In this document: one piece after another, positions 1 to 64,000 of the stretch
Layout: each line of letters starts with the position of its first letter
Numbering within the stretch: position 1 is the stretch's first letter
Source of the DNA: Azorinus chamasolen
Taxonomy: Eukaryota; Mollusca; Bivalvia; Cardiida; Solecurtidae
Assembly: GCA_963576725.1 (NCBI GenBank)
Contig: OY755241.1
Span: 24,340,449 to 24,404,448 of the forward strand
DNA length: 64,000 nucleotides
Direction of reading: 5' to 3'
Program-made: the position numbers and the translations under genes
Notes under the pieces: generated by a model
The model's input: only the letters and a program-made list of their open reading frames with translations
The model's database searches: none
What the model was told of the DNA's origin: nothing

Positions 1-1
1 T

Positions 2-1888
2 TGGAAGAAATATGTTTCTAAATTAAATTGTCGTTCATCAGTAAAGAAGGTATGGGATATGGTGCGTAAAATAAGTGGTAAAGGTAAATCCTCTTTTGGA
101 CATTTAAATGCAGATGATAAAAAAATAACAGATGTAAAAGATATAGCCAATTCCTTAGCTGATGCTTTTGCTAAAAACTCTTCATCAGCTAAGTCCACTC
201 CTGAATTTAGACATATAAAAAAGACTAAAGAAAAGGAAAAACTTAATTTTACTTCTCACAACACTGAAAGCTACAATTTACCTTTTACTGAGAGAGAACT
301 GTTTGATGCTCTTAATAAATCGCACGATACAGCTGTTGGACCTGATGACATTCATTATCAATTTCTGAAGCACTTGCCTTCAAATTGTATAAATGTTCTT
401 TTAGATATGTTTAATCATATATGGTCAAGTGGTAAATTGCCCAAGTTTTGGAAACAGGCAACAGTTATTCCTGTTCCAAAACCAGGGAAAGATAACACGG
501 ATCCAAATAATTATCGTCCCATAGCCTTGACGAGCTGCGTATGTAAAACTTTAGAGCGCATGATTAACGCAAGACTTGTTTGGTATCTTGAGTCCAACAA
601 CCTCATTACGGAGTATCAAAGTGGATTCAGGAGCCAAAGAAGTACAAATGATCATTTAGTTAGGTTGGAAACATTTATTCGTGAAGCTTTCATCAAGAAG
701 GAGCACTTAGTTGCTGTCTTCTTTGATCTTGAGAAAGCTTACGATACAACTTGGAAGTATGGCATAATGAAAGACCTCCATGAATCAGGACTTAAAGGTC
801 GACTTCCAGTTTTTATTGAAAACTTTTTAAATGATAGGGAATTTCAAGTCCGTGTTGGAACTACTCTTTCTGAAATGCAAAAACAGGAAATGGGTGTTCC
901 ACAAGGAAGTATTTTGTCAGTTACTCTATTTAATGTTAAAATTAATAATATTGTTCAATCTATTACTAATGACTAATTGTATGTTGATGACTTTTTAATT
1001 TGTTACCGTTACCGTTCTAAACACATGCGTACTGTTGAACGTCAACTTCAACAGTCCATTGATAAAGCTCAAAAATGGGCTACTGAAAACGGTTTTAAAT
1101 TTTCCAAGTCTAAAACAAATTGTGTACATTTCTGTCAACTGAGAAAATTTCACAATGACCCGGAGTTGCACTTGAATGGTGATCCCATTCCTGTTGCAGA
1201 CCAGGCAAAATTTCTCGGTGTCATTTTTGACAAAAAACTTTCCTTTATACCTCATATTAAATATTTAAAGGCTAAATGCCAGAAAACTTTAAAATTGCTT
1301 CGCGTTCTTGCACATACCGAATGGGGTGCAGATCGCAATGTAATGCTCAAATTGTATAGAAGTTTAGTGAGGTCCAAACTGGATTATGGTAGTGTTGTAT
1401 ATGGCTCTGCAAGGAAATCATACTTGCAGATGCTTGATCCAATTCATCACTGCAAGGAAATCATACTTGCAGATGCTTGATCCAATTCATCACCAAGGTT
1501 TACGTTTAGCATTGGGTGCCTTTAGGACATCCCCTGCTAAAAGTTTATATGTTGAGGCGAATGAGCCATCACTTTACTCTCGTCGTGAAAAACTATCCAT
1601 GCAGTATACCTCTAAATTAGCTTCAAACCCATCAAATCCCGCTCATAAAAATGTTTTTAGACCTAAATATCAACGTTTATTTGAATCTAAGGAAAAGGTA
1701 ATTCCATCTTTCGGAATACGTATGAAAAACTGTTTTCAAAATAGTGATATAGATTTGTCTTTAGTTGAAAAGACTAAAGTTGAATCTATACCACCTTGGA
1801 CTATTAAACCACCAAAAGTTATCTTTGAACTAACACGGCATAAAAAGTCTGAAACAAGCTCGCTTGAATTCAGTTCTTTTTTAAATGA
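2..1888 (+). pseudogene. ORF2 fragment (reverse transcriptase) of copy A, broken
   Basis: Three open stretches (2-976, 977-1480, 1386-1888) together cover the reverse transcriptase, with the VPQGS motif and the YVDD catalytic box still readable. At about 970-974, twelve bases of the intact copy are replaced by TAA, giving a stop. A 6-bp duplication follows the YVDD region. A perfect 43-bp tandem duplication (1408-1450 and 1451-1493) shifts the frame. The RNase H domain is missing. The product would be non-functional. Confidence 0.88.
1408..1493 (+). repeat. 43-bp perfect tandem duplication
   Basis: The unit starting TGCAAGGAAATC occurs twice back to back (1408-1450, 1451-1493). Intact copies carry it once, for example near 60059. 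It is a private duplication in copy A and causes its frameshift. Confidence 0.95.
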
Positions 1889-2447
1889 GGAGCAACCTGT
1901 TTGCCGTGGGTTGCGACTCGAATCGTCCAGGTGATGGGATCCTGGTAGTTGAGCAAAAGAGCGTCTCTGAGCGTATGACCTCTGATGCAACACACTGCTT
2001 TGGCCCTTAACTTGGGCGCAGACGAGCGGTCAGGCCTGGCCCAGTCTGATCAATCGGCTTACCATGTCTTGCCCAATGATACTTCATATCTTGAGAGTTC
2101 GTCATTTCTCTATTAAATGACTTATTTTCTCCATTTTAATACATTTCATGAGTTTTGCTAATATTAACTATATGCTGAAGTGTCTTTGAAGGCGGTGGTT
2201 TAGGGCTAATCAGGTAGATTTTGTGTATGGTTGACCAGCGATTCCTGCGTCGATTAACCTATTGGCCAGAAGGTGTTCTATTTAGCGGTAGCGCATTGGA
2301 GGTACGGCGTTGGCTTGACTTTGCTATTTATCTGAGTATATCACCCATGTAACCCCGGTGTCTTTCGCTGGAGATATCCCGAAGGCATCCCCTTGTTGGG
2401 CTCCGAGGTGGGTGGGGAGCATGGGTGATGAACTATAATTAAGCGCT
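1889..2447 (+). promoter_or_regulatory. 5' UTR/internal promoter region of retroelement copy B
   Basis: No coding potential is seen. The region is nearly the same as 51566-52320, apart from short insertions there. It includes a stretch beginning GGCGGTGGTTTAGGGCTAAT and ends just before the ORF1 start codon. Non-LTR elements carry their promoter inside the 5' UTR, so the promoter is expected here, but no individual element is identified. Confidence 0.6.
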
Positions 2448-3713
2448 ATGGCAACCCCTGCCAAAAAACGCTCAAATTCTTATTCTAATACTTTCAAAAG
2501 ATCACGGAAGGACTCCGAGTCATCAGAGTCTGACCGTGAACATACCAATCAACCACAAGCGATAAATTATTGGCCAAGATTCTTGGTAATTTGTCCAGTA
2601 AATGGTGAACAATCTTTGGCAAAGTTGTCTCCCTTCGCTGTTGCGAAAGCACTGCAGGGACTGGCAGGTGAGCTAAAAGATATAAAAGTTTTACGGTCAG
2701 GAAAGATTCTGGTGGAATGTGCAAAAAAGCAACAATCTGACAACTTACTTAAAAGTAAAACGTTTGCTGGTATTTCGATACAAGTGTCTCCTCATCAGTC
2801 CTTGAATTTCTGCAAAGGAGTTGTGCGAAGCCGTGATCTTCAGCACACCAATGAGGAAGAAATGCTAGCAGAACTTAACACTCAGAATGTTACGGAAGTT
2901 AAACGTATCAAGTTTGTTAGAGACGGTAGAGAAATAGTGACCAATACTTTCATTCTGAAGTTTAACGTCCCGTTCGTTCCACCAAGAATCATGTGTGGCT
3001 ACTTAAGCCTCGACGTTGACCCTTTCATTCCAAATCCTCTTCGGTGTTTTAACTGTCAGAGGTTTGGACATCATAAGGACAAATGTACCAAGAAGCCAAT
3101 ATGTGCCCGTTGTGGTCAGGAAGATCATGATTCCTCGACCTGTGAAAACCCTGTACAGTGTTTTAACTGCAAATGGGATCACTTTGTTTACTCGAAAGAG
3201 TGTGCAAAGTGGAAGCAGGAAAAGGAAATCCAGAGAATTCGTGTTCTACAGAATGTGTCATTTCCTGAAGCCCGTAAAATTGTGGAAGCTTCAAAACCTT
3301 CCACAGTTGCGGGCTCATCTTATGCAGATAAGGTGAAGGAAAATACATATAAAATTCAAACTAGAAACGCTGAAACTCAGACAATTATCACCTGGCCACA
3401 CGGTGCGCCAAATTACAAAAGCATTTCTGACTCTGTCGTCTCTGGCAAGTCTGACATGGCATGTCAGGCGACTCAGAGATCACCTCAAAGTCAGAAGAAC
3501 TCAAACTCCACCCAGAGTCAGAAAAACTCTAAACAACATAATGGTAGTGATCCTTTACCAAATGGTAAAGGTAACTCTGTGAAGCTGCACAACACGTATA
3601 GCAGCTTGGATGAGGAAGAAGTGATGGATGTACATACATCCATTGTCCCTTCTTCCAAATCCCCCAAAAAGAAAAAGGACAAGAAGCTTGTTCCTGTTAC
3701 GCCTCCAACCTAA
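2448..3713 (+). CDS. Retrotransposon ORF1 (nucleic-acid-binding gag-like protein)
   Basis: The 421-residue ORF1 protein would bind element RNA in the cytoplasm and act as chaperone for the ribonucleoprotein. The middle (about residues 199-253) holds a row of CCHC zinc knuckles: CFNCQRFGHHKDKC, then CARCGQEDHDSSTC, then a third, degenerate CFNC knuckle. The N-terminus is Ser- and Arg-rich. The C-terminus is Ser/Gln/Lys-rich and ends in a lysine cluster. The region before the knuckles has the look of the RRM-like domain of Jockey/I ORF1 proteins, which is inference. The ORF is intact and ends about 25 bases before the ORF2 start site. Confidence 0.9.
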   Translation: MATPAKKRSNSYSNTFKRSRKDSESSESDREHTNQPQAINYWPRFLVICPVNGEQSLAKLSPFAVAKALQGLAGELKDIKVLRSGKILVECAKKQQSDNLLKSKTFAGISIQVSPHQSLNFCKGVVRSRDLQHTNEEEMLAELNTQNVTEVKRIKFVRDGREIVTNTFILKFNVPFVPPRIMCGYLSLDVDPFIPNPLRCFNCQRFGHHKDKCTKKPICARCGQEDHDSSTCENPVQCFNCKWDHFVYSKECAKWKQEKEIQRIRVLQNVSFPEARKIVEASKPSTVAGSSYADKVKENTYKIQTRNAETQTIITWPHGAPNYKSISDSVVSGKSDMACQATQRSPQSQKNSNSTQSQKNSKQHNGSDPLPNGKGNSVKLHNTYSSLDEEEVMDVHTSIVPSSKSPKKKKDKKLVPVTPPT

Positions 3714-3738
3714 CTAAATATATTTTCATTAATCAATA

Positions 3739-6096
3739 ATAAAAAATTCCGTAATACAATGGAATTGTAGAGGACTTAAGGCAAATTATAATGAAATTCT
3801 TCTGTTGCTGAATAAATATGACCCGGCCATAATGTGTCTTCAAGAAACATTCTTGAAGGACACTGATCAAGTCAACTTTAGAAATTATTCTATTTATAAT
3901 CATATTTTTAACGATGGTGAAAGAGCTGCTGGCGGCTCATCAATTATTGTGAACAACTCTGTTGTTCATAGTCTTTTACCTATTAAAACTAATTTACAAG
4001 TTGTTACTGTCAGTGTCACCCTTCATAAGGTCATTACATTTTGTTCTATTTATATTCCGCCAAGGACAACAGTTGACAAGAAAGAACTCGACTCCCTTGT
4101 TGAACAATTGCCTGCCCCATTTATATTGTTAGGGGATTTTAATAGCCATAATCCTCTATGGGGATCTACAAATACTAATGCTTTAGGTAAAATTGTTGAG
4201 GATTTTGTTGGTGAGCACGATTTGTGCATCTCCAACAATAAGTCCCCAACCTATCTTCACCCGGCATCAGGAACTTTTACTTGCATTGATCTTTCTATTT
4301 GTTACCCAACCATTTACTTGGATTATGATTGGAAAGTTGGTGACGACCTATGTGGAAGTGACCACTTTCCAATATTTCTAAACCATATTGCTTCTCCAGT
4401 CGAGGAATGTGTTCCTCGCTGGAAACTCAAGAAAGCAAATTGGGAAAAGTTTGAAATATTGTGTAGGGAAAAGATTAGATCAGATGTATTTGAAAATAGT
4501 GATGACCCCATTGAAACATTTACATCCATTTTATATTCAGTGGCAGAAGAATGCATTCCAAAGTCCTCATCAAACCCAAAGAAACCTCCTAAACCGTGGT
4601 ATGATGATGAATGTAAGGAGGCTATTAGAAAGCGTAAAGCAGCTCTTAGAAAATTTAAAGTCAGTCCTACTCAGGATAATTTAAATCATTTTAGAGTATT
4701 TAGGGCTAAAGCTCGTCGTACTATCAAGACTGTAAAATCACAGTCTTGGAAGAAATATGTTTCTAAATTAAATTGTCGTTCATCAGTAAAGAAGGTATGG
4801 GATATGGTGCGTAAAATAAGTGGTAAAGGTAAATCCTCTTTTGGACATTTAAATGCAGATGATAAAAAAATAACAGATGTAAAAGATATAGCCAATTCCT
4901 TAGCTGATGCTTTTGCTAAAAACTCTTCATCAGCTAAGTCCACTCCTGAATTTAGACATATAAAAAAGACTAAAGAAAAGGAAAAACTTAATTTTACTTC
5001 TCACAACACTGAAAGCTACAATTTACCTTTTACTGAGAGAGAACTGTTTGATGCTCTTAATAAATCGCACGATACAGCTGTTGGACCTGATGACATTCAT
5101 TATCAATTTCTGAAGCACTTGCCTTCAAATTGTATAAATGTTCTTTTAGATATGTTTAATCATATATGGTCAAGTGGTAAATTGCCCAAGTTTTGGAAAC
5201 AGGCAACAGTTATTCCTGTTCCAAAACCAGGGAAAGATAACACGGATCCAAATAATTATCGTCCCATAGCCTTGACGAGCTGCGTATGTAAAACTTTAGA
5301 GCGCATGATTAACGCAAGACTTGTTTGGTATCTTGAGTCCAACAACCTCATTACGGAGTATCAAAGTGGATTCAGGAGCCAAAGAAGTACAAATGATCAT
5401 TTAGTTAGGTTGGAAACATTTATTCGTGAAGCTTTCATCAAGAAGGAGCACTTAGTTGCTGTCTTCTTTGATCTTGAGAAAGCTTACGATACAACTTGGA
5501 AGTATGGCATAATGAAAGACCTCCATGAATCAGGACTTAAAGGTCGACTTCCAGTTTTTATTGAAAACTTTTTAAATGATAGGGAATTTCAAGTCCGTGT
5601 TGGAACTACTCTTTCTGAAATGCAAAAACAGGAAATGGGTGTTCCACAAGGAAGTATTTTGTCAGTTACTCTATTTAATGTTAAAATTAATAATATTGTT
5701 CAATCTATTACTAATGACACGGATTGTTCATTGTATGTTGATGACTTTTTAATTTGTTACCGTTCTAAACACATGCGTACTGTTGAACGTCAACTTCAAC
5801 AGTCCATTGATAAAGCTCAAAAATGGGCTACTGAAAACGGTTTTAAATTTTCCAAGTCTAAAACAAATTGTGTACATTTCTGTCAACTGAGAAAATTTCA
5901 CAATGACCCGGAGTTGCACTTGAATGGTGATCCCATTCCTGTTGCAGACCAGGCAAAATTTCTCGGTGTCATTTTTGACAAAAAACTTTCCTTTATACCT
6001 CATATTAAATATTTAAAGGCTAAATGCCAGAAAACTTTAAAATTGCTTCGCGTTCTTGCACATACCGAATGGGGTGCAGATCGCAATGTAATGCTC
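3739..6096 (+). pseudogene. Retrotransposon ORF2 of copy B (endonuclease + RT), start lost and 3' part missing
   Basis: The ORF is open from 3739 to the virus junction and codes for an APE-type endonuclease (about the first 230 residues, with LQETFL, GDFNSH and SDHFP motifs) and a reverse transcriptase with VPQGS and YVDD boxes. Compared with the complete copy at 57643, the ORF2 start ATG is ATA here, so the first in-frame ATG is at 3805. The last retroelement codons read VML and the frame then meets TGA in viral sequence. The thumb/linker and RNase H domain are absent; a matching 3' end is found at 37458. Confidence 0.9.
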
Positions 6097-6146
6097 TGAG
6101 ATTAATACAAAATATAAAGTTCTACCGTTAGAAACGTCATTTTTGT

Positions 6147-9100
6147 TCACATCATGTCTATATTTCTTTCGGTCTTCGAACGCTTGCTGGTATGTCTCGA
6201 TGATTTGTCCTTTTTCGATTTCTTACGCTTTCCACTATCGGATTCTTCCCCGGATGATTCTTCGGAATTATCTTCTTGCTCATCATCCTCGTTTTCCAAC
6301 GTGCTAGATGCATCTTCCTTCTTATTCACTGCGCTTTTACTCAAAGATAATGGTTGGGAATTTTTTTCGAAGCTAGTAGCGACGTTCCTGGCTTTTTCGT
6401 CTTCTTTCTTCAGGGTATCGCTGATCAGACTCTCGAAGTCCAACTCGCTTTCTTCCTCCATAGCTTCTTGCTCCTCTGTCGCTTGCTTCACGGCTCGGTC
6501 GTACAAGTCGTCTCCCGGTTTTTGTTTCAATAAGACCGCTTTCAGCATGGTTCGTACCGACTGGTATTGTAACATTTCTTGTATGTTCAGCTGCATAGCC
6601 AGCATTTCCACGTGACTATCAACCACCTCCGTGAGGACGGTCTTCTTATTACCAACAACGTTTCCGTCGTCATCTATATCGTACTCGCAAGATACCGCGC
6701 ACTCTATCATTTCCGCCACATTTGGGTTTGTGCAGGCCTGAGCTAATGTTGTTCACTATCTCAACGGCCGATAGTCCGCTGGATATGAACGAAGAAGCCT
6801 CTTGCCTTACATCCGTAAATTTATCCATCCCGCCCTTGTATCTCTCTGAGGGTTTCGCCACAGGAGTAGCAAACAGGCATCCTCTGATCGGTTTGCATGG
6901 AGTGTGTCTCTGGTTCTTGGATGCCAGGTGATACCACATATGGTCATTCATATGGATGTAATCATCCACGCTCGTGGAATAGACTCTATCTTTCATGTTT
7001 CCCGACATAGACGACGGGTAATCCGCTATGCTGAATCTCGTGTACAGTACCACGCCTCCAGAGTCCGTGATCTCTTCATCGTACATCCCGTTGTCGGGGT
7101 ACAGCACGTAGTTGTTCTTGACATCACTGTTGATGTTTCCCGTTAGCTTGTTGTAGTGAACGTAGGAAGCGACTTTCGTCTTCCTCTTCGCTCCACTCCG
7201 GAATCAATCCTGACTTGTGCATCACCGATGCGGTAGCCATCTGATCCAGCAGCGTATCCAAGCTAGATATAGTCATGTTTTCCGACAGGTAGGTCATGTG
7301 GATCATTTCGCTATTGGCTATCAGCTTCGTAACAGCGTTGAGGAGGTTAGTGTTATTCGCGTTCCCGACCTTTATGTTCAGGTGCTGACTCGCGTGCCCT
7401 TTCAGAACCGTCACTATTTTGTTCGCCAGTATAGCGATGTGCTTGTTCTGAACCATGATCTCGGTAGTCTTCATGCCTCCTCCGCTCGCTCCGTTTCCTT
7501 GCATCTGACCGTACGCATTGTGCTGTTCTCTTTCCGGTAACACCGCCATGAATAGCTTTATCTTCTCGTTCGACGATTCCAGACGCTCCTTGTGAATCTG
7601 GAGTTCCCCGTTGCACAATTCCGGAGACGCGCATGTAGTCCAGGTAACATCGGAGCTAGAGACATCCTTCTCCTTACCATCATCATCATCATCATCCATG
7701 GACACCATCTTCTTCGATTTGGGTACCATCTTAAACTGTTTTAGCTGACACGGAATCCTCTTTTCATTTACTACCATCGGGTTGACTCGCAGAGTGTAGT
7801 ACTTGGTGGTTTGTCCTTCCACCATCAGAGGGAAGATGTTATCTTCGTTACATCCCATATCGTACTTCGACACCGCCGACATGATTCGTCTCACGGTATT
7901 GGTACGGGACACCATATTGCTGAGAACACCCAGGTACTTCAGTTCAGGAGTGGCTTTACTTATCCACACGGCTTCTAGCTTCTTACCGTCTACGGAGTCT
8001 ATGTCCGGGCAGCACACGGACTTCTTCACGTATTCCCCGTAAGCTATCACGTTATTGACGAACTGCGTAAACACGGAGATGAAGTCCATCCCTTCTTTCA
8101 TTCCGCTGGCTAAATTAATACTCTTCAGAATCAGATTTCTCGCTCCTATGATCTGAGGATAGAGCAGGGCTTCTATATACTCTTTTGGCGTCATGTTACC
8201 TTTTTTGGCTTCATCCACTTTAACTTGGGCAGCACCAGCGAATGTGGAGGACATATTGGTGGTTGAAATGAACAGGCCTCCCACAGCCTGCATACCATCC
8301 TTATCCTTGTTCCTGACTATCCTGGACGCAGTGGTCATAGTATCGAAGCATATGCTAAGCTTCTCTTTTTTGCAATACGGGCACCTTTCCCTTATTCCTA
8401 CTCTAAGCTTGTCCACTGCTGCGTATAGACAGTAGGATAGCCATGCTGCCATGTCTGCGTCTCGACAGGCTGTGTGATTGACCAAGACTTTCGCTATGGA
8501 CCCGGGAACGGACTCGCATATGATGACGGATTCTTTCTTGTTCTTCCTATTCAGCATCCAGTCGGGAGCTTGCACGTTCGACATGGTCTTGGTACAGAAG
8601 ACTGATCCAGCGAACATCATGCACATAGCTAACCCGTTGTCATCCACATTTGTCGCCGCCGATTTATTACCGGGTTCCACTTTCATGTAATCAGAGACAT
8701 TCAAATCCGTGTACAGACAGTTGTCCGCTCTAGCGTTGATACCTGCCGCTAAGATATTCAATCTCAAGTCCTCGGTATCGTCTTCTTCTAGTTGCATGCA
8801 TTTGCTGTTGCACATATTAGCGATGTACAGCATCTTCGCCATGTCCCTGTCTGTCCCTGTCTGTCATGTCTCCCATGCCTTCTGATAGGGTGACTCCCAT
8901 ACGTTCGTGCGTCATCAGAAACTTGATTATATGATTGTTTTCGTTCTTCAGAACGGCAGTATTCTCTTTCTTCCCCGAAGAAACGGGTACCAACATAGAC
9001 TTGACCGGTATCGGAAGATGGTCATGTTCCTCGCTCGCACCCTTTACACACCTTTCGTCCTCTCTCACGTTCAGTCTAAATGGCTCTGACTTGAAGACGA

Positions 9101-9743
9101 ACGGTTGGTCGTTGGTGACGAGACTCCAGAAGCTCAGTTTAGTTACGTACATTACCATCACTTCTCCATCTTCCAGTCTTTCTAGAATCGAATCGGTATA
9201 GCCAGACATCTTAGCCTTGTACGGCTTGTTCCTCTCCGTTATCTCATCGGGCTCTCCAGCATGATGCATAAGAGACGATTTAAGGTCTCGCTGTATGGTC
9301 AGGGCTCCCGTACCTATCACCTCCTCGTATCTACCCTTCAGTGAGTTCTTAGAAATCACTATAGCGTACGACACGAGGTTGTTGTTTACGTGTTTTTTTT
9401 TACTCTTAGCGTTTTCCTTCTTGTTTCCCGTACTGTTTTTATATACCTCACCCATCATGGTGGGCATGATATATTTTGGCATAAGACAGGCCGCCGGAAC
9501 GTACATCACATTATCGCAATTTGGGAACGCCACCGCCGTATAAGTCTTGAAGTTAATCAGGTTGTTGCCACTGAACACATCTTTCTCGTCACACACGTAT
9601 CCTACATAGCTAGAATCATATAGTCCGACCGTCTTCATAATATTGTCGGGTTGTAGTCTGGCTTCCGATTGGTTTCCGGCTTTGTCGTTCGACATGGTTG
9701 GTACTGGAGGTGGGCAATAAAGAAGGTTGCGGCGGTTCAGCAC
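6147..9743 (-). pseudogene. Large viral gene split by three frameshifts; possible DNA-binding protein
   Basis: Four adjoining reading frames (9743-8817, 8842-7124, 7107-6670 with an open lead-in, 6719-6147) form one gene of about 1200 codons. The first break is a tandem 10-bp unit ACAGACAGGG near 8846-8870. The second lies near 7170-7190 and the third near 6712-6720. Visible features are a CPYCKKEKLSIC zinc-binding-like cluster in the second piece, and an acidic stretch followed by a Lys/Arg-rich tail at the C-terminus that looks like a nuclear signal. Length, Cys cluster and nuclear tail recall the herpesvirus major single-stranded DNA-binding protein, but no diagnostic motif was recognised; a capsid protein is another possibility. 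The gene ends 50 bp from the left virus junction, with no room for a viral poly(A) site. Confidence 0.6.
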
Positions 9744-9780
9744 TCAGCACGAGTAAAGAGGGACCGACTGATTTCACACT

Positions 9781-9799
9781 AATATATACATAACATTGG
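9781..9799 (-). promoter_or_regulatory. TATA and CCAAT boxes of the large gene
   Basis: On the minus strand a CCAAT (9799-9795) is followed by TATATATT (9788-9781). The reading frame opens at 9743, with a second possible start at 9695 (MSNDKAGNQ). The spacing fits a herpesvirus-style promoter. Confidence 0.5.
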
Positions 9800-9850
9800 T
9801 CCATAATTACCACCATTGGTCTTATATTACACTTTTTTCCCGATTATTCT

Positions 9851-11266
9851 TTACCGGTTAGTGTTCGACTCTGAGGCGGACGAAGAAGAGAATTTATTGG
9901 ACATCCAATTAGTTACCTTACTCCACACGGTTTGGTCTTCTATTTTTTGTAGATTCAGTTTTCTTAATTTTACAACGGGTTCCTTGTCTTGCTGTTCTCT
10001 CTTCGGCAGATTTATACTCTTCCTTTTCCGACCTCTAGTTCTAGTATCAGGGAGGTTTGCGGTTTCGATTAAATCTCTATCCTGAGACGGGGGGTTATTA
10101 GTTTCTTCTATGAATGCTTCCGCGGCCGCAGCTAACTTACTTTTCTTCTTATTATTAGGTGTCCTCTTAGTTTGTTTAGCCTTATTCCCCTCCCCTATCG
10201 CAGCACCCGTATTGTCTACATCATCGCCACCAGTTCTCGTAGATGCCGCCGCTGAACTACTACATGTAGCTGTACGCCTCGTGAGGGACAGGGATGAATG
10301 GCTCGATATCATCTCGTTCCGTAGCTTGGTTAGAGCATTACCTAAAGCGTTGTCATCTATACAGGTCCGTTCTAGAGTAGACTGAGATACGAAATCCAAT
10401 CTCGGCCTGTTGCATCGAAGAACAGACCCTCTATCGCTGCCGATGTCCGCACTCGACATTGTAGCGTTTTCGTCTCTCATACACATATGAAACACTCGTT
10501 TGAATGCATCGGGGATATGACAATACAGAGCTTCTTCCATCTTTCGTCTGAAATCTCTATCTGCGCATATCTTAGCCTTGAACGCGTCGTAATAAGCCTT
10601 AGCTTTGATTTCGTTCTTGCATAGAGTTAGGAATTGACTGTCTACTGTCAGCACTTCGGGTCTTGCCTTCTTCTTCTTTTTATTCTTCTTCGAAACGGTT
10701 CCCGTTAATTCGTTCAGCATGTCATCAGTAACTACGAGTGGAGATTGGTTGTCATTATTATGATATTCCTCGCTACGGGTTCTTCTATTACTAGTAGGTT
10801 CTCTCGATGCGGCGTCACAATCGGTAATAACTATATCTCCCGATCGTATCGTATCATTTACTCGGTTATCAAACAGACTCGTCATCTCATCTACGTACGA
10901 CCGGATCGAACTGTATTTACGACCTCCCTCTTCCATAATCAGATTATCGTGACTTGTAACACATAATGGGCCTAATACCCTATCGTCTTCCCATTCTTCT
11001 GACGAGATGTCTTCTCTTATGGCTAATACTTTTAGTATTTCACGATTAAACGCTGGTCTTAATACAGGGGGTGGTCTCCTTCTTCTGATATCAGGAGTCT
11101 GCCATGAATCCGATACACGTTCAATTAAAACCGGTAGTTCATCTCTAGAGGTTCTATCTTTACCTCTCCCTTCTATATCGGTAATACGGCTGAATGTGCC
11201 ATAAGATCCGTTAATAATTCGAAATAATATATCGGGTGAAGGTAGTGAAGGTAAGACAGAAGACAT
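9851..11266 (-). CDS. Viral protein of unknown function, basic, likely nuclear
   Basis: This is a 471-residue protein I do not recognise. It is rich in Arg, Lys, Ser and Asp, with lysine clusters (KKNKKKKKARP near residue 195 and NNKKKSK further on) that could direct it to the nucleus. A conserved-looking middle block, about residues 210-265, contains KAYYDAFKAKICADRDF and a few Cys residues. The Ser/Ala-rich stretch after it looks disordered. No signal peptide or membrane segment is seen. It starts at ATG 11266 and lies between the large broken gene and the lectin-like gene, all on the minus strand. Confidence 0.7.
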   Translation of the reverse strand: MSSVLPSLPSPDILFRIINGSYGTFSRITDIEGRGKDRTSRDELPVLIERVSDSWQTPDIRRRRPPPVLRPAFNREILKVLAIREDISSEEWEDDRVLGPLCVTSHDNLIMEEGGRKYSSIRSYVDEMTSLFDNRVNDTIRSGDIVITDCDAASREPTSNRRTRSEEYHNNDNQSPLVVTDDMLNELTGTVSKKNKKKKKARPEVLTVDSQFLTLCKNEIKAKAYYDAFKAKICADRDFRRKMEEALYCHIPDAFKRVFHMCMRDENATMSSADIGSDRGSVLRCNRPRLDFVSQSTLERTCIDDNALGNALTKLRNEMISSHSSLSLTRRTATCSSSAAASTRTGGDDVDNTGAAIGEGNKAKQTKRTPNNKKKSKLAAAAEAFIEETNNPPSQDRDLIETANLPDTRTRGRKRKSINLPKREQQDKEPVVKLRKLNLQKIEDQTVWSKVTNWMSNKFSSSSASESNTNR

Positions 11267-11273
11267 AGCGCGA

Positions 11274-11279
11274 TTTATT
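11274..11279 (-). terminator. Poly(A) signal AATAAA
   Basis: AATAAA on the minus strand lies about 90-120 bp after the end of the lectin-like gene and just before the start of the next gene, which fits 3' processing of the lectin transcript. Confidence 0.5.
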
Positions 11280-11369
11280 GCTTCTTTATATCTCCGAACA
11301 TTACAATATACAACTGCATATATACATACATAAATTACTTTGACAATTCTAAATATTCAGTCAATTTGG

Positions 11370-12574
11370 CTACATAAATAAGAAAGTATTGTCGTAGTCT
11401 TCACAGTTGTCTACGTGCTTCTCGAACATCCAAGTACCCCCATATCCGCATTCGTTTCAGAGTAGTAGTCGGCACAGTGGTGGTAGTAGATGTGGTGCTC
11501 TGAGTAGTAGTCGACACAGTGGTGGTAGTTACGAGCGTTCCGTAGGCTTCTATCTCGCATATCACTAAGGCACCTTGCTTTTTCACTCTAATAGCGGAGA
11601 CTGATCTCGTGAGGTCTATAGGTATAGTGTATACACCGTTACCATTATCCCCGTATGTGCCAGTAGAAGGGTCTTCGTGTTCTAACACTTCTATGACACC
11701 AGCGCCTAATCCTATTGTCAAGATGAGTCTAAATCCTTTTAACTGACCAGAAGTGTCCCCTCGTCCTCTGATTATCACCTGAGTTAATTTGTAAAAGTCC
11801 ACCAAATCAACTTTCATAGAGTTTGTACCAGTATCAAAACTCCCCGCGCAGCAACCGGTTCTATCCCAGTCGACGTTCGGATCCGTATTGTTAGGAGCGC
11901 ACCCGTCTACGGCCAATGCGCCCACCCACTTGTACCCTAGATAATCCGCCTCGTTGGTTGCATCGACATGTTTCGCGTAGGCTAAGTTCTCCGGTATCGG
12001 CGAGGTCGGATGAAAAGCAAACGCTTCCACCTCACATATAGTGAGCGGTTGGGTCGAGTTTACTATGATATTCGTTACAGGACTATGTGGAATGATTCCT
12101 GCCTCGACGTATTTGGTTTGTACTTCCTCATTAGTAGCTGACGTACTTAAGCCATCGTAGACTCGAGTCATATTACCGGCCGGACCCTTCACGTATACCT
12201 CGAAGTTCGTCAGTTTAGATCCATACACATATATTCTGTTTAGTATATGTTGTATATCCAATTCTACCGTCCACTCGTTATATCCACTCGCTTGACTGCT
12301 ACTACAGCAATCGGATGTACCTGCATTGGACTGTAAAGGGATACACCCGTCCACCGCGTACTCCGACATATAGGAGTGCCCTAACAATTCAAACGTGCAT
12401 GTTTGAGTAGTAGTCCGCTGAAAATGCCACATTTAGCCGCGATGGAGACATAAAGGGTTTATACACGTTGGTCACGTAATTAGGAGGTTGATCATGACAC
12501 ACACTTGAGTCAATTTGTACAGTAGAAGACAGGAGACCAACTATCGTCAGCAAAACCAACCCTGTGGATTGCAT
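11370..12574 (-). pseudogene. Secreted fucolectin/F5-8C-like protein with mucin-like tail, frameshifted
   Basis: The gene begins at 12574 with a clear signal peptide (MQSTGLVLLTIVGLLSSTVQ). A first lectin-like domain starts at LNVAFSADYYS, but that frame stops at 12389 and continues in a second frame (12432-11401) with AVDGC. A second domain starts NLAYAKHVDA and repeats the AVDGC pattern followed by a CC pair. This layout resembles fucolectin/discoidin (F5/8 type C) carbohydrate-binding domains. A Thr/Ser-rich mucin-like stretch follows. The last codons read differently in another frame that has two further cysteines and ends at 11370, so a second indel in the Thr repeat is possible. It is probably host-derived, secreted and glycan-binding. 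Confidence 0.65.
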
Positions 12575-12655
12575 CGTAAGATTCGAAAGGCTGGGTGAGT
12601 AGTTTCATGAATAGTTCGACTTTTATTTTTTATTTCTAACATAATTCTTACAATA

Positions 12656-15600
12656 TTATAAATAATATAAAATAGACCGAACACCCGAGACGGGCGCTTT
12701 GGGCAATTTCCTCTTCGAAGCTGTCTTTTTTTTCGTAGGAGGTTTAGGAAGTTGCAGCTTCGAATTCTTACCGGTAGGCTGCCATCGATTAACAGTCCCC
12801 GGGTCAATCCTATCAGTAGAAGGAGACGTCAGGTACGTTTCTATGTTGCATACAGCTACGGGGGTCTTGTCAAATCGTCTCTTCAGTGCTGTCCGCTTCT
12901 TCTTATCGGCCACCTGCGCGACTCTGATAAATTCGTTCAGCTTCTGTCTCGACGACCCCCCGACCCACGAATCCATAAACGTGCCTTCCGGTGACAATTT
13001 CAACTTCTTCACTTTCTGAACGGTTTGTTTAGAAAACGATTGTCTCTTGATCGGTGTGGGTTTAAGGTGAGCGTATTCATTCTGGTGTTGCACGTCTCTG
13101 CTACACACTCCTTTTGGACGGTCAATGATTAACCGAGCGAAGTGTTCTCTGGTGATGTGCTCAAAGTAATGGCAGCGAGACAGATCTAGAAAGAGCTCCG
13201 TTATTATGGAGGAGCATTCCGTCAATCCTTCTATGATGTCCACTATCTCCGACATGATGTCGTGCATAATCTTCGGCAGGCACAGTTTCAGATTTTGAGT
13301 AAGTACTTGGTTCTGCGTCGCAAGCTGCCAGGCGTGCTCGCATCCTTCCGCGGGCTCCACGGGTACCACTTTTACTTTTTCCTTCTCGAAGGCTGACTCC
13401 TCTCCGCTAGCTCTCAGTCTTTGTATCAAATCGTACTTCACGTCGGACGGTCTCAGCTTGGATTTGTCTATAGATAGCTTTATAGCTAACATCTCGTCTA
13501 TGTTCGTCACAGACCCGTTCAGTAGAGGTATGAGTATGTCATCTCTTATGAAGCAGTACATTTCCAGCAGTATGTCAGGGAGAAACTCGTTGTTGGACTG
13601 GTACGAGGATACTATATCTACCATCTTGCGTAGTATCTTCTTCTCGAAGCCGCTGGAATTCTTGTTCTTAATGCTCATCCCTTTAGCTACCGTTTTCTCC
13701 CCATCTAGAGGGATCTTCCCGCAGTACTTCTTGCACGTGTGAATGACGAACGGATCGTAGGTGTCCTTCGTTTGCCCTATATTCATCAATGGAGCCAACG
13801 GTAGGTTGGGATTGAATTTGGGTATAATCACCCTATTCATAAGAGTCTCTAGCATTTTAGCTCTAGCTACCATCTTGTTACCCACATTGTTCATCTTTTC
13901 ACAGAACGAATTCGCGGCCTGTCTAGCCATCAGTATGTCTGCCGGTAGTATCACTTTCTGGTTGGGATTCATGACCTCCGCTACAATGTTCGGATCTCCC
14001 GACAGCAAATCGTCAGTTTCAATGAGAAAGCTAATGGCTATGCTGTCCGTGTCACCGTACACTATAATGCAATTGTCCTTGCCGAAGTTTTCTATGGATT
14101 GCTCTATCATCGATGCCGTAGTCTGTCTTCCGGTAGCCGTGACTACGGCTCTGAATCCCCCTCTCATCAAAAGGTCTAGGAGTCCGTACAGCGAATTGAG
14201 AGCATATTTCTTGGCCGTGGCTAAGTCTTCGTACAGCTTGTACAAGGCTTTAAGTCTCTTCTTTTTTACGGGGTCTACACATACTTCGTATTGTTCATAA
14301 TAATCTTCACTTTTCATTTTGTCTTTCAACCTGTCCTCAAACACTCTGTTTATGGCCTTGCATATGGGAGATTTCCTCACTTTCTGGGTCAGTATAGCGT
14401 AGCAGTTGTTATCAACGCACTCTTCGAACTCTTCTCCGAAGTCCGAATAAGTCTTAAAGTCATCGCACCTTTTCGTGGTAAACCAGCGGTAGTGTACTCC
14501 TTCTATCAGCTCCGGATGCTCGGCTATCTGTTTCGCTGAGAGTCTCATCCCGTCCGCCAGATTGTCTGCGTTTATAGCGGACGGATACTCCGACGTTATG
14601 TCCATAAACATCACGCACCGGTTAATGCCGGGGTTAGGAGTGACAATCAAGGCCCCGTCAAACTGTAGATTTTCGATCTCCACTTTCTTGACTCTCTCAT
14701 ACAGAGCGTCTACAATGTCCGAGTACAGGTCTTCGTATTCGGATACTCTAAGAGGAACCGTTGCCTTGTATATCTCCCTGATGAAGTCCAAAGATATGGT
14801 CCATCTCGGTAGAATGTGACGTTTCTCGGCACGTTTCACCGTGAAGAAGTTCTCTTGAGCGAATTGTTTCAGCCACTCGTGCTCACCCTTGGTCGTTCGT
14901 TTGTGGTACTTCTTGAACTGTTTCATGATCATCTCTAGATCTTCGTGAGGACTCAACCCACCCCCTTTTCTTCTGATTGTAACCAGGTACACCAGAAATT
15001 CGTCTAGCAGCGCTACGTGCTCGGTTCCGTACAGCATCTTGAACTTGATCCTGTAATCGGCGAACTGTTTACGAATGTACGCCTCGTCCTTAGGTAGGGT
15101 CAGCCACCACAGGTAAGACAGGAGATGCTTTGTTGTGAACTTGGTACTCGCGTCCTTGTTGCATTCTAAATCTAAAAATGTGTCCATCACAGCTATTGCT
15201 TCCTCGTATCCGATACTGTCACGCATCTTGTCGGGAAGAGGATGTGGTATTGTCAATGGCATGGGAGCTATCAGGGTGCCTGTGCCACCTTCTTCCTCCT
15301 CACCGCTACTATAATTTGACGAGTCTATCCCTGACATGTAGCTCATTTTTGACAGATACGTTTTCATTCTACAGTTTCCGTTTGAGAAATCTACGCAGAT
15401 TTGATTCGATCTACTGTTGTCTGTTAGGTCGTTCACTCGACTTAGATCGAAGTTATTTAGAATAATTTTCGTCACGTTCTTGGCTATTATCTTGTACTCG
15501 AAGCTAGCTTTGGGACGATTAACTTGCCTAGACTTCACTCCGTCCATTTTTTCGAACCTGTACCTCAGCAGTGTCGCTTGATACGATTGCCTCCCGCTCA

Positions 15601-17575
15601 TGGTTAGATCGTACGGACTGCCGAAGATCCTCTGCTTGGATACAAACAGCTTGATCAGTTTGTCAAATCTAGCGTTCAGCAGGCACTCCGTAACCCAGGT
15701 ATCTACCATCGCGTACTGCATGAACAGCGGGTCTCTTGCTTTAAATTTCTCGTGAATCTTGGTGTGTGGCAGATCTATTTTGTGGACGCCTAGTACAGAT
15801 TGGCACATGTCATTTAGCGCTTCCGTACTGGTAGACAGGTTGGTCATGAGGTCAAGATTGATAATTGCTTCCCAGTCAAGATAGTCCGATTGGAGTACGT
15901 GAGGTGGTATCATGCTGTGTTCTCGATCCGTTCCGGGAATCATCAACCTTAAGTCTCTGTGTCTGGATATGAGGTTAGACCTGATGGACCTGCCTGACCT
16001 TGTCAAATTCAGGGGAGACATGGTGTCATATACGTATCCTTTAGACATTGTTAATCTCAATTTGGAACTGTTATCGAATGGATCAGGCCAGTACCGCGGA
16101 TCGTGTCCGTAGGCTTTCTTGAACTCCGCGTGCATGTAAGCTCTGATCATGAATTTGTTGTCGTACTCTAACCCATTGTACTGTCCTAGTATTACCGGTC
16201 TGTCTTTCTTGAGTGTCTCGAAAAAGATACGAGTCAGTTCGGCTTGGTCTGTACACTTGATGACGCGAGTACGGATCTTGTCTCCTTCGACCATCAATTC
16301 AGTTCTACCTCTCATATGGTCTGCTAGCTTCGGCTGATTTATGGGCAAGTCAGCGTATCCATCGGGTGTATCTGATCCGAAGTATTCGTCTCTCTTTCCA
16401 AACTTGTCAAAGTCAGGAGTCATAGTCGTTAGATACAGCGAGCTCTTCATGCACCCGGTCCCGCCGTAATTCACGTACGACAAGGCTACTATCTTGTTGG
16501 TTACCCCATCTACATCTGTCTTCCGTTTCACCACGCTTTCTATATCGTACACGGAATACTTGATGGTCTTCAGAAACTCGTCTGTGTAATCGTACGTCTC
16601 TTTGGGTATGAACGGCAGGTCTCTGGTCTCTCCTAGATACGGAATCTCCCTGTCTATCCAGTCGGGATTGGTGAATCTATTGACAGTGTCTTCCTTGTCG
16701 ATTCGGCTGTTGTACATGTACCTATTGTCCAGTTTATTGAAGTCCAACACATTATTGTCGGCAAACAGATTCACATCTTTCACGTTCTGGCGATTGTTGG
16801 CGCATTTGCGACAGACTGGTACCATTTTGTCATTGTCATCGATGGTGGCTACCCAGTTCGTGCTAATTTCGGGATGCATCTCGCAGTAATTGCCCGCGTA
16901 GGAGCATTCTTCTACGAACTCGTCCAGGAGATGGTGTTGGTTGTCATACAAATGACGGTACTCCCCTTCTTTCTTCTGAATGCAGGACGGATACTGGTAC
17001 GGTCCGTGTTTCTTTGTGAACTCGACAGCGTCCTGTTCCGAGTGGAAAATTATCTTCTTAAAGTATCCTTTCTCTCTCTCTCCCGTAACTGGATTGATGC
17101 ACCCCGGATCTACCAGCTCGAATTCTTCGTCGGTCGGGCAGTCAGTCTTCTCGTATATGCTGTATTTGGGATTCAAGCACACGCATCCCCAAGTCTCCGA
17201 CGTGTCGAGCTCTCCGTTCTCCAAAATAGGGTATCCCATCAGCAGCACGCTGTCTATTGAAGGCCATTGATACTGGGGTGTTCCGTTGTCAATATTCTGT
17301 CTGATCAAAGAATACAAGTCGGGATTCACACTCTCCAGGTAGTGAATATTCACCGTTCTGTATATAGCGGATAGACCCGTCTTGAACGGTAACTGTCTGT
17401 ATACGAACCCTTTCCCCGTTCTCTTTGAAGATGGTGCAGCAGCATCTTGTTCAGTTGGCACATTTTGTTCGTGGTCGCCCCCGAAGCTACTACTCCACCC
17501 GTCTTCATCGTCCCAAATGTCGTCAAAATTGAACTCGTAATCGGACTCTTCCGTGTCATCCTTGCGCTTCATCAC
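12656..17575 (-). CDS. Family B DNA polymerase catalytic subunit (herpesvirus type)
   Basis: This intact 1639-residue protein replicates the viral genome in the nucleus. Exonuclease motifs are Exo I YDIESV (about 343), Exo II YNGLEYDNKF (466-475) and Exo III YAMVDTW (621-627). Polymerase motifs are A DITSEYPS (992-999), B KKYALNSLYG (1122-1131) and C YGDTDS (1173-1178, two catalytic Asp), with KKYCG near 1282. It is longer than typical herpesvirus polymerases (about 1000-1250), with a long acidic N-terminus, an insertion between Exo III and motif A that includes an acidic SSGEEEE stretch, and a Lys-rich C-terminal tail that may bind a processivity factor. It starts at ATG 17575. All catalytic residues are present, so no decay is evident. 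Confidence 0.95.
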   Translation of the reverse strand: MMKRKDDTEESDYEFNFDDIWDDEDGWSSSFGGDHEQNVPTEQDAAAPSSKRTGKGFVYRQLPFKTGLSAIYRTVNIHYLESVNPDLYSLIRQNIDNGTPQYQWPSIDSVLLMGYPILENGELDTSETWGCVCLNPKYSIYEKTDCPTDEEFELVDPGCINPVTGEREKGYFKKIIFHSEQDAVEFTKKHGPYQYPSCIQKKEGEYRHLYDNQHHLLDEFVEECSYAGNYCEMHPEISTNWVATIDDNDKMVPVCRKCANNRQNVKDVNLFADNNVLDFNKLDNRYMYNSRIDKEDTVNRFTNPDWIDREIPYLGETRDLPFIPKETYDYTDEFLKTIKYSVYDIESVVKRKTDVDGVTNKIVALSYVNYGGTGCMKSSLYLTTMTPDFDKFGKRDEYFGSDTPDGYADLPINQPKLADHMRGRTELMVEGDKIRTRVIKCTDQAELTRIFFETLKKDRPVILGQYNGLEYDNKFMIRAYMHAEFKKAYGHDPRYWPDPFDNSSKLRLTMSKGYVYDTMSPLNLTRSGRSIRSNLISRHRDLRLMIPGTDREHSMIPPHVLQSDYLDWEAIINLDLMTNLSTSTEALNDMCQSVLGVHKIDLPHTKIHEKFKARDPLFMQYAMVDTWVTECLLNARFDKLIKLFVSKQRIFGSPYDLTMSGRQSYQATLLRYRFEKMDGVKSRQVNRPKASFEYKIIAKNVTKIILNNFDLSRVNDLTDNSRSNQICVDFSNGNCRMKTYLSKMSYMSGIDSSNYSSGEEEEGGTGTLIAPMPLTIPHPLPDKMRDSIGYEEAIAVMDTFLDLECNKDASTKFTTKHLLSYLWWLTLPKDEAYIRKQFADYRIKFKMLYGTEHVALLDEFLVYLVTIRRKGGGLSPHEDLEMIMKQFKKYHKRTTKGEHEWLKQFAQENFFTVKRAEKRHILPRWTISLDFIREIYKATVPLRVSEYEDLYSDIVDALYERVKKVEIENLQFDGALIVTPNPGINRCVMFMDITSEYPSAINADNLADGMRLSAKQIAEHPELIEGVHYRWFTTKRCDDFKTYSDFGEEFEECVDNNCYAILTQKVRKSPICKAINRVFEDRLKDKMKSEDYYEQYEVCVDPVKKKRLKALYKLYEDLATAKKYALNSLYGLLDLLMRGGFRAVVTATGRQTTASMIEQSIENFGKDNCIIVYGDTDSIAISFLIETDDLLSGDPNIVAEVMNPNQKVILPADILMARQAANSFCEKMNNVGNKMVARAKMLETLMNRVIIPKFNPNLPLAPLMNIGQTKDTYDPFVIHTCKKYCGKIPLDGEKTVAKGMSIKNKNSSGFEKKILRKMVDIVSSYQSNNEFLPDILLEMYCFIRDDILIPLLNGSVTNIDEMLAIKLSIDKSKLRPSDVKYDLIQRLRASGEESAFEKEKVKVVPVEPAEGCEHAWQLATQNQVLTQNLKLCLPKIMHDIMSEIVDIIEGLTECSSIITELFLDLSRCHYFEHITREHFARLIIDRPKGVCSRDVQHQNEYAHLKPTPIKRQSFSKQTVQKVKKLKLSPEGTFMDSWVGGSSRQKLNEFIRVAQVADKKKRTALKRRFDKTPVAVCNIETYLTSPSTDRIDPGTVNRWQPTGKNSKLQLPKPPTKKKTASKRKLPKAPVSGVRSILYYL

Positions 17576-17890
17576 TTATTTATGACGTCATCTTCCAAAA
17601 ATGTATTGATATTATACTATAAATTTATAAACGTAAGAGTAATAAGGAATTACCCTCATTATACCCGTAGGTTCTAAAGTGTACTTAGGAATACACTCGT
17701 GTGGAATCATCATAGGGTAATACGTAAAACTCGATCGAGTCCGTCAGTCTATTTTCGGTCCTCGATGCGTGAACACGTATCAGTCCGAACCGATCTTATC
17801 TCGAGTAGCACAAAACGCAATAACTCGTCCTATAATACAATATTATCCAATCTACGATTATATACACCGCACGGTACATACTAACGTCTC
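17576..17890 (-). promoter_or_regulatory. DNA polymerase upstream region with CRE-like site and TATA candidates
   Basis: These 315 bases have no gene. TGACGTCA (17583-17590) lies a few bases before the polymerase start codon. TATA candidates on the minus strand are near 17620 (TTTATAAATTTATAG) and 17861-17867 (TATATAA). An ATTACCC motif occurs near 17651. Which TATA is used is unknown. Confidence 0.45.
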
Positions 17891-18514
17891 TCACGCTAAC
17901 GCGAGGACAGCCTGAGGTTTAGGACGCTTCGTTTTCTTTTTGTCCTGCCGGCTCGGAGAAGGAAGAGATGGATGAGTAGAAGAAGCTTTCTTAATAAGAG
18001 GACGAGGGGTAGAAGATAGATTGGAACCAACAGTAGTGATATTAGAGAGTGGTAGTTCCGTTATAGCCACCTCTTGATGCTTTTGATTGGAAGACAGCCT
18101 GTTACTGACATCTTTCAACATACTAGAGACTTTACGCTGTTGTTCCTGTTCTATGTGTGTACTCACGGCAACTTGCAATACGGCAGCTTCCGTCTTCGCA
18201 TCCATCTTATTGTTCCTCGTGGTACTAGCCAGGTTTACTATGGAGGATAGATCATTGAGAGTGTTTCCCATATTCTGAGGCTGTTGCTGCTGAGAATGCA
18301 GATAGTTCGTCACTGTATACAGGGGGTCTTCCGATTCGCAGATTATCTCGTCAGTAGATTCATCATTAATATCTATATAGGTTCCTAACAAAGCGTTCGT
18401 ATCTTCCGAGCCCTTCTTACTACCTTTGAGATACCTGCGGTTATTCTTGACTCCCGATTGAGAAGAAGAGACGGACTCGCTGCACCATACTAGCCTACAT
18501 AGACTGCTACCCAT
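17891..18514 (-). CDS. Predicted acylated (myristoylated) tegument-like protein
   Basis: The 207-residue product begins MGSSLCRLVW. Gly2 with small residues at 3 and 4 fits N-myristoylation and Cys6 could be palmitoylated, so the protein may sit on membranes. The frame is open up to 18640, but a TATAAAAA box on the minus strand at 18616-18609 sits about 100 bp before ATG 18514, which supports the shorter start. The rest has an acidic patch (about 50-65), a Gln-rich stretch and a Lys/Arg/Pro tail, and appears largely disordered. Small acylated tegument proteins such as UL11 are a herpesvirus theme, but no homology is claimed. Confidence 0.6.
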   Translation of the reverse strand: MGSSLCRLVWCSESVSSSQSGVKNNRRYLKGSKKGSEDTNALLGTYIDINDESTDEIICESEDPLYTVTNYLHSQQQQPQNMGNTLNDLSSIVNLASTTRNNKMDAKTEAAVLQVAVSTHIEQEQQRKVSSMLKDVSNRLSSNQKHQEVAITELPLSNITTVGSNLSSTPRPLIKKASSTHPSLPSPSRQDKKKTKRPKPQAVLALA

Positions 18515-18608
18515 GGCAAAAAGCGGCGGAACTCGAGCGTTCTCTTGTCTGTTAATTCCGGTACAGTCCGTGTATCGCATAGACCAGGCCGAATCGTTCT
18601 GTTTCTCG

Positions 18609-18616
18609 TTTTTATA
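18609..18616 (-). promoter_or_regulatory. TATA box for the acylated protein gene
   Basis: TATAAAAA on the minus strand lies about 95-100 bp before the chosen start codon at 18514 and inside the longer reading frame, so transcription from it would use the shorter start. Confidence 0.55.
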
Positions 18617-18708
18617 CGAGATCACGGAAGAGCTGATCAATGACTCTAGACTAATAGAGGCTCAGACCCCGTACGTACTAGTAGTTAAACTTCTAACCAA
18701 GGACAACG

Positions 18709-20622
18709 CTACTTCCGGAACTGCAGCGTATTCTCTGGAGAAGGTGTTCTGCTCTTGGCAGATTTCTTATGTTTCTTAGAAGCGCACGAACTGTCAGAGT
18801 CAGAAGCGCACGAACTGTCAGAGTCAGAGTCTGAGGATGACGACCCAGAAGAAAATGACTCTTTACTTTTGGGCGGGGGGGTCGTGCGTTTTTTGGTCAA
18901 TGTCTTTCTCTTAGTCGGGCTGCTTTCCCGTCTGCTTCCTCGGTCAGAGTCAGTGTCAGATAAAGAGGGTGTACATGATGAAGGTACGGACTCACCTTTA
19001 AGAAATGACTCGGATCTAGGACCAGGTCCATTCTGTCTGTCTTCCACAACCTCGGGCTGTTGCTGCTGGGGAAAAGTCATATTTACAGATACAGTTTCGC
19101 TACATACCGTTCTCTCAGCGCTATCAGGCTCCATTACCTCGCAACAATCACTCTCATCAGACAGATTGTTTACCACATGCAGATTTTTCACCTCAGTCTC
19201 AGACGCCATATAATAGTCCATCGCATCATCAGCGCATATGGATTTATATTCATTAGACAGCTTCATCTCAGGATCACAAAATATCTCATCCATACACACA
19301 TCATTCTCACTGGCAGTTTGTTGACAATGCTCAGGGGGGACGGGTGAGGTGGGTAAGTCGGGAATATGAGCCACAGCAGCCGCAGTCTCTTCAGCACCCG
19401 ACGCACCGCGACCCGCAGAAGTTGACGGTTTCTCGCCATCAACAACCACGGGTACGGGCTCGGAAGGCAAAGTTAACAATGTAAGGCCGAATCCCATGTT
19501 TTCGTTACCCTTCACGAAGTACTTATCGTACACTTTTTCGACCCTATCCAAAAATTTCAGAAAAACCTTATGTTCATTATCACCCCACACCTGACTGCGG
19601 CTCATATTCAAATTAAAGAACTGCTTTTCCAACCCTTTATACATATCAGCACTGATTCTCAGGGCATTATTGGACGGCAGACTAAGTCGGATGGCTAAAC
19701 AAGCCAGCATCCTGATAGGGGAGTGGGCCTCACTCGAGGTATCAAAGTCGGTCTGCAATACTCGCTGAGATTTCCCAATGTCAGCGAGCACTGCGACCCA
19801 CGATGGATCATCATTGTCAACAAACTTGTCAAAACAATGACTCTCTCCTTTAATCAACATGCGCAGATTATCATACAATCTAATTACATTCTTGATCTTC
19901 TGCCTCGCCTCGGTAAAGTCTATTTGTTTGTCCATATCGTCCTTCTCGCCAACGCAGGTCAGGTAACCGAACATAAATATCAACCAGTTGTACTGCTTAA
20001 ACAGGTCACGCCTCAGCACCTCCAGCTTCTCACATTCATCTTCATCTAAGTCCTTAGTCATACTACTCAAAAAGTTCTCCAAATCGTCAAACTCCAACTT
20101 ATCCTCCGGCTTGCCGCAATATCTCGCCAGCACGGGACCTAAAACGGCTCTCATCACGAAGGCATTGGTCGTCTTACCGGCCTGCAACTTCTTGAACTGC
20201 GCATGTCCTGCCAGGGATGCTAACTTGGCGCATAAGTTGGCAAGCCAGGGACATCTCACCACGTCCTTAGAATTCTCCAGAGTTATCATGCAGATCAGCC
20301 TCTTGTACACACCAAGCATGTAGTCCTTGTCATATACCCTCTTCTGCAAAACATAACAAACAACGGGGGTTGGTCAGTTTTCTGTTTGTCAATTAACACA
20401 GAAATAAGTGTAATCGGGTCTTGGTAAAGTTAAAGCATTTCACGCGCGAACCGAATCAATTACACTTCTATAATTTCACGCGAACCGAATCAAATCACAT
20501 TCTATCTACGCATACTGCGCGCAAAATAAAACAAAGTTCTCACAACTTACCTTCTTAGCAGACTTGTCCTTCTTAGAAGACTCGTCGGTCGTCTTGCGGG
20601 GAGTTTGCTTAGTATTGGCCAT
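18709..20622 (-). CDS. Spliced viral regulatory protein, immediate-early-like
   Basis: The coding sequence has two exons. Exon 20622-20551 encodes 24 Lys/Thr-rich residues starting MANTKQT and ends at AAG|GTAAGT. The second coding exon starts at 20343 after TTTTGCAG and runs to 18709 in phase 0, giving about 568 residues. The 546-codon open frame begins at a TTG inside the intron acceptor, so it is not a true start. The N-terminal half is folded-looking and helical. The C-terminal half is acidic and then Ser-rich with repeated DSDSSCASDSD units, like transactivator tails. With a noncoding first exon, a CRE plus TATA promoter and upstream repeats, it resembles the major immediate-early genes of betaherpesviruses in layout only. 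The function is inferred. Confidence 0.7.
20344..20550 (-). other. Intron 2 of the immediate-early-like gene (207 bp)
   Basis: The donor is AAG|GTAAGTTGTG at 20551/20550. The acceptor is a pyrimidine-rich stretch ending TTTTGCAG at 20344. The reading frame is kept in phase 0 across it. Short direct repeats of the form TTCACGCG(C)GAACCGAATCAA lie inside (about 20440-20490). Confidence 0.75.
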
Positions 20623-20647
20623 CTCGAACGGTTTGATTAGTTCTCAC

Positions 20648-21362
20648 CTGCAACAGACGAAACCAAAAACAATTTTAAACACGCGGGACTTAAACAACAA
20701 ACGCCAAATAAAACAAAAATTGATCCGTAACCTACAGTCTAATACGCAGGAAATTAACGTGCTTTAAGTCTAACATTTCAGTAAAATAACCAACAGAGTC
20801 AAGTACACAGATTGTAATAAACGACAAACAGATCAGTAATGGGAAATGAAATGACCTATGTAAATCAATCCATTCCTGGGAAATGAAATGACCTATGTAA
20901 ATCAATCCATTCCTGGGAAATGAAATGACCTATGTAAATCAATCCATTCCCCATGTACTAACACAACATTTTATAAGTCCGAAAACTATAACAGACAATT
21001 TCCTAGTCAAAAACACTATAACAAAAAAGTCTAAGTCGGAAACTATACTAAGTTATTATAACGGATCCAAAATTGTCTAAGTCCACACGACAGCCCTAAA
21101 ATTTTCTAAGTTCGCAAAGTCATTCGTAGGAATAAACATTCTAACATACAACAACATCCTGAACAATTGTTAAGTTCGTATGAGAACGTACAGAATTTGT
21201 TAAAAGTTTGAACACTCTTTGAAAAAATTCTACGTCTAAATGCGTGTGAGAACTTAGACAATTATTGACCACGGGAGAACTTAGACAAATGTCATTGTTT
21301 GAAAAACTTAGAACATAAGACAACAAAATATGAAACAAGAAAATAATAACAGTTCAACTTAC
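20648..21362 (-). other. Intron 1 (5' UTR intron) of the immediate-early-like gene
   Basis: The donor ACAA|GTAAGTTGAA lies at 21363/21362. The acceptor at 20648 follows a pyrimidine-rich tract ending CTGTTGCAG. The intron is 715 bp and AT-rich, with no ORF. It holds the triple 37-bp repeat and a series of loosely repeated CTAAGTCCG / GAACTTAGACAA motifs from about 20970 to 21310. Confidence 0.65.
20841..20951 (-). repeat. Three tandem copies of a 37-bp repeat in intron 1
   Basis: The unit begins GGGAAATGAAATGACCTATG. Copies start at 20841, 20878 and 20915 and are identical except for the last base. Each contains ATGTAAAT, one change from the octamer motif. An intronic enhancer function is possible but unproven. 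Confidence 0.9.
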
Positions 21363-21548
21363 TTGTATTAAGCTCAGGGGGGTAATTCGATATTATCCTT
21401 AGATGTTCACTACTCGACTGCCCACAGCGGTTTATACCGTTGACTGTGTGAGAGTTCTTAGACTATCAGACTGTCTGTTACATTGAAAGGCCCCCTTTAT
21501 CGTAGAGGATTTTTCGAGTGTTTGAGAAGAGACATACGTATAGGGAGT
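21363..21548 (-). other. Noncoding exon 1 of the immediate-early-like gene
   Basis: A TATA box at 21582-21576 predicts a start near 21548, and a consensus donor (GTAAGT) ends the exon at 21363. The exon includes one copy of the 41-bp leader repeat (21478-21518). The start site is estimated from TATA spacing. Confidence 0.5.
21478..21518 (-). repeat. 41-bp leader repeat, copy 1
   Basis: On the plus strand it starts TTACATTGAAAGGCCCCC and ends TTTTTCGAG. It matches 22847-22887 with two mismatches. It sits in the noncoding first exon of the immediate-early-like gene. Confidence 0.85.
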
Positions 21549-21575
21549 GTAATATCAGCGTAATCCTTCTATAGT

Positions 21576-21592
21576 TTATATAAATGACGTCA
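21576..21592 (-). promoter_or_regulatory. CRE plus TATA core promoter of the immediate-early-like gene
   Basis: On the minus strand TGACGTCA (21592-21585) is followed two bases later by TATATAA (21582-21576). The next 30 bases lead to the expected start. A GGGACTTTTC motif resembling a Rel/NF-kB site lies at about 21607-21616. Confidence 0.6.
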
Positions 21593-21781
21593 CACTCTCC
21601 GGTGCAGGGACTTTTCGAATGTTGCTTATCGAGGATAACTCACACTCCCTATACGTTTGAGAGGTAATGTCAAATATGGGTACAATTACAATAAAATGTC
21701 TCCAATAAACGCGCAATACTACCATAACGCCGGTACTAAGATATTCGCGTACTAAGGCCATGGAGAGTAAAAAACGAGTAA

Positions 21782-21859
21782 GTTTCGAGTTTGTACGAAA
21801 TTGATACGTTGTATAACTACGTGTCGAGTTTGTACGAAATGGAAAGGTTGTATAACTAT
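21782..21859 (-). promoter_or_regulatory. Two 39-bp direct repeats, putative enhancer
   Basis: Repeats at 21782-21820 and 21821-21859 share CGAGTTTGTACGAAAT and GTTGTATAACTA. They lie 200-280 bp upstream of the CRE/TATA promoter. An overlapping 107-codon frame (21899-21576) is explained by the repeats and is not called as a gene. Confidence 0.55.
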
Positions 21860-21989
21860 GGGGATCTCCGTTTTGTTCTTCTTCCATTCTAACTAACACA
21901 GCGGGTGGTCTCTATATATGTGCGACCAATAGAAAAAGAAAAACAAACCAGATGGATGGGTATAACAACAAAAATTCTTCCAAGTTTCA

Positions 21990-22012
21990 AAGTTTTTATT
22001 TTTTTATTAAAT
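21990..22012 (-). terminator. Poly(A) signals for the Cys-rich gene
   Basis: The minus strand reads AATAAAAAAATAAA about 40-55 bp after the end of the gene at 22049, giving two overlapping AATAAA signals. Confidence 0.6.
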
Positions 22013-22048
22013 CAACAGTAACGGAAATTGTTTTGTACTAAAAACTAC

Positions 22049-22726
22049 CTAACAGTTTTTTCGTCGTTTCGCTACGTCCGACTCATCGAATTGTCTTTTT
22101 ACAACAACACAGCCTCCGTCCCTCGCATAGTTATAATACGGCGCCTTTCGAAGGAAGTCCCGTGCTTGTGTCTGTGTCATTTGACCTCGTCTACGCATTA
22201 CGGGGATCCTAGCGATGTACCCCTCTCCTCTCATCGCAGTTATATAATCAGTATCCAAGTTAGTGTAAAGCTCGGTTAATATCTCTTCTAGTTTATCACT
22301 GTGACACCAACAACCTACAAACTCGTGCCAATAATGGTCTCCGTATGTCGGGGTGTACCAACAATCGTTTCGCACAACCCCATTTCCGTCGTCTTCGTTT
22401 TTTTGAATGTAAAATTCGTTCTTGATTTCGACGCATAAATGTGTAGGGAGCGAGTGATGCATCGCGTACAGCAATGCTAAGTTACACAAAGGTCTGTCCG
22501 TAAACTCGTCTATCACAATGTCTTTACACATCGAGTATAGCGATTTCGGAGCGTGTCGTATTCTACAATTGCGTTCGTTTCTGCTGACTAGTTTGTTACA
22601 GAGGTCACTGGACGTACGCCGTATTTCCCGACTGCAACGATCACATATGATTCCCTCGCACTCTAAACATTTGTCCCGCGATCCCCACGCGGGTGCGCAC
22701 ACGGTGTAGCATTTTTTGCATGACAT
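22049..22726 (-). CDS. Cys-rich viral protein with N-terminal zinc-binding cluster
   Basis: The protein has 225 residues. The first about 31 residues carry CKKC, a further Cys, CLEC, and Cys pairs in IICDRC, spaced like a zinc ribbon or treble-clef finger. More Cys and His follow, including HEFVGCWCHSD in the middle. The C-terminus is basic (KRRKNC). No signal peptide or membrane segment is seen. I do not recognise the family; nucleic-acid binding or a degenerate RING-type role are possible. The start is ATG 22726, and the upstream leader contains the 41-bp repeat shared with the immediate-early-like gene, suggesting related control. Confidence 0.65.
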   Translation of the reverse strand: MSCKKCYTVCAPAWGSRDKCLECEGIICDRCSREIRRTSSDLCNKLVSRNERNCRIRHAPKSLYSMCKDIVIDEFTDRPLCNLALLYAMHHSLPTHLCVEIKNEFYIQKNEDDGNGVVRNDCWYTPTYGDHYWHEFVGCWCHSDKLEEILTELYTNLDTDYITAMRGEGYIARIPVMRRRGQMTQTQARDFLRKAPYYNYARDGGCVVVKRQFDESDVAKRRKNC

Positions 22727-23070
22727 TATGGCGTTAAGTAGATTTATGAAGCTATTAATCGAAGCTATTGCCTTTTTGTATAGAGAATATGAAAAAATAG
22801 TTTAATTAACCTTATGAAGGTAATGTTATAGTAACGATGTTTCTGATTACATTGAAATGCCCCCTTTAGCGTAGAGGATTTTTCGAGAGGATTGTTGTGT
22901 GCGTGATAGACTCAGTCACTTTCATAGTGACAGGATACTACTTAGTTTTCATTCAGTACTACCTCACTGAATTATTACTCTTGTTTGGTTTGTGGGTGAG
23001 AGAGAAGGGAAGGTATGGAGAAGACTTCGAAAGTAAGACCTCGAGATTTGAGTCGGGTTTAAACAATTAT
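22727..23070 (-). promoter_or_regulatory. Intergenic control region with leader repeat copy 2 and palindrome
   Basis: No gene is supported. The region holds the second 41-bp leader repeat (22847-22887), the inverted repeat ATTAACCTTATGAAGGTAAT (22805-22824) and a 15-bp hairpin TCACTTTCATAGTGA near 22917-22931. A 63-codon plus-strand frame here has no supporting features. Confidence 0.5.
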
Positions 23071-23167
23071 CAGTTTTATTTCAAATGAAAGACTACTACA
23101 ACGAGATAACACAATAGAACATAATATAACGCGGTAGAACATATGTATGGTTAAGTCCACAAGGTTT

Positions 23168-23782
23168 CTAACCACCCATTACACAGAATAGAAAAGCTGC
23201 GAATGCAGCGGATCCAGCAGTCAGCCCTCCCATAAGCGCCGTCATCAGTATCACTTTAGCATCGTCATCGTGACGAGCCACCATAGATTCGCAAGTGGCG
23301 GTCGAGGGAGCGTCTTTGATATCGTGATAGAGCACGGCCGGCGGTCCGTTGGCTATGTGGTAGACCGGACTGACATCTATTCGCAGTCCTGGGCAGACGT
23401 AGAAGGTGTCGTGCCCCGGAGGATTGGTGGTCTCCAGAGAAGTGACCACCTTGAGTTGAGGTATGCGTCTGCCGTACCATTTCCTGACACAAGCGACTGT
23501 CATATCGCAGAGTCCTTCGTGAGAGGAAAACAAGTCCGATTGATCGGGCATGACTTCGCAGCAGAGTTGGTCTTCTATGTAGACGCGATCGGGATGACTC
23601 TGTCTAGGCCCAGTTACGAGGTGATGTGCCGCGAAGTGAGCCGTGTACCTGAGATGAATGTGCTGGTGAGTGACGTAGCACTTGTCTATGAGTTCCAGTC
23701 CGTATCTAACGGTAGTAGAGGAAGAAACTGTCTTCACCACCGTTATTATTAGTGGTAATAGCAACACCACTCGTACATGCAT
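23168..23782 (-). CDS. Type I membrane protein, viral
   Basis: The 204-residue protein has a signal peptide (MHVRVVLLLPLIITVVKTVSS). Its ectodomain of about 150 residues has several Cys, including a CC pair, and the C-terminal hydrophobic segment (about 178-201, AKVILMTALMGGLTAGSAAF) leaves almost no cytoplasmic tail. No N-X-S/T glycosylation sequon was found. The layout suggests a small envelope protein. A minus-strand AATAAA lies at about 23074-23080. No family was recognised. Confidence 0.7.
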   Translation of the reverse strand: MHVRVVLLLPLIITVVKTVSSSTTVRYGLELIDKCYVTHQHIHLRYTAHFAAHHLVTGPRQSHPDRVYIEDQLCCEVMPDQSDLFSSHEGLCDMTVACVRKWYGRRIPQLKVVTSLETTNPPGHDTFYVCPGLRIDVSPVYHIANGPPAVLYHDIKDAPSTATCESMVARHDDDAKVILMTALMGGLTAGSAAFAAFLFCVMGG

Positions 23783-23915
23783 GGTATCAAGGAGGAGTTC
23801 GCGGTTGGGAAGTTCTCTTTATAAGACCGCTGTATACTATAATAATTGAATTCGCGGTACAACTTTAATCGCAGTACAGTTATAACATAATGATAAATAC
23901 ACTGCAGGATCACTA

Positions 23916-24650
23916 TTAGTCCAGAAACAGTCTTATAATACTCGTCACCTTTCTCCTACAAGTAGGACACTCTTTGGTCTTCTGAGCCGTTTTGCTTATG
24001 CACGTTCCGCAGTACGTATGCCCGCACTCGACCAAGGCGTATTTTCTCTTGCGATCGACGCATATGCCGCACTGCAGTTTTTCTTCGTCCGTTGTCTCGT
24101 CATCATCCGGATTCACTGTGGCGATAGGTGGAAGTGTAGGGAAAGCAGTGGCAGCTGCAACGGGTGGAGGCGAAAAGAAAGGTATCTGAGGTACACCGTT
24201 GCTGCTACCGGGTACTTGTGTGAGAACGGTAGGATTGATAAGAGGTAGACTACCGCTCTTAGCTCGCTCCGCTTTTGCATCACCCATTACTCTACGGAAA
24301 CACTCCCAAAAATGGGTGTCCAGTCGATACAAAGATAATCCTTTCATAATCAACAAGCACGAAGGCATCTTGAACGTGGATTTTGGATAGGTCCATAAAG
24401 GAACGACATTCCACGTTTTGTCTAAGGCAGCTTTCGTGATTTCCATCTCCGTTAAAACCATCAGAGTCTCGTCCGTTATGAAATGTTTAGTAACGTACAG
24501 GAATGCTCTCCCGGATGATTTGCAGGCCGTCGAGAGGCTTGGGAAGAAAGTATACGGCCAGATGTCTCCGTATTGACCCTCGGTACTTCGAATGAACTCT
24601 ACCACGGCCGCCTCGTCGGGCTGAGCGAATACTATCACTGCGTCGCACAT
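23916..24650 (-). CDS. TIR-like domain plus C3HC4 RING finger protein
   Basis: The protein has 244 residues. Residues 1-125 look like a compact TIR domain: DAVIVFA strand at the start, RAFLYVTKHFI (48-58), an acidic helix around TEMEITKAAL (67-76), NVVPLW (81-86) and a closing HFWECFRR box (113-120) like TIR box 3. A Pro-rich linker follows. A C3HC4 RING finger (about 194-231) carries CGICVDR, ECGHTYCGTC and CPTC, typical of E3 ubiquitin ligases. The RING call is strong and the TIR call is by pattern only. The pairing suggests a protein that joins TIR-containing adaptors and promotes their ubiquitination, but no function is shown. The start is ATG 24650. Confidence 0.72.
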   Translation of the reverse strand: MCDAVIVFAQPDEAAVVEFIRSTEGQYGDIWPYTFFPSLSTACKSSGRAFLYVTKHFITDETLMVLTEMEITKAALDKTWNVVPLWTYPKSTFKMPSCLLIMKGLSLYRLDTHFWECFRRVMGDAKAERAKSGSLPLINPTVLTQVPGSSNGVPQIPFFSPPPVAAATAFPTLPPIATVNPDDDETTDEEKLQCGICVDRKRKYALVECGHTYCGTCISKTAQKTKECPTCRRKVTSIIRLFLD

Positions 24651-24824
24651 CTATATGCTGGTGTTCTTCTTAATATTCAATATACGATTCTAGATGCGTA
24701 ATAATAAATTAACCTGACTACGCATTATTTATATATCGAAAAATACGGAAATTCCATGGGTAGATCCCAAATACCCTTTTTGAAATATTTCTATTGATTA
24801 ACCATCGAGTTCTCTAATCCGCGA

Positions 24825-25703
24825 TCAGCACCTTAAAACGATAGGACCGGTGTCCACCAGAATGTAATCCGGAGTCGAAGACAGGCACATCCCCAGATCC
24901 CATACTAACGTACCGGACGAAAACGCGGCGAATTCTTTCCGAAATATAGAGTTTATCAGGTGCCTGGTTTTCTTCTCGAACTGATGTCCGTATACGGCCC
25001 ATTTCGGTCGGTGAGAAGATCCTATTTGCTTCTTCAAGTCGGATACCCTTTCTAACCATCTCCTGGTTTGATCTTCGGTCGCGTTGGATGACAGATTTGG
25101 GGATTCTAGGTGGAACATGCGCACCGGTCTGTCGGTGGTAGCTTTTTTATTGGGTATTAGTATACCCACCGCGTCCACAGCTCCGAACAGGTGTTGTTTG
25201 ATGGTGAGAAATATAGATTCATCAGACTGACTGACATCGTATATCTTCTTCCTAATTTCTTCCGCCGTCAGGGAGGCTATATCGCTCAATCTATGTACGT
25301 GCCTAGCTATAACGCTCGCTACTGCCTTCTCTTTATCTGTTAGCAAATCTATCGATAAAGAAGGAAAGGATGTCTCTAGTGTCGGTGTTGTGGGGAGATC
25401 TATGTCAGCCGCTGCCTCTTCTTCCTCTTCAGTTCTCTGTTCTTCTTCGACAAGCTCTCGTTTGCTTTGGAAGAAGGAGAACGGGCGCTTGAATTTCGCT
25501 TCATCTTCTTCTGTAATTTCCGCCTGTCTCTGTTCATCTCCTCCCTGTCTCGACGTGTCTTGTCTCGACCGTTTCGCTTGGCATTTCTGTGACTCAATTG
25601 GCTCCTTACAAATCGCGAGACATTTAGGTTCGGAACCTTCGTTCGTTGAATTTCTACCGTCCCATTTAATCCTATGTCCCTTCCATTTGACTGTCGATGA
25701 CAT
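24825..25703 (-). pseudogene. Alkaline nuclease/YqaJ-like fragment, C-terminally truncated
   Basis: This is a 292-residue ORF. The first 110 residues are charged and Glu-rich, and overlap the end of the UL24-like gene by 304 bp in another frame. The last part carries PKWAVYGHQFEKKT (233-246) and STPDYILV (276-283), which resemble the E-containing helix and the SPD motif of lambda-exonuclease/herpesvirus alkaline nuclease folds. The expected Glu-X-Lys strand would come next, but the frame ends at RC followed by TGA. If the family call is right the active site is incomplete, by mutation or truncation. The 24651-24824 region behind it is AT-rich and noncoding. The call is weak. Confidence 0.42.
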
Positions 25704-26230
25704 AGTCCCGAATAATACTTAGATACTAGCAAAGCTACCAGCGGTATGAGTTTAGTCTCACCTCCCTTCTCCAGGTCTATCGTTCTCTTATTTAGAGAAT
25801 AATAACACAGAGCGTTATTGTAAAAGTGTCGCGCTGTGTCTAGGAGCTGCGTTCTATGTGTCTTGTTAATTCCGCTACTGGCGAAGCTTTTCTGGTTATT
25901 GGTCGTTTTGAACTCGACGAGTACGTACGCCGTGTCTTGTATGTATATCAATAAGTCGGCTCTCCTGTCCGTTTTATACCCAGATCCGCTAAACACGGGG
26001 ACCTCTTGGTAAATAGTAACTTTCCTATCGGGTCGAACGGATAATCCTAACCCTCCTTCATTTATCATATACTCTCGCAGAGACGTTAAGTAGAATCTTT
26101 CTCTCAGGCTCCAATCTCCAAAAGTATGTATGTCTCGTTTCAATATATCTCCGAGTCTCTTGTGACGACTGGTTCCGTTAGACATACATCTCCTCCTGAA
26201 CGAGTCTGAAAACTGACTAACGTGAGACAT
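25400..26230 (-). CDS. UL24-like PD-(D/E)XK nuclease-fold protein
   Basis: The protein has 276 residues from ATG 26230 (the frame is open to 26308; another Met is at 26185). Asp92 in RRADLLI, Glu106 and Lys108 in VLVEFKTT, and a following RTQLLDTA helix make a PD-(D/E)XK nuclease signature. The preceding GSGYKTDRR and overall length match the herpesvirus core UL24 family, a nuclear protein of uncertain nuclease activity. The C-terminal 90 residues are Lys/Arg-rich. It overlaps the next minus-strand ORF by 304 bp and diverges from the plus-strand helicase-like gene. UL24 identity is inference; the nuclease fold is better supported. Confidence 0.55.
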   Translation of the reverse strand: MSHVSQFSDSFRRRCMSNGTSRHKRLGDILKRDIHTFGDWSLRERFYLTSLREYMINEGGLGLSVRPDRKVTIYQEVPVFSGSGYKTDRRADLLIYIQDTAYVLVEFKTTNNQKSFASSGINKTHRTQLLDTARHFYNNALCYYSLNKRTIDLEKGGETKLIPLVALLVSKYYSGLCHRQSNGRDIGLNGTVEIQRTKVPNLNVSRFVRSQLSHRNAKRNGRDKTRRDREEMNRDRRKLQKKMKRNSSARSPSSKANESLSKKNRELKRKKRQRLT

Positions 26231-26467
26231 TATATAAAATTCAAGACACTCTGTTACCTTATTGAACTGATTCAAACGTGTAACCAATATTACACTTTTC
26301 AGTTGCAATTACCCTTCTACACACCGAAAGGTAATACGGACCAGTTCTCGGTCTCGACCTTATTTTCATACACGAACTCGGAAAGACAAGACGTGCGTGG
26401 TTCTCTTTGCAGCGATCATATCTATAGACCAGTACGGGTGTCTTTCCATTTACACTGTCAAAAGAAG

Positions 26468-28586
26468 ATGTTATCAGATATAATAACTCCGTTCGATAAA
26501 TCCAAAGATGACATTATTACGAATCTCGGGCGGTTCATCAAAACGACTACAAACAAGCAAGAAGGGTCTATAGTAATCTGCGACAGTTACACTGACGAGT
26601 ATACGAGCATGGTGTCATCATTACCACCAGAGGGAGTAACAGAGCGGAAAATCCTTATATTGTGCGGGAACGAGAGTCGAGTACGTTACTTGAAAAAAAT
26701 GGACATAATTACGATGAGGAAACGGAAGACCACTAAACCATCCTCATTCAAGTACGCCGTTAACTTTAAGCAAGTTTTGTCTCACTATACTCATCCGAGA
26801 TTGGTGACTAGTCTTCGTAGCTTGAATAATTTTGGAGGCAAGAGCGCGGGAGAGAAGATCATCTTCTCTATGCAATACGACCTGTTAATCATTGATTGCG
26901 GTCTAAGGACTCTCTTTCACGATATGTACTATTGCGCTCCCTTTACCTCGAAACGTACGCTAAAGAAGTACGCCCAGATCATTCGAGCCTTGATATTCAA
27001 CTGTCACACGGTGGTGTTCACCAATGACAGGTACGCACCAGCCGCTAATCATCTATCAGCCTTGAAGAGGTTTGTAGGGTTTCATCACAAAAAGATTTTC
27101 TTCGCTAACCTAGGAGAAGGAGATATTGAACGAAAGGAGAATATAGTAGTGACTATATGTCACAGCAACATAGCGTCAGATATAGACAAAGTCATACGAA
27201 CCACTCTACCGTGTAACAGACGGGATGCGTCCTCATCTCATCTCGATGGGCCGTAAAACACCATTCATTCATTCATTCATTCATTCATCTCAGCTAGTAC
27301 AGAAAACAAACGATCCTATCTATAGAATGAGTATCATAACAGAGTTCTGCAAGCTATACAATACTCGGATCGATGTGAAAGAAGGAGATATCACCTGTAA
27401 GCTAGTAGACTTAATACTAACGCACAATGCCGAAAGGAAGAAAATGAACGAGAAAGCGACATCCGTGATAGTAGTGTGTCAGTCGATGGCTCACGTCGCA
27501 CAGATGTACGAAATGTTATCATCTATCGTTACAAGACGCGTGTCCTTGACAAAGTCATTCGAAGGAATACAAGTAGGAAGAAAGCGCTCTATAGAGGGAG
27601 AATACGTCTTATCGTGCGATTCTAAACGTACTCTCGACATAACACTCACCTTCCTGCAAAGCGAAGAAGAAACCTTCGAACGATGTGACGTCATGTTCGT
27701 ATATTCGAACGATAAGTTTGCGAACCACACGTCACTGTTTCGACTACTGAGAGCCACTAGAAAACTGTCCAACTGTCGGGTGTACTTGAGAGCAGAGATG
27801 CTATCGAAAGGATGGCTACGATCGAAGAAGACGGCAGATAAATTATACTTGAACGGGGGGTTAATGGAAAAGTCGAATAATATAGACTCGCTGAACGATA
27901 TAGAAAGGAGAATATTGATATCCTCGGATAAGCTGTACGAGAAGATTTTCGCCTCAGCTATGACATTTGAACGAGAAGGAAGCGTTATAGAATACCACGA
28001 AAAGACCGATTTTAATGTGGTGTCTAAACTAGGCTCCTTTTACAAGTCCTTCGTAGCGGATCGTATGAAAGACCACTGGAATTGCTTGTCCACTTGCTAC
28101 AAGATTCTCACGGAAGACACTAGTCGTCAAGTACTATCCGTTCTTAATAAGATAAACGTTATATTCGGGAAACCAGACGCGTTACTTGTTCGGTTTATAG
28201 AGACGCTGGAGTCATTAAAGGACGAGAACGGATTTCCTATAGACAAACTAGTGCTGAGTCGGTTCACTTATAGATTCTTGTCCGATCGTGTCGCTGAAGA
28301 GTGGATATCCGTACAGACACCCGAAGAGTTCGAGACGCACCGCAGAGACATCTGTGCTTGGAAACGCGCCGTGAATACATCCAACACGGAGCTATTAGAT
28401 AGATTGGCCGACAGGATGACCGCGAAGTACAGGGATGTCTACTACAGCCAATCTGGGGGGGAGGTCGAGAAGCATAGGATACTTCTGGAGTATTACTGCA
28501 GCGCTCAGAGATCATCTATCAATATAACCAGATCCGAAACGAATAGAATTCTGTACGCTTTGCGAATATTGATAAACGAACGATGA
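26468..28586 (+). pseudogene. Helicase-like viral gene split by a 45-bp retroelement tail
   Basis: Two ORFs (26222-27256 and 27225-28586) form one gene of about 690 codons interrupted at 27240-27284. The frame is continuous across the site once the insert and one target-site copy are discounted. The first half has MQYDLLIIDC (Walker B-like) and a following HTVVFTND strand. The second has SVIVVCQS, CDVMFVYSND and a FRLLRATRKL segment resembling late motifs of superfamily 2 helicases. No Walker A GKT motif is visible, so the N-terminus may be lost or the family wrong. A helicase or origin-binding role is a low-confidence guess. ATG 26468 is chosen; the open frame reaches back to 26222. Confidence 0.5.
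27240..27284 (+). mobile_element. 45-bp retroelement 3'-end insertion in a viral gene
   Basis: The insert contains TCGATGGGCCGTAAAACACC followed by ATTC repeats, exactly the 3' end of the flanking retrotransposon family (compare 61480-61518). It is bordered by TCATCTC at 27233-27239 and 27285-27291, a 7-bp target-site duplication. Insert plus duplication is 52 bp and so changes the reading frame. Confidence 0.9.
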
Positions 28587-29146
28587 ACTCGTCCAAGACA
28601 GTTTTCGAGGTGATAGTGTACGTGGTAGACACGGACGTGAGTTCTGTCGAAAACGTGAAATGCAATCTGAATAAACTGACGGAAGTTTATAAGAAGGCTA
28701 TAATCGTGAAGCCCGTCATTTTAAGCGTGTGGGAAGACATGAATCGAGAAAAAGTGTGCTTCCACGCGAAAGCTAGTTCGGTCGAATGTTGCTACACAAA
28801 ACCGCTGTTTCTACACAAACACGCCGGGAATCTGAGCAGAGACTTACCCTTGAAGATACCTCAATCGTTTAGTAGCAAACGACCGAACGTTCCGTATTTC
28901 CTAGGATGTCAGTACGAAGCGGTAACCTTTACTAGAGACCAAGTGGGAGCCGAATGCGTCTTCATCTACCAGAAAATGCAGCGCGGAGTTTGGCAAGTGA
29001 TCGCACAATTGCTACCACCTCCCGATCAAATTACTGGCGACATAATGTTGACGAGCGACCCGAATAGCAAAAAAAGTATTTATGGATTAAACAAGCAAGT
29101 TACTACAGAGGTAAATCGTTCTTTGTTAGAATTGACATTAACGTAA
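28583..29146 (+). CDS. Viral protein of unknown function, 187 aa
   Basis: The start codon overlaps the stop of the helicase-like gene (ATGA), suggesting a shared transcript. The protein has strand-like segments (VFEVIVYVVDTD, ECVFIYQKM, WQVIAQLLPP) and a Cys pair (VECCYTKP) but no signal peptide or membrane segment. No family was recognised. An AATAAA at about 29209-29214, 60 bp after the stop, may end this transcript. Confidence 0.6.
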   Translation: MNSSKTVFEVIVYVVDTDVSSVENVKCNLNKLTEVYKKAIIVKPVILSVWEDMNREKVCFHAKASSVECCYTKPLFLHKHAGNLSRDLPLKIPQSFSSKRPNVPYFLGCQYEAVTFTRDQVGAECVFIYQKMQRGVWQVIAQLLPPPDQITGDIMLTSDPNSKKSIYGLNKQVTTEVNRSLLELTLT

Positions 29147-29225
29147 GGGAGAGGATATTACCCGTGTCCGTTTTATCCCAATTGTTGTCCCTCATGTTTG
29201 TCGATTCACAATAAATGGACTAATC

Positions 29226-32200
29226 ATGAAGGGAGTCGGAGTGTTGTTTTTCATTTACTATTTCTTACCGCTAGCTAAAGGGTTCGGATTCTCCAACGTG
29301 GTGTTTTACCCGGAAAACACGCTATACGGAGATACTGTCAATCAGCGCGTGAAGATCAGGGGAACTTACCAGAACCACGTATGGCATGGACTGTCATCTG
29401 CTGAGCAACAGTCCTTACAGCAGACGAGAGCTGACTGGGATACGAATCTCGGGTTCGCTAAAGAGTTTTACCTACATGTCTACGTCTGCGCGGCCAATGC
29501 TCCTCAGATAGTGGTGGATCTGTCTTCTACCGCCGTGGCTGACCTGGTACACGACAATATAGAGGCCTTTAAGCAGGGTCAGGGAAACACTCAAATGAAG
29601 GATATCTTAGACTTCACGAATAGGGGTTGCTCTAAGTTATTCATACAACAACCAGCCACAACCCTCGATTTGGATTTTGCGTACGAACATACGTTTGCTT
29701 ACCATCACCCCGTACTGTTTGTGGATCCATTCGGATACAGTTCGTTCAATTACGTACAGAAGCGATCCGACGACAGGAGCAACGATCAGGCTACCCCTTT
29801 GAGGTACTGCGAAGGAAACGAGTTCTCCGGAGAGATATACTCTATCGGAAAGAGACCTGTATGTCCTGACACTCACGACCGCGACAACGGAGAACACACG
29901 ATGGGAAGACTGACCATGTACAAGGCGAACATAGTAGCCGTCGAGCACAAAGTATACTGGTGCACCAAAACGCAGACGCACGTCAGCTCGGGCAGGAGAT
30001 TCTTCGGTAGCACGTGGGATAACAGTCCTCTCGTTTCGTGGCATTTTGTACCGACTGAAGTAGAATGCTGGAAATGGGTGAACACTCACAAGGCTTCCTC
30101 TTTCGGAGGCTCACACAGCCCTAATACAGAACTGAAGAAAAGTACCGAAAACTCCTTCGGGACCAACAATGATAAGAGCTTTGGTTATCCGTATTGCGGT
30201 TCAGAACCTCACGATGTGTACGACGCGGTCTTAGTAGAATCCAAGCTGACGGTTTCGATGCCTAGTCTGGAAATATCCACTCCGTGGGGTAAGATTCCCA
30301 CGAACAAATTGTACGACAATACGTACGTAATAAAGGGGAAAGGCAGATTGGTGTGGAAATCCTTCGTACACGGAGACATATGCACTCACGTCCCTTACGC
30401 TTCTTCGGACGCGGAGTCCATCAAATACGTTCACGAGCAGACCAGGCACGAAATCTCTAACAGTAAAGAATCCTCCCACACCACTTACTTTATCTCGAAG
30501 AAGCTTAAGCTGTTCGAAGCCGTAGACAGCAGTCAGGAGGTAGACAGTACGGTGAAATACAATTGTATAACCAGACCTACGAACTCTAAATTGTACAGCA
30601 TGAGCAGCGAAGATGTGCTTCTGAAGTTTGAAGACGTTTCTGTGAGGCCTTTCGTGAACATGCATCCGCAAAGCTCGTTTAGTAAATTGATGGTCTCGTC
30701 CGACATGAAAGTGATTACCACCGACTTAACGAACGACGATGCTTCTAAGGACACCGGAACGGGACAGGCAGGCAGCAGTCTTTTGATAGACACGTGGAAA
30801 ATGCAAGCCGGAGCCATAAACAAAACCATGAATTATAAAACTAAGGATATAGATGACGGAACTAAAGAATCGGATCATTTTATGAAAGCAGTAACAGCGA
30901 CTAGCGCAGCGAGTGGTAGCGCGACTCCAAATGAAGTTCAGGACTATAACGCCTTCATGGCAGAGCAAACCGCGAAGAAGAACGCGGCTCGCATTGCGCA
31001 CGAATTGTGCTTACAGTCTCAAAAGGACTTCGACACGATGAGCCGAGCTCTCGCTGAAAATCCTACCCGAGTCATAGTGCAGAAGACTAAGCGTCCGGTG
31101 GAGGCGAAGTACGCGGGATCTAACTTTTACTCGATTCGTCATTGCTCGGATGTTACTATAGTCAAGGTGATTCCCACCTTGCTCACCAACAGTTCCGTGG
31201 TAGTAGACGTAAACGGCAAGACGGAAAGAGTGAACGATCTAATTTCAAAATTAGCGGTAACCCCGTCCAACTTAACATGCTTAGCCGGAGTGTTGGTGGT
31301 GTTCAAAGTAGGAGAAGCCGGAAAATCTATGCATAAAGAAGAGATGGTGGGACAGGTGGATGGCGAAGGTATTGTTCGCACTAGGAGCGCCAAACTATTG
31401 GAGGCCTGCAGCAAAAACTCGATGACCAGTAATTACAAGCTATTCTCGTTTAGGAGGAAGATCCATGCGTTTGTAAACTACAAACAAAAGTACGAAATAT
31501 CCCACGATCAATTTTACAAGAAGAGGCACGAGAAACACGAGAAAGCTCAAACGACTCTCAAGTCGAACGGAACGACTGCCCCTAAGTATGGTGAGTTGGA
31601 CGAAATAGTAAACAAGATTAGGTTCCTGAATGAGAAGCCACCTCCCGTTCTATCGGGGTACTTATTTAGCCCATCCTCGTTGTTCGGTTCTAATATATAC
31701 ACGGTCGCTGAATTACAGTCTTTGCCTATAAGTCTGGGCGATATAGTGGCGGAACAAGCGTACCTTAGAAATTTCGACCACGTAATGAATGACCAGTTAA
31801 TTAGCGATTATCACGAAAGCTCTACCGACAACTCGTTGGACGCTGGAGACTTTTTTAGCTCGGTAGGAGACGGAATCAGCGACGTCTTCAAAGGAGGAGC
31901 CGACGCTGTATCTAAACTCGTACACGAAGGCGGAAACCTGATTCACGGAGCCGTGAAAGATGGTGAAAGTGTGTTCAAAACGGTGGACAACACCCTAACG
32001 AGTACCCTATCGTCCCTGATAGTACCTATAGCGGTAATCGGAGGCCTAATATTGGTAGGAAGCATAGTAGCGTACGTACTGTACAGAAAGTATATGACCA
32101 CGGGTAGCATATTCCCTAAGAAGAAAAAGAAGAAGAGGAAGCAGAAGAGCAAGAGACAAGATAAACGGAGAGATAGCGTGAGTTCGGACACGAGCACTTC

Positions 32201-32267
32201 CGTCTCTACCGATGCGTCGGAATCTGGCACTGCTTACTCCGATACCGACAAGACGCCTCTTGTTTAG
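29226..32267 (+). CDS. Glycoprotein B-like class III fusion protein
   Basis: This intact 1013-residue type I membrane glycoprotein is the likely viral membrane fusogen. The signal peptide is residues 1-19. The ectodomain has many Cys and aromatic-rich loops. Residues 575-612 form a long helix with AARIAHELCLQSQKDF, followed by ENPTRVI (611-617), KRPVEAKYAG (622-631) and Cys640; this series matches the domain III-IV signature of herpesvirus gB. Residues 873-925 are an amphipathic Gly-rich membrane-proximal region with DFFSSVGDGISDVFKGG. The transmembrane segment is about 930-953, followed by a Lys/Arg cluster (965-982) and a Ser/Thr/Asp tail. No clear furin site was seen. The ORF stands alone on the plus strand between two strand switches. 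Confidence 0.82.
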   Translation: MKGVGVLFFIYYFLPLAKGFGFSNVVFYPENTLYGDTVNQRVKIRGTYQNHVWHGLSSAEQQSLQQTRADWDTNLGFAKEFYLHVYVCAANAPQIVVDLSSTAVADLVHDNIEAFKQGQGNTQMKDILDFTNRGCSKLFIQQPATTLDLDFAYEHTFAYHHPVLFVDPFGYSSFNYVQKRSDDRSNDQATPLRYCEGNEFSGEIYSIGKRPVCPDTHDRDNGEHTMGRLTMYKANIVAVEHKVYWCTKTQTHVSSGRRFFGSTWDNSPLVSWHFVPTEVECWKWVNTHKASSFGGSHSPNTELKKSTENSFGTNNDKSFGYPYCGSEPHDVYDAVLVESKLTVSMPSLEISTPWGKIPTNKLYDNTYVIKGKGRLVWKSFVHGDICTHVPYASSDAESIKYVHEQTRHEISNSKESSHTTYFISKKLKLFEAVDSSQEVDSTVKYNCITRPTNSKLYSMSSEDVLLKFEDVSVRPFVNMHPQSSFSKLMVSSDMKVITTDLTNDDASKDTGTGQAGSSLLIDTWKMQAGAINKTMNYKTKDIDDGTKESDHFMKAVTATSAASGSATPNEVQDYNAFMAEQTAKKNAARIAHELCLQSQKDFDTMSRALAENPTRVIVQKTKRPVEAKYAGSNFYSIRHCSDVTIVKVIPTLLTNSSVVVDVNGKTERVNDLISKLAVTPSNLTCLAGVLVVFKVGEAGKSMHKEEMVGQVDGEGIVRTRSAKLLEACSKNSMTSNYKLFSFRRKIHAFVNYKQKYEISHDQFYKKRHEKHEKAQTTLKSNGTTAPKYGELDEIVNKIRFLNEKPPPVLSGYLFSPSSLFGSNIYTVAELQSLPISLGDIVAEQAYLRNFDHVMNDQLISDYHESSTDNSLDAGDFFSSVGDGISDVFKGGADAVSKLVHEGGNLIHGAVKDGESVFKTVDNTLTSTLSSLIVPIAVIGGLILVGSIVAYVLYRKYMTTGSIFPKKKKKKRKQKSKRQDKRRDSVSSDTSTSVSTDASESGTAYSDTDKTPLV

Positions 32268-32334
32268 ATAATACATACAGGCATACATAATAGTCTTTCT
32301 TTATTCCCTCCTCATCCTGTGTTTCGCATAATAA

Positions 32335-32340
32335 TAATAA
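32335..32340 (+). terminator. Poly(A) signal of the gB-like gene
   Basis: AATAAA in TAATAATAATAAACAAG lies about 70 bp after the stop. An opposing minus-strand AATAAA at about 32371-32377 serves the convergent gene, so 32268-32546 is a shared 3' region and holds no gene. Confidence 0.65.
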
Positions 32341-32546
32341 ACAAGCGAACTATATATTCTTGTATTAGTTTTTATTTTATATGACTGTATATAAGTATAA
32401 GAGAGGGGGAACATTGGTAAGTTTGAGAATGTATTTGTTATTTACTGAGTTTCGTCAGCTATGCAATTCAAGGCGGGACATCTGGTTCTACACACGTACA
32501 TCAAACAGTCGAAGTTCACATAGGTATCACTCACTCCCTCTCTCAC

Positions 32547-33695
32547 TCATTCATTCATTCTGGTGGTCCTGAACATGTTAAAGTCGGATCTGTAGTAACC
32601 GGGAGCTACTCGCCTGAAGTTACTGAAAGGTTGTCTCGCGCAAGACACGTCCTCCATTTCGCCAGCTGTCTTTTCGGGACTAAAAGTCAGTAAAGATTCG
32701 TGCGAACCCAAAATAGTAACGTTATTAGCGGAACACAGAACAGGAATCGCGTCAAAATCGTTTCTGTACAGAGCATCTACCTCTATGGTGATGGAGACCG
32801 AGGTCTTGGTAGTAAGTCCCTGGCTGCTGATGACGGCGGAAGGATCTCCTCTCTCGTGCAGATACATGGTTACTTGCACCTCGTGTTCGAACGACAGGTT
32901 GTCATCGTCCAGAGCCGCGACGTATCTCGACGTGACATCCTTATTGGTTATGGTAAAAGTGCTCGTAAGTCTCTTGCAGGTAAGTTCCGCGGACATATCG
33001 TCCAGGTAGCCTTCAAAACCTTCGAGGCGGGTAAACCTCAAAACAAACGCTTGTTCGTATTGTATGCCGCATCCGGACATGGGAATGTTAACCGTGAGAT
33101 CGCTGTCCATCTGTATCTGAAAGTTACATTCGTCGAGGGTCTCATGCCCGATCACGGTCAGGTAAGTCATGTTCCTGCTAGCGGGCGACTTCACGGTGAC
33201 CACATCGTTCAGGCAATTGATTAGAGTTACTTCGGATATCGCGCGAAAGGTGAAATCAAAATCAAAAATGTCCGTTTCGTTCACGTGCAGTCTGAATACT
33301 ACCGGAAGTGCGTCAGGATCGGAAATGGCCTGAGGAGGAAGAGGGTTGAATGTGATCCTGACCAACACTTCGTTGTCTTGGTGGAATATGGTCATCATAG
33401 ATATATCGTAATCACCGTCTGGTCCGATACTCAAACCCGAGTTAGTGTCCTCGAACATGTAATTGGAGTACTTCGCGGCGTTCCCCACCACCAAAAAGTA
33501 CACATCGTTGGTTTGACCGGCTATTCCTACTATTTCGTTTTCTCCGCTTCCGGGTAAGTTACGGAACAAGTCGACCGACACTATCGCCTGAGGGGGATCC
33601 TCCCCTTCTCCACCTTCCTCTTGACCTCTAACGGTATAGAGACAGAATACCGCTAAGAAGCAGGAAAGACGAAATAGTAGTAGTGTTAGTTTCAT
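32547..33695 (-). CDS. Secreted zona-pellucida-domain-like protein
   Basis: The ORF is open from 33899, but the start at 33695 gives a classic signal peptide (MKLTLLLFRLSCFLAVFCLY) and 382 residues. Residues 161-240 have four Cys (161, 190, 209, 240) with IPMSGCG before the third, the pattern of a ZP-N module. Residues 244-352 contain VSITIEVDALYR and PVLCSANN, resembling ZP-C. Three N-X-S/T sites occur in the first 180 residues, and more follow. No membrane anchor is seen, so it would be secreted. ZP domains polymerise or bind glycoproteins in animals, so capture from a host is likely. The C-terminus ends in ATTC-repeat sequence (RMNE). Confidence 0.55.
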   Translation of the reverse strand: MKLTLLLFRLSCFLAVFCLYTVRGQEEGGEGEDPPQAIVSVDLFRNLPGSGENEIVGIAGQTNDVYFLVVGNAAKYSNYMFEDTNSGLSIGPDGDYDISMMTIFHQDNEVLVRITFNPLPPQAISDPDALPVVFRLHVNETDIFDFDFTFRAISEVTLINCLNDVVTVKSPASRNMTYLTVIGHETLDECNFQIQMDSDLTVNIPMSGCGIQYEQAFVLRFTRLEGFEGYLDDMSAELTCKRLTSTFTITNKDVTSRYVAALDDDNLSFEHEVQVTMYLHERGDPSAVISSQGLTTKTSVSITIEVDALYRNDFDAIPVLCSANNVTILGSHESLLTFSPEKTAGEMEDVSCARQPFSNFRRVAPGYYRSDFNMFRTTRMNE

Positions 33696-33908
33696 TTTGG
33701 TTTCCGCAGCGCCACGGCACACACACCGATATTGACACAGACTTATCTTCAAAAAAATAAATAGTAACAAAAGATAATAGTGTAATAGTTTAATACAAGT
33801 GTACACTCCCTCCGATATATAATTTGTTTTATTGAACACATTCTTCACTATCTTTTCGGTCGTTACCGAGTAATCAAGGAGAGTAAATATATAGCGCATC
33901 GGACGACC
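33696..33908. promoter_or_regulatory. Divergent promoter region
   Basis: The region separates the minus-strand ZP-like gene from the plus-strand gene at 33909. It is AT-rich. A plus-strand TATATAG lies near 33888 (AAATATATAGCGC), too close to 33909 for a long leader. No other element is clear. Confidence 0.35.
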
Positions 33909-34472
33909 ATGCCGGGTTTAACTGAAGAAGTGTCCTTGGTAGACCAGGCATTCGCGTTGATGCATAGAAACAGGATGGTGTTCGGAGCTTTCGAATTGAG
34001 GATAAGGATAATTAGTAACACAGACCTGTACTCTGCGATGATATGCGCTATGCAGTCATTTCCGTACGTAGAATACTTCAATGTCATCGGGTCGGCGATG
34101 GGAGGAGTGTTGTGCGTATTTGTTGATGACTTTATGATAGAGGAAATTAAAGTAGCGTTGGACTTCATAAATTGGTGGTGGTTGGACAAAAGAGTGACCG
34201 GAGCGGCCATCTTCGGGTTGCATAGGAAGATCGGCTGTGGTCTAAACGATTTCCTGTGTCTGGAGTATTACTGCCCTAGTCACGCTATGTGCACGAGAAT
34301 CTACTCCATGGACCCCTATGCAATCGAGAGAAATTACGAGTACGTACTGTGGGAAAAACGACACCTGGAATTGAACCCTTTACCCATCCTGTGTTCGGGG
34401 TGCAACAGGTGGTACGCGGTTGAACTGAGACAAGCTAGGTCTACCTGTCCGATGTTGTTATTACCCTATTGA
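33909..34472 (+). CDS. Viral protein of unknown function with C-terminal Cys cluster
   Basis: This 187-residue protein starts at ATG 33909. The first part is hydrophobic and aromatic (GGVLCVFVDDFMIEEIKVAL, then a WWW run). The second part has CPSHAMC and ILCSGCNRW with a later Cys, a spacing that could bind zinc. No signal peptide is seen. No family was recognised. The stop lies inside the ATTACC...GGTAAT promoter repeat of the next gene. Confidence 0.6.
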   Translation: MPGLTEEVSLVDQAFALMHRNRMVFGAFELRIRIISNTDLYSAMICAMQSFPYVEYFNVIGSAMGGVLCVFVDDFMIEEIKVALDFINWWWLDKRVTGAAIFGLHRKIGCGLNDFLCLEYYCPSHAMCTRIYSMDPYAIERNYEYVLWEKRHLELNPLPILCSGCNRWYAVELRQARSTCPMLLLPY

Positions 34473-34500
34473 GGTAATTCGGAAGTATAAAAAGGGTAAT
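34463..34500 (+). promoter_or_regulatory. Promoter of the CARD/death-domain gene: palindrome plus TATA
   Basis: ATTACCCTATTGAGGTAAT is followed about 8 bp later by TATAAAAAGGGTA. The same module recurs at 35495-35532. The palindrome ATTACC(n7)GGTAAT looks like a dimeric protein-binding site. ATG 34574 follows about 80 bp later. Confidence 0.6.
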
Positions 34501-34573
34501 ATATAGTGGATGGATGTATCAAACATGTACACAAGTTACCCCTTTTCGCTCGTAATATATAATATTGACAGCC

Positions 34574-35272
34574 ATGGAGGTTACGGATAAAGAGTTTTTG
34601 AGACAAAACCATGTGAATCTGATGTGGTTTTTTGTCAAGAATTCTCGGACTTTTGAACGCGTATGCGAATCGTTATTCGAAAAGGGCGTTTTGACGGAGT
34701 GTATGTTAGCTTCTATTACTAGTGTATCTGACGTAAGCGATAGAGTCTATGCCTTCTTACTCCTGTTAAAGAATATGGACGAGAAGGCCATGGGAATATT
34801 CTTAACCGCTTTTCCAGAATGGATTGAAGTCATAACAGTTCCGCGTATGACTACGGATGATTATGACAAAGAGTCGAATTGCTCTCGTATGGAAGAAGGA
34901 GGTGATGAATTGGCAATGGCTAACAATGATATGGAGATAGAAGAAATACGAGGCGATTCGGCGAACGACGGACTAGGGAAATACACAGTATCAAAGGACG
35001 ATTGCATCTACATGTCGAGCATCATAGGTTTAGGGTGGGAATTTATAGGCGCCGAATTAGGTTTAAGTTATACCCTCGTTAACCAAATCAAAGCCGAGAA
35101 TCCGCACAACTGCCAAGCTGCAATATTAAAAATGTTAGACACGTGGAGAACTTCTTCTGAAGGAGGAAAAGCTTGCGATCTCTTAAAAGCTATAGGCCAT
35201 GTCGGAGGAGTTGACTTATATGAAGCGGAAACCTACTTGCAAACGACAATGTTAATGGTTGGAATTGAATGA
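34574..35272 (+). CDS. CARD plus death-domain protein (RAIDD/CRADD-like architecture)
   Basis: The protein has 232 residues from ATG 34574 (the frame is open to a TTG at 34565). Residues 6-83 resemble a CARD: FLRQNHVNLM helix, FEKGVLTE turn, a KNMDEKAMGIFLTAF helix pair. An acidic linker of about 60 residues follows. Residues 145-222 resemble a death domain: GLGWEFIGAELGLSYTLV, IKAENP, MLDTWRTSS and LLKAIGHVGGVDLYEAETYL, including the conserved Trp residues and the NP turn. CARD plus death domain is the architecture of the RAIDD/CRADD adaptor that links death signalling to caspases. The ORF is intact. An interfering adaptor role is inference. It shares its promoter module with the NADAR gene. 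Confidence 0.78.
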   Translation: MEVTDKEFLRQNHVNLMWFFVKNSRTFERVCESLFEKGVLTECMLASITSVSDVSDRVYAFLLLLKNMDEKAMGIFLTAFPEWIEVITVPRMTTDDYDKESNCSRMEEGGDELAMANNDMEIEEIRGDSANDGLGKYTVSKDDCIYMSSIIGLGWEFIGAELGLSYTLVNQIKAENPHNCQAAILKMLDTWRTSSEGGKACDLLKAIGHVGGVDLYEAETYLQTTMLMVGIE

Positions 35273-35608
35273 TAAAAGGAAATCGTGGACCGTAGTGACT
35301 TACGGAGATTTTGCCAACGTTATTATTGAAATTGGTCTAAATTCCACAGTATACCAAACTTCGGACCGATCGACAGTACGAGTAATGACAATATGAACTT
35401 TGTTTTTATAATAAGATTGGTTTTCTATTTTCTAAAAAAATGTGGTACGAGAATAAACTGAAACAAAACTAAGTCTAACTTTTCGTTGTTGTGATTACCC
35501 TATTGATGGTAATTAGGAACTATAAAAGGGTATATATAGAGAGATATATTTTCTTATTTTATTGTTGCTGTTGTAACGTATAGTTGAGTGACTGAACTGT
35601 TAGCAGCT
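35273..35608 (+). promoter_or_regulatory. Intergenic region and NADAR gene promoter
   Basis: The first 220 bp are AT-rich and noncoding. The second copy of the promoter module follows: ATTACCCTATTGATGGTAAT (from about 35495) and TATAAAAGGGTATATATAG at 35521. ATG 35609 follows about 85 bp after the TATA box. Confidence 0.6.
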
Positions 35609-36199
35609 ATGAGTTCTCCTCCTAGTATCCCCAATACACCGGTATGCTTTTACTCCACCAGGAAGAACCAGTGGATGGCTTTCTCGAACATGCACGCGAG
35701 CTATTTCGAAGTAGACGGTGAGAGATTCAGTAGCGTGGAGAAATACTTCCAGTATATGAAAGCTGTCGTATTCAAAGACGATCACTACCGAAAATTTATA
35801 ATGGAGATGTGCGCTCCCAAAGATTGTAAAAGAGCCGGTAGACGTGTCAGGGGATTCAAGAAGCACGTATGGAATGCCAAGTGTGACGAGATCATGTATA
35901 CTGGACTGAAAGCCAAGTTCACGCAGAACGCAGATTTGAAGACACTATTGTTAGAAACTGGAAATCGAAAACTGGTAGAAGCCTCCAGGGACTATTACTG
36001 GGGAGCTGGAGCGAGCGAAGTGAAGATAAAGAAACAATTTGGAAGACTTCCGGGTAAAAAGCAAAATGGGAGTCCTGTTAATGAAATTGCGAAAGGAATT
36101 AAGGGAAAAACCTTAACTGGATTAGACAGATTAGAACAGTCTGTGTTACCCTATCTATCTGTGTCTTTCACATGTAATTACCCTTTTACCTCTTATTAG
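35609..36199 (+). CDS. NADAR-domain protein (YbiA/DUF1768 family)
   Basis: The protein has 196 residues from ATG 35609 (the frame opens earlier at a GTG at 35588). Residues 11-145 match the NADAR fold: VCFYSTRKNQWMAFSNM, EKYFQYMKA (44-52), GRRVRGFKKHVW (77-88), GLKAKFTQN (99-107) and LLETGNRKLVEASR then WGAG (114-134). NADAR proteins act on ADP-ribose or NAD derivatives; some remove ADP-ribose from modified nucleobases or hydrolyse related N-glycosidic bonds. Most key blocks are kept. The C-terminal 50 residues are basic and unrelated. A viral role in reversing ADP-ribosylation or altering NAD signalling is inference. Confidence 0.85.
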   Translation: MSSPPSIPNTPVCFYSTRKNQWMAFSNMHASYFEVDGERFSSVEKYFQYMKAVVFKDDHYRKFIMEMCAPKDCKRAGRRVRGFKKHVWNAKCDEIMYTGLKAKFTQNADLKTLLLETGNRKLVEASRDYYWGAGASEVKIKKQFGRLPGKKQNGSPVNEIAKGIKGKTLTGLDRLEQSVLPYLSVSFTCNYPFTSY

Positions 36200-36318
36200 T
36201 GTATAGTACTCTATATATATTTGGAGTATATGGAAAATAGCAATCAGAACTACTAAAGGACTTGGACACTCCACGCTTCATGTTACCAATCTCAGTATAA
36301 AAGGATAATAAAGCAAAC

Positions 36319-36723
36319 ATGGTGCTCGAAACCGATGAAGCCCAACTACGGAAGAAGCTCTTAGAGGAAAACACGAATGAAGGAGACGAACACTCCTCCA
36401 GTATCGACACCACCCAGACTAAAAACGGTAATAAGAAGAAGCGGCGGCGGAATAAACAGGAGAAGTCCGCGGTATCCCAGCCCAAACGCAAGATGGCGAA
36501 CGACACCTTAAGACGGACGGCGACCGAGCGGGTCATCACCACCGGTGGTGAAGGTAGTTGTAATGATAATAATGATGAAGACCGGGCTGTGGATAGTCCT
36601 CACCTTCCTCCCGCCTCGGCCACCACCGGCAGCAACAGAGAAGAAGAAAAGGAGCGGGAACAGCATCTACCTCATCGGAGAGCAGACGAAGACCACCGAC
36701 AGACCGAGCAGCGGGTTGTTTAG
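36319..36723 (+). pseudogene. Basic N-terminal ORF in frame with the histone-fold ORF
   Basis: The 134-codon frame starts at ATG 36319 and ends at TAG 36721-36723. It is in the same frame as the H3-like ORF, with open codons between them. It has a Lys/Arg cluster (NKKKRRRNKQEK) and a low-complexity Arg/Glu/His tail. It may be the N-terminal tail of a longer histone-like protein broken by one nonsense codon, or a separate small basic protein. A TATAAAAG at 36296-36303 is unusually close to this ATG; TATATATAT near 36212 is an alternative. Confidence 0.45.
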
Positions 36724-36789
36724 ACGAAGCAGCGGCATCCAACGGTTCAGAAGAGAAGGCGTAGACGCAACCCCGGCCAAGCCGCCCTG

Positions 36790-37077
36790 ATGGAGATCAA
36801 GCGTTACCAGAATTCCGTGGACTTCTTGCTGCAAAAGACAGCGTTCCAGCGGCTTGTTCGCGATATAGCGGACAGTGTAAAACTGGGTCCGGATCCCCTA
36901 AAGTTCTCGAAGTCCGCCATGGACATGCTGCAGAGTGTGTGCGAGGACTACCAGGTGCAAGTGTTTGATACGGCCAGCGTTATCTGCTGCGTGGCCGGTA
37001 AAAGGAAGACTCTGATGGAAGGAGACGTGAAGCTAGCCGCCTCATTGATTGACAGGACCAAGAACGCGTTCTCTTAA
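36790..37077 (+). CDS. Histone H3-fold protein, viral
   Basis: From ATG 36790 the ORF codes for 95 residues that follow the H3 histone fold in order: alpha-N MEIKRYQNS, alpha-1 TAFQRLVRDIADSVK (17-31), a loop with an extra GPDP insert, long alpha-2 FSKSAMDMLQSVCEDYQVQV (39-58), KRKTLMEGD (71-79) and alpha-3 VKLAASLIDR (80-89). The frame extends upstream to the TAG at 36723 through KRRRRNPGQAAL, which aligns with the end of an H3 tail. It is strongly divergent from canonical H3 and not a host replication histone. It lies inside the viral segment, 380 bp from the right junction. A chromatin-mimic role is inference. Confidence 0.78.
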   Translation: MEIKRYQNSVDFLLQKTAFQRLVRDIADSVKLGPDPLKFSKSAMDMLQSVCEDYQVQVFDTASVICCVAGKRKTLMEGDVKLAASLIDRTKNAFS

Positions 37078-37457
37078 TTAGAACAGACCGGACCGGGAGA
37101 GGAGTGTACAACTGAGAACCGAGTGATATTGGAAATAGAGAGAGACGGAATGACTGAGTTATAACGATTGGTGTATATGTGATTTCATGTGTATATAGAA
37201 TGTTACCATTTTGTTCATTATCATTTGTTAGAAAACTGTACTTTACTGTAAAATAAGATGTATAAAATAGAGAGAGAAACTTATCCATTAGTGTTGTTAT
37301 TACTTAGTAGGGCGTATGTACACTTCCAGAGCCCCATATTAAATTATGTCGCGTTTCCATATTGTTTCTGTCACTTACTTACACTCTATAGGGTAATAAA
37401 GAATCCTCAAAAATTGTTAGTCGACATTACCTTTTTCCACCGAACTTGCTTTCACTG
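37078..37457 (+). other. Viral 3' end region up to the right junction
   Basis: No gene is seen. The region contains GGGTAATAAAG (AATAAA at 37395-37400, a possible poly(A) signal for the histone-like gene) and ATTACC near 37428, repeating the viral ATTACC/GGTAAT theme. Retroelement sequence resumes at TTAGCTCTTG from about 37458. Confidence 0.55.
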
Positions 37458-38123
37458 TTAGCTCTTGATTATATTGCTGGAAAATCATATAGTAAACATA
37501 TAATCTTTTCGGATTCTCTTTCTGTTTTACAATCTCTGAGTAAATGTTCTACAAAAAATGTTCTTATTAAAAAACTTGTTTTAAAATACCATGAAATGTC
37601 TAATTCAAAAGATGTAATATTTTGTTGGATACCTAGTCATTGTGGAATACATGGCAACGAGAGGGCGGACCTTGCAGCGAAGTCTGCCCTTGAATCGCCT
37701 GAATCTGATATGAGAATACCGTATTCGGATTTCAAACCACAAATTACTAGACATATTCTATATAAATGGCAGGAGTCTTGGAATGAGGAAATTCATAACA
37801 AGCTCCATGCTGTTAAACCTATTTTAGGTGAACATTTTTGTTCATGCTTGCCAATTCGGCGTGATGAGGTCGTATTGGCCAGAATAAGAATTGGACATTC
37901 TTTTTTAACTCATTCATTTTTACTGAAAGGTGAAGTTCAACCTGAATGTTTATTTTGTTTTGAGCCTTATACAATTCAGCACATTCTCATTGAATGTCCT
38001 GATTTAATTTTAATCAGAGATAGGTTCTTTCAAGCAGATTCCTTGAGGGAACTGTTTGAGCTGGTAGAAATACCCAAAATATTTGATTTTTTAAAAGCCA
38101 TTAATATATATTCTAAAATTTAA
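37458..38123 (+). pseudogene. ORF2 C-terminal fragment (RNase H)
   Basis: This holds the RNase H active-site region (IIFSDSLSVLQSL, WIPSHCGIHGNERADLAAK) and the Cys/His end CLFCFEPYTIQHILIECPD. The YTDGS strand with the first catalytic Asp is missing, as is everything before it. Remaining codons match the complete copy without indels. Confidence 0.85.
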
Positions 38124-38315
38124 AAGGTATATTTTTAGAATGTCGATTATGTTTTGTCCTTATTTTATTTACAATCCTGTTGATCGGGACTGACATTTAC
38201 ATAATCTAGTGAGATTGTCTTTATTTTATTTCATCATATAGTTTTATTTACATTATTTATTCGGCTCTATATGACCATCAGTGTCGATGGGCCGTAAAAC
38301 ACCATTCATTCATTC
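37458..38315 (+). mobile_element. Retrotransposon 3' end (RNase H and 3' UTR) at right virus junction
   Basis: The sequence matches 60655-61515 almost base for base: the C-terminal RNase H part of ORF2, the stop at 38121-38123, and the 3' UTR ending GATGGGCCGTAAAACACC plus ATTC repeats. It starts 654 bp further into the element than where copy B stops at 6096, in the same orientation. It is probably the other half of the element split by the viral DNA, but could be a different copy. Confidence 0.85.
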
Positions 38316-38980
38316 TTCAAGTCCAACTTTTGATTTCATGACAGATAGGACTCTGTTTAACTGTTTCTGTCATGGGAAGAAGAGGTGATTTGTATTTGCA
38401 AAATTGGCACTGTTAGAATTGCAAAATTGACACTGTTAGAAATACACATGTCACACTCTCAATAGAAAGAATTAGAAAGAACTGTACTGACCCAGTTATG
38501 ACCTATTTTAAGATTTATCAATGGGGAATCGATATGTGACAATGTAAACATAAACACTCCACTTACTGAAACGTGATGATACAACACAGCATGTTGTCAA
38601 TGGGTGTGAATCAAGTGTAGCAGACATTAACTGGAGCCCCCATGAGTTTTAAGCGCATAACAGAAAATGGATTGCTTCTAAATTTTCATTTTGTCCGTGT
38701 TTTGTCGTTCAAGCGGCCCTGAAAATTTGAAATGTGGCATCTTCTTACTGAGAATTATCGCTTGAATACATAACATTGCCAACTTTAACAGCCGTGGCGT
38801 ATCAAAATATATTATCAAGTAATGAGTGAAGCATAAATAATAATAATAAATAATGTCCTTACCGTTAACAAAGAAAAATCCGAGAATAAAATCCAACGTT
38901 GTGACCCGCTTTCGATCAAGCATGGCGGGTGAGTAAATTGGCTTCGACACCACCACCTACATTTAAGAAGATGCTTTAAT
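38316..38980. other. Host intergenic sequence, no gene seen
   Basis: AT-rich sequence of 665 bp. It contains a short local repeat (GCAAAATTGGCACTGTTAGA twice near 38397-38440) and no supported coding region. Confidence 0.5.
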
Positions 38981-39094
38981 GGTGTTCATGAGGTTATGCA
39001 ACACATAGCTTTACGAGCAAAGATTCACGTGAAGCCCTACGGGCTTCACTAACTTTGCTCGTAAAGCTATGCGTTGCATAACCTCATGAACACC
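38981..39094. repeat. 114-bp near-perfect palindrome
   Basis: The left arm begins GGTGTTCATGAGGTTATGCA and the right arm ends in its reverse complement; the loop is only a few bases (around CCTACGG). Arms of about 54 bases differ at a few sites. It could be a small foldback element or a transcribed hairpin. Confidence 0.85.
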
Positions 39095-39116
39095 GGAAGC
39101 ACGTCATTCATTTCTT

Positions 39117-39323
39117 AAATATTCTAAAATTTAAAAGGTATATTTTTAGAATGTCGATTATGTTTTGTCCTTATTTTATTTACAAGATCGGCACTGACAT
39201 TTACATAATCTAGTGAGATTGTCTTTATTTGATTTCATCATATAGATTAATTTACATTATTTATTCGGCTCTATATGACCATCAGTGTCGATGGGCCGTA
39301 AAACACCATTCATTCATTCATTA
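39117..39323 (+). mobile_element. Retrotransposon 3' UTR fragment
   Basis: It starts at ATTCTAAAATTTAAAAGG, the last ORF2 codons, and ends CACC plus ATTC repeats. It matches 61308-61515 with a small deletion. It is a strongly 5'-truncated copy. Confidence 0.9.
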
Positions 39324-39484
39324 CACTCTCAATAGATAATAACAACTCAAGCCGTGACTGTTATGTATACAAGTAAAGTTTAATGAATAAATTTCTATAC
39401 AATTTTAGTTGAATTTCCTTTAATAAAATGTCCTGAATGGTTCTGTGGTAAAATAGCCAGTCTTCCTAATTATTATATTTCCCT

Positions 39485-39660
39485 ACGGAACTCTCACGAG
39501 TTCAATACCCTAACAAAGTCTGAAGCGAAGAACACTTCTCTATGCCAGTGCGCCGCTTTTTATAACAACCCAAACGGAACTCTCACGAGTTCAATACCCT
39601 AACAAAGTCTGAAGCGAAGAACATTTCTCTATGCGTGCGCCGCTTTTTATAACAACCCAA
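39485..39660. repeat. Tandem duplication of about 88 bp
   Basis: The unit begins CGGAACTCTCACGAGTTCAA and occurs twice (39485-39572, 39573-39660), with two small differences. It contains the inverted repeat GAACTCTCACGAGTTC. No coding function is seen. Confidence 0.9.
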
Positions 39661-40957
39661 AAGGAAAGGCGGGTTCAAATTATATCATTTGCAACCTCCC
39701 CGATAGGCTAAGACTTTAGCTGACCTGTCAATAAACAAGTTGGAACCCTGATCAGCACGAGCAGGATGAGAAGCACCCCCCCCCCCTCCCCACCAACTGA
39801 GGCCTTCACAAAAGTTGAATTTGTGAGTGATGGTCAGGGTACTAACAATTACTATCGGGAGCATTGGCAAATATACTGGGACAGATGATATTGTTACACA
39901 CATAGTCCCATCTTTTGTATTTCAACATGCATTTGTGGGTTACTGCAGTTTCATGTACATCCTGTCATTTTTCCTACATTAACAATAATATTTTCCTCGT
40001 TTACGCCTTCACCACTGATATCTTTTTTCCTTTCTCTCAGGTTCAAGCTAATTCCAGTTAAATTGGTCCCTCGGTGTGTTACTGGCCATATAATCTATAT
40101 CAAGCGCTTGTTTAGTTGGCCTCAAGATCCGTTGTGTTGTCTCGGAACAGACGGCTCCAGAAATTTCTTGTTCAGGTAAGACTTCTCTCAAAGAAGGTGT
40201 ATTTTTCCTCCATTTTTTTAAAAGAAACTGGGTGGCCTTCTTTTTTTGGATGTTACAACTCATTCTATATCTTTTCGGGTCGGTTGCCATTGTAGCAGCC
40301 AGTTATTGTGAAAATTCAAGTAACTATGTTCACTGCTCTCAGTATCCACAAGGAATGGAGTTTTGAAACACTGCAGTATGTCTAAATGTGCTACCGTATA
40401 ACTAGTAAGGTTTGTGGGTGCAAATATTTGGGTTTTGGGGTCTAAACTGGTATAATTTATTTTTGCGATTTTAATTTTTGCGGATTTGTCTCGGTCCCAT
40501 CAAAAATATGTTCTATATTGTTCTACCATTTAGGCCCCGAGAAGCTATTTATTTGCATTTCACTCTAATTACTCGAACACAAGGGGATGGCAAACACAGA
40601 TTCGTTCGTTGGGATGGTTGTTTGACAGTTCAATGCAATTGTTCCAAAAATGTCCCAAATTAACAATAAAAAAGCACGAAACACGTTATATATAATAACC
40701 GTCGAAATACTCAATATCCGACGGCAGCCCCCCCCCCTCCCCACCAACTGATCCTGAGCGAAAGTATGATTCTTAGATCATTGCTGTAAATATCGGCGTA
40801 ATATGCTTATTGCCATACTATAATTTACAGACTTGGGACGTGTAACGGGGTTACGTTTAAATACCCTTACAGAATTCTGGGTGTGTGAAACCACGCAACC
40901 ATTTGCTCTGATGACTTCATGCACCCATTTCATTTGCACTTCATGCATTCACTACCT
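39661..40957. other. Host noncoding sequence with poly-C motifs
   Basis: Two similar motifs of a C-run followed by TCCCCACCAACTGA occur at about 39776-39802 and 40728-40750. An 80-codon minus-strand frame (40290-40048) starting MATDPKRYRM could be a host exon but has no recognised family. Nothing else is supported. Confidence 0.4.
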
Positions 40958-42765
40958 ACTTTTATTGCGGATTTCCTTTCTGACAGAAATTTTCAAGTGC
41001 GAGTAGGGTCGACACTCTCCGACACGCAACAGCAGGAGGAGGGCGTCCCTCAAGGAAGCATTTTATCAGTGACTTTATTTGGTTTAAAAATTAATAATAT
41101 TGTCAAATGTTTAAATTCGGGTCTTGACTGTTCTTTGTATGTAGATGATTTTTTAATATGTTATCGTTCCAAAAATATGCATACTATTGAAAGACAACTT
41201 CAACAATGTCTCAACAAACTTGAAACATGGAATAATGAGAATGGCTTTAAATTTTTTAACGTCAAAAATGCAATGTGTTCATTTCTGTCAGTTACGAAAT
41301 TGTCACCAAGACCCCGTTTTAAATCTTAATAATATTCAAATCCCTGTGGTTGATCAAGCCAAATTTTTAGGACTTATATTTGACAAAAAGTTAACATTTA
41401 TACCTCATATTAAGCATTTGAAAACAAAATGTCTTAAATCTCCATCTTCTTCCGAGTTTTAGCTCACACTGACTGGGGAGCTGATCGGAAAGTGCTGCTG
41501 TGCCTTTACCGATCATTAATTCGTTCTAAACTGGACTATGGAAGCATTGTATATGGATCAGCTAGAAAGACTTACCTGAAGATTCTTGACCCCATTCACC
41601 ATCAAGGACTTCGGCTTTCCCTTGGTGCTTTTAAAACCTCACCAATCGAAAGTCTTTTAGTAGAAGCAAATGAACCATCTCTATACATTCGACGAGAGCA
41701 ATTAGCTCTTAATTATGGTACTAAAGTGAAGGCGAAGGCAAATCCTACCAATCCTGCTAATGAAATAATTTTTGAACCCAAATATGAAATGCTTTATGAA
41801 AGGAAACCTAATGCTATAAAGCCAATCGGTCTTCGTCTCAGATCGGCAATTAACGAGGCAGGTCTGAGAATGGATTCTGTTAGGTAACATAAAGTTTCAA
41901 ACATTGTGCCATGGACTATCAAACAACCTAATGTTTTCTTACGTCTGGCTTCAAATAAAAAATCTTCTACAAATGCACTAGAATTTCAATCCGAATTTGA
42001 AGAACTTAAGTCACAGTATCCTGACCATATTTCCATATATACTGATGGTTCTAAAGATGAAAAAAAGTCGGTTGTGCATCTGTCAGTAAATTTCATACCT
42101 GAAGTCCAAGCAATTGACCGTGCTCTTCTTCGATTCATATCGATGCACAATATGAACAAATACATAATTTTTTCAGACTCGCTCTCTGTTCTTCAAGCGT
42201 TGAACAACAGAAATATGAATAACCCATTAGTTCAGCAAATTCGTCTTAAACACCATAAATTATCTGTCAAACAATATTGTTTTCTGTTGGCTACCTAGTC
42301 ATGTTGGAATTCGGGGAAATGAAGAGGCAGATAAAACGGCCAAGTCATCCCTGAATCTGAATGAGGCAGTTTTCAAAATACCATATACTGATTTCAAACC
42401 ATTGATTAAACAGCATACATGTTCCAAATGGCAGGTTTCTTGGGACAGCAATATTAACAATAAACTTCATGCCATCAAACCAACCATTGGTGATTCTCTT
42501 TTAAAATTATAGAGTTGTACGAAGAGATGAGGTGGTCCTAGCTCGCTGTCGCATCGGACACTCTCACATTACTCATTCCTATCCCCTCTGCCAAGAACTA
42601 AAAGGAAGGCAGGTCGGTGGTTTTGATCCCATGCACTGCTTTGCAGCGAATGAGATTAGCCGAAATCATCTTCCTGATATCACCCCTCATCATCATGTCA
42701 TGTCATCGTTCATCGGCGCTATATGACCTATTCAGTGTCGCAGTGCCGTAAAACCCAACTCACTC
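40958..42765 (+). mobile_element. Diverged sibling non-LTR retrotransposon, decayed
   Basis: Frames at 40919-41329, 41187-41462, 41492-41887 and 41906-42298 give reverse transcriptase (VPQGS, YVDDF) and RNase H (YTDGS, IFSDSLSVLQ) of a related but clearly diverged family. Several frameshifts and stops break it. Its 3' end is different: GCCGTAAAACCCAACTCACTC, with ACTC instead of ATTC repeats. Confidence 0.85.
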
Positions 42766-42780
42766 TATGCATCAATTATT

Positions 42781-42880
42781 ATGCCTCCCCCCCATATTTA
42801 TATGGGGGAGACATATTGTTTTCTGCATCAATTATTATGTCTCCCCCCCATATTTATATGGGGGAGACATATTGTTTTCC
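42781..42880. repeat. Duplicated hairpin module (CCCCCATATTTATATGGGGG)
   Basis: Two copies of a unit with the palindrome CCCCCATATTTATATGGGGG followed by AGACATATTGTTTTC lie about 52 bp apart. A related GGGGAGACAT motif occurs at about 44031, after the tandem array, suggesting these are ends of one repetitive element. Confidence 0.7.
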
Positions 42881-42894
42881 TGAGAGTTGTCTGT

Positions 42895-43970
42895 CCGACA
42901 GTTGATTGAAACTTCATATATGGAAAGAGCATAATGAGAGGAAGTGTCATGCACAAGGTCCATAACTCTGGCTTCACTTATATAGGAGTTATTGCCCCTT
43001 GTAAAATAAATCACACTTTTTTGTCCGGACGATAACTCCTATATGGCTCATGCCATTGGATTGAAACTTCATATATGGAAAGATCATGACGAGAGGAAGT
43101 GTCATGCACAAGGTCCATAACTCTGGCTTCGCTAATATTGGAGTTATTGCCCTTTGTAAAAAATATCACAATTTTTTGTCCGGACAATAACTTCAATATG
43201 CCTGATGCCAGTTGATTGAAACTTCATATATGGAAAGAGCATAATGAGAGGAAGTGTCATGCAGAAGGTACATAACTCTGGCTTCACTAATATGAGTTAT
43301 TGCCCTTTGTAAAAAAAATTCACTTTTTTGTCCGGACGATAACTTCTATATGGCTCATGCCATTGGATTGAAACTTCATATATCGAAAGATCATAACGAG
43401 AGGAAGTGTCATGCACAAGGTCTATAACTCTGGCTTCACTAATATTGGAGTTATTGCCCTTTGTAAAATAAATCACAATTTTTTGTCCGGATGATTACTC
43501 CTATGTGACACATGCCATTGGAGTGAAACTTCATACATGGAACGATTATAATAAGAGAAAGTGTCATGCATAAGATCCTTAACTCGAGCTTCAATAAATT
43601 TAGAGTTATTGTCCCTTGTACATTTGTTTAATTCTTTCTTGTCCGGACGATAACTCCTACATGGCTCTTGCCATTGTATTGAAACTTCATACATGGAAAG
43701 AGCATGATGAGAGAAAGTGTCATGAACAAGGGCCATAATTCTGGCTTCAATACTTTTGGAGTTATTGCCCTTTGTTACATTTTTTAGCCGATCAATAACT
43801 CCTGTTCGACTGATGCTATTGGAATGACATTTTTATTTTGGAAAGAGCATGATGAAAGTAAGTGTCATGCACAAGGGCTATTAATCTGGTATCAGTATTT
43901 TTGGAGTTATTAGCTGTTATAATTTTCTTTTTGAAAAATGTAGTGTGGAAAACGCATAATGAGGGGAAGT
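42895..43970. repeat. Tandem array of about seven 155-bp units
   Basis: Each unit has TTGAAACTTCATATATGG, GAAGTGTCATGCACAAGG, CATAACTCTGGCTTC, GAGTTATTGCCC and TTGTCCGGACGATAACTCC. Unit starts are near 42902, 43055, 43211, 43362, 43516, 43671 and 43817; later units are more diverged. This is a satellite-like repeat of a kind common in molluscs. Confidence 0.9.
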
Positions 43971-44204
43971 ATCATTCATGAAGACCATAACATTTTTAGT
44001 GATTTCCCTTTAGATATTGCTTTTATTAGAGGGGAGACATCCGTTTTTGTGACAAAAACCTCTAGTTTAATACAGTTCCCTACGAGAATATAATTTCGTT
44101 TTTGAAAGAGACTGGTCTTTATTCTAAAATATAAATCTTTTTAACCGGTTCTATTATATTATTTCTGTATTCCTTTCTACATTTTCATCTTCGTATATTT
44201 TAAT

Positions 44205-44322
44205 GATTTACAGACTCGTTGATCGAGATTTTTTATTGTTTTTCATCGTTTCATCATAATATTCGTCATTGGCGCTATATGACGTATTTAGAGTCGCGGT
44301 GCCGTAAAACCCAACTCACTCA
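44205..44322 (+). mobile_element. 3' end fragment of the sibling retrotransposon
   Basis: The fragment ends GGTGCCGTAAAACCCAACTCACTC like 42718-42765, preceded by GGCGCTATATGACGTATTTAGAGTCG. It is 5'-truncated. Confidence 0.8.
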
Positions 44323-44512
44323 TTTATATACTATAAATCAGCCACCTGTCTTAAAATGAAATACTCAATGTAAATTACTAATGTTGTTATAGAGAGGTTT
44401 ATTTGATCTATACATTTCACTTGTTCCATTTACAAGTCAAAATCACGTGAAATGAATACATGTTCAACTATCTTAACATGTTCAAACTGGTTAAGATACT
44501 TTTGAGGTACTT

Positions 44513-45710
44513 TCTATTGACCTGTCTAGCCAGACGTCGTTTAGTGCATCATTCCATTCCTCAAGAGTAAGGCGGCTTGGCTCACCTGCCCTCCTTGCAT
44601 TAAACAATGTTAATCTGCACCAAGTCTCGCAACAGTGTATATTCAGTTTCTGCAATAAAGTTGTATGCATCGCCTGTCATGTTTTTCAACATGTCTGTTA
44701 TGAAGGATTTAAAAGTCTTTATATCATTTTCATCAGGAAGATTGGCTGGTCTTCCTGTTTCTGTTCGAGCTAAAATTAATTCACACCCTGATTCTCCAAA
44801 CACGTCTGTCCACTGGTTTGAAAAAGAACCCAGAAATTTATGGATTTCTTCTGCACATTCGTCCTGACCCTTATTCAGCATAAAGTCATGCAAAAATCGT
44901 CCGAACCTCTTGAGAGTATAACCGTCCGCTAAACTTGTACGGGTGGACGCTGCAGATTTTCTAGACCGGATGGCCTCCTTCAAGTAAGTGATATTTTTTC
45001 TATTAAACATATCCAAGATAGAGATCGATCCGCAGCTTGCTTTGGCATTATCTCCACAGGCCTTAAAAGTAAGATATAGTTTTGCAATATTCCGCATGTC
45101 TGACATCAGAAATTTTCTTTTCTCATCACGTTTTCTGTTAGCAACCGACAAATATTTACGATATCCAAATGCTCGAATATATGGGTCTTCTCTACATTCT
45201 TTCCCTTCATCATCGTTCATAAATTTATCCAGGACCTCTGATTGAAATAGTCGATAAGTTTCGTTGTCTGTAATGTCTTTAAGAAATAATGGATCCATGC
45301 ATCTTGGTGGTTCCGCAAATGTCGACCTATTACACACTTTTCGGAGTCGATAAGTTTCGTTGGCTGTAATGTCTAAGAAATGATGGATCCATGATTCCGC
45401 AAATGTCGACCTATTACTTTTCGGTGTCTGTGAAATTGTGTTTTGGACAAGAAAGACAAGTTACAAGTGTATCACTGCCTTGACTTCTTTCACGGATTAA
45501 ACTGGCGTCATTCTCTCTCATTATTTTAATATTGGCATTGTAGATACCTCGCTTTCTTAATTTTGCTAACGCATCATTTAGTTCTGAAGGTGGTAAGGAC
45601 ATTGCCTGTACAACCTCTGGCTCATGTTTGTGCTTTGTTTTTAAATGTTCCGATAATTTGGCTTTGAACTCTCCGCAAAATGGGCATGGGCGATGTGGCT
45701 TTTTCTGTAA
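44513..45710 (-). pseudogene. Host gene exon: zinc-finger-like plus conserved domain, frame-disrupted
   Basis: A splice acceptor (TATTTTACAG) at about 45711 opens an exon reading KKPHRPCPFCGEFKAKLSEHLKTKH, a C2H2-like finger. The frame runs to 45414, resumes at 45337-44600 after a local duplication, and continues in another frame to about 44513 with LTLFNARRAGEPSRLTLEEW, a block I recall from large uncharacterised families in invertebrate genomes. Two frame changes (duplication at 45248-45424, indel near 44615) suggest a pseudogene. No enzyme function can be assigned. Confidence 0.55.
45248..45424. repeat. Imperfect tandem duplication inside the host exon
   Basis: GTCGATAAGTTTCGTTG...GCAAATGTCGACCTATTAC occurs twice (from about 45248 and 45347), with small deletions in the second copy. 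It disrupts the exon's reading frame. Confidence 0.85.
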
Positions 45711-46756
45711 AATACATAGTTCAAAACACATTCAATGCATTGTAAATAAGTTGAAATGTTCCAAAATATTATAGTTACTGACGTATGTTTTTATAAAACC
45801 TGGGTCAAACCAATATTATTAATCCATTTCTCTATCTTTATTCTATTGCCATTAGCAAGGAAAATCATTCCATTATTTGCATATCTATACTTGTGTACCA
45901 TGTACAATTCATATGATAAGTATATCTTGTCACATTTGGCATGAGTTTAACGTGTATGTAATACATAATTTACAGTGATGAAACTGCAAATACTGGTTTT
46001 TGCGATAATTATGCAGGCGTAAAATGGGACATATAAATACACTTGCCTAAATATCATAAATTATTGGTAAATGTTACAATTTTGCTGAAAGCTGGAAAGT
46101 TTTATAGGATTCCATTGGGCTATGAAATAAGCCTTAGAAAGGTAAGAAGGGTCAATCTTGAACCGGATGAGAAGTTGGAACCGCATGAATCTGCCTACTA
46201 GCAAACTCAATGTTCAGCTCAGTGAAAGTAAAATGCCATTTCACACGAATGAAATATAACATGAACTAACTTTTTGTTGTGTGGATGTTTTCACAATTGC
46301 TATGTGAGTTGCTCGTTTTAGCATCTTGACATTGTACCGTGCTCTCCGTTACAGTGGTTTTAGTTGATCTAAAAAAAACACCATACGATCTGAATGTTAA
46401 CTTTACCATAATCTTCAGTTATTGTTCGTTGTTGTATATATAAACCCTGAGGAATGTACACTCTACAGAGCAGTAATGCATTATTAGCAAACGAGATTAA
46501 GAATCGTCTAGAATGTTTATATAGCCATAGTGGGAAACCATAACCCCAAGCACTAAAAGCATGAGCTGATCTATTAATAATAAAGGGATTATCGCAAATG
46601 CAATACCAACATCCCGTTGTAACTTAATTCCTTTCACACAATCGTCCTTCCAATTTGGTTCACCATCGCGTAAAAATAATCAGTCCTGAGTTAATAATAA
46701 AGCAGAGGTGATGTCATCCAAGAATTCGCTATGATCAGCTTTAAGTCCCATATATG
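45711..46756 (-). other. Host intronic sequence with one candidate exon
   Basis: Mostly AT-rich. A candidate minus-strand exon lies at about 46264-46371, between an acceptor TTTTTTTTAG and a GTTAGT donor, with an open frame reading STKTTVTESTVQCQDAK. Its phase does not join simply to the neighbouring candidates. The rest shows nothing. Confidence 0.35.
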
Positions 46757-47251
46757 TGTCACAGTAGAAACTGCGATTCAGGACAATCGTCGATTCTCCT
46801 AGGACAGGTTGCGATCGCAAATCTCTCCTAGGACAAATTCCGATCCTCTTTTTAAATAATTCAGAATTATGTGTTGTTTGTCATGTTTTGAATATAGACT
46901 TGTGATATTAAAATAATACATTCTTCCAGTAGAATTGTAGATTTTCTTTGTAGAGTTAAAGTGTCATATGTAACACTAATAATAAATTCGTCTAGTAGAA
47001 TTGTACATTTTCATAGAAGAATTATAAGTTTCATATCTAAAGCTAATAATTTAAATTCTTCCAGTAGAATTGTAAATTTTCATGATAGAATTAGTTTGTC
47101 CTTGGACAGACTGTGATTGGAATCTGTACTAGTAGAATTGTCGATTGTCCTTACGATGTATTAGGATCAGTCTGTCCTAGGAGAGAAAGCGATCGCAATC
47201 TGTCTTAGAAGAATCGACGATTGTCCTGAATCGCAATTTCTACTTTGACAT
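46757..47251. mobile_element. MITE-like element with ~60-bp terminal inverted repeats
   Basis: The left end begins TGTCACAGTAGAAACTGCGA and the right end is its near reverse complement (GTCGATTCTCCTAGGACAG pairs with CTGTCTTAGAAGAATCGAC). It is about 495 bp with no ORF. Inside are three diverged ~70-80-bp units containing AGTAGAATTGTA. This is a non-autonomous DNA transposon. Confidence 0.8.
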
Positions 47252-47732
47252 ATGCATGTGTATACATAATCATTCACGCAGTATAAAATAATATGCCTTT
47301 ATTCATAGTGTTGATAGCGGGAACCATCTGTTTTTAAACTTTTTGAATCTTTGCTAGTGCTATACTTCTCCGGTCTGGAAGTGTTATAGGTTTGGTCTGC
47401 CTGAATTCTGTGCATCGCGCTTGCACCATTTCAAAGTTCTGATAACTCTTAAAAAATAATATAAGTATTTCTAATACAACGTTGAGAGAGAAAATTTAGT
47501 ACCTTCTGCAAATTCTTCCGGGATCATTTCTGGAACGCCTTCGACAGCAGTTTCGCGCAGGTCAGGGTCATCAATGTCTAAAATATTTTGGTAACTCGTA
47601 TTACTCAGATGATGAAATATGGTTTACTTAAGAACTATTGTATAACATTGACATCTAAATTACGAAATTGTGAAAGATTATACAGTGAAAGAAAACCTAT
47701 GTCCAGCCTTTCAATTAGCCCACTGGTCGCAC
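47252..47732 (-). other. Host intronic sequence with candidate exon 47503-47579
   Basis: On the minus strand, an acceptor ATATTTTAG and a donor AAG|GTACTAAA flank 77 bp that read IDDPDLRETAVEGVPEMIPEE, a convincing small coding exon. It is probably part of the same minus-strand host gene as 49763-49876. Confidence 0.5.
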
Positions 47733-47872
47733 GGTAGTGTTGCAGATGAACTTTTTCCGTGTGGCCCATCTGTTTCACCAGCCATCTTAGTTCGTTGTCA
47801 TATGGTAGTGTTGCAGATGAACTTTTTCCGTGTGGCCCATCTGTTTCACCAGCCATCTTAGTTCGTTGTCAT
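47733..47872. repeat. 71-bp tandem duplication
   Basis: The unit starting GGTAGTGTTGCAGATGAACT occurs at 47733 and again at 47804, practically identical. The following 250 bp to 48120 hold no gene. Confidence 0.9.
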
Positions 47873-48120
47873 TCAAACACATCACCTGAACTCAAATTAA
47901 ATAAAACGTTTCCTAAGATTAAGCCGTCAGTTCCCAGACTTTACAAAACCTTTTGGTTTTAAATAACGGAATAATATTCCGTTAACATATATGGAGAAAG
48001 CCAACCATAAGCTATCGCAATCGGTGTAGACCCAGGTCAGCAATTGCATTGTAAACATGGCATCTGACCAGTGTCTATGGTATTTGCTGCTGTAATGTAC
48101 TAAATAATCTTTATTCTAAA

Positions 48121-49276
48121 GCGAGGTTCAAACTGGATTATGGATGTGTTGTGTATGGCTCTGCAAGAAAATCATACTTGCAGATGTTTGATCCAATTCA
48201 TCACCAAAGTTTACGTTTAGCATTGGGTGCCTTTAGGACATCCCCTGCTAAAAGTTTATATGTTGAGGCGAATGAGCCATCACTTTACTCTCGTCGTGAA
48301 AAAACTATCCATGCAGTATACCTCTAAATTAGCTTCAAACCCATCAAATCCCGCTCATAAAAATGTTTTTAGACCTAAATATCAACGTTTATTTGAATCT
48401 AAGGAAAAGGTAATTCCATCTTTCGGAATACGTATGAAAAACTGTTTTCAAAATAGTGATATAAATTTGTCTTTAGTTGAAAAGACTAAACGTACAAAAA
48501 TGAGTCATGCAGGAAACACCAAAGATTGAATCTATACCACATTGGACTATTAAACCACCAAAAGTTATTTTTGAAGTAACACGGCATAAAAAGTCTGAAA
48601 CAAGCCGTAAAACACCATTCATTCATATTAAAAAACTTGTTTTAAAATACAACGAAATGTCTAATTCAAAAGATGCAATATTTTGTTGGATACCTAGTCA
48701 CTGTGGAATACAGGGCAACGAGGAGGCGGACATTGCATCGAAGTCTGCCCTTGAATCGCCTGAATCCGATATGAGCATACCGTATTCGAATTTCAAACAC
48801 AAATTACTAGACATAATTCTATATAAATGGCAGGAGTCTTGGAATGAGGAAATTCATAACGAGCTCCATGCTGTTAAACCTATTTTAGGTGAACATTTTT
48901 GTTCATGCTTGCCAATTCGGCGTGATGAGGTCGTATTGGCCAGAATAAGAATTGGACATTCTTTTTTACTGAAAGGTGAAGTTCAACCTGAATGTTTGTT
49001 TTGTTTTGAGCCTTATACAATTCAGCACATTCTCATTGAATGTCCTGATTTAATCTTAATCAGAGATAGGTTCTTTCAAGCAGATTCCCTGAGGGAACTG
49101 TTTGAGCTGGTAGAAATACCAAAAATATTTGATTTTTTAAAAGCCATTAATATATATTCTAAAATTTAAAAGGTATGTCGATTATGTTTTGTCCTTATTT
49201 TATTTACAATCCTGTTGATCGGGACTGACATTTACATAATCTAGTGAGATTGTCTTTATTTGATTTCATCATACAA
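48121..49276 (+). mobile_element. Retrotransposon ORF2 3' fragment, rearranged
   Basis: The fragment matches the family from the end of the reverse transcriptase (AAACTGGATTATGG) to the 3' UTR. It has several indels, an 8-codon insertion-like stretch at about 48490-48525, and a deletion of the first RNase H part. At 48605-48626 that deletion site carries CGTAAAACACCATTCATTCAT, the element's own 3' tail. ORFs 48227-48529 and 48507-49169 are remnants. Confidence 0.85.
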
Positions 49277-49345
49277 TTTGGAACCAGACGAGGCCCCACA
49301 AAACGCTGGACCTCATCTGTTTTTGTTTATTTGACGGAGATTATC

Positions 49346-49531
49346 CCCTCTGCCAAGAGCTAAAAGGAAGGCAGGTCGGTGGTTTTGAACCCATGCGCTG
49401 CTTTGCAACAAATGAAATTAGCCGAAATCATCTTCCCGATATCACCCCTCATCATCATGTCATCTCATCATTCATCGGCACTATATGACCTATTCAGTGT
49501 CGCTGTGCCGTAAAACCCAACTCACTCATCT
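49346..49531 (+). mobile_element. 3' end of the sibling retrotransposon (ACTC tail)
   Basis: The fragment starts CCCCTCTGCCAAGAGCTAAA and ends GCCGTAAAACCCAACTCACTC. It matches 42580-42765 closely, so this family was also mobile. Confidence 0.85.
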
Positions 49532-50500
49532 GAGATCCAAACTGTTTGACTCTCAGATTATATATCAGTAAATATTTCAGTAAAGGTTTGGATAGAAACG
49601 ATGCACTTTTGCATATTTTGACAGAAACAATACTTAGCATGCAAAGAGTTAATGATAAACATGGTGATATTTTAGAACAAATGAAATCCGCCTATTGATA
49701 ACGTTTGAAACTAACAAGATATTCGATAGACGGAAACTTAATTTGGTCTTAATCTTACTTACCTCGAAGTCCAATTTCTCCCCTTCAGATTTGAAGAAAG
49801 AAGAGATTTGAAAAATTACTACTTTGAAGTCCACCTCCTTGGTCACAGCCAATTGCCATGCCTGGGTTTGAGACATTGTTGCTCTTGTTTGGTTTGTCGT
49901 TGCAAGAAACGCTGTGCGGGCTAGGTCTAGACGCTAAATACTCATTGTTCTAGATATCACGTGGCGTAAAACCAAAATTTATAACAATTATTGAGGGGTT
50001 GAGTAGGTACTGTACTGCTTTCTATTATATGTATATATTTTACAATGTAGAATATTGTTTAAAAAAATATTTTATTATACTTTGTGTATAGTGCCTTTTT
50101 AAAATGTTCAGTTTCCCCAATGTTTGCAATAACCACTGAACTAAGGTTATTATCGCATATGATAGTATTAGCGTAAACAATCATAACAATACTTTTTATG
50201 AGAAAAAATACCTTGTTTGTTGATTTTTATGTCTTGTAAGAAGTAGAACAATGGGAAAAGTAGACATAATCATCGGATAAGTATATGATATACATACAAT
50301 AACTACATAAAATCGTCTTGTGAGGGATAGTAAACATTGAAGCAATTATTATCTAATGAAATAAGATCGAAATTCGTTTAATCTGAATGACATTGATCTC
50401 AATGACATTTATTGTTAATTATATATTTCAATTCATGTGAAATATTTCTGGTAGTCCTCCCACACACTGCGGGGGAGGAATCCAACGCTTGTATGGCAAC
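49532..50500 (-). other. Host sequence with a candidate first coding exon (49763-49876)
   Basis: ATG 49876 opens 38 codons (MSQTQAWQLAVTKEVDFKVV...) that end exactly at GAG|GTAAGTAAG, a strong donor. The leftward candidates at 47503-47579 and 45710 could be later exons; the retroelement at 48121-49276 then lies in an intron. The remaining 650 bp are AT-rich with no feature. Confidence 0.45.
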
Positions 50501-50620
50501 CTGAAATATAAATTAAGGACAAGTTGTGATGTTATAAAAGATCACATTTAAACAATTTATGAAACGATCAATGTGAGAGAATAAATAAAACAAATTTAAA
50601 AAAGCAGAAAGCAAATTTAC

Positions 50621-50731
50621 CGGCTGCCATTGATACGAGGGCCCCGGTTGTTGTAGTGATGGCCCAGGCTGTTGTTAGCGTTGTGTCTCTTGCTGTAGCT
50701 GTGGCTGTGGATGAGCGAATTCCACTGCACT
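50621..50731 (-). pseudogene. Candidate host exon, Gln/Pro-rich, with an in-frame stop
   Basis: Between acceptor TTTTCAG (50732) and donor CCG|GTAAATT (50620) the minus strand reads HPQPQLQQETQR, then TAA, then QQPGPSLQQPGPSYQWQP. The repeated QQPGPS coding pattern is convincing; one nonsense codon suggests decay or a sequence error. Confidence 0.4.
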
Positions 50732-50814
50732 CTGAAAACTAGCGGGTACTATGAATACATAGTAAATACGTACATGTTATCTGTTTAACCCTTCAACTGT
50801 TGTGGGTACTTTTT

Positions 50815-51500
50815 AGCTCACCAGAGCACAAAGTGCTCAAGGTGAGCTATTGTGATACCCGTGTCCGGCGTCCGTCTGTCCGTCAACAATTTCAAACGAC
50901 TTCTCTGAAACCGACTGCCCAATTGTAACCAAACTTGGTCAGATACATACTGTGGGTGGGTGCTTCAATAGAAACAAATAGTGAAATCTTTGAAAATCTC
51001 AGCTTTCATATTTGACACAGCATCATGTTCAGGTCCTCTACAAAAGTTATATAAATTATGCCCCTGGGGTCAAAATTGACCCCGCCCCAGGGGTGGGCAG
51101 TTTTCAATGGAAACAAATACTGAAATCTTTAAAAAAAATCTTCTCCTCTGAAACTGGAAGGCGCTCAGCTTTCATATTTGGCACAGCATCATGTTCAGGT
51201 CCTCTACAAAAGTTATATAAATTGTGCCCCTGGGGTCAAAATTGGCCCCACCCTAGGGATGGGAAGTTTTCAATAGAAACATATAGTAAACCTTTAAAAA
51301 TCTTCTTTGAAACCAGAAGGTTCTGAGCTTTCATATTTGCACATAGCGTCAAGTTCAGGTTCTCTACAAAAGTGTTATAAATTATGGCCCTGGGGTCAAA
51401 ATGGGCAGTTTTCAATCGAAACTCTTTGAAACGAAGGTGCTCAGCTTTCATATTTGGCACAGAGCATCATGTCCAGGTCCTCTACAAAAGTTTCCCCCTG
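50815..51500. repeat. Mollusc-type interspersed repeat with hairpin head and ~130-bp tandem units
   Basis: It starts with the palindrome AGCTCACC...GGTGAGCT (50817-50851) and GTGTCCGGCGTCCGTCTGTC. Then come four diverged units with CAGCTTTCATATTTGGCACA, CAGGTCCTCTACAAAAG and CCCTGGGGTCAAAAT. The ORFs inside are by-products. Confidence 0.8.
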
Positions 51501-51598
51501 CTGGCGGGGGTTAGAATTCGCCAGCTGCATCTCCTACAGAGGGGTAAGATCCCCCCGAATAGGAGCAATGTTTGCCGTGGGTTGCGACTAAAATTCTA

Positions 51599-51711
51599 AA
51601 ATTTAAAATGTATATTTTTAGGATGTCGATTATGTTTTGTCACATTATTTATTTGGCTCTATATGACCATCAGTGTCGATGGGCCGTAAAACACCATTCA
51701 TTCATTCATTC
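51599..51711 (+). mobile_element. Retroelement 3' UTR piece inside copy D 5' UTR
   Basis: From ATTCTAAAATTTAAAATG to the ATTC repeats, with an internal deletion of the middle of the 3' UTR. It splits the GTTGCGACT...CAATCG sequence of the 5' UTR. Confidence 0.85.
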
Positions 51712-51886
51712 CAATCGCCCATGTGATGGGATCCTGGTAGTTGAGCAAACGAGGTCTCTGAGCGTATGACCTCTGATGCAACACGCTGCTTTGGCCCTTA
51801 ACCTGGGCGTAGAAGAGCGGTCAGGCCTGGCCCAGTCTGATCAATCGGCTTACCATGTCTTGCCCAAGGATACTTCATATGTTAAG

Positions 51887-51988
51887 TCTAGTGAGATTGT
51901 CTTTGATTTCATCATATAGATTTATTTACATTATTTATTCGGCTCTATATGACCATCAGTGTCGATGGGCCGTAAAACACCATTCATT
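51887..51988 (+). mobile_element. 102-bp retroelement 3' end with 11-bp target-site duplication
   Basis: CATATGTTAAG flanks it on both sides (51876-51886, 51989-51999). The insert starts TCTAGTGAGATTGTCTTTGA and ends in ATTC repeats. It is a clear target-primed insertion. Confidence 0.93.
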
Positions 51989-52460
51989 CATATGTTAAGA
52001 GTTCCTCATTTTTCATTTAAATGACTTATTTCTATTTTAATACATTTTATTAGTTTTGCTAATGTTAACTTTGTTCTGAAGTTTCCTTGACGGCGGTGGT
52101 TTAGGGCTAATCAGGTAGATTTTGTGTATGGTTGACCAGCGATTCCTGCGTCGATTAACCTATTGGCCAGAAGGTGTTCTATTTAGCGGTAGCGCATTGG
52201 AGGTACGGCGTTGACTCGACTCTGCTATTTATCTGAGTATATCACCCATGTAACCCCGGTGTCTTTCGCTGGAGATATCCCGAAGGCATCCCCTTGTTGG
52301 GCTCCGAGGTGGATGGGGAGAATAATCTCAAAAGGTCACGTAAGGACTCCCGAGTCATCAGTCTGATCGTGAAAAAACATCAACACCATTGATGACCAAT
52401 TATTGGCCAAGATTCTTAGTAATCTGTCCAGTCAATAATGACCAATCTCTGGCAAAGTTG

Positions 52461-53703
52461 TCATCCAATTCATCACCAAGGTTTACGTTTAGCATTGGGT
52501 GCCTTTAGGACATCCCCTGCTAAAAGTTTATATGTTGAGGCGAATGAGCCATCACTTTACTCTCGTCGTGAAAAACTATCCATGCAGTATACCTCTAAAT
52601 TAGCTTCAAACCCATCAAATCCCGCTCATAAAAATGTTTTTAGACCTAAATATCAACGTTTATTTGAATCTAAGGAAAAGGTAATTCCACCTTTCGGAAT
52701 ACGTATGAAAAACAGTTTTCAAAATAGTGATATAGATTTGTCTTTAGTTGAAAAGGCTAAAGTTGAATCTATACCACCTTGGACTATTAAACCACCAAAA
52801 GTTATCTTTGAAGTAACACGGCATAAAAAGTCTGAAACAAGCTCGCTTGAATTCAGTTCTTTTTTAAATGAAATAATTTCAAGATTTGAAGATTATGAAC
52901 AAGTTTATACTGATGGTTCAAAAGATGATGAGAGAGTCGCAGCTGCCTTTGTGGCTGATGACACGGAGACAAAATTTCGGCTTCCTGATAATGCCTCCAT
53001 TTTTTCTGCAGAGATCAAAGCTATTGATTTAGCTCTTGATTATATTGCTGGAAAATCATATAGTAAACATATAATCTTTTCCGATTCTCTTTCTGTTTTA
53101 CAATCACTGAGTAAATGTTCTACAAAAAATGTTCTTATTAAAAAACTTGTTTTAAAATACCATGAAATGTCTAATTCAAAAGATGTAATATTTTGTTGGA
53201 TACCTAGTCATTGTGGAATACAGGGCAACGAGAGGGCGGACCTTGCAGCGAAGTCTGCGCTTGAATCGCCTGAATCTGATATGAGATTACCGTATTCGGA
53301 TTTCAAACCACAAATTACTAGACATATTCTATATAAATGGCAGGAGTCTTGGAATGAGGAAATTCATAACAAGCTCCATGCTGTTAAACCTATTTTAGGT
53401 GAACATTTTTGTTCATGCTTGCCAATTCGGCGTGATGAGGTCGTATTGGCCAGAATAAGAATTGGACATTCTTTTTTAACTCATTCATTTTTACTGAAAG
53501 GTGAAGTTCAACCTGAATGTTTATTTTGTTTTGAGCCTTATACAATTCAGCACATTCTCATTGAATGTCCTGATTTAATCTTAATCAGAGATAGGTTCTT
53601 TCAAGCAGATTCCCTGAGGGAACTGTTTGAGCTGGTAGAAATACCAAAAATATTTGATTTTTTAAAAGCCATTAATATATATTCATTCATTCATTCATTC
53701 TAA
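52461..53703 (+). pseudogene. ORF2 C-terminal part of copy D (RNase H)
   Basis: An open frame of about 414 codons holds the thumb/linker region, the complete RNase H domain (YTDGSKDD, AEIKAIDLAL, FSDSLSVLQ, WIPSHCGIQGNERAD) and the Cys-rich end. The upstream RT and endonuclease are deleted. An ATTC expansion at 53683-53700 just before the normal stop changes the last codons to SFIHSF. Confidence 0.85.
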
Positions 53704-53826
53704 AATTTAAAAGGTATATTTTTAGTATGTCGATTATGTTTGTCCTTATTTTATTTACAATCCTGTTGATCGGGACTGACATTTACATAATCTAGTGAGA
53801 TTGTCTTTATTTGATTTCATCATATA

Positions 53827-54681
53827 CAGTGAAATTGCGATGAGTCGACATACCATGGGAGATCGCCGATATGTCGAGTCAGCCCGCATGTCGACTCAAC
53901 GCATTGAAAATCCATCGTGACTGCAGACGATTCCGATGGTAGACATGTTCCTGTGTTCTGTGTATTGAAATGATTTCCGGCGTTTATAATACTTACTTTT
54001 TCGTGAGATGTACTGTCTGGTAATTAAATGACAAAATAACCGTTTGCTCATTTTATTCCTTACATATTCTACATGAGACCAAAATATAAACAAAAATAAC
54101 ACAAACCTATAAAAAAAATTTAAATCAGTGCATACGAACAAACATTACAAATATCAACAGCATTACACCTAACGTTCATACATAAGTGCGTCATATAGGT
54201 CTAAACAGTATGCATAATGCACAACACTGCAAATGGATCCAGAATAAATAAGTATTTACTGATGTTTTCGATATATAGTCAAGATACATGTGTTTAGCAT
54301 TGGTGGAAACTGCTGTTTTTATACAAAATAGTCATGTCAATCAAAATTTATTGAACAGTGTCAACACCGGCATATGTGTGAATAATTGCAGTCATTAACA
54401 CAGTTTGCTTGTGTTTTGGCGTGATCACCGATAGAGGTGCGAAAATCTTCTGTCGGCTGATCAGTTTTTGATGTCGAGTCAGCGTGTTGTCAATTATAGT
54501 AATTACAATTATCGGGGCTGTCCACCTATGTCGAGTCAGCGTGTTTAACGAGTCACCGTGTTTCGAGTCAGTGTGGATAGTTTACATAGGGATTAGAAGG
54601 CAAGTTCTCGGGACCATTAAAGATTGTCGAGTCAGGCCGTAATGTCGAGTCGACGCATGTCGACTCATTGTAATTTTACTG
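53827..54681. mobile_element. 855-bp non-autonomous DNA transposon with TA target duplication
   Basis: The left end CAGTGAAATTGCGATGAGTC and the right end GACTCATTGTAATTTTACTG are inverted repeats. TA flanks both ends (53825-53826, 54682-54683) within the retroelement 3' UTR, which reads CATCATATAGTTTT when uninterrupted elsewhere. Multiple GTCGAGTCAG repeats lie near both ends. The TA duplication and CAGT ends suggest the Tc1/mariner-pogo group. Confidence 0.88.
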
Positions 54682-54797
54682 TAGTTTTATTTACATTATT
54701 TATTCGGCTCTATATGACCATCAGTGTCGATGGGCCGTAAAACACCATTCATTCATTCATTCATTCACCCTTTGCAGTTGCGAAAGCACTGCAAGTA

Positions 54798-55003
54798 TTG
54801 GCAGGTGAGCCAAAAGATGTTAAGGTTCTTCGATCAGGCAAGATTCTAGTGGAATGTGTCGAGAAACAACAATCTGATAATCTACTTAAAAGTACAATGT
54901 TTGCTGGCATTTCTATTCAGGTATCTCCTCATCAGTCTCTGAACTTCTGTAAAGGTGATCTTCGACACACCAATGAGGAAGAAATGCTAGCTGAACTGAA
55001 CAA
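54798..55003 (+). pseudogene. ORF1 fragment, diverged
   Basis: It encodes residues matching ORF1 of copy B from about residue 70 to 145 (VKVLRSGKILVEC, FAGISIQVSPHQSLNFCKG) with amino-acid changes, a small deletion and a break at 55003. The continuation QNVTEVKRIRFVRDG is found at about 55908. Confidence 0.85.
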
Positions 55004-55907
55004 GAGTACCGCATACGGTACACAATACGCCCACTTGCAAACTTTCTCCGATTCAACATGCCTTATAAGTGTTGACATTTTCTAATCTGTGCTTCAGATC
55101 TTGTTTTCCATATTAAGGTGATACTATTTTTAAAAACATTGAAGTGAATATCTTATTAAATTAAGGAGTTACAGCTAATCCTTATATTTTCAGATTTTTG
55201 TAAAGTGCAACAGCCATAACTCTGTAAAGACAAACTGAATGAACCTCAAAATAAACTCAGCTTCAGATATTGTTGCTTAAAACATTTGTGTTAAGTTTCA
55301 TTTATATCATTTTAATAGTTTTCCAAGAAACAACAAACTAAAAGTTGACCGACAAACAAAGCAACGAACACACAAAAAGTTCAAGGACCATAACTTTAGA
55401 ATAAAATAACTTTAAAAAAACCCGCAATATATGTGAAATTCATATTAAGGTTTAACCATATAAAAAATTTGAATTAAATATCATTTCAAATGAAAAGTTA
55501 TGGCCATGATTTGCATTATTTTATTTAAGTGCAAGGGCCATAACTCCGAAATGACAAATCAAATGAACCTCAGAATCGACTCGGCTTCAGATCTTGATGC
55601 ATTAAACATTTGTGTGAAGTTTCATTAATATCTGTCAAATAGTTTTCCCAGAAAACAGCGGACAAACTATTTGCATTATTTTTAAGGACAAGGGCCATAA
55701 CTCTGAAACGAAAAATCAAATGAACCTCAGCTTCAGATCTTAATGCATTAAACATTTGTGTGAAGTTTCATTAATATCTGTCAAATAGTTTTCCGAGAAA
55801 ACAGACAGCGGACAAACAAAATGTTGACGGACGAACGATCGGACGGACGGACGGACAGGGCCACGCCAATATACGACCACCTTTATTAGGTGGGCATATA
55901 AAAATCA
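55004..55907. repeat. Interspersed repeat inserted in ORF1 remnant
   Basis: About 900 bp with recurring AAGGGCCATAACTCTGAAA and TTAATATCTGTCAAATAGTT units and a GACG microsatellite near the right end, closing with CACCTTTATTAGGTGGGCATATAA. No ORF is supported. It splits ORF1 codons that are adjacent in copy B. Confidence 0.75.
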
Positions 55908-55979
55908 GAATGTTACGGAGGTTAAACGTATTAGGTTTGTCAGGGATGGTAACGAAATAGCTGTATCAGTTGACCTGCA

Positions 55980-56904
55980 ATTACAACCCTTTCAGAGCCT
56001 TTGCTGAAGTATGGTAAGACTGCATTGTCAAGTCAGGTGACAACACAGGGATGGGAAATAGACGACAGTGACTCGCAAGGGGTCACAGACCCTTCAGGAA
56101 CGAACAATGGGCTGTTTGAAAGAGAAAAATGTATTGACAGGTCAAAATCGCTCGACCTGCAAGGACCGATCTTTCATGATCTCTTTGCCGTTAAACCCAA
56201 CTCACTCACTCACTCATGATCTCTTTGACATGGACCGGTTTTTGCTGAACCAGATCGATGTCAAGGTCAAACTGTACAGAAGTCCGACAAGCTTTGCACT
56301 TCTTGCAGACAGTAACACTGAAGATTTCAAAATTAATTTTGAGGACATATACATTTTAGCCAGAAAAATTCACGTAAACTCGGTATTAATCTATGGTCAT
56401 TCGAAAATTTTGGAAAAACAGAATGCCCTCTACCCGCAAGTTGAGTGTCGCTCCCAGAGTGTGGCAACAGGCAGTACTTCATTCAACTGGGAAAACATGT
56501 TCCAGGGCAAAAGACCGGAGAAAGTGGTCGTTGGCTTTGTGAAAAGCAAGGCTTTGAATGGGGGCTACACGACAAACCCATTCTTGAAAACTGCAAGATC
56601 AGACATATCGCACTCTACGCAGATGGTCTCCCAGTTGGCGGGAACCCGCTGAAGATAGACTTCTCAACAACAGACGGTGCAGCAATCACCAGGGCCTATG
56701 TGAATTTGCTTCAGAGTACCGGAAAATGGAGACGAGATGAAGGGTTCGGACTTAACAGAAGCCACTTTATAAGTGGTCTGACGCTGTTAGCCTTTCAGTT
56801 GGAGCCAAACTTTTCCCATCATGGAGAATATTTGTCACTGGTGAAAAATGGATACGTACGACTAGAAGTCCAGTTTGGAGCAGCACTTACAGGTATGTGT
56901 TGAT
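55980..56904 (+). pseudogene. F54H12.2-like (Polinton-linked) protein gene, broken
   Basis: Three frames form one protein: 56001-56187 ([31 protein letters not shown]), 56215 onward ([46 protein letters not shown]) and, after an indel near 56585, to 56904 ([21 protein letters not shown]-like region, RLEVQFGAALTG). From memory this matches a family named after C. elegans F54H12.2 that is widespread in invertebrates and linked to Polinton/adintovirus-type elements as a probable structural protein. It is broken by a 27-bp retroelement tail and a frameshift. Confidence 0.6.
56188..56214 (+). mobile_element. 27-bp sibling-retroelement tail with 13-bp target-site duplication
   Basis: CCGTTAAACCCAACTCACTC plus ACT repeats is the end of the ACTC-tailed family (compare 42747-42765). 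CATGATCTCTTTG occurs on both sides (56175-56187, 56215-56227). The 40-bp change shifts the frame of the host ORF. Confidence 0.93.
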
Positions 56905-57321
56905 AATACATGCACGTCATTATTAAAAATTCTGAAGGGTGGTGATCCCCCGAAAGCAAAAAGAGAAAATTCCAGACTCTGTTTTATTGAGTATTCATGA
57001 GCAGTAATTGAAAGTGCAACACTGCTCACGCCCCCTAGCACCGGCTTAAGCGGTATTCAATTTTCAGAACAAGAAGTACTGAAATTCATGATCTCGAAGG
57101 ATCAGAAGGTATAACAACACTGAGAATGAAAGCAAATTGAATGTAACAGTCGTCATAGTCATTTTGAGTACTCATTAATTAATAAAGGCTACATTATACT
57201 ACTCATTGTAAAATATGGTATGATACGCAGTTCATACATTTATGTGACTAAAGGACACCCTTACAGAATGAAATGCGCCTCATATTTCAAGCAATATTTA
57301 GCACTCGTCATATTGTTTTCC
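56905..57321. other. Noncoding sequence between gene fragment and ORF1 3' part
   Basis: AT-rich sequence with no supported feature. Retroelement ORF1 sequence resumes at about 57322 (CATTTCTGACTCTGTCGTCT). Confidence 0.5.
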
Positions 57322-57617
57322 AGAGCATTTCTGACTCTGTCGTCTCTGGCAAGTCTGACATGGCATGTCAGGCGACTCAGAGATCACCTCAAAGTCAGAA
57401 GAAATCAAACTCCACCCAGAGTCAGAAAAACTCTAAAAAACATAATGGTAGTGATCCTTTACCAAATGGTAAAGGTAATTCTGTGAAGCTGCACAACACG
57501 TATAGCAGCTTGGATGAGGAAGAAGTGATGGATGTACATACATCCATTGTCCCTTCTTCCAAATCCCCCAAAAAGAAAAAGGACAAGAAGCTTGTTCCTG
57601 TTACGCCTCCAACCTAA
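57322..57617 (+). pseudogene. ORF1 3' fragment of copy E
   Basis: It matches copy B 3421-3713 nearly base for base (Ser/Gln-rich tail, KSPKKKKDKKLVPV and stop). The zinc knuckles and N-terminus are not present in this piece. Confidence 0.88.
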
Positions 57618-57642
57618 CTAAATATATTTTCATTAATCAATA

Positions 57643-60600
57643 ATGAAAAATTGCGTAATACAATGGAATTGTAGAGGACTTAAGGCAAATTATAATGAAA
57701 TTCTTCTGTTGCTGAATAAATATGACCCGGCCATAATGTGTCTTCAAGAAACATTCTTGAAGGACACTGATCAAGTCAACTTTAGAAATTATTCTATTTA
57801 TAATCATATTTTTAACGATGGTGAAAGAGCTGCTGGCGGCTCATCAATTATTGTGAACAACTCTGTTGTTCATAGTCTTTTACCTATTAAAACTAATTTA
57901 CAAGTTGTTACTGTCAGTGTCACCCTTCATAAGGTCATTACATTTTGTTCTATTTATATTCCGCCAAGGACAACAGTTGACAAGAAAGAACTCGACTCCC
58001 TTGTTGAACAATTGCCTGCCCCATTTATATTGTTAGGGGATTTTAATAGCCATAATCCTCTATGGGGATCTACAAATACTAATGCTTTAGGTAAAATTGT
58101 TGAGGATTTTGTTGGTGAGCACGATTTGTGCATCTCCAACAATAAGTCCCCAACCTATCTTCACCCGGCATCAGGAACTTTTACTTGCATTGATCTTTCT
58201 ATTTGTTACCCAACCATTTACTTGGATTATGATTGGAAAGTTGGTGACGACCTATGTGGAAGTGACCACTTTCCAATATTTCTAAACCATATTGCTTCTC
58301 CAGTCGAGGAATGTGTTCCTCGCTGGAAACTCAAGAAAGCAAATTGGGAAAAGTTTGAAATATTGTGTAGGGAAAAGATTAGATCAGATGTATTTGAAAA
58401 TAGTGATGATCCCATTGAAACATTTACATCCATTTTATATTCAGTGGCAGAAGAATGCATTCCAAAGTCCTCATCAAACCCAAAGAAACCTCCTAAACCG
58501 TGGTATGATGATGAATGTAAGGAGGCTATTAGAAAGCGTAAAGCAGCTCTTAGAAACTTTAAAGTCAGTCCTACTCAGGATAATTTAAATCATTTTAGAG
58601 TATTTAGGGCTAAAGCTCGTCGTACTATCAAGACTGTAAAATCACAGTCTTGGAAGAAATATGTTTCTAAATTAAATTGTCGTTCATCAGTAAAGAAGGT
58701 ATGGGATATGGTGCGTAAAATAAGTGGTAAAGGTAAATCCTCTTTTGGACATTTAAATGCAGATGATAAAAAAATAACAGATGTAAAAGATATAGCCAAT
58801 TCCTTAGCTGATGCTTTTGCTAAAAACTCTTCATCAGCTAAGTCCACTCCTGAATTTAGACATATAAAAAAGACTAAAGAAAAGGAAAAACTTAATTTTA
58901 CTTCTCACAACACTGAAAGCTACAATTTACCTTTTACTGAGAGAGAACTGTTTGATGCTCTTAATAAATCGCACGATACAGCTGTTGGACCTGATGACAT
59001 TCATTATCAATTTCTGAAGCACTTGCCTTCAAATTGTATAAATGTTCTTTTAGATATGTTTAATCATATATGGTCAAGTGGTAAATTGCCCAAGTTTTGG
59101 AAACAGGCAACAGTTATTCCTGTTCCAAAACCAGGGAAAGATAACACGGATCCAAATAATTATCGTCCCATAGCCTTGACGAGCTGCGTATGTAAAACTT
59201 TAGAGCGCATGATTAACGCAAGACTTGTTTGGTATCTTGAGTCCAACAACCTCATTACGGAGTATCAAAGTGGATTCAGGAGCCAAAGAAGTACAAATGA
59301 TCATTTAGTTAGGTTGGAAACATTTATTCGTGAAGCTTTCATCAAGAAGGAGCACTTAGTTGCTGTCTTCTTTGATCTTGAGAAAGCTTACGATACAACT
59401 TGGAAGTATGGCATAATGAAAGACCTCCATGAATCAGGACTTAAAGGTCGACTTCCAGTTTTTATTGAAAACTTTTTAAATGATAGGGAATTTCAAGTCC
59501 GTGTTGGAACTACTCTTTCTGAAATGCAAACACAGGAAATGGGTGTTCCACAAGGAAGTATTTTGTCAGTTACTCTATTTAATGTTAAAATTAATAATAT
59601 TGTTCAATCTATTACTAATGACACGGATTGTTCATTGTATGTTGATGACTTTTTAATTTGTTACCGTTCTAAACACATGCGTACTGTTGAACGTCAACTT
59701 CAACAGTCCATTGATAAAGCTCAAAAATGGGCTACTGAAAACGGTTTTAAATTTTCCAAGTCTAAAACAAATTGTGTACATTTCTGTCAACTGAGAAAAT
59801 TTCACAATGACCCGGAGTTGCACTTGAATGGTGATCCCATTCCTGTTGCAGACCAGGCAAAATTTCTCGGTGTCATTTTTGACAAAAAACTTTCCTTTAT
59901 ACCTCATATTAAATATTTAAAGGCTAAATGCCAGAAAACTTTAAAATTGCTTCGCGTTCTTGCACATACCGAATGGGGTGCAGATCGCAATGTAATGCTC
60001 AAATTGTATAGAAGTTTAGTGAGGTCCAAACTGGATTATGGTAGTGTTGTATATGGCTCTGCAAGGAAATCATACTTGCAGATGCTTGATCCAATTCATC
60101 ACCAAGGTTTACGTTTAGCATTGGGTGCCTTTAGGACATCCCCTGCTAAAAGTTTATATGTTGAGGCGAATGAGCCATCACTTTACTCTCGTCGTGAAAA
60201 ACTATCCATGCAGTATACCTCTAAATTAGCATCAAACCCATCAAATCCCGCTCATAAAAATGTTTTTAGACCTAAATATCAACGTTTATTTGAATCTAAG
60301 GAAAAGGTAATTCCACCTTTCGGAATACGTATGAAAAACAGTTTTCAAAATAGTGATATAGATTTGTCTTTAGTTGAAAAGACTAAAGTTGAATCTATAC
60401 CGCCTTGGACTATTAAACCACCAAAAGTTATCTTTGAACTAACACGGCATAAAAAGTCTGAAACAAGCTCGCTTGAATTCAGTTCTTTTTTAAATGAAAT
60501 AATTTCAAGATTTGAAGATTATGAACAAGTTTATACTGATGGTTCAAAAGATGATGAGAGAGTCGCAGCTGCATTTGTGGCTGATGACACAGAGACAAAA

Positions 60601-61320
60601 TTTCGGCTTCCTGATAATGCCTCCATTTTTTCAGCAGAGATCAAAGCTATTGATTTAGCTCTTGATTATATTGCTGGAAAATCATATAGTAAACATATAA
60701 TCTTTTCGGATTCTCTTTCTGTTTTACAATCTCTGAGTAAATGTTCTACAAAAAATGTTCTTATTAAAAAACTTGTTTTAAAATACCATGAAATGTCTAA
60801 TTCAAAAGATGTAATATTTTGTTGGATACCTAGTCATTGTGGAATACATGGCAACGAGAGGGCGGACCTTGCAGCGAAGTCTGCCCTTGAATCGCCTGAA
60901 TCTGATATGAGAATACCGTATTCGGATTTCAAACCACAAATTACTAGACATATTCTATATAAATGGCAGGAGTCTTGGAATGAGGAAATTCATAACAAGC
61001 TCCATGCTGTTAAACCTATTTTAGGTGAACATTTTTGTTCATGCTTGCCAATTCGGCGTGATGAGGTCGTATTGGCCAGAATAAGAATTGGACATTCTTT
61101 TTTAACTCATTCATTTTTACTGAAAGGTGAAGTTCAACCTGAATGTTTATTTTGTTTTGAGCCTTATACAATTCAGCACATTCTCATTGAATGTCCTGAT
61201 TTAATTTTAATCAGAGATAGGTTCTTTCAAGCAGATTCCTTGAGGGAACTGTTTGAGCTGGTAGAAATACCAAAAATATTTGATTTTTTAAAAGCCATTA
61301 ATATATATTCTAAAATTTAA
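57643..61320 (+). CDS. Retrotransposon ORF2: APE endonuclease, reverse transcriptase, RNase H
   Basis: This intact 1225-residue polyprotein would nick target DNA, copy its RNA by target-primed reverse transcription and degrade the template strand. The endonuclease is about 1-230 (IQWNCRGLKANYNE, LQETFL, GDFNSHNPLWGS, GSDHFPIF). The reverse transcriptase is about 440-760 (NYRPIALTSC, FFDLEKAYDTTW, GVPQGSILS, LYVDDFLI). RNase H is about 960-1100 (YTDGSKDDERV, AEIKAIDLAL, IIFSDSLSVLQSL, NERADLAAKS). The C-terminus has a CLFCF...HILIEC Cys/His motif. The start is ATG 57643. All catalytic residues are present, so the element could encode active enzyme. Confidence 0.95.
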   Translation: MKNCVIQWNCRGLKANYNEILLLLNKYDPAIMCLQETFLKDTDQVNFRNYSIYNHIFNDGERAAGGSSIIVNNSVVHSLLPIKTNLQVVTVSVTLHKVITFCSIYIPPRTTVDKKELDSLVEQLPAPFILLGDFNSHNPLWGSTNTNALGKIVEDFVGEHDLCISNNKSPTYLHPASGTFTCIDLSICYPTIYLDYDWKVGDDLCGSDHFPIFLNHIASPVEECVPRWKLKKANWEKFEILCREKIRSDVFENSDDPIETFTSILYSVAEECIPKSSSNPKKPPKPWYDDECKEAIRKRKAALRNFKVSPTQDNLNHFRVFRAKARRTIKTVKSQSWKKYVSKLNCRSSVKKVWDMVRKISGKGKSSFGHLNADDKKITDVKDIANSLADAFAKNSSSAKSTPEFRHIKKTKEKEKLNFTSHNTESYNLPFTERELFDALNKSHDTAVGPDDIHYQFLKHLPSNCINVLLDMFNHIWSSGKLPKFWKQATVIPVPKPGKDNTDPNNYRPIALTSCVCKTLERMINARLVWYLESNNLITEYQSGFRSQRSTNDHLVRLETFIREAFIKKEHLVAVFFDLEKAYDTTWKYGIMKDLHESGLKGRLPVFIENFLNDREFQVRVGTTLSEMQTQEMGVPQGSILSVTLFNVKINNIVQSITNDTDCSLYVDDFLICYRSKHMRTVERQLQQSIDKAQKWATENGFKFSKSKTNCVHFCQLRKFHNDPELHLNGDPIPVADQAKFLGVIFDKKLSFIPHIKYLKAKCQKTLKLLRVLAHTEWGADRNVMLKLYRSLVRSKLDYGSVVYGSARKSYLQMLDPIHHQGLRLALGAFRTSPAKSLYVEANEPSLYSRREKLSMQYTSKLASNPSNPAHKNVFRPKYQRLFESKEKVIPPFGIRMKNSFQNSDIDLSLVEKTKVESIPPWTIKPPKVIFELTRHKKSETSSLEFSSFLNEIISRFEDYEQVYTDGSKDDERVAAAFVADDTETKFRLPDNASIFSAEIKAIDLALDYIAGKSYSKHIIFSDSLSVLQSLSKCSTKNVLIKKLVLKYHEMSNSKDVIFCWIPSHCGIHGNERADLAAKSALESPESDMRIPYSDFKPQITRHILYKWQESWNEEIHNKLHAVKPILGEHFCSCLPIRRDEVVLARIRIGHSFLTHSFLLKGEVQPECLFCFEPYTIQHILIECPDLILIRDRFFQADSLRELFELVEIPKIFDFLKAINIYSKI

Positions 61321-61518
61321 AAGGTATATTTTTAGAATGTCGATTATGTTTTGTCCTTATTTTATTTACAATCCTGTTGATCGGGACTGACATTTACATA
61401 ATCTAGTGAGATTGTCTTTATTTGATTTCATCATATAGTTTTATTTACATTATTTATTCGGCTCTATATGACCATCAGTGTCGATGGGCCGTAAAACACC
61501 ATTCATTCATTCATTCAT
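61321..61518 (+). other. 3' UTR and ATTC-repeat tail of copy E
   Basis: About 160 bp of 3' UTR ends GTCGATGGGCCGTAAAACACC plus repeated ATTC. This end defines the short fragments found across the window, including the one inside a viral gene. Confidence 0.9.
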
Positions 61519-62030
61519 TCCAGAGCCTATGAGCTGCAGTGTCTACAGTGAGAGCCCCGGATATTTTGAAATCAACCAGGAGCGAGATATCATCATGCCG
61601 TAATGAATACGTCACAGCTCGAGTGTTGCATTAGGTGTGATAATGTATTACAGCAACACGTCATCGGTGTATTCGCATCTGACACTCTACCTAGACGATA
61701 GATTAAACATGTCTATGGACTCATTGTCAATACGGACCTCATTGTCAATACGGACCCGCATAACAAGTCAGTCAACACTGGTGCGCTATATATAGTGATT
61801 CTAGGTGGAAATAAAGAGTTCTTTGATAGCTATGGGAGACCTCCAGAAAAAACAGCATTGATATTCAAACGTGGATAAGCGTAAGAGCTGATACTAATCA
61901 TTATAATAAATCGCAGTTGCAGAGTGAAAACTCGTCTGTTTGTGGATTATACCGTTTACTGTACTAACGTCAACGACTTATGGGTTTGACTCTACAGCAA
62001 TTTCTCGAACAATTTGATCGTTCTCATCTG
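61519..62030. other. Host noncoding sequence, no gene seen
   Basis: No ORF or repeat is supported except a short direct repeat (CTCATTGTCAATACGGAC twice near 61719-61756). Confidence 0.5.
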
Positions 62031-63089
62031 TTTTTAGACCTAAATATCAACGTTTATTTGAATCTAAGGAAAAGGTAATTCCATCCTTCGGAATACGTAT
62101 GAAAAACTGTTTTCAAAATAGTGATATAGATTTGTCTTTAGTTGAAAAGACTAAAGTTGAATCTATACCACCTTGGACTATTAAACCACCAAAAGTTATT
62201 TTTGAACTAACACGGCATAAAAAGTCTGAAAACAAGCTCACTTGAATTCAGTTCTTTTTTAAATGAAATAATTTCAAAGTTTGAAGATTATGAACAAATT
62301 TATACTGATGGTTCAAAAGATGATGAGAGAGTCGCAGCTGCCTTTGTGGCTGATGACACAGAGACGAAGTTTCGGCTTCCAGATAATGCCTCCATTTTTT
62401 CAGCAGAGATCAAAGCTATTGACTTAGCTCTTGATTATATTGCTGGAAAATCATATAGTAAACATATAATCTTTTCGGATTCTCTTTCTGTTTTACAATC
62501 TCTGAGTAAATGTTCTTCAAAAAATGTTCTTATTAAAAAACTTGTTTTAAAATACCATGAAATGCCTAATTCAAAAGATGTAATATTTTGTTGGATACCT
62601 AGTCATTGTGGAATACAGGGCAACGAGAGGGCAGACCTTGCAGCGAAGTCTGCCCTTGAAACGCCTGAATCTGATATGAGAATACCGTATTCGGATTTCA
62701 AACCACAAATTACTAGACATATTCTATATAAATGGCAGGAGTCTTGGAATGAGGAAATTCATAACAAGCTCCATGCTGTTAAACCTATTTTAGGTGAACA
62801 TTTTTGTTCATGCTTGCCAATTCGGCGTGATGAGGTCGTATTGGCCAGAATAAGAATTGGACATTCTTTTTTAACTCATTCATTTTTACTGAAAGGTGAA
62901 GTTCAACCTGAATGTTTATTTTGTTTTGAGCCTTATACAATTCAGCACATTCTCATTGAATGTCCTGATTTAATCTTAATCAGAGATAGGTTCTTTCAAG
63001 CAGATTCCCTGAGGGAACTGTTTGAGCTGGTAGAAATACCACAAATATTTGATTTTTTAAAAGCCATTAATATATATTCTAAAATTTAA
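62031..63089 (+). pseudogene. ORF2 C-terminal fragment of copy F
   Basis: One extra A near 62230 (GAAAACAAGC) shifts the frame, so the RNase H part reads from 62346 onward as 247 codons starting at an internal Met. RNase H motifs (FSDSLSVLQSL, WIPSHCGIQGNERAD) are intact after the shift. Confidence 0.87.
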
Positions 63090-63284
63090 AAGGTATATTT
63101 TTAGAATGTCGATTATGTTTTGTCCTTATTTTATTTACAATCCTGTTGATCGGGACTGACATTTACATAATCTAGTGAGATTGTCTTCATTTGATTTCAT
63201 CATATAGTTTTATTTACATTATTTATTCGGCTCTATATGACCATCAGTGTCGATGGGCCGTAAAACACCATTCATTCATTCATT
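62031..63284 (+). mobile_element. Retrotransposon copy F, 5'-truncated
   Basis: It begins at TTTTTAGACCTAAATATCAACG inside the ORF2 linker and runs through RNase H and the 3' UTR to ATTC repeats at about 63284. It carries a few substitutions relative to copy E. Confidence 0.9.
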
Positions 63285-63298
63285 GTATTTACATTATT

Positions 63299-63408
63299 AT
63301 ACCCCCCTTTTGAAAAAATGGGGGTATATTGCTTTGCACATGTCGGTCGGTCGGTCGGTCGGTCGGTCGGTCTGTCGGTCGGTCGGTCGGTCGGTCGGTC
63401 GGTCGGTA
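63299..63408. repeat. Hairpin and GGTC microsatellite
   Basis: ATACCCCCCTTTTGAAAAAA is followed by its complement ATGGGGGTAT, then a run of about 16 GGTC units (63344-63408) with one change. It begins a mollusc-type interspersed repeat. Confidence 0.85.
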
Positions 63409-63419
63409 GATCGATGGTT

Positions 63420-64000
63420 TCCGAATGATAACTAATAAACGACTTGGCCTAGAATCTTTAAACTTGCTGTGGTGGTTGGTCATGACAAGTAGATGACCCC
63501 TATTGTTTTTGAGGTCACTAGGTCAAAGGTCAAGGTCACCATGACCTAAAATGGTAAAATAGTTTCCGATCAATAACTGCTTTAGGGTTTGGCTTGGTTT
63601 CTTCAAACTTGCTGTGGTGGTTGGTCATGACCACTAGATGACCCCTATTGATTTTGAGGTCACTAGGTCAAAGGTCAAGGTCACCATGACCTTAACTGTT
63701 TAAATGGTTTCTGATCAATAACTGCTCAACGGTTTAGCTTAGAATTTTCAAACTTGCTGTGGTGGTTACTCATGACCACTGGATGACCCCAATTGTTTTT
63801 GAGGTCACTAGGTCAAAGGTCAAGGTCACCATGACCTGAACTGGTAAAATGGTTTCTGATCAATAACTGCTCAAGGGTTTGGCTTAGAATCTTCAAACTT
63901 GCTGCGGTAGTTGGTCATGACAAGTGGATGACCCCTATTGTTTTTGAGGTCACTAGGTCAAAGGTCAAGGTCACCATGACCTTAAATTTATTAAATGGTT
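63420..64000. repeat. Tandem 145-bp units carrying AGGTCA direct repeats
   Basis: Four units with GAGGTCACTAGG at 63511, 63656, 63801 and 63946, exactly 145 bp apart; the array runs off the window. Each has AGGTCAAAGGTCAAGGTCA followed by CCATGACCT, giving a DR1 of nuclear-receptor half-sites plus an inverted half-site. Confidence 0.92.

What the first reader, a model, noticed from the sequence alone, without database searches (positions are those of the whole stretch)
6097..37457. A 31-kb herpesvirus-like genome segment embedded in a retrotransposon in a mollusc genome
Dense viral genes (family B polymerase, gB-like protein) are flanked on both sides by the same retroelement family in the same orientation, with 654 bp of that element missing between the edges. 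Several viral genes are broken while others are intact. This looks like an endogenous malacoherpesvirus-type element rather than free virus.
Basis: partly seen in the sequence, partly recalled or inferred. Interest (0 to 1): 0.92.

Follow-up and report, generated by a model that had tools for sequence, protein, structure and literature searches.

The report
Herpesvirus fragment captured in host chromosome
A 31-kb piece of a herpesvirus-like genome sits inside a host retrotransposon, has a near-identical but rearranged sister on another chromosome, and shares its genome with at least nine copies of a second herpesvirus, eight of which have long repeats at both ends.

Summary
Window 6097-37457 is a dense gene block (32 frames of 150 aa or more; shuffles average 0.7) inside one LINE copy with exactly 654 bp of LINE missing. 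gB is supported by a profile search; the polymerase is an open family B frame.

It reads as endogenous. A sister copy (0.15-1.1% substitutions per block) lies on another chromosome with other flanks and another gene order, and host LINE insertions lie in viral sequence of both copies. The window junctions show target loss, short unmatched bases and no target duplication. I read this as break repair capturing a partial, rearranged viral genome.

The larger find lies outside the window. The same genome carries a second, distant herpesvirus family (gB 23% identical) with herpes-type terminase, gB, polymerase and a weak VP23-like match. Terminase occurs at 9 loci. Eight loci have direct repeats 130-138 kb apart; five lone repeats have no terminase hit.

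Not shown: the mollusc host, membership of Malacoherpesviridae (no OsHV-1 or HaHV-1 sequence available), read support, and the outer ends of the second family.

Integrated herpesviruses are known in fish, lancelets and humans. I saw no multi-copy family with lone terminal repeats in an invertebrate in six search listings.

The parts
3420..6096 (+). 5' part of the interrupted host LINE (endonuclease + reverse transcriptase frame 3733-6099)
   Evidence: 99.70% to window copy 57324-60000; RVT_1 1.8e-37
6097..37457 (.). integrated herpesvirus-like segment, including a few unmatched bases at both edges
37458..38319 (+). 3' part of the same LINE; 654 bp lost between the two parts
   Evidence: 99.65% to 60655-61517; RNase_H 1e-5
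12656..17575 (-). family B DNA polymerase, 1639-codon open frame with DIE / SEYP / NSLYG / YGDTDS motifs
   Evidence: PF00136 7.6e-15; motifs (motif roles recalled); C16 copy also open
29142..32267 (+). glycoprotein B-like fusion protein, 1041-codon open frame
   Evidence: weak; 23% over 910 aa to second-family gB; profile to PDB gB-type chains 4.9e-9; three relatives at 45-58%
11401..12432 (-). frame with weak F5/8 type C-like matches (below cut-off)
23916..24650 (-). RING-finger protein
   Evidence: PF13920 3.3e-11
34556..35272 (+). protein with a Death domain and a CARD-like match (CARD below cut-off)
   Evidence: PF00531 3.4e-6, PF00619 1.9e-4
35588..36199 (+). NADAR-domain protein
   Evidence: PF08719 4.1e-35
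36301..37074 (+). histone-fold gene, interrupted in this copy (140 + 117 codons); open in both arms of the C16 copy
   Evidence: correspondence from the alignment
27233..27284 (+). 52-bp insertion made mostly of the host LINE 3' tail, interrupting a viral frame that is open in C16
   Evidence: (D19)
21442..24851 (.). stretch that lies in both inverted arms of the C16 copy; here internal (rearrangement)
18739..21441 (.). 2.7 kb absent from the C16 stretch examined; carries a 545-codon open frame; origin unresolved

Best explanation
The segment is an endogenous, partial and internally rearranged copy of a herpesvirus-like genome. It was captured when the host repaired a double-strand break inside a LINE (end joining with loss of 654 bp of target and a few filler bases at the edges). 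Shown: split LINE, lost target, no target duplication, rearrangement against a sister copy, host LINE insertions in viral sequence of both copies. Inferred: that viral DNA was the repair patch, that capture was in the germ line, and that this copy no longer makes virus. The polymerase and gB frames are probably open because the insertion is young rather than because they are used.
For: LINE split with 654 bp lost and nothing duplicated. Sister copy on C16 with other flanks and order, 0.15-1.09% substitutions in 11 aligned blocks of 200 bp or more. LINE tail inside a viral frame of the window copy; 5'-truncated LINE with a probable 7-bp target duplication inside the C16 viral block. gB profile, and kinship of gB to a second family that has herpes-type terminase. 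Polymerase of the two copies differs by 1 synonymous and 9 nonsynonymous changes in 1630 codons: no sign of constraint, but too few to test.
Against: No terminase of the window family was found in this genome at E <= 1e-3 with the second family's terminase as query, and Pfam recognised no capsid gene in the 21 of 32 window frames and 20 C16 frames scanned, so the herpesvirus identity of the window family rests mainly on gB and its kinship to the second family. One arm of the C16 copy ends at a run of 200 N. In C16 a LINE lies about 470 bp from the point that matches the window's left viral end, a coincidence that plain end joining does not explain. No reads were available.
Confidence: 0.82

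Rival explanations
1. Assembly chimera: DNA of an infecting herpesvirus joined wrongly into host scaffolds.
For: Polymerase and gB frames are open; one arm of the C16 copy ends at a run of 200 N; no reads were available.
Against: Two loci with different junctions and orders; no N in the window; host LINE copies inside the viral sequence of both loci; exact 654-bp LINE gap.
Confidence: 0.08
2. The window copy was made inside the genome, by copying or recombining from the C16-type locus (template switching between LINE-rich places), rather than by a separate viral integration.
For: Aligned blocks are at least 98.9% alike by substitutions; in C16 a LINE lies about 470 bp from the equivalent of the window's left viral end.
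Against: The LINE position at the joint differs between the loci; the window holds 2.7 kb not in the C16 stretch examined.
Confidence: 0.3
3. The segment is cargo of a self-moving element like Teratorn (transposase plus herpesvirus).
For: More than one copy in the genome; such fusions are known in fish (PMC10175614, passages). One window frame (26210-27253) has a very weak integrase-like match (Phage_int_SAM_4, E 0.031, 15.1 bits against a cut-off of 27).
Against: No transposase or integrase domain above cut-off in the 21 of 32 window frames and 20 C16 frames scanned; no target duplication and 654 bp of target lost.
Confidence: 0.05

Closest known systems
BelcheriHV-1, integrated malacoherpesvirus-like genome of a lancelet (PMC12373286; section 8 read, other passages seen)
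   Same: Large herpesvirus block in the chromosome of an invertebrate chordate, GC above host, flanked by repeat-rich DNA, discontinuous gene blocks
   Different: There one 149.9-kb locus (and a second genome in one other animal); here a 31-kb rearranged fragment inside a LINE with a sister locus, plus a second family at nine or more loci
Teratorn of medaka (PMC10175614, passages seen; PMC5601938, listing only)
   Same: Many copies of a herpesvirus genome in an animal genome (30-40 plus about 5)
   Different: Teratorn carries a piggyBac-type transposase; the second family here has long direct repeats, and no transposase was recognised in the 30 frames scanned, which are only part of it
Inherited chromosomally integrated HHV-6 (PMC5660504, passages and start of abstract seen)
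   Same: A unique region of 143-145 kb between 8-10 kb direct repeats resembles the second family's layout
   Different: HHV-6 sits in telomeres and has telomere-like arrays near the ends of its repeats; no TTAGGG arrays were found in the stretches read here, but the ends of the repeat were not reached. The C2 and both C19 paired copies lie more than 12 Mb from either scaffold end; two lone repeats lie within about 0.34 Mb of one
Acipenserid herpesvirus 3 in sturgeon (PMC12031113, passages seen)
   Same: Chromosomally integrated herpesvirus with terminal direct repeats
   Different: Its terminal repeats are TTAGGG arrays; the host is a fish
gB-like protein DPMN_112118 of Dreissena polymorpha
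   Same: 56% identical to the window gB over 63% of it, on a 145-Mb contig, so probably also integrated
   Different: Only the protein record was seen; its surroundings were not examined

Membership tests
Herpesvirales (window family) | glycoprotein B class fusion protein | tested here: met
   profile A4 hits 10 PDB sequences at E <= 0.01, best 4.9e-9 (named ORF8; a herpesvirus gB, recalled) and 3.6e-8 (named envelope glycoprotein B); Pfam for the single sequence is below cut-off
Herpesvirales (window family) | herpes-type terminase | tested here: inconclusive
   the second family's terminase found 9 loci, none of the window family; the copies are fragments and a single distant query can miss a diverged relative
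Herpesvirales (window family) | capsid set (major capsid, triplex) | tested here: inconclusive
   no Pfam capsid hit in the 21 of 32 window frames and 20 C16 frames scanned; fragments only
Herpesvirales (second family) | herpes-type terminase, gB and family B polymerase together | tested here: met
   DNA_pack_C 8.3e-20 and DNA_pack_N 8e-9; gB 1.1e-11 and DNA_pol_B 7.2e-38, all above cut-off
Herpesvirales (second family) | triplex and major capsid proteins | tested here: inconclusive
   Herpes_V23 8e-5 but 22.7 bits against a cut-off of 25; no major capsid hit in 30 frames from part of the element
Malacoherpesviridae | closer to OsHV-1 / HaHV-1 than to other herpesviruses in polymerase, terminase or capsid trees | not testable with these tools
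   no OsHV-1 or HaHV-1 sequence met in the collections searched; three IMG/VR scans gave 0, 1 and 0 related loci
Endogenous viral element | contiguous with host chromosome and altered by host processes | tested here: met
   in the assembly only; no reads
Teratorn-like transposon-herpesvirus fusion | transposase gene and terminal inverted repeats with target duplication | tested here: not met
   window: no such domain above cut-off in the frames scanned, no duplication; second family: direct, not inverted, repeats, its outer ends not reached

The most novel reading that the evidence does not exclude
The host germ line carries a recently multiplying herpesvirus-derived family (the second family), kept as units with a unique part between direct terminal repeats at a spacing of 130-138 kb, which gains and loses the unique part by recombination between those repeats and so leaves lone repeats, as retroviruses leave solo LTRs. 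The window segment would then be a broken capture of a different herpesvirus in the same genome.
Probability: 0.4. Interest if true: 0.9.

Novelty: new variant of a known kind. Interest (0 to 1): 0.74.

Why it matters
Herpesviruses rarely enter germ lines. A genome with two distant herpesvirus families, one at nine or more loci in near-identical copies with lone terminal repeats, would make it testable how herpesviruses become inherited without an evident transposase and away from telomeres. It also gives fixed references for invertebrate herpesviruses, of which few are described.

Tried and rejected
Assembly chimera and free virus were considered and held unlikely for the reasons given under rivals. 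The ~31% polymerase hits were first taken for cellular polymerases; one search showed that they belong to the second herpesvirus family. The window polymerase (residues 850-1500) found nothing among 5.8 billion proteins, and neither pol nor gB of the window alone hit the PDB. The gB structure model was too poor to use (mean pLDDT 32), so no fold search was made. The DNA search with L031 did not list even its own place, so it says nothing on copy number. Telomere arrays of two or more TTAGGG units: none in any stretch held. The origin of 18739-21441 and the count of further copies of the inverted arm did not complete.
Full report
WHAT WAS CHECKED. A LINE with endonuclease, reverse transcriptase and RNase H is split: the left part ends at 6096 (equal to 60000 of the copy at 57324-61517) and the right part begins at 37458 (equal to 60655), so 654 bp are missing. 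Between them GC is 0.39-0.48 in 2-kb windows, outside 0.35-0.41. The segment holds 32 stop-to-stop frames of 150 aa or more covering 84%, against a mean of 0.73 and a maximum of 3 in 30 dinucleotide shuffles; the right flank (38400-64000) holds 7, which include LINE frames.

WHAT IT ENCODES. The polymerase frame (12656-17575, minus) matches DNA_pol_B at 7.6e-15 and carries exonuclease and palm motifs (motif roles recalled). The gB frame (29142-32267, plus) is weak alone (5.8e-4, below the Pfam cut-off; no PDB hit), but it is 23% identical over 910 aa to the gB of a second family, which itself passes the Pfam cut-off (1.1e-11) and hits PDB gB (1.8e-6). A six-row profile with relatives hits 10 PDB sequences at E <= 0.01, the best at 4.9e-9 (named ORF8, a gB by recall) and 3.6e-8 (named gB). 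The profile search for relatives gave 3 proteins: two unnamed ENA proteins (58% and 45%) and a Dreissena polymorpha protein on a 145-Mb contig (56% over 63%). Of the 32 window frames, 21 were scanned with Pfam. Several look host-derived: NADAR (4.1e-35) and Death domain with a sub-threshold CARD match, and RING (3.3e-11). A histone fold is open in both C16 arms and interrupted here.

A SISTER COPY. Polymerase and gB have one close relative each, on C16 (99% and 98% aa, open frames). Comparing 10-kb pieces of C16 with the window gives 11 aligned blocks of 200 bp or more with 0.15-1.09% substitutions; the blocks from the two arms cover some window stretches twice. The order differs. The C16 block has inverted arms of 8.95 kb (99.36-99.85% identical), the right one ending at a run of 200 N, so its true extent is unknown. 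The arms could be viral inverted repeats, a duplication at integration, or partly an assembly effect. Window 21442-24851 and 36353-37436 lie in those arms; window 18739-21441 is absent from the C16 stretch examined, and C16 has 15.6 kb (with a cyclin-like gene) absent from the window. The window copy is thus a rearranged fragment. Host LINE insertions lie in both: a 52-bp insertion made mostly of LINE tail inside a frame of the window copy, and a 5'-truncated LINE with a probable 7-bp target duplication in C16. These are the best evidence that the viral DNA has lived as chromosome.

HOW IT GOT THERE. Viral homology to C16 spans 6100-37436. Three and 21 bases at the two edges are unmatched there, target is lost and nothing is duplicated. 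This is what end joining at a break leaves (general knowledge of break repair, recalled), not what a transposase leaves. One fact is unexplained: in C16 a LINE lies about 470 bp from the equivalent of the window's left viral end, so transfer between LINE-rich loci is kept as a rival (0.3). One window frame has a very weak integrase-like match (E 0.031, far below cut-off), which I do not take as evidence. Polymerase of the two copies differs by 1 synonymous and 9 nonsynonymous changes in 1630 aligned codons, too few for a test.

A SECOND FAMILY, OUTSIDE THE WINDOW. The gB search also found 8 loci at 24-25% identity and the polymerase search 8 at 30-31%; both lists showed 10 places, so they may be cut short. 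In frames of the C19 copy Pfam finds terminase (DNA_pack_C 8.3e-20, DNA_pack_N 8e-9), protein kinase and BIR, gB and polymerase, a RING match (1.2e-5) and a VP23-like triplex match (8e-5), the last two below cut-off. Its polymerase has 12 relatives at 44-57% identity among 14 hits. The terminase is found at 9 loci (21 candidates scored), all without stops and 99-100% identical in protein; no window-family terminase appeared. Among the six loci fetched per gene, copies differ by 1-32 substitutions in 3612 bp around polymerase (15 pairs) and 3-25 in 5380-5634 bp around gB (15 pairs).

ENDS OF THE SECOND FAMILY. On C2, 31458051-31466123 recurs 138195 bp further on in the same orientation with 4 substitutions in 8073 bp (summed); neither end of the repeat was reached. 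A 40-base pattern from it, with up to 2 mismatches, occurs 22 times (pattern read backwards: 0). Sixteen hits form 8 same-strand pairs spaced 130,194 to 138,195 bp (C1, C2, C4, C11, C13, C14, two on C19), each with gB, polymerase and terminase in between. One hit lies about 21 kb beyond the C3 terminase without a partner. Five are lone repeats (C5, three on C16, C19:287101) with no terminase hit near them. Lone repeats are what recombination between direct repeats would leave, but the pattern samples one point of the repeat, so they could be longer fragments or other remains. Two of the five lie within about 0.34 Mb of a scaffold end (C19:287101; C16:74741168 of 75074636), while the C2 and both C19 paired copies lie more than 12 Mb from either end; scaffold lengths for the other pairs were not seen. 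No telomere arrays were found in the stretches read, but in HHV-6 such arrays stand near the ends of the repeats, which were not reached here.

COMPARISON WITH WHAT IS KNOWN. Integrated malacoherpesvirus-like genomes are reported in lancelets (PMC12373286; section 8 read; passages), telomere-repeat-bounded integration in sturgeon (PMC12031113, passages), direct-repeat-bounded inherited HHV-6 (PMC5660504, passages) and transposase-bearing Teratorn (PMC10175614, passages). In the listings of six searches I saw no report of a multi-copy direct-repeat herpesvirus family with lone repeats in an invertebrate. The most relevant survey of invertebrate herpesviruses (10.3389/fmars.2023.1159754) is not held and was not seen; it may already describe this family.

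LIMITS. Malacoherpesviridae membership could not be tested. Read support, population frequency and expression were not available. The 2.7 kb at 18739-21441 and further copies of the arm sequence could not be traced because the genome search did not complete.

Noticed in passing
G000:C2:31458051-31605246 and seven further paired loci: Second herpesvirus family with terminal direct repeats of at least 8 kb: 8 paired loci spaced 130-138 kb, 1 single, 5 lone repeats by a 40-base probe.
   Followed up: partly
L013:8185-9363, L018:5900-6673: Histone-fold gene in both inverted arms of the C16 copy; interrupted in the window copy.
   Followed up: partly
L010:7239-8270: Cyclin-like gene (PF00134 1.7e-10) in the 15.6 kb found only in the C16 copy.
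   Followed up: no
L012:6284-7207 and L030:1657-2409: Protein with a thrombospondin-type match in both herpesvirus families (28.7% over 143 aa, 2e-8); the match is below cut-off in the C16 copy and TSP_1 is just above it in the second family.
   Followed up: no
L013:2963-4912: LINE inserted in the C16 viral block about 470 bp from the equivalent of the window's left viral end; coincidence unexplained.
   Followed up: partly
window 42899-43911, 50997-51492, 63414-64000: Tandem arrays in the host flanks (periods about 155, 166 and 145 bp); units like the 51-kb array also flank the C16 copy.
   Followed up: no
C4:29633737 and C4:29765266: The two terminal repeats of the C4 copy carry different variants of the 40-base probe (0 and 2 mismatches), unlike the C1 pair (both 2), which hints at recombination between copies.
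   Followed up: no
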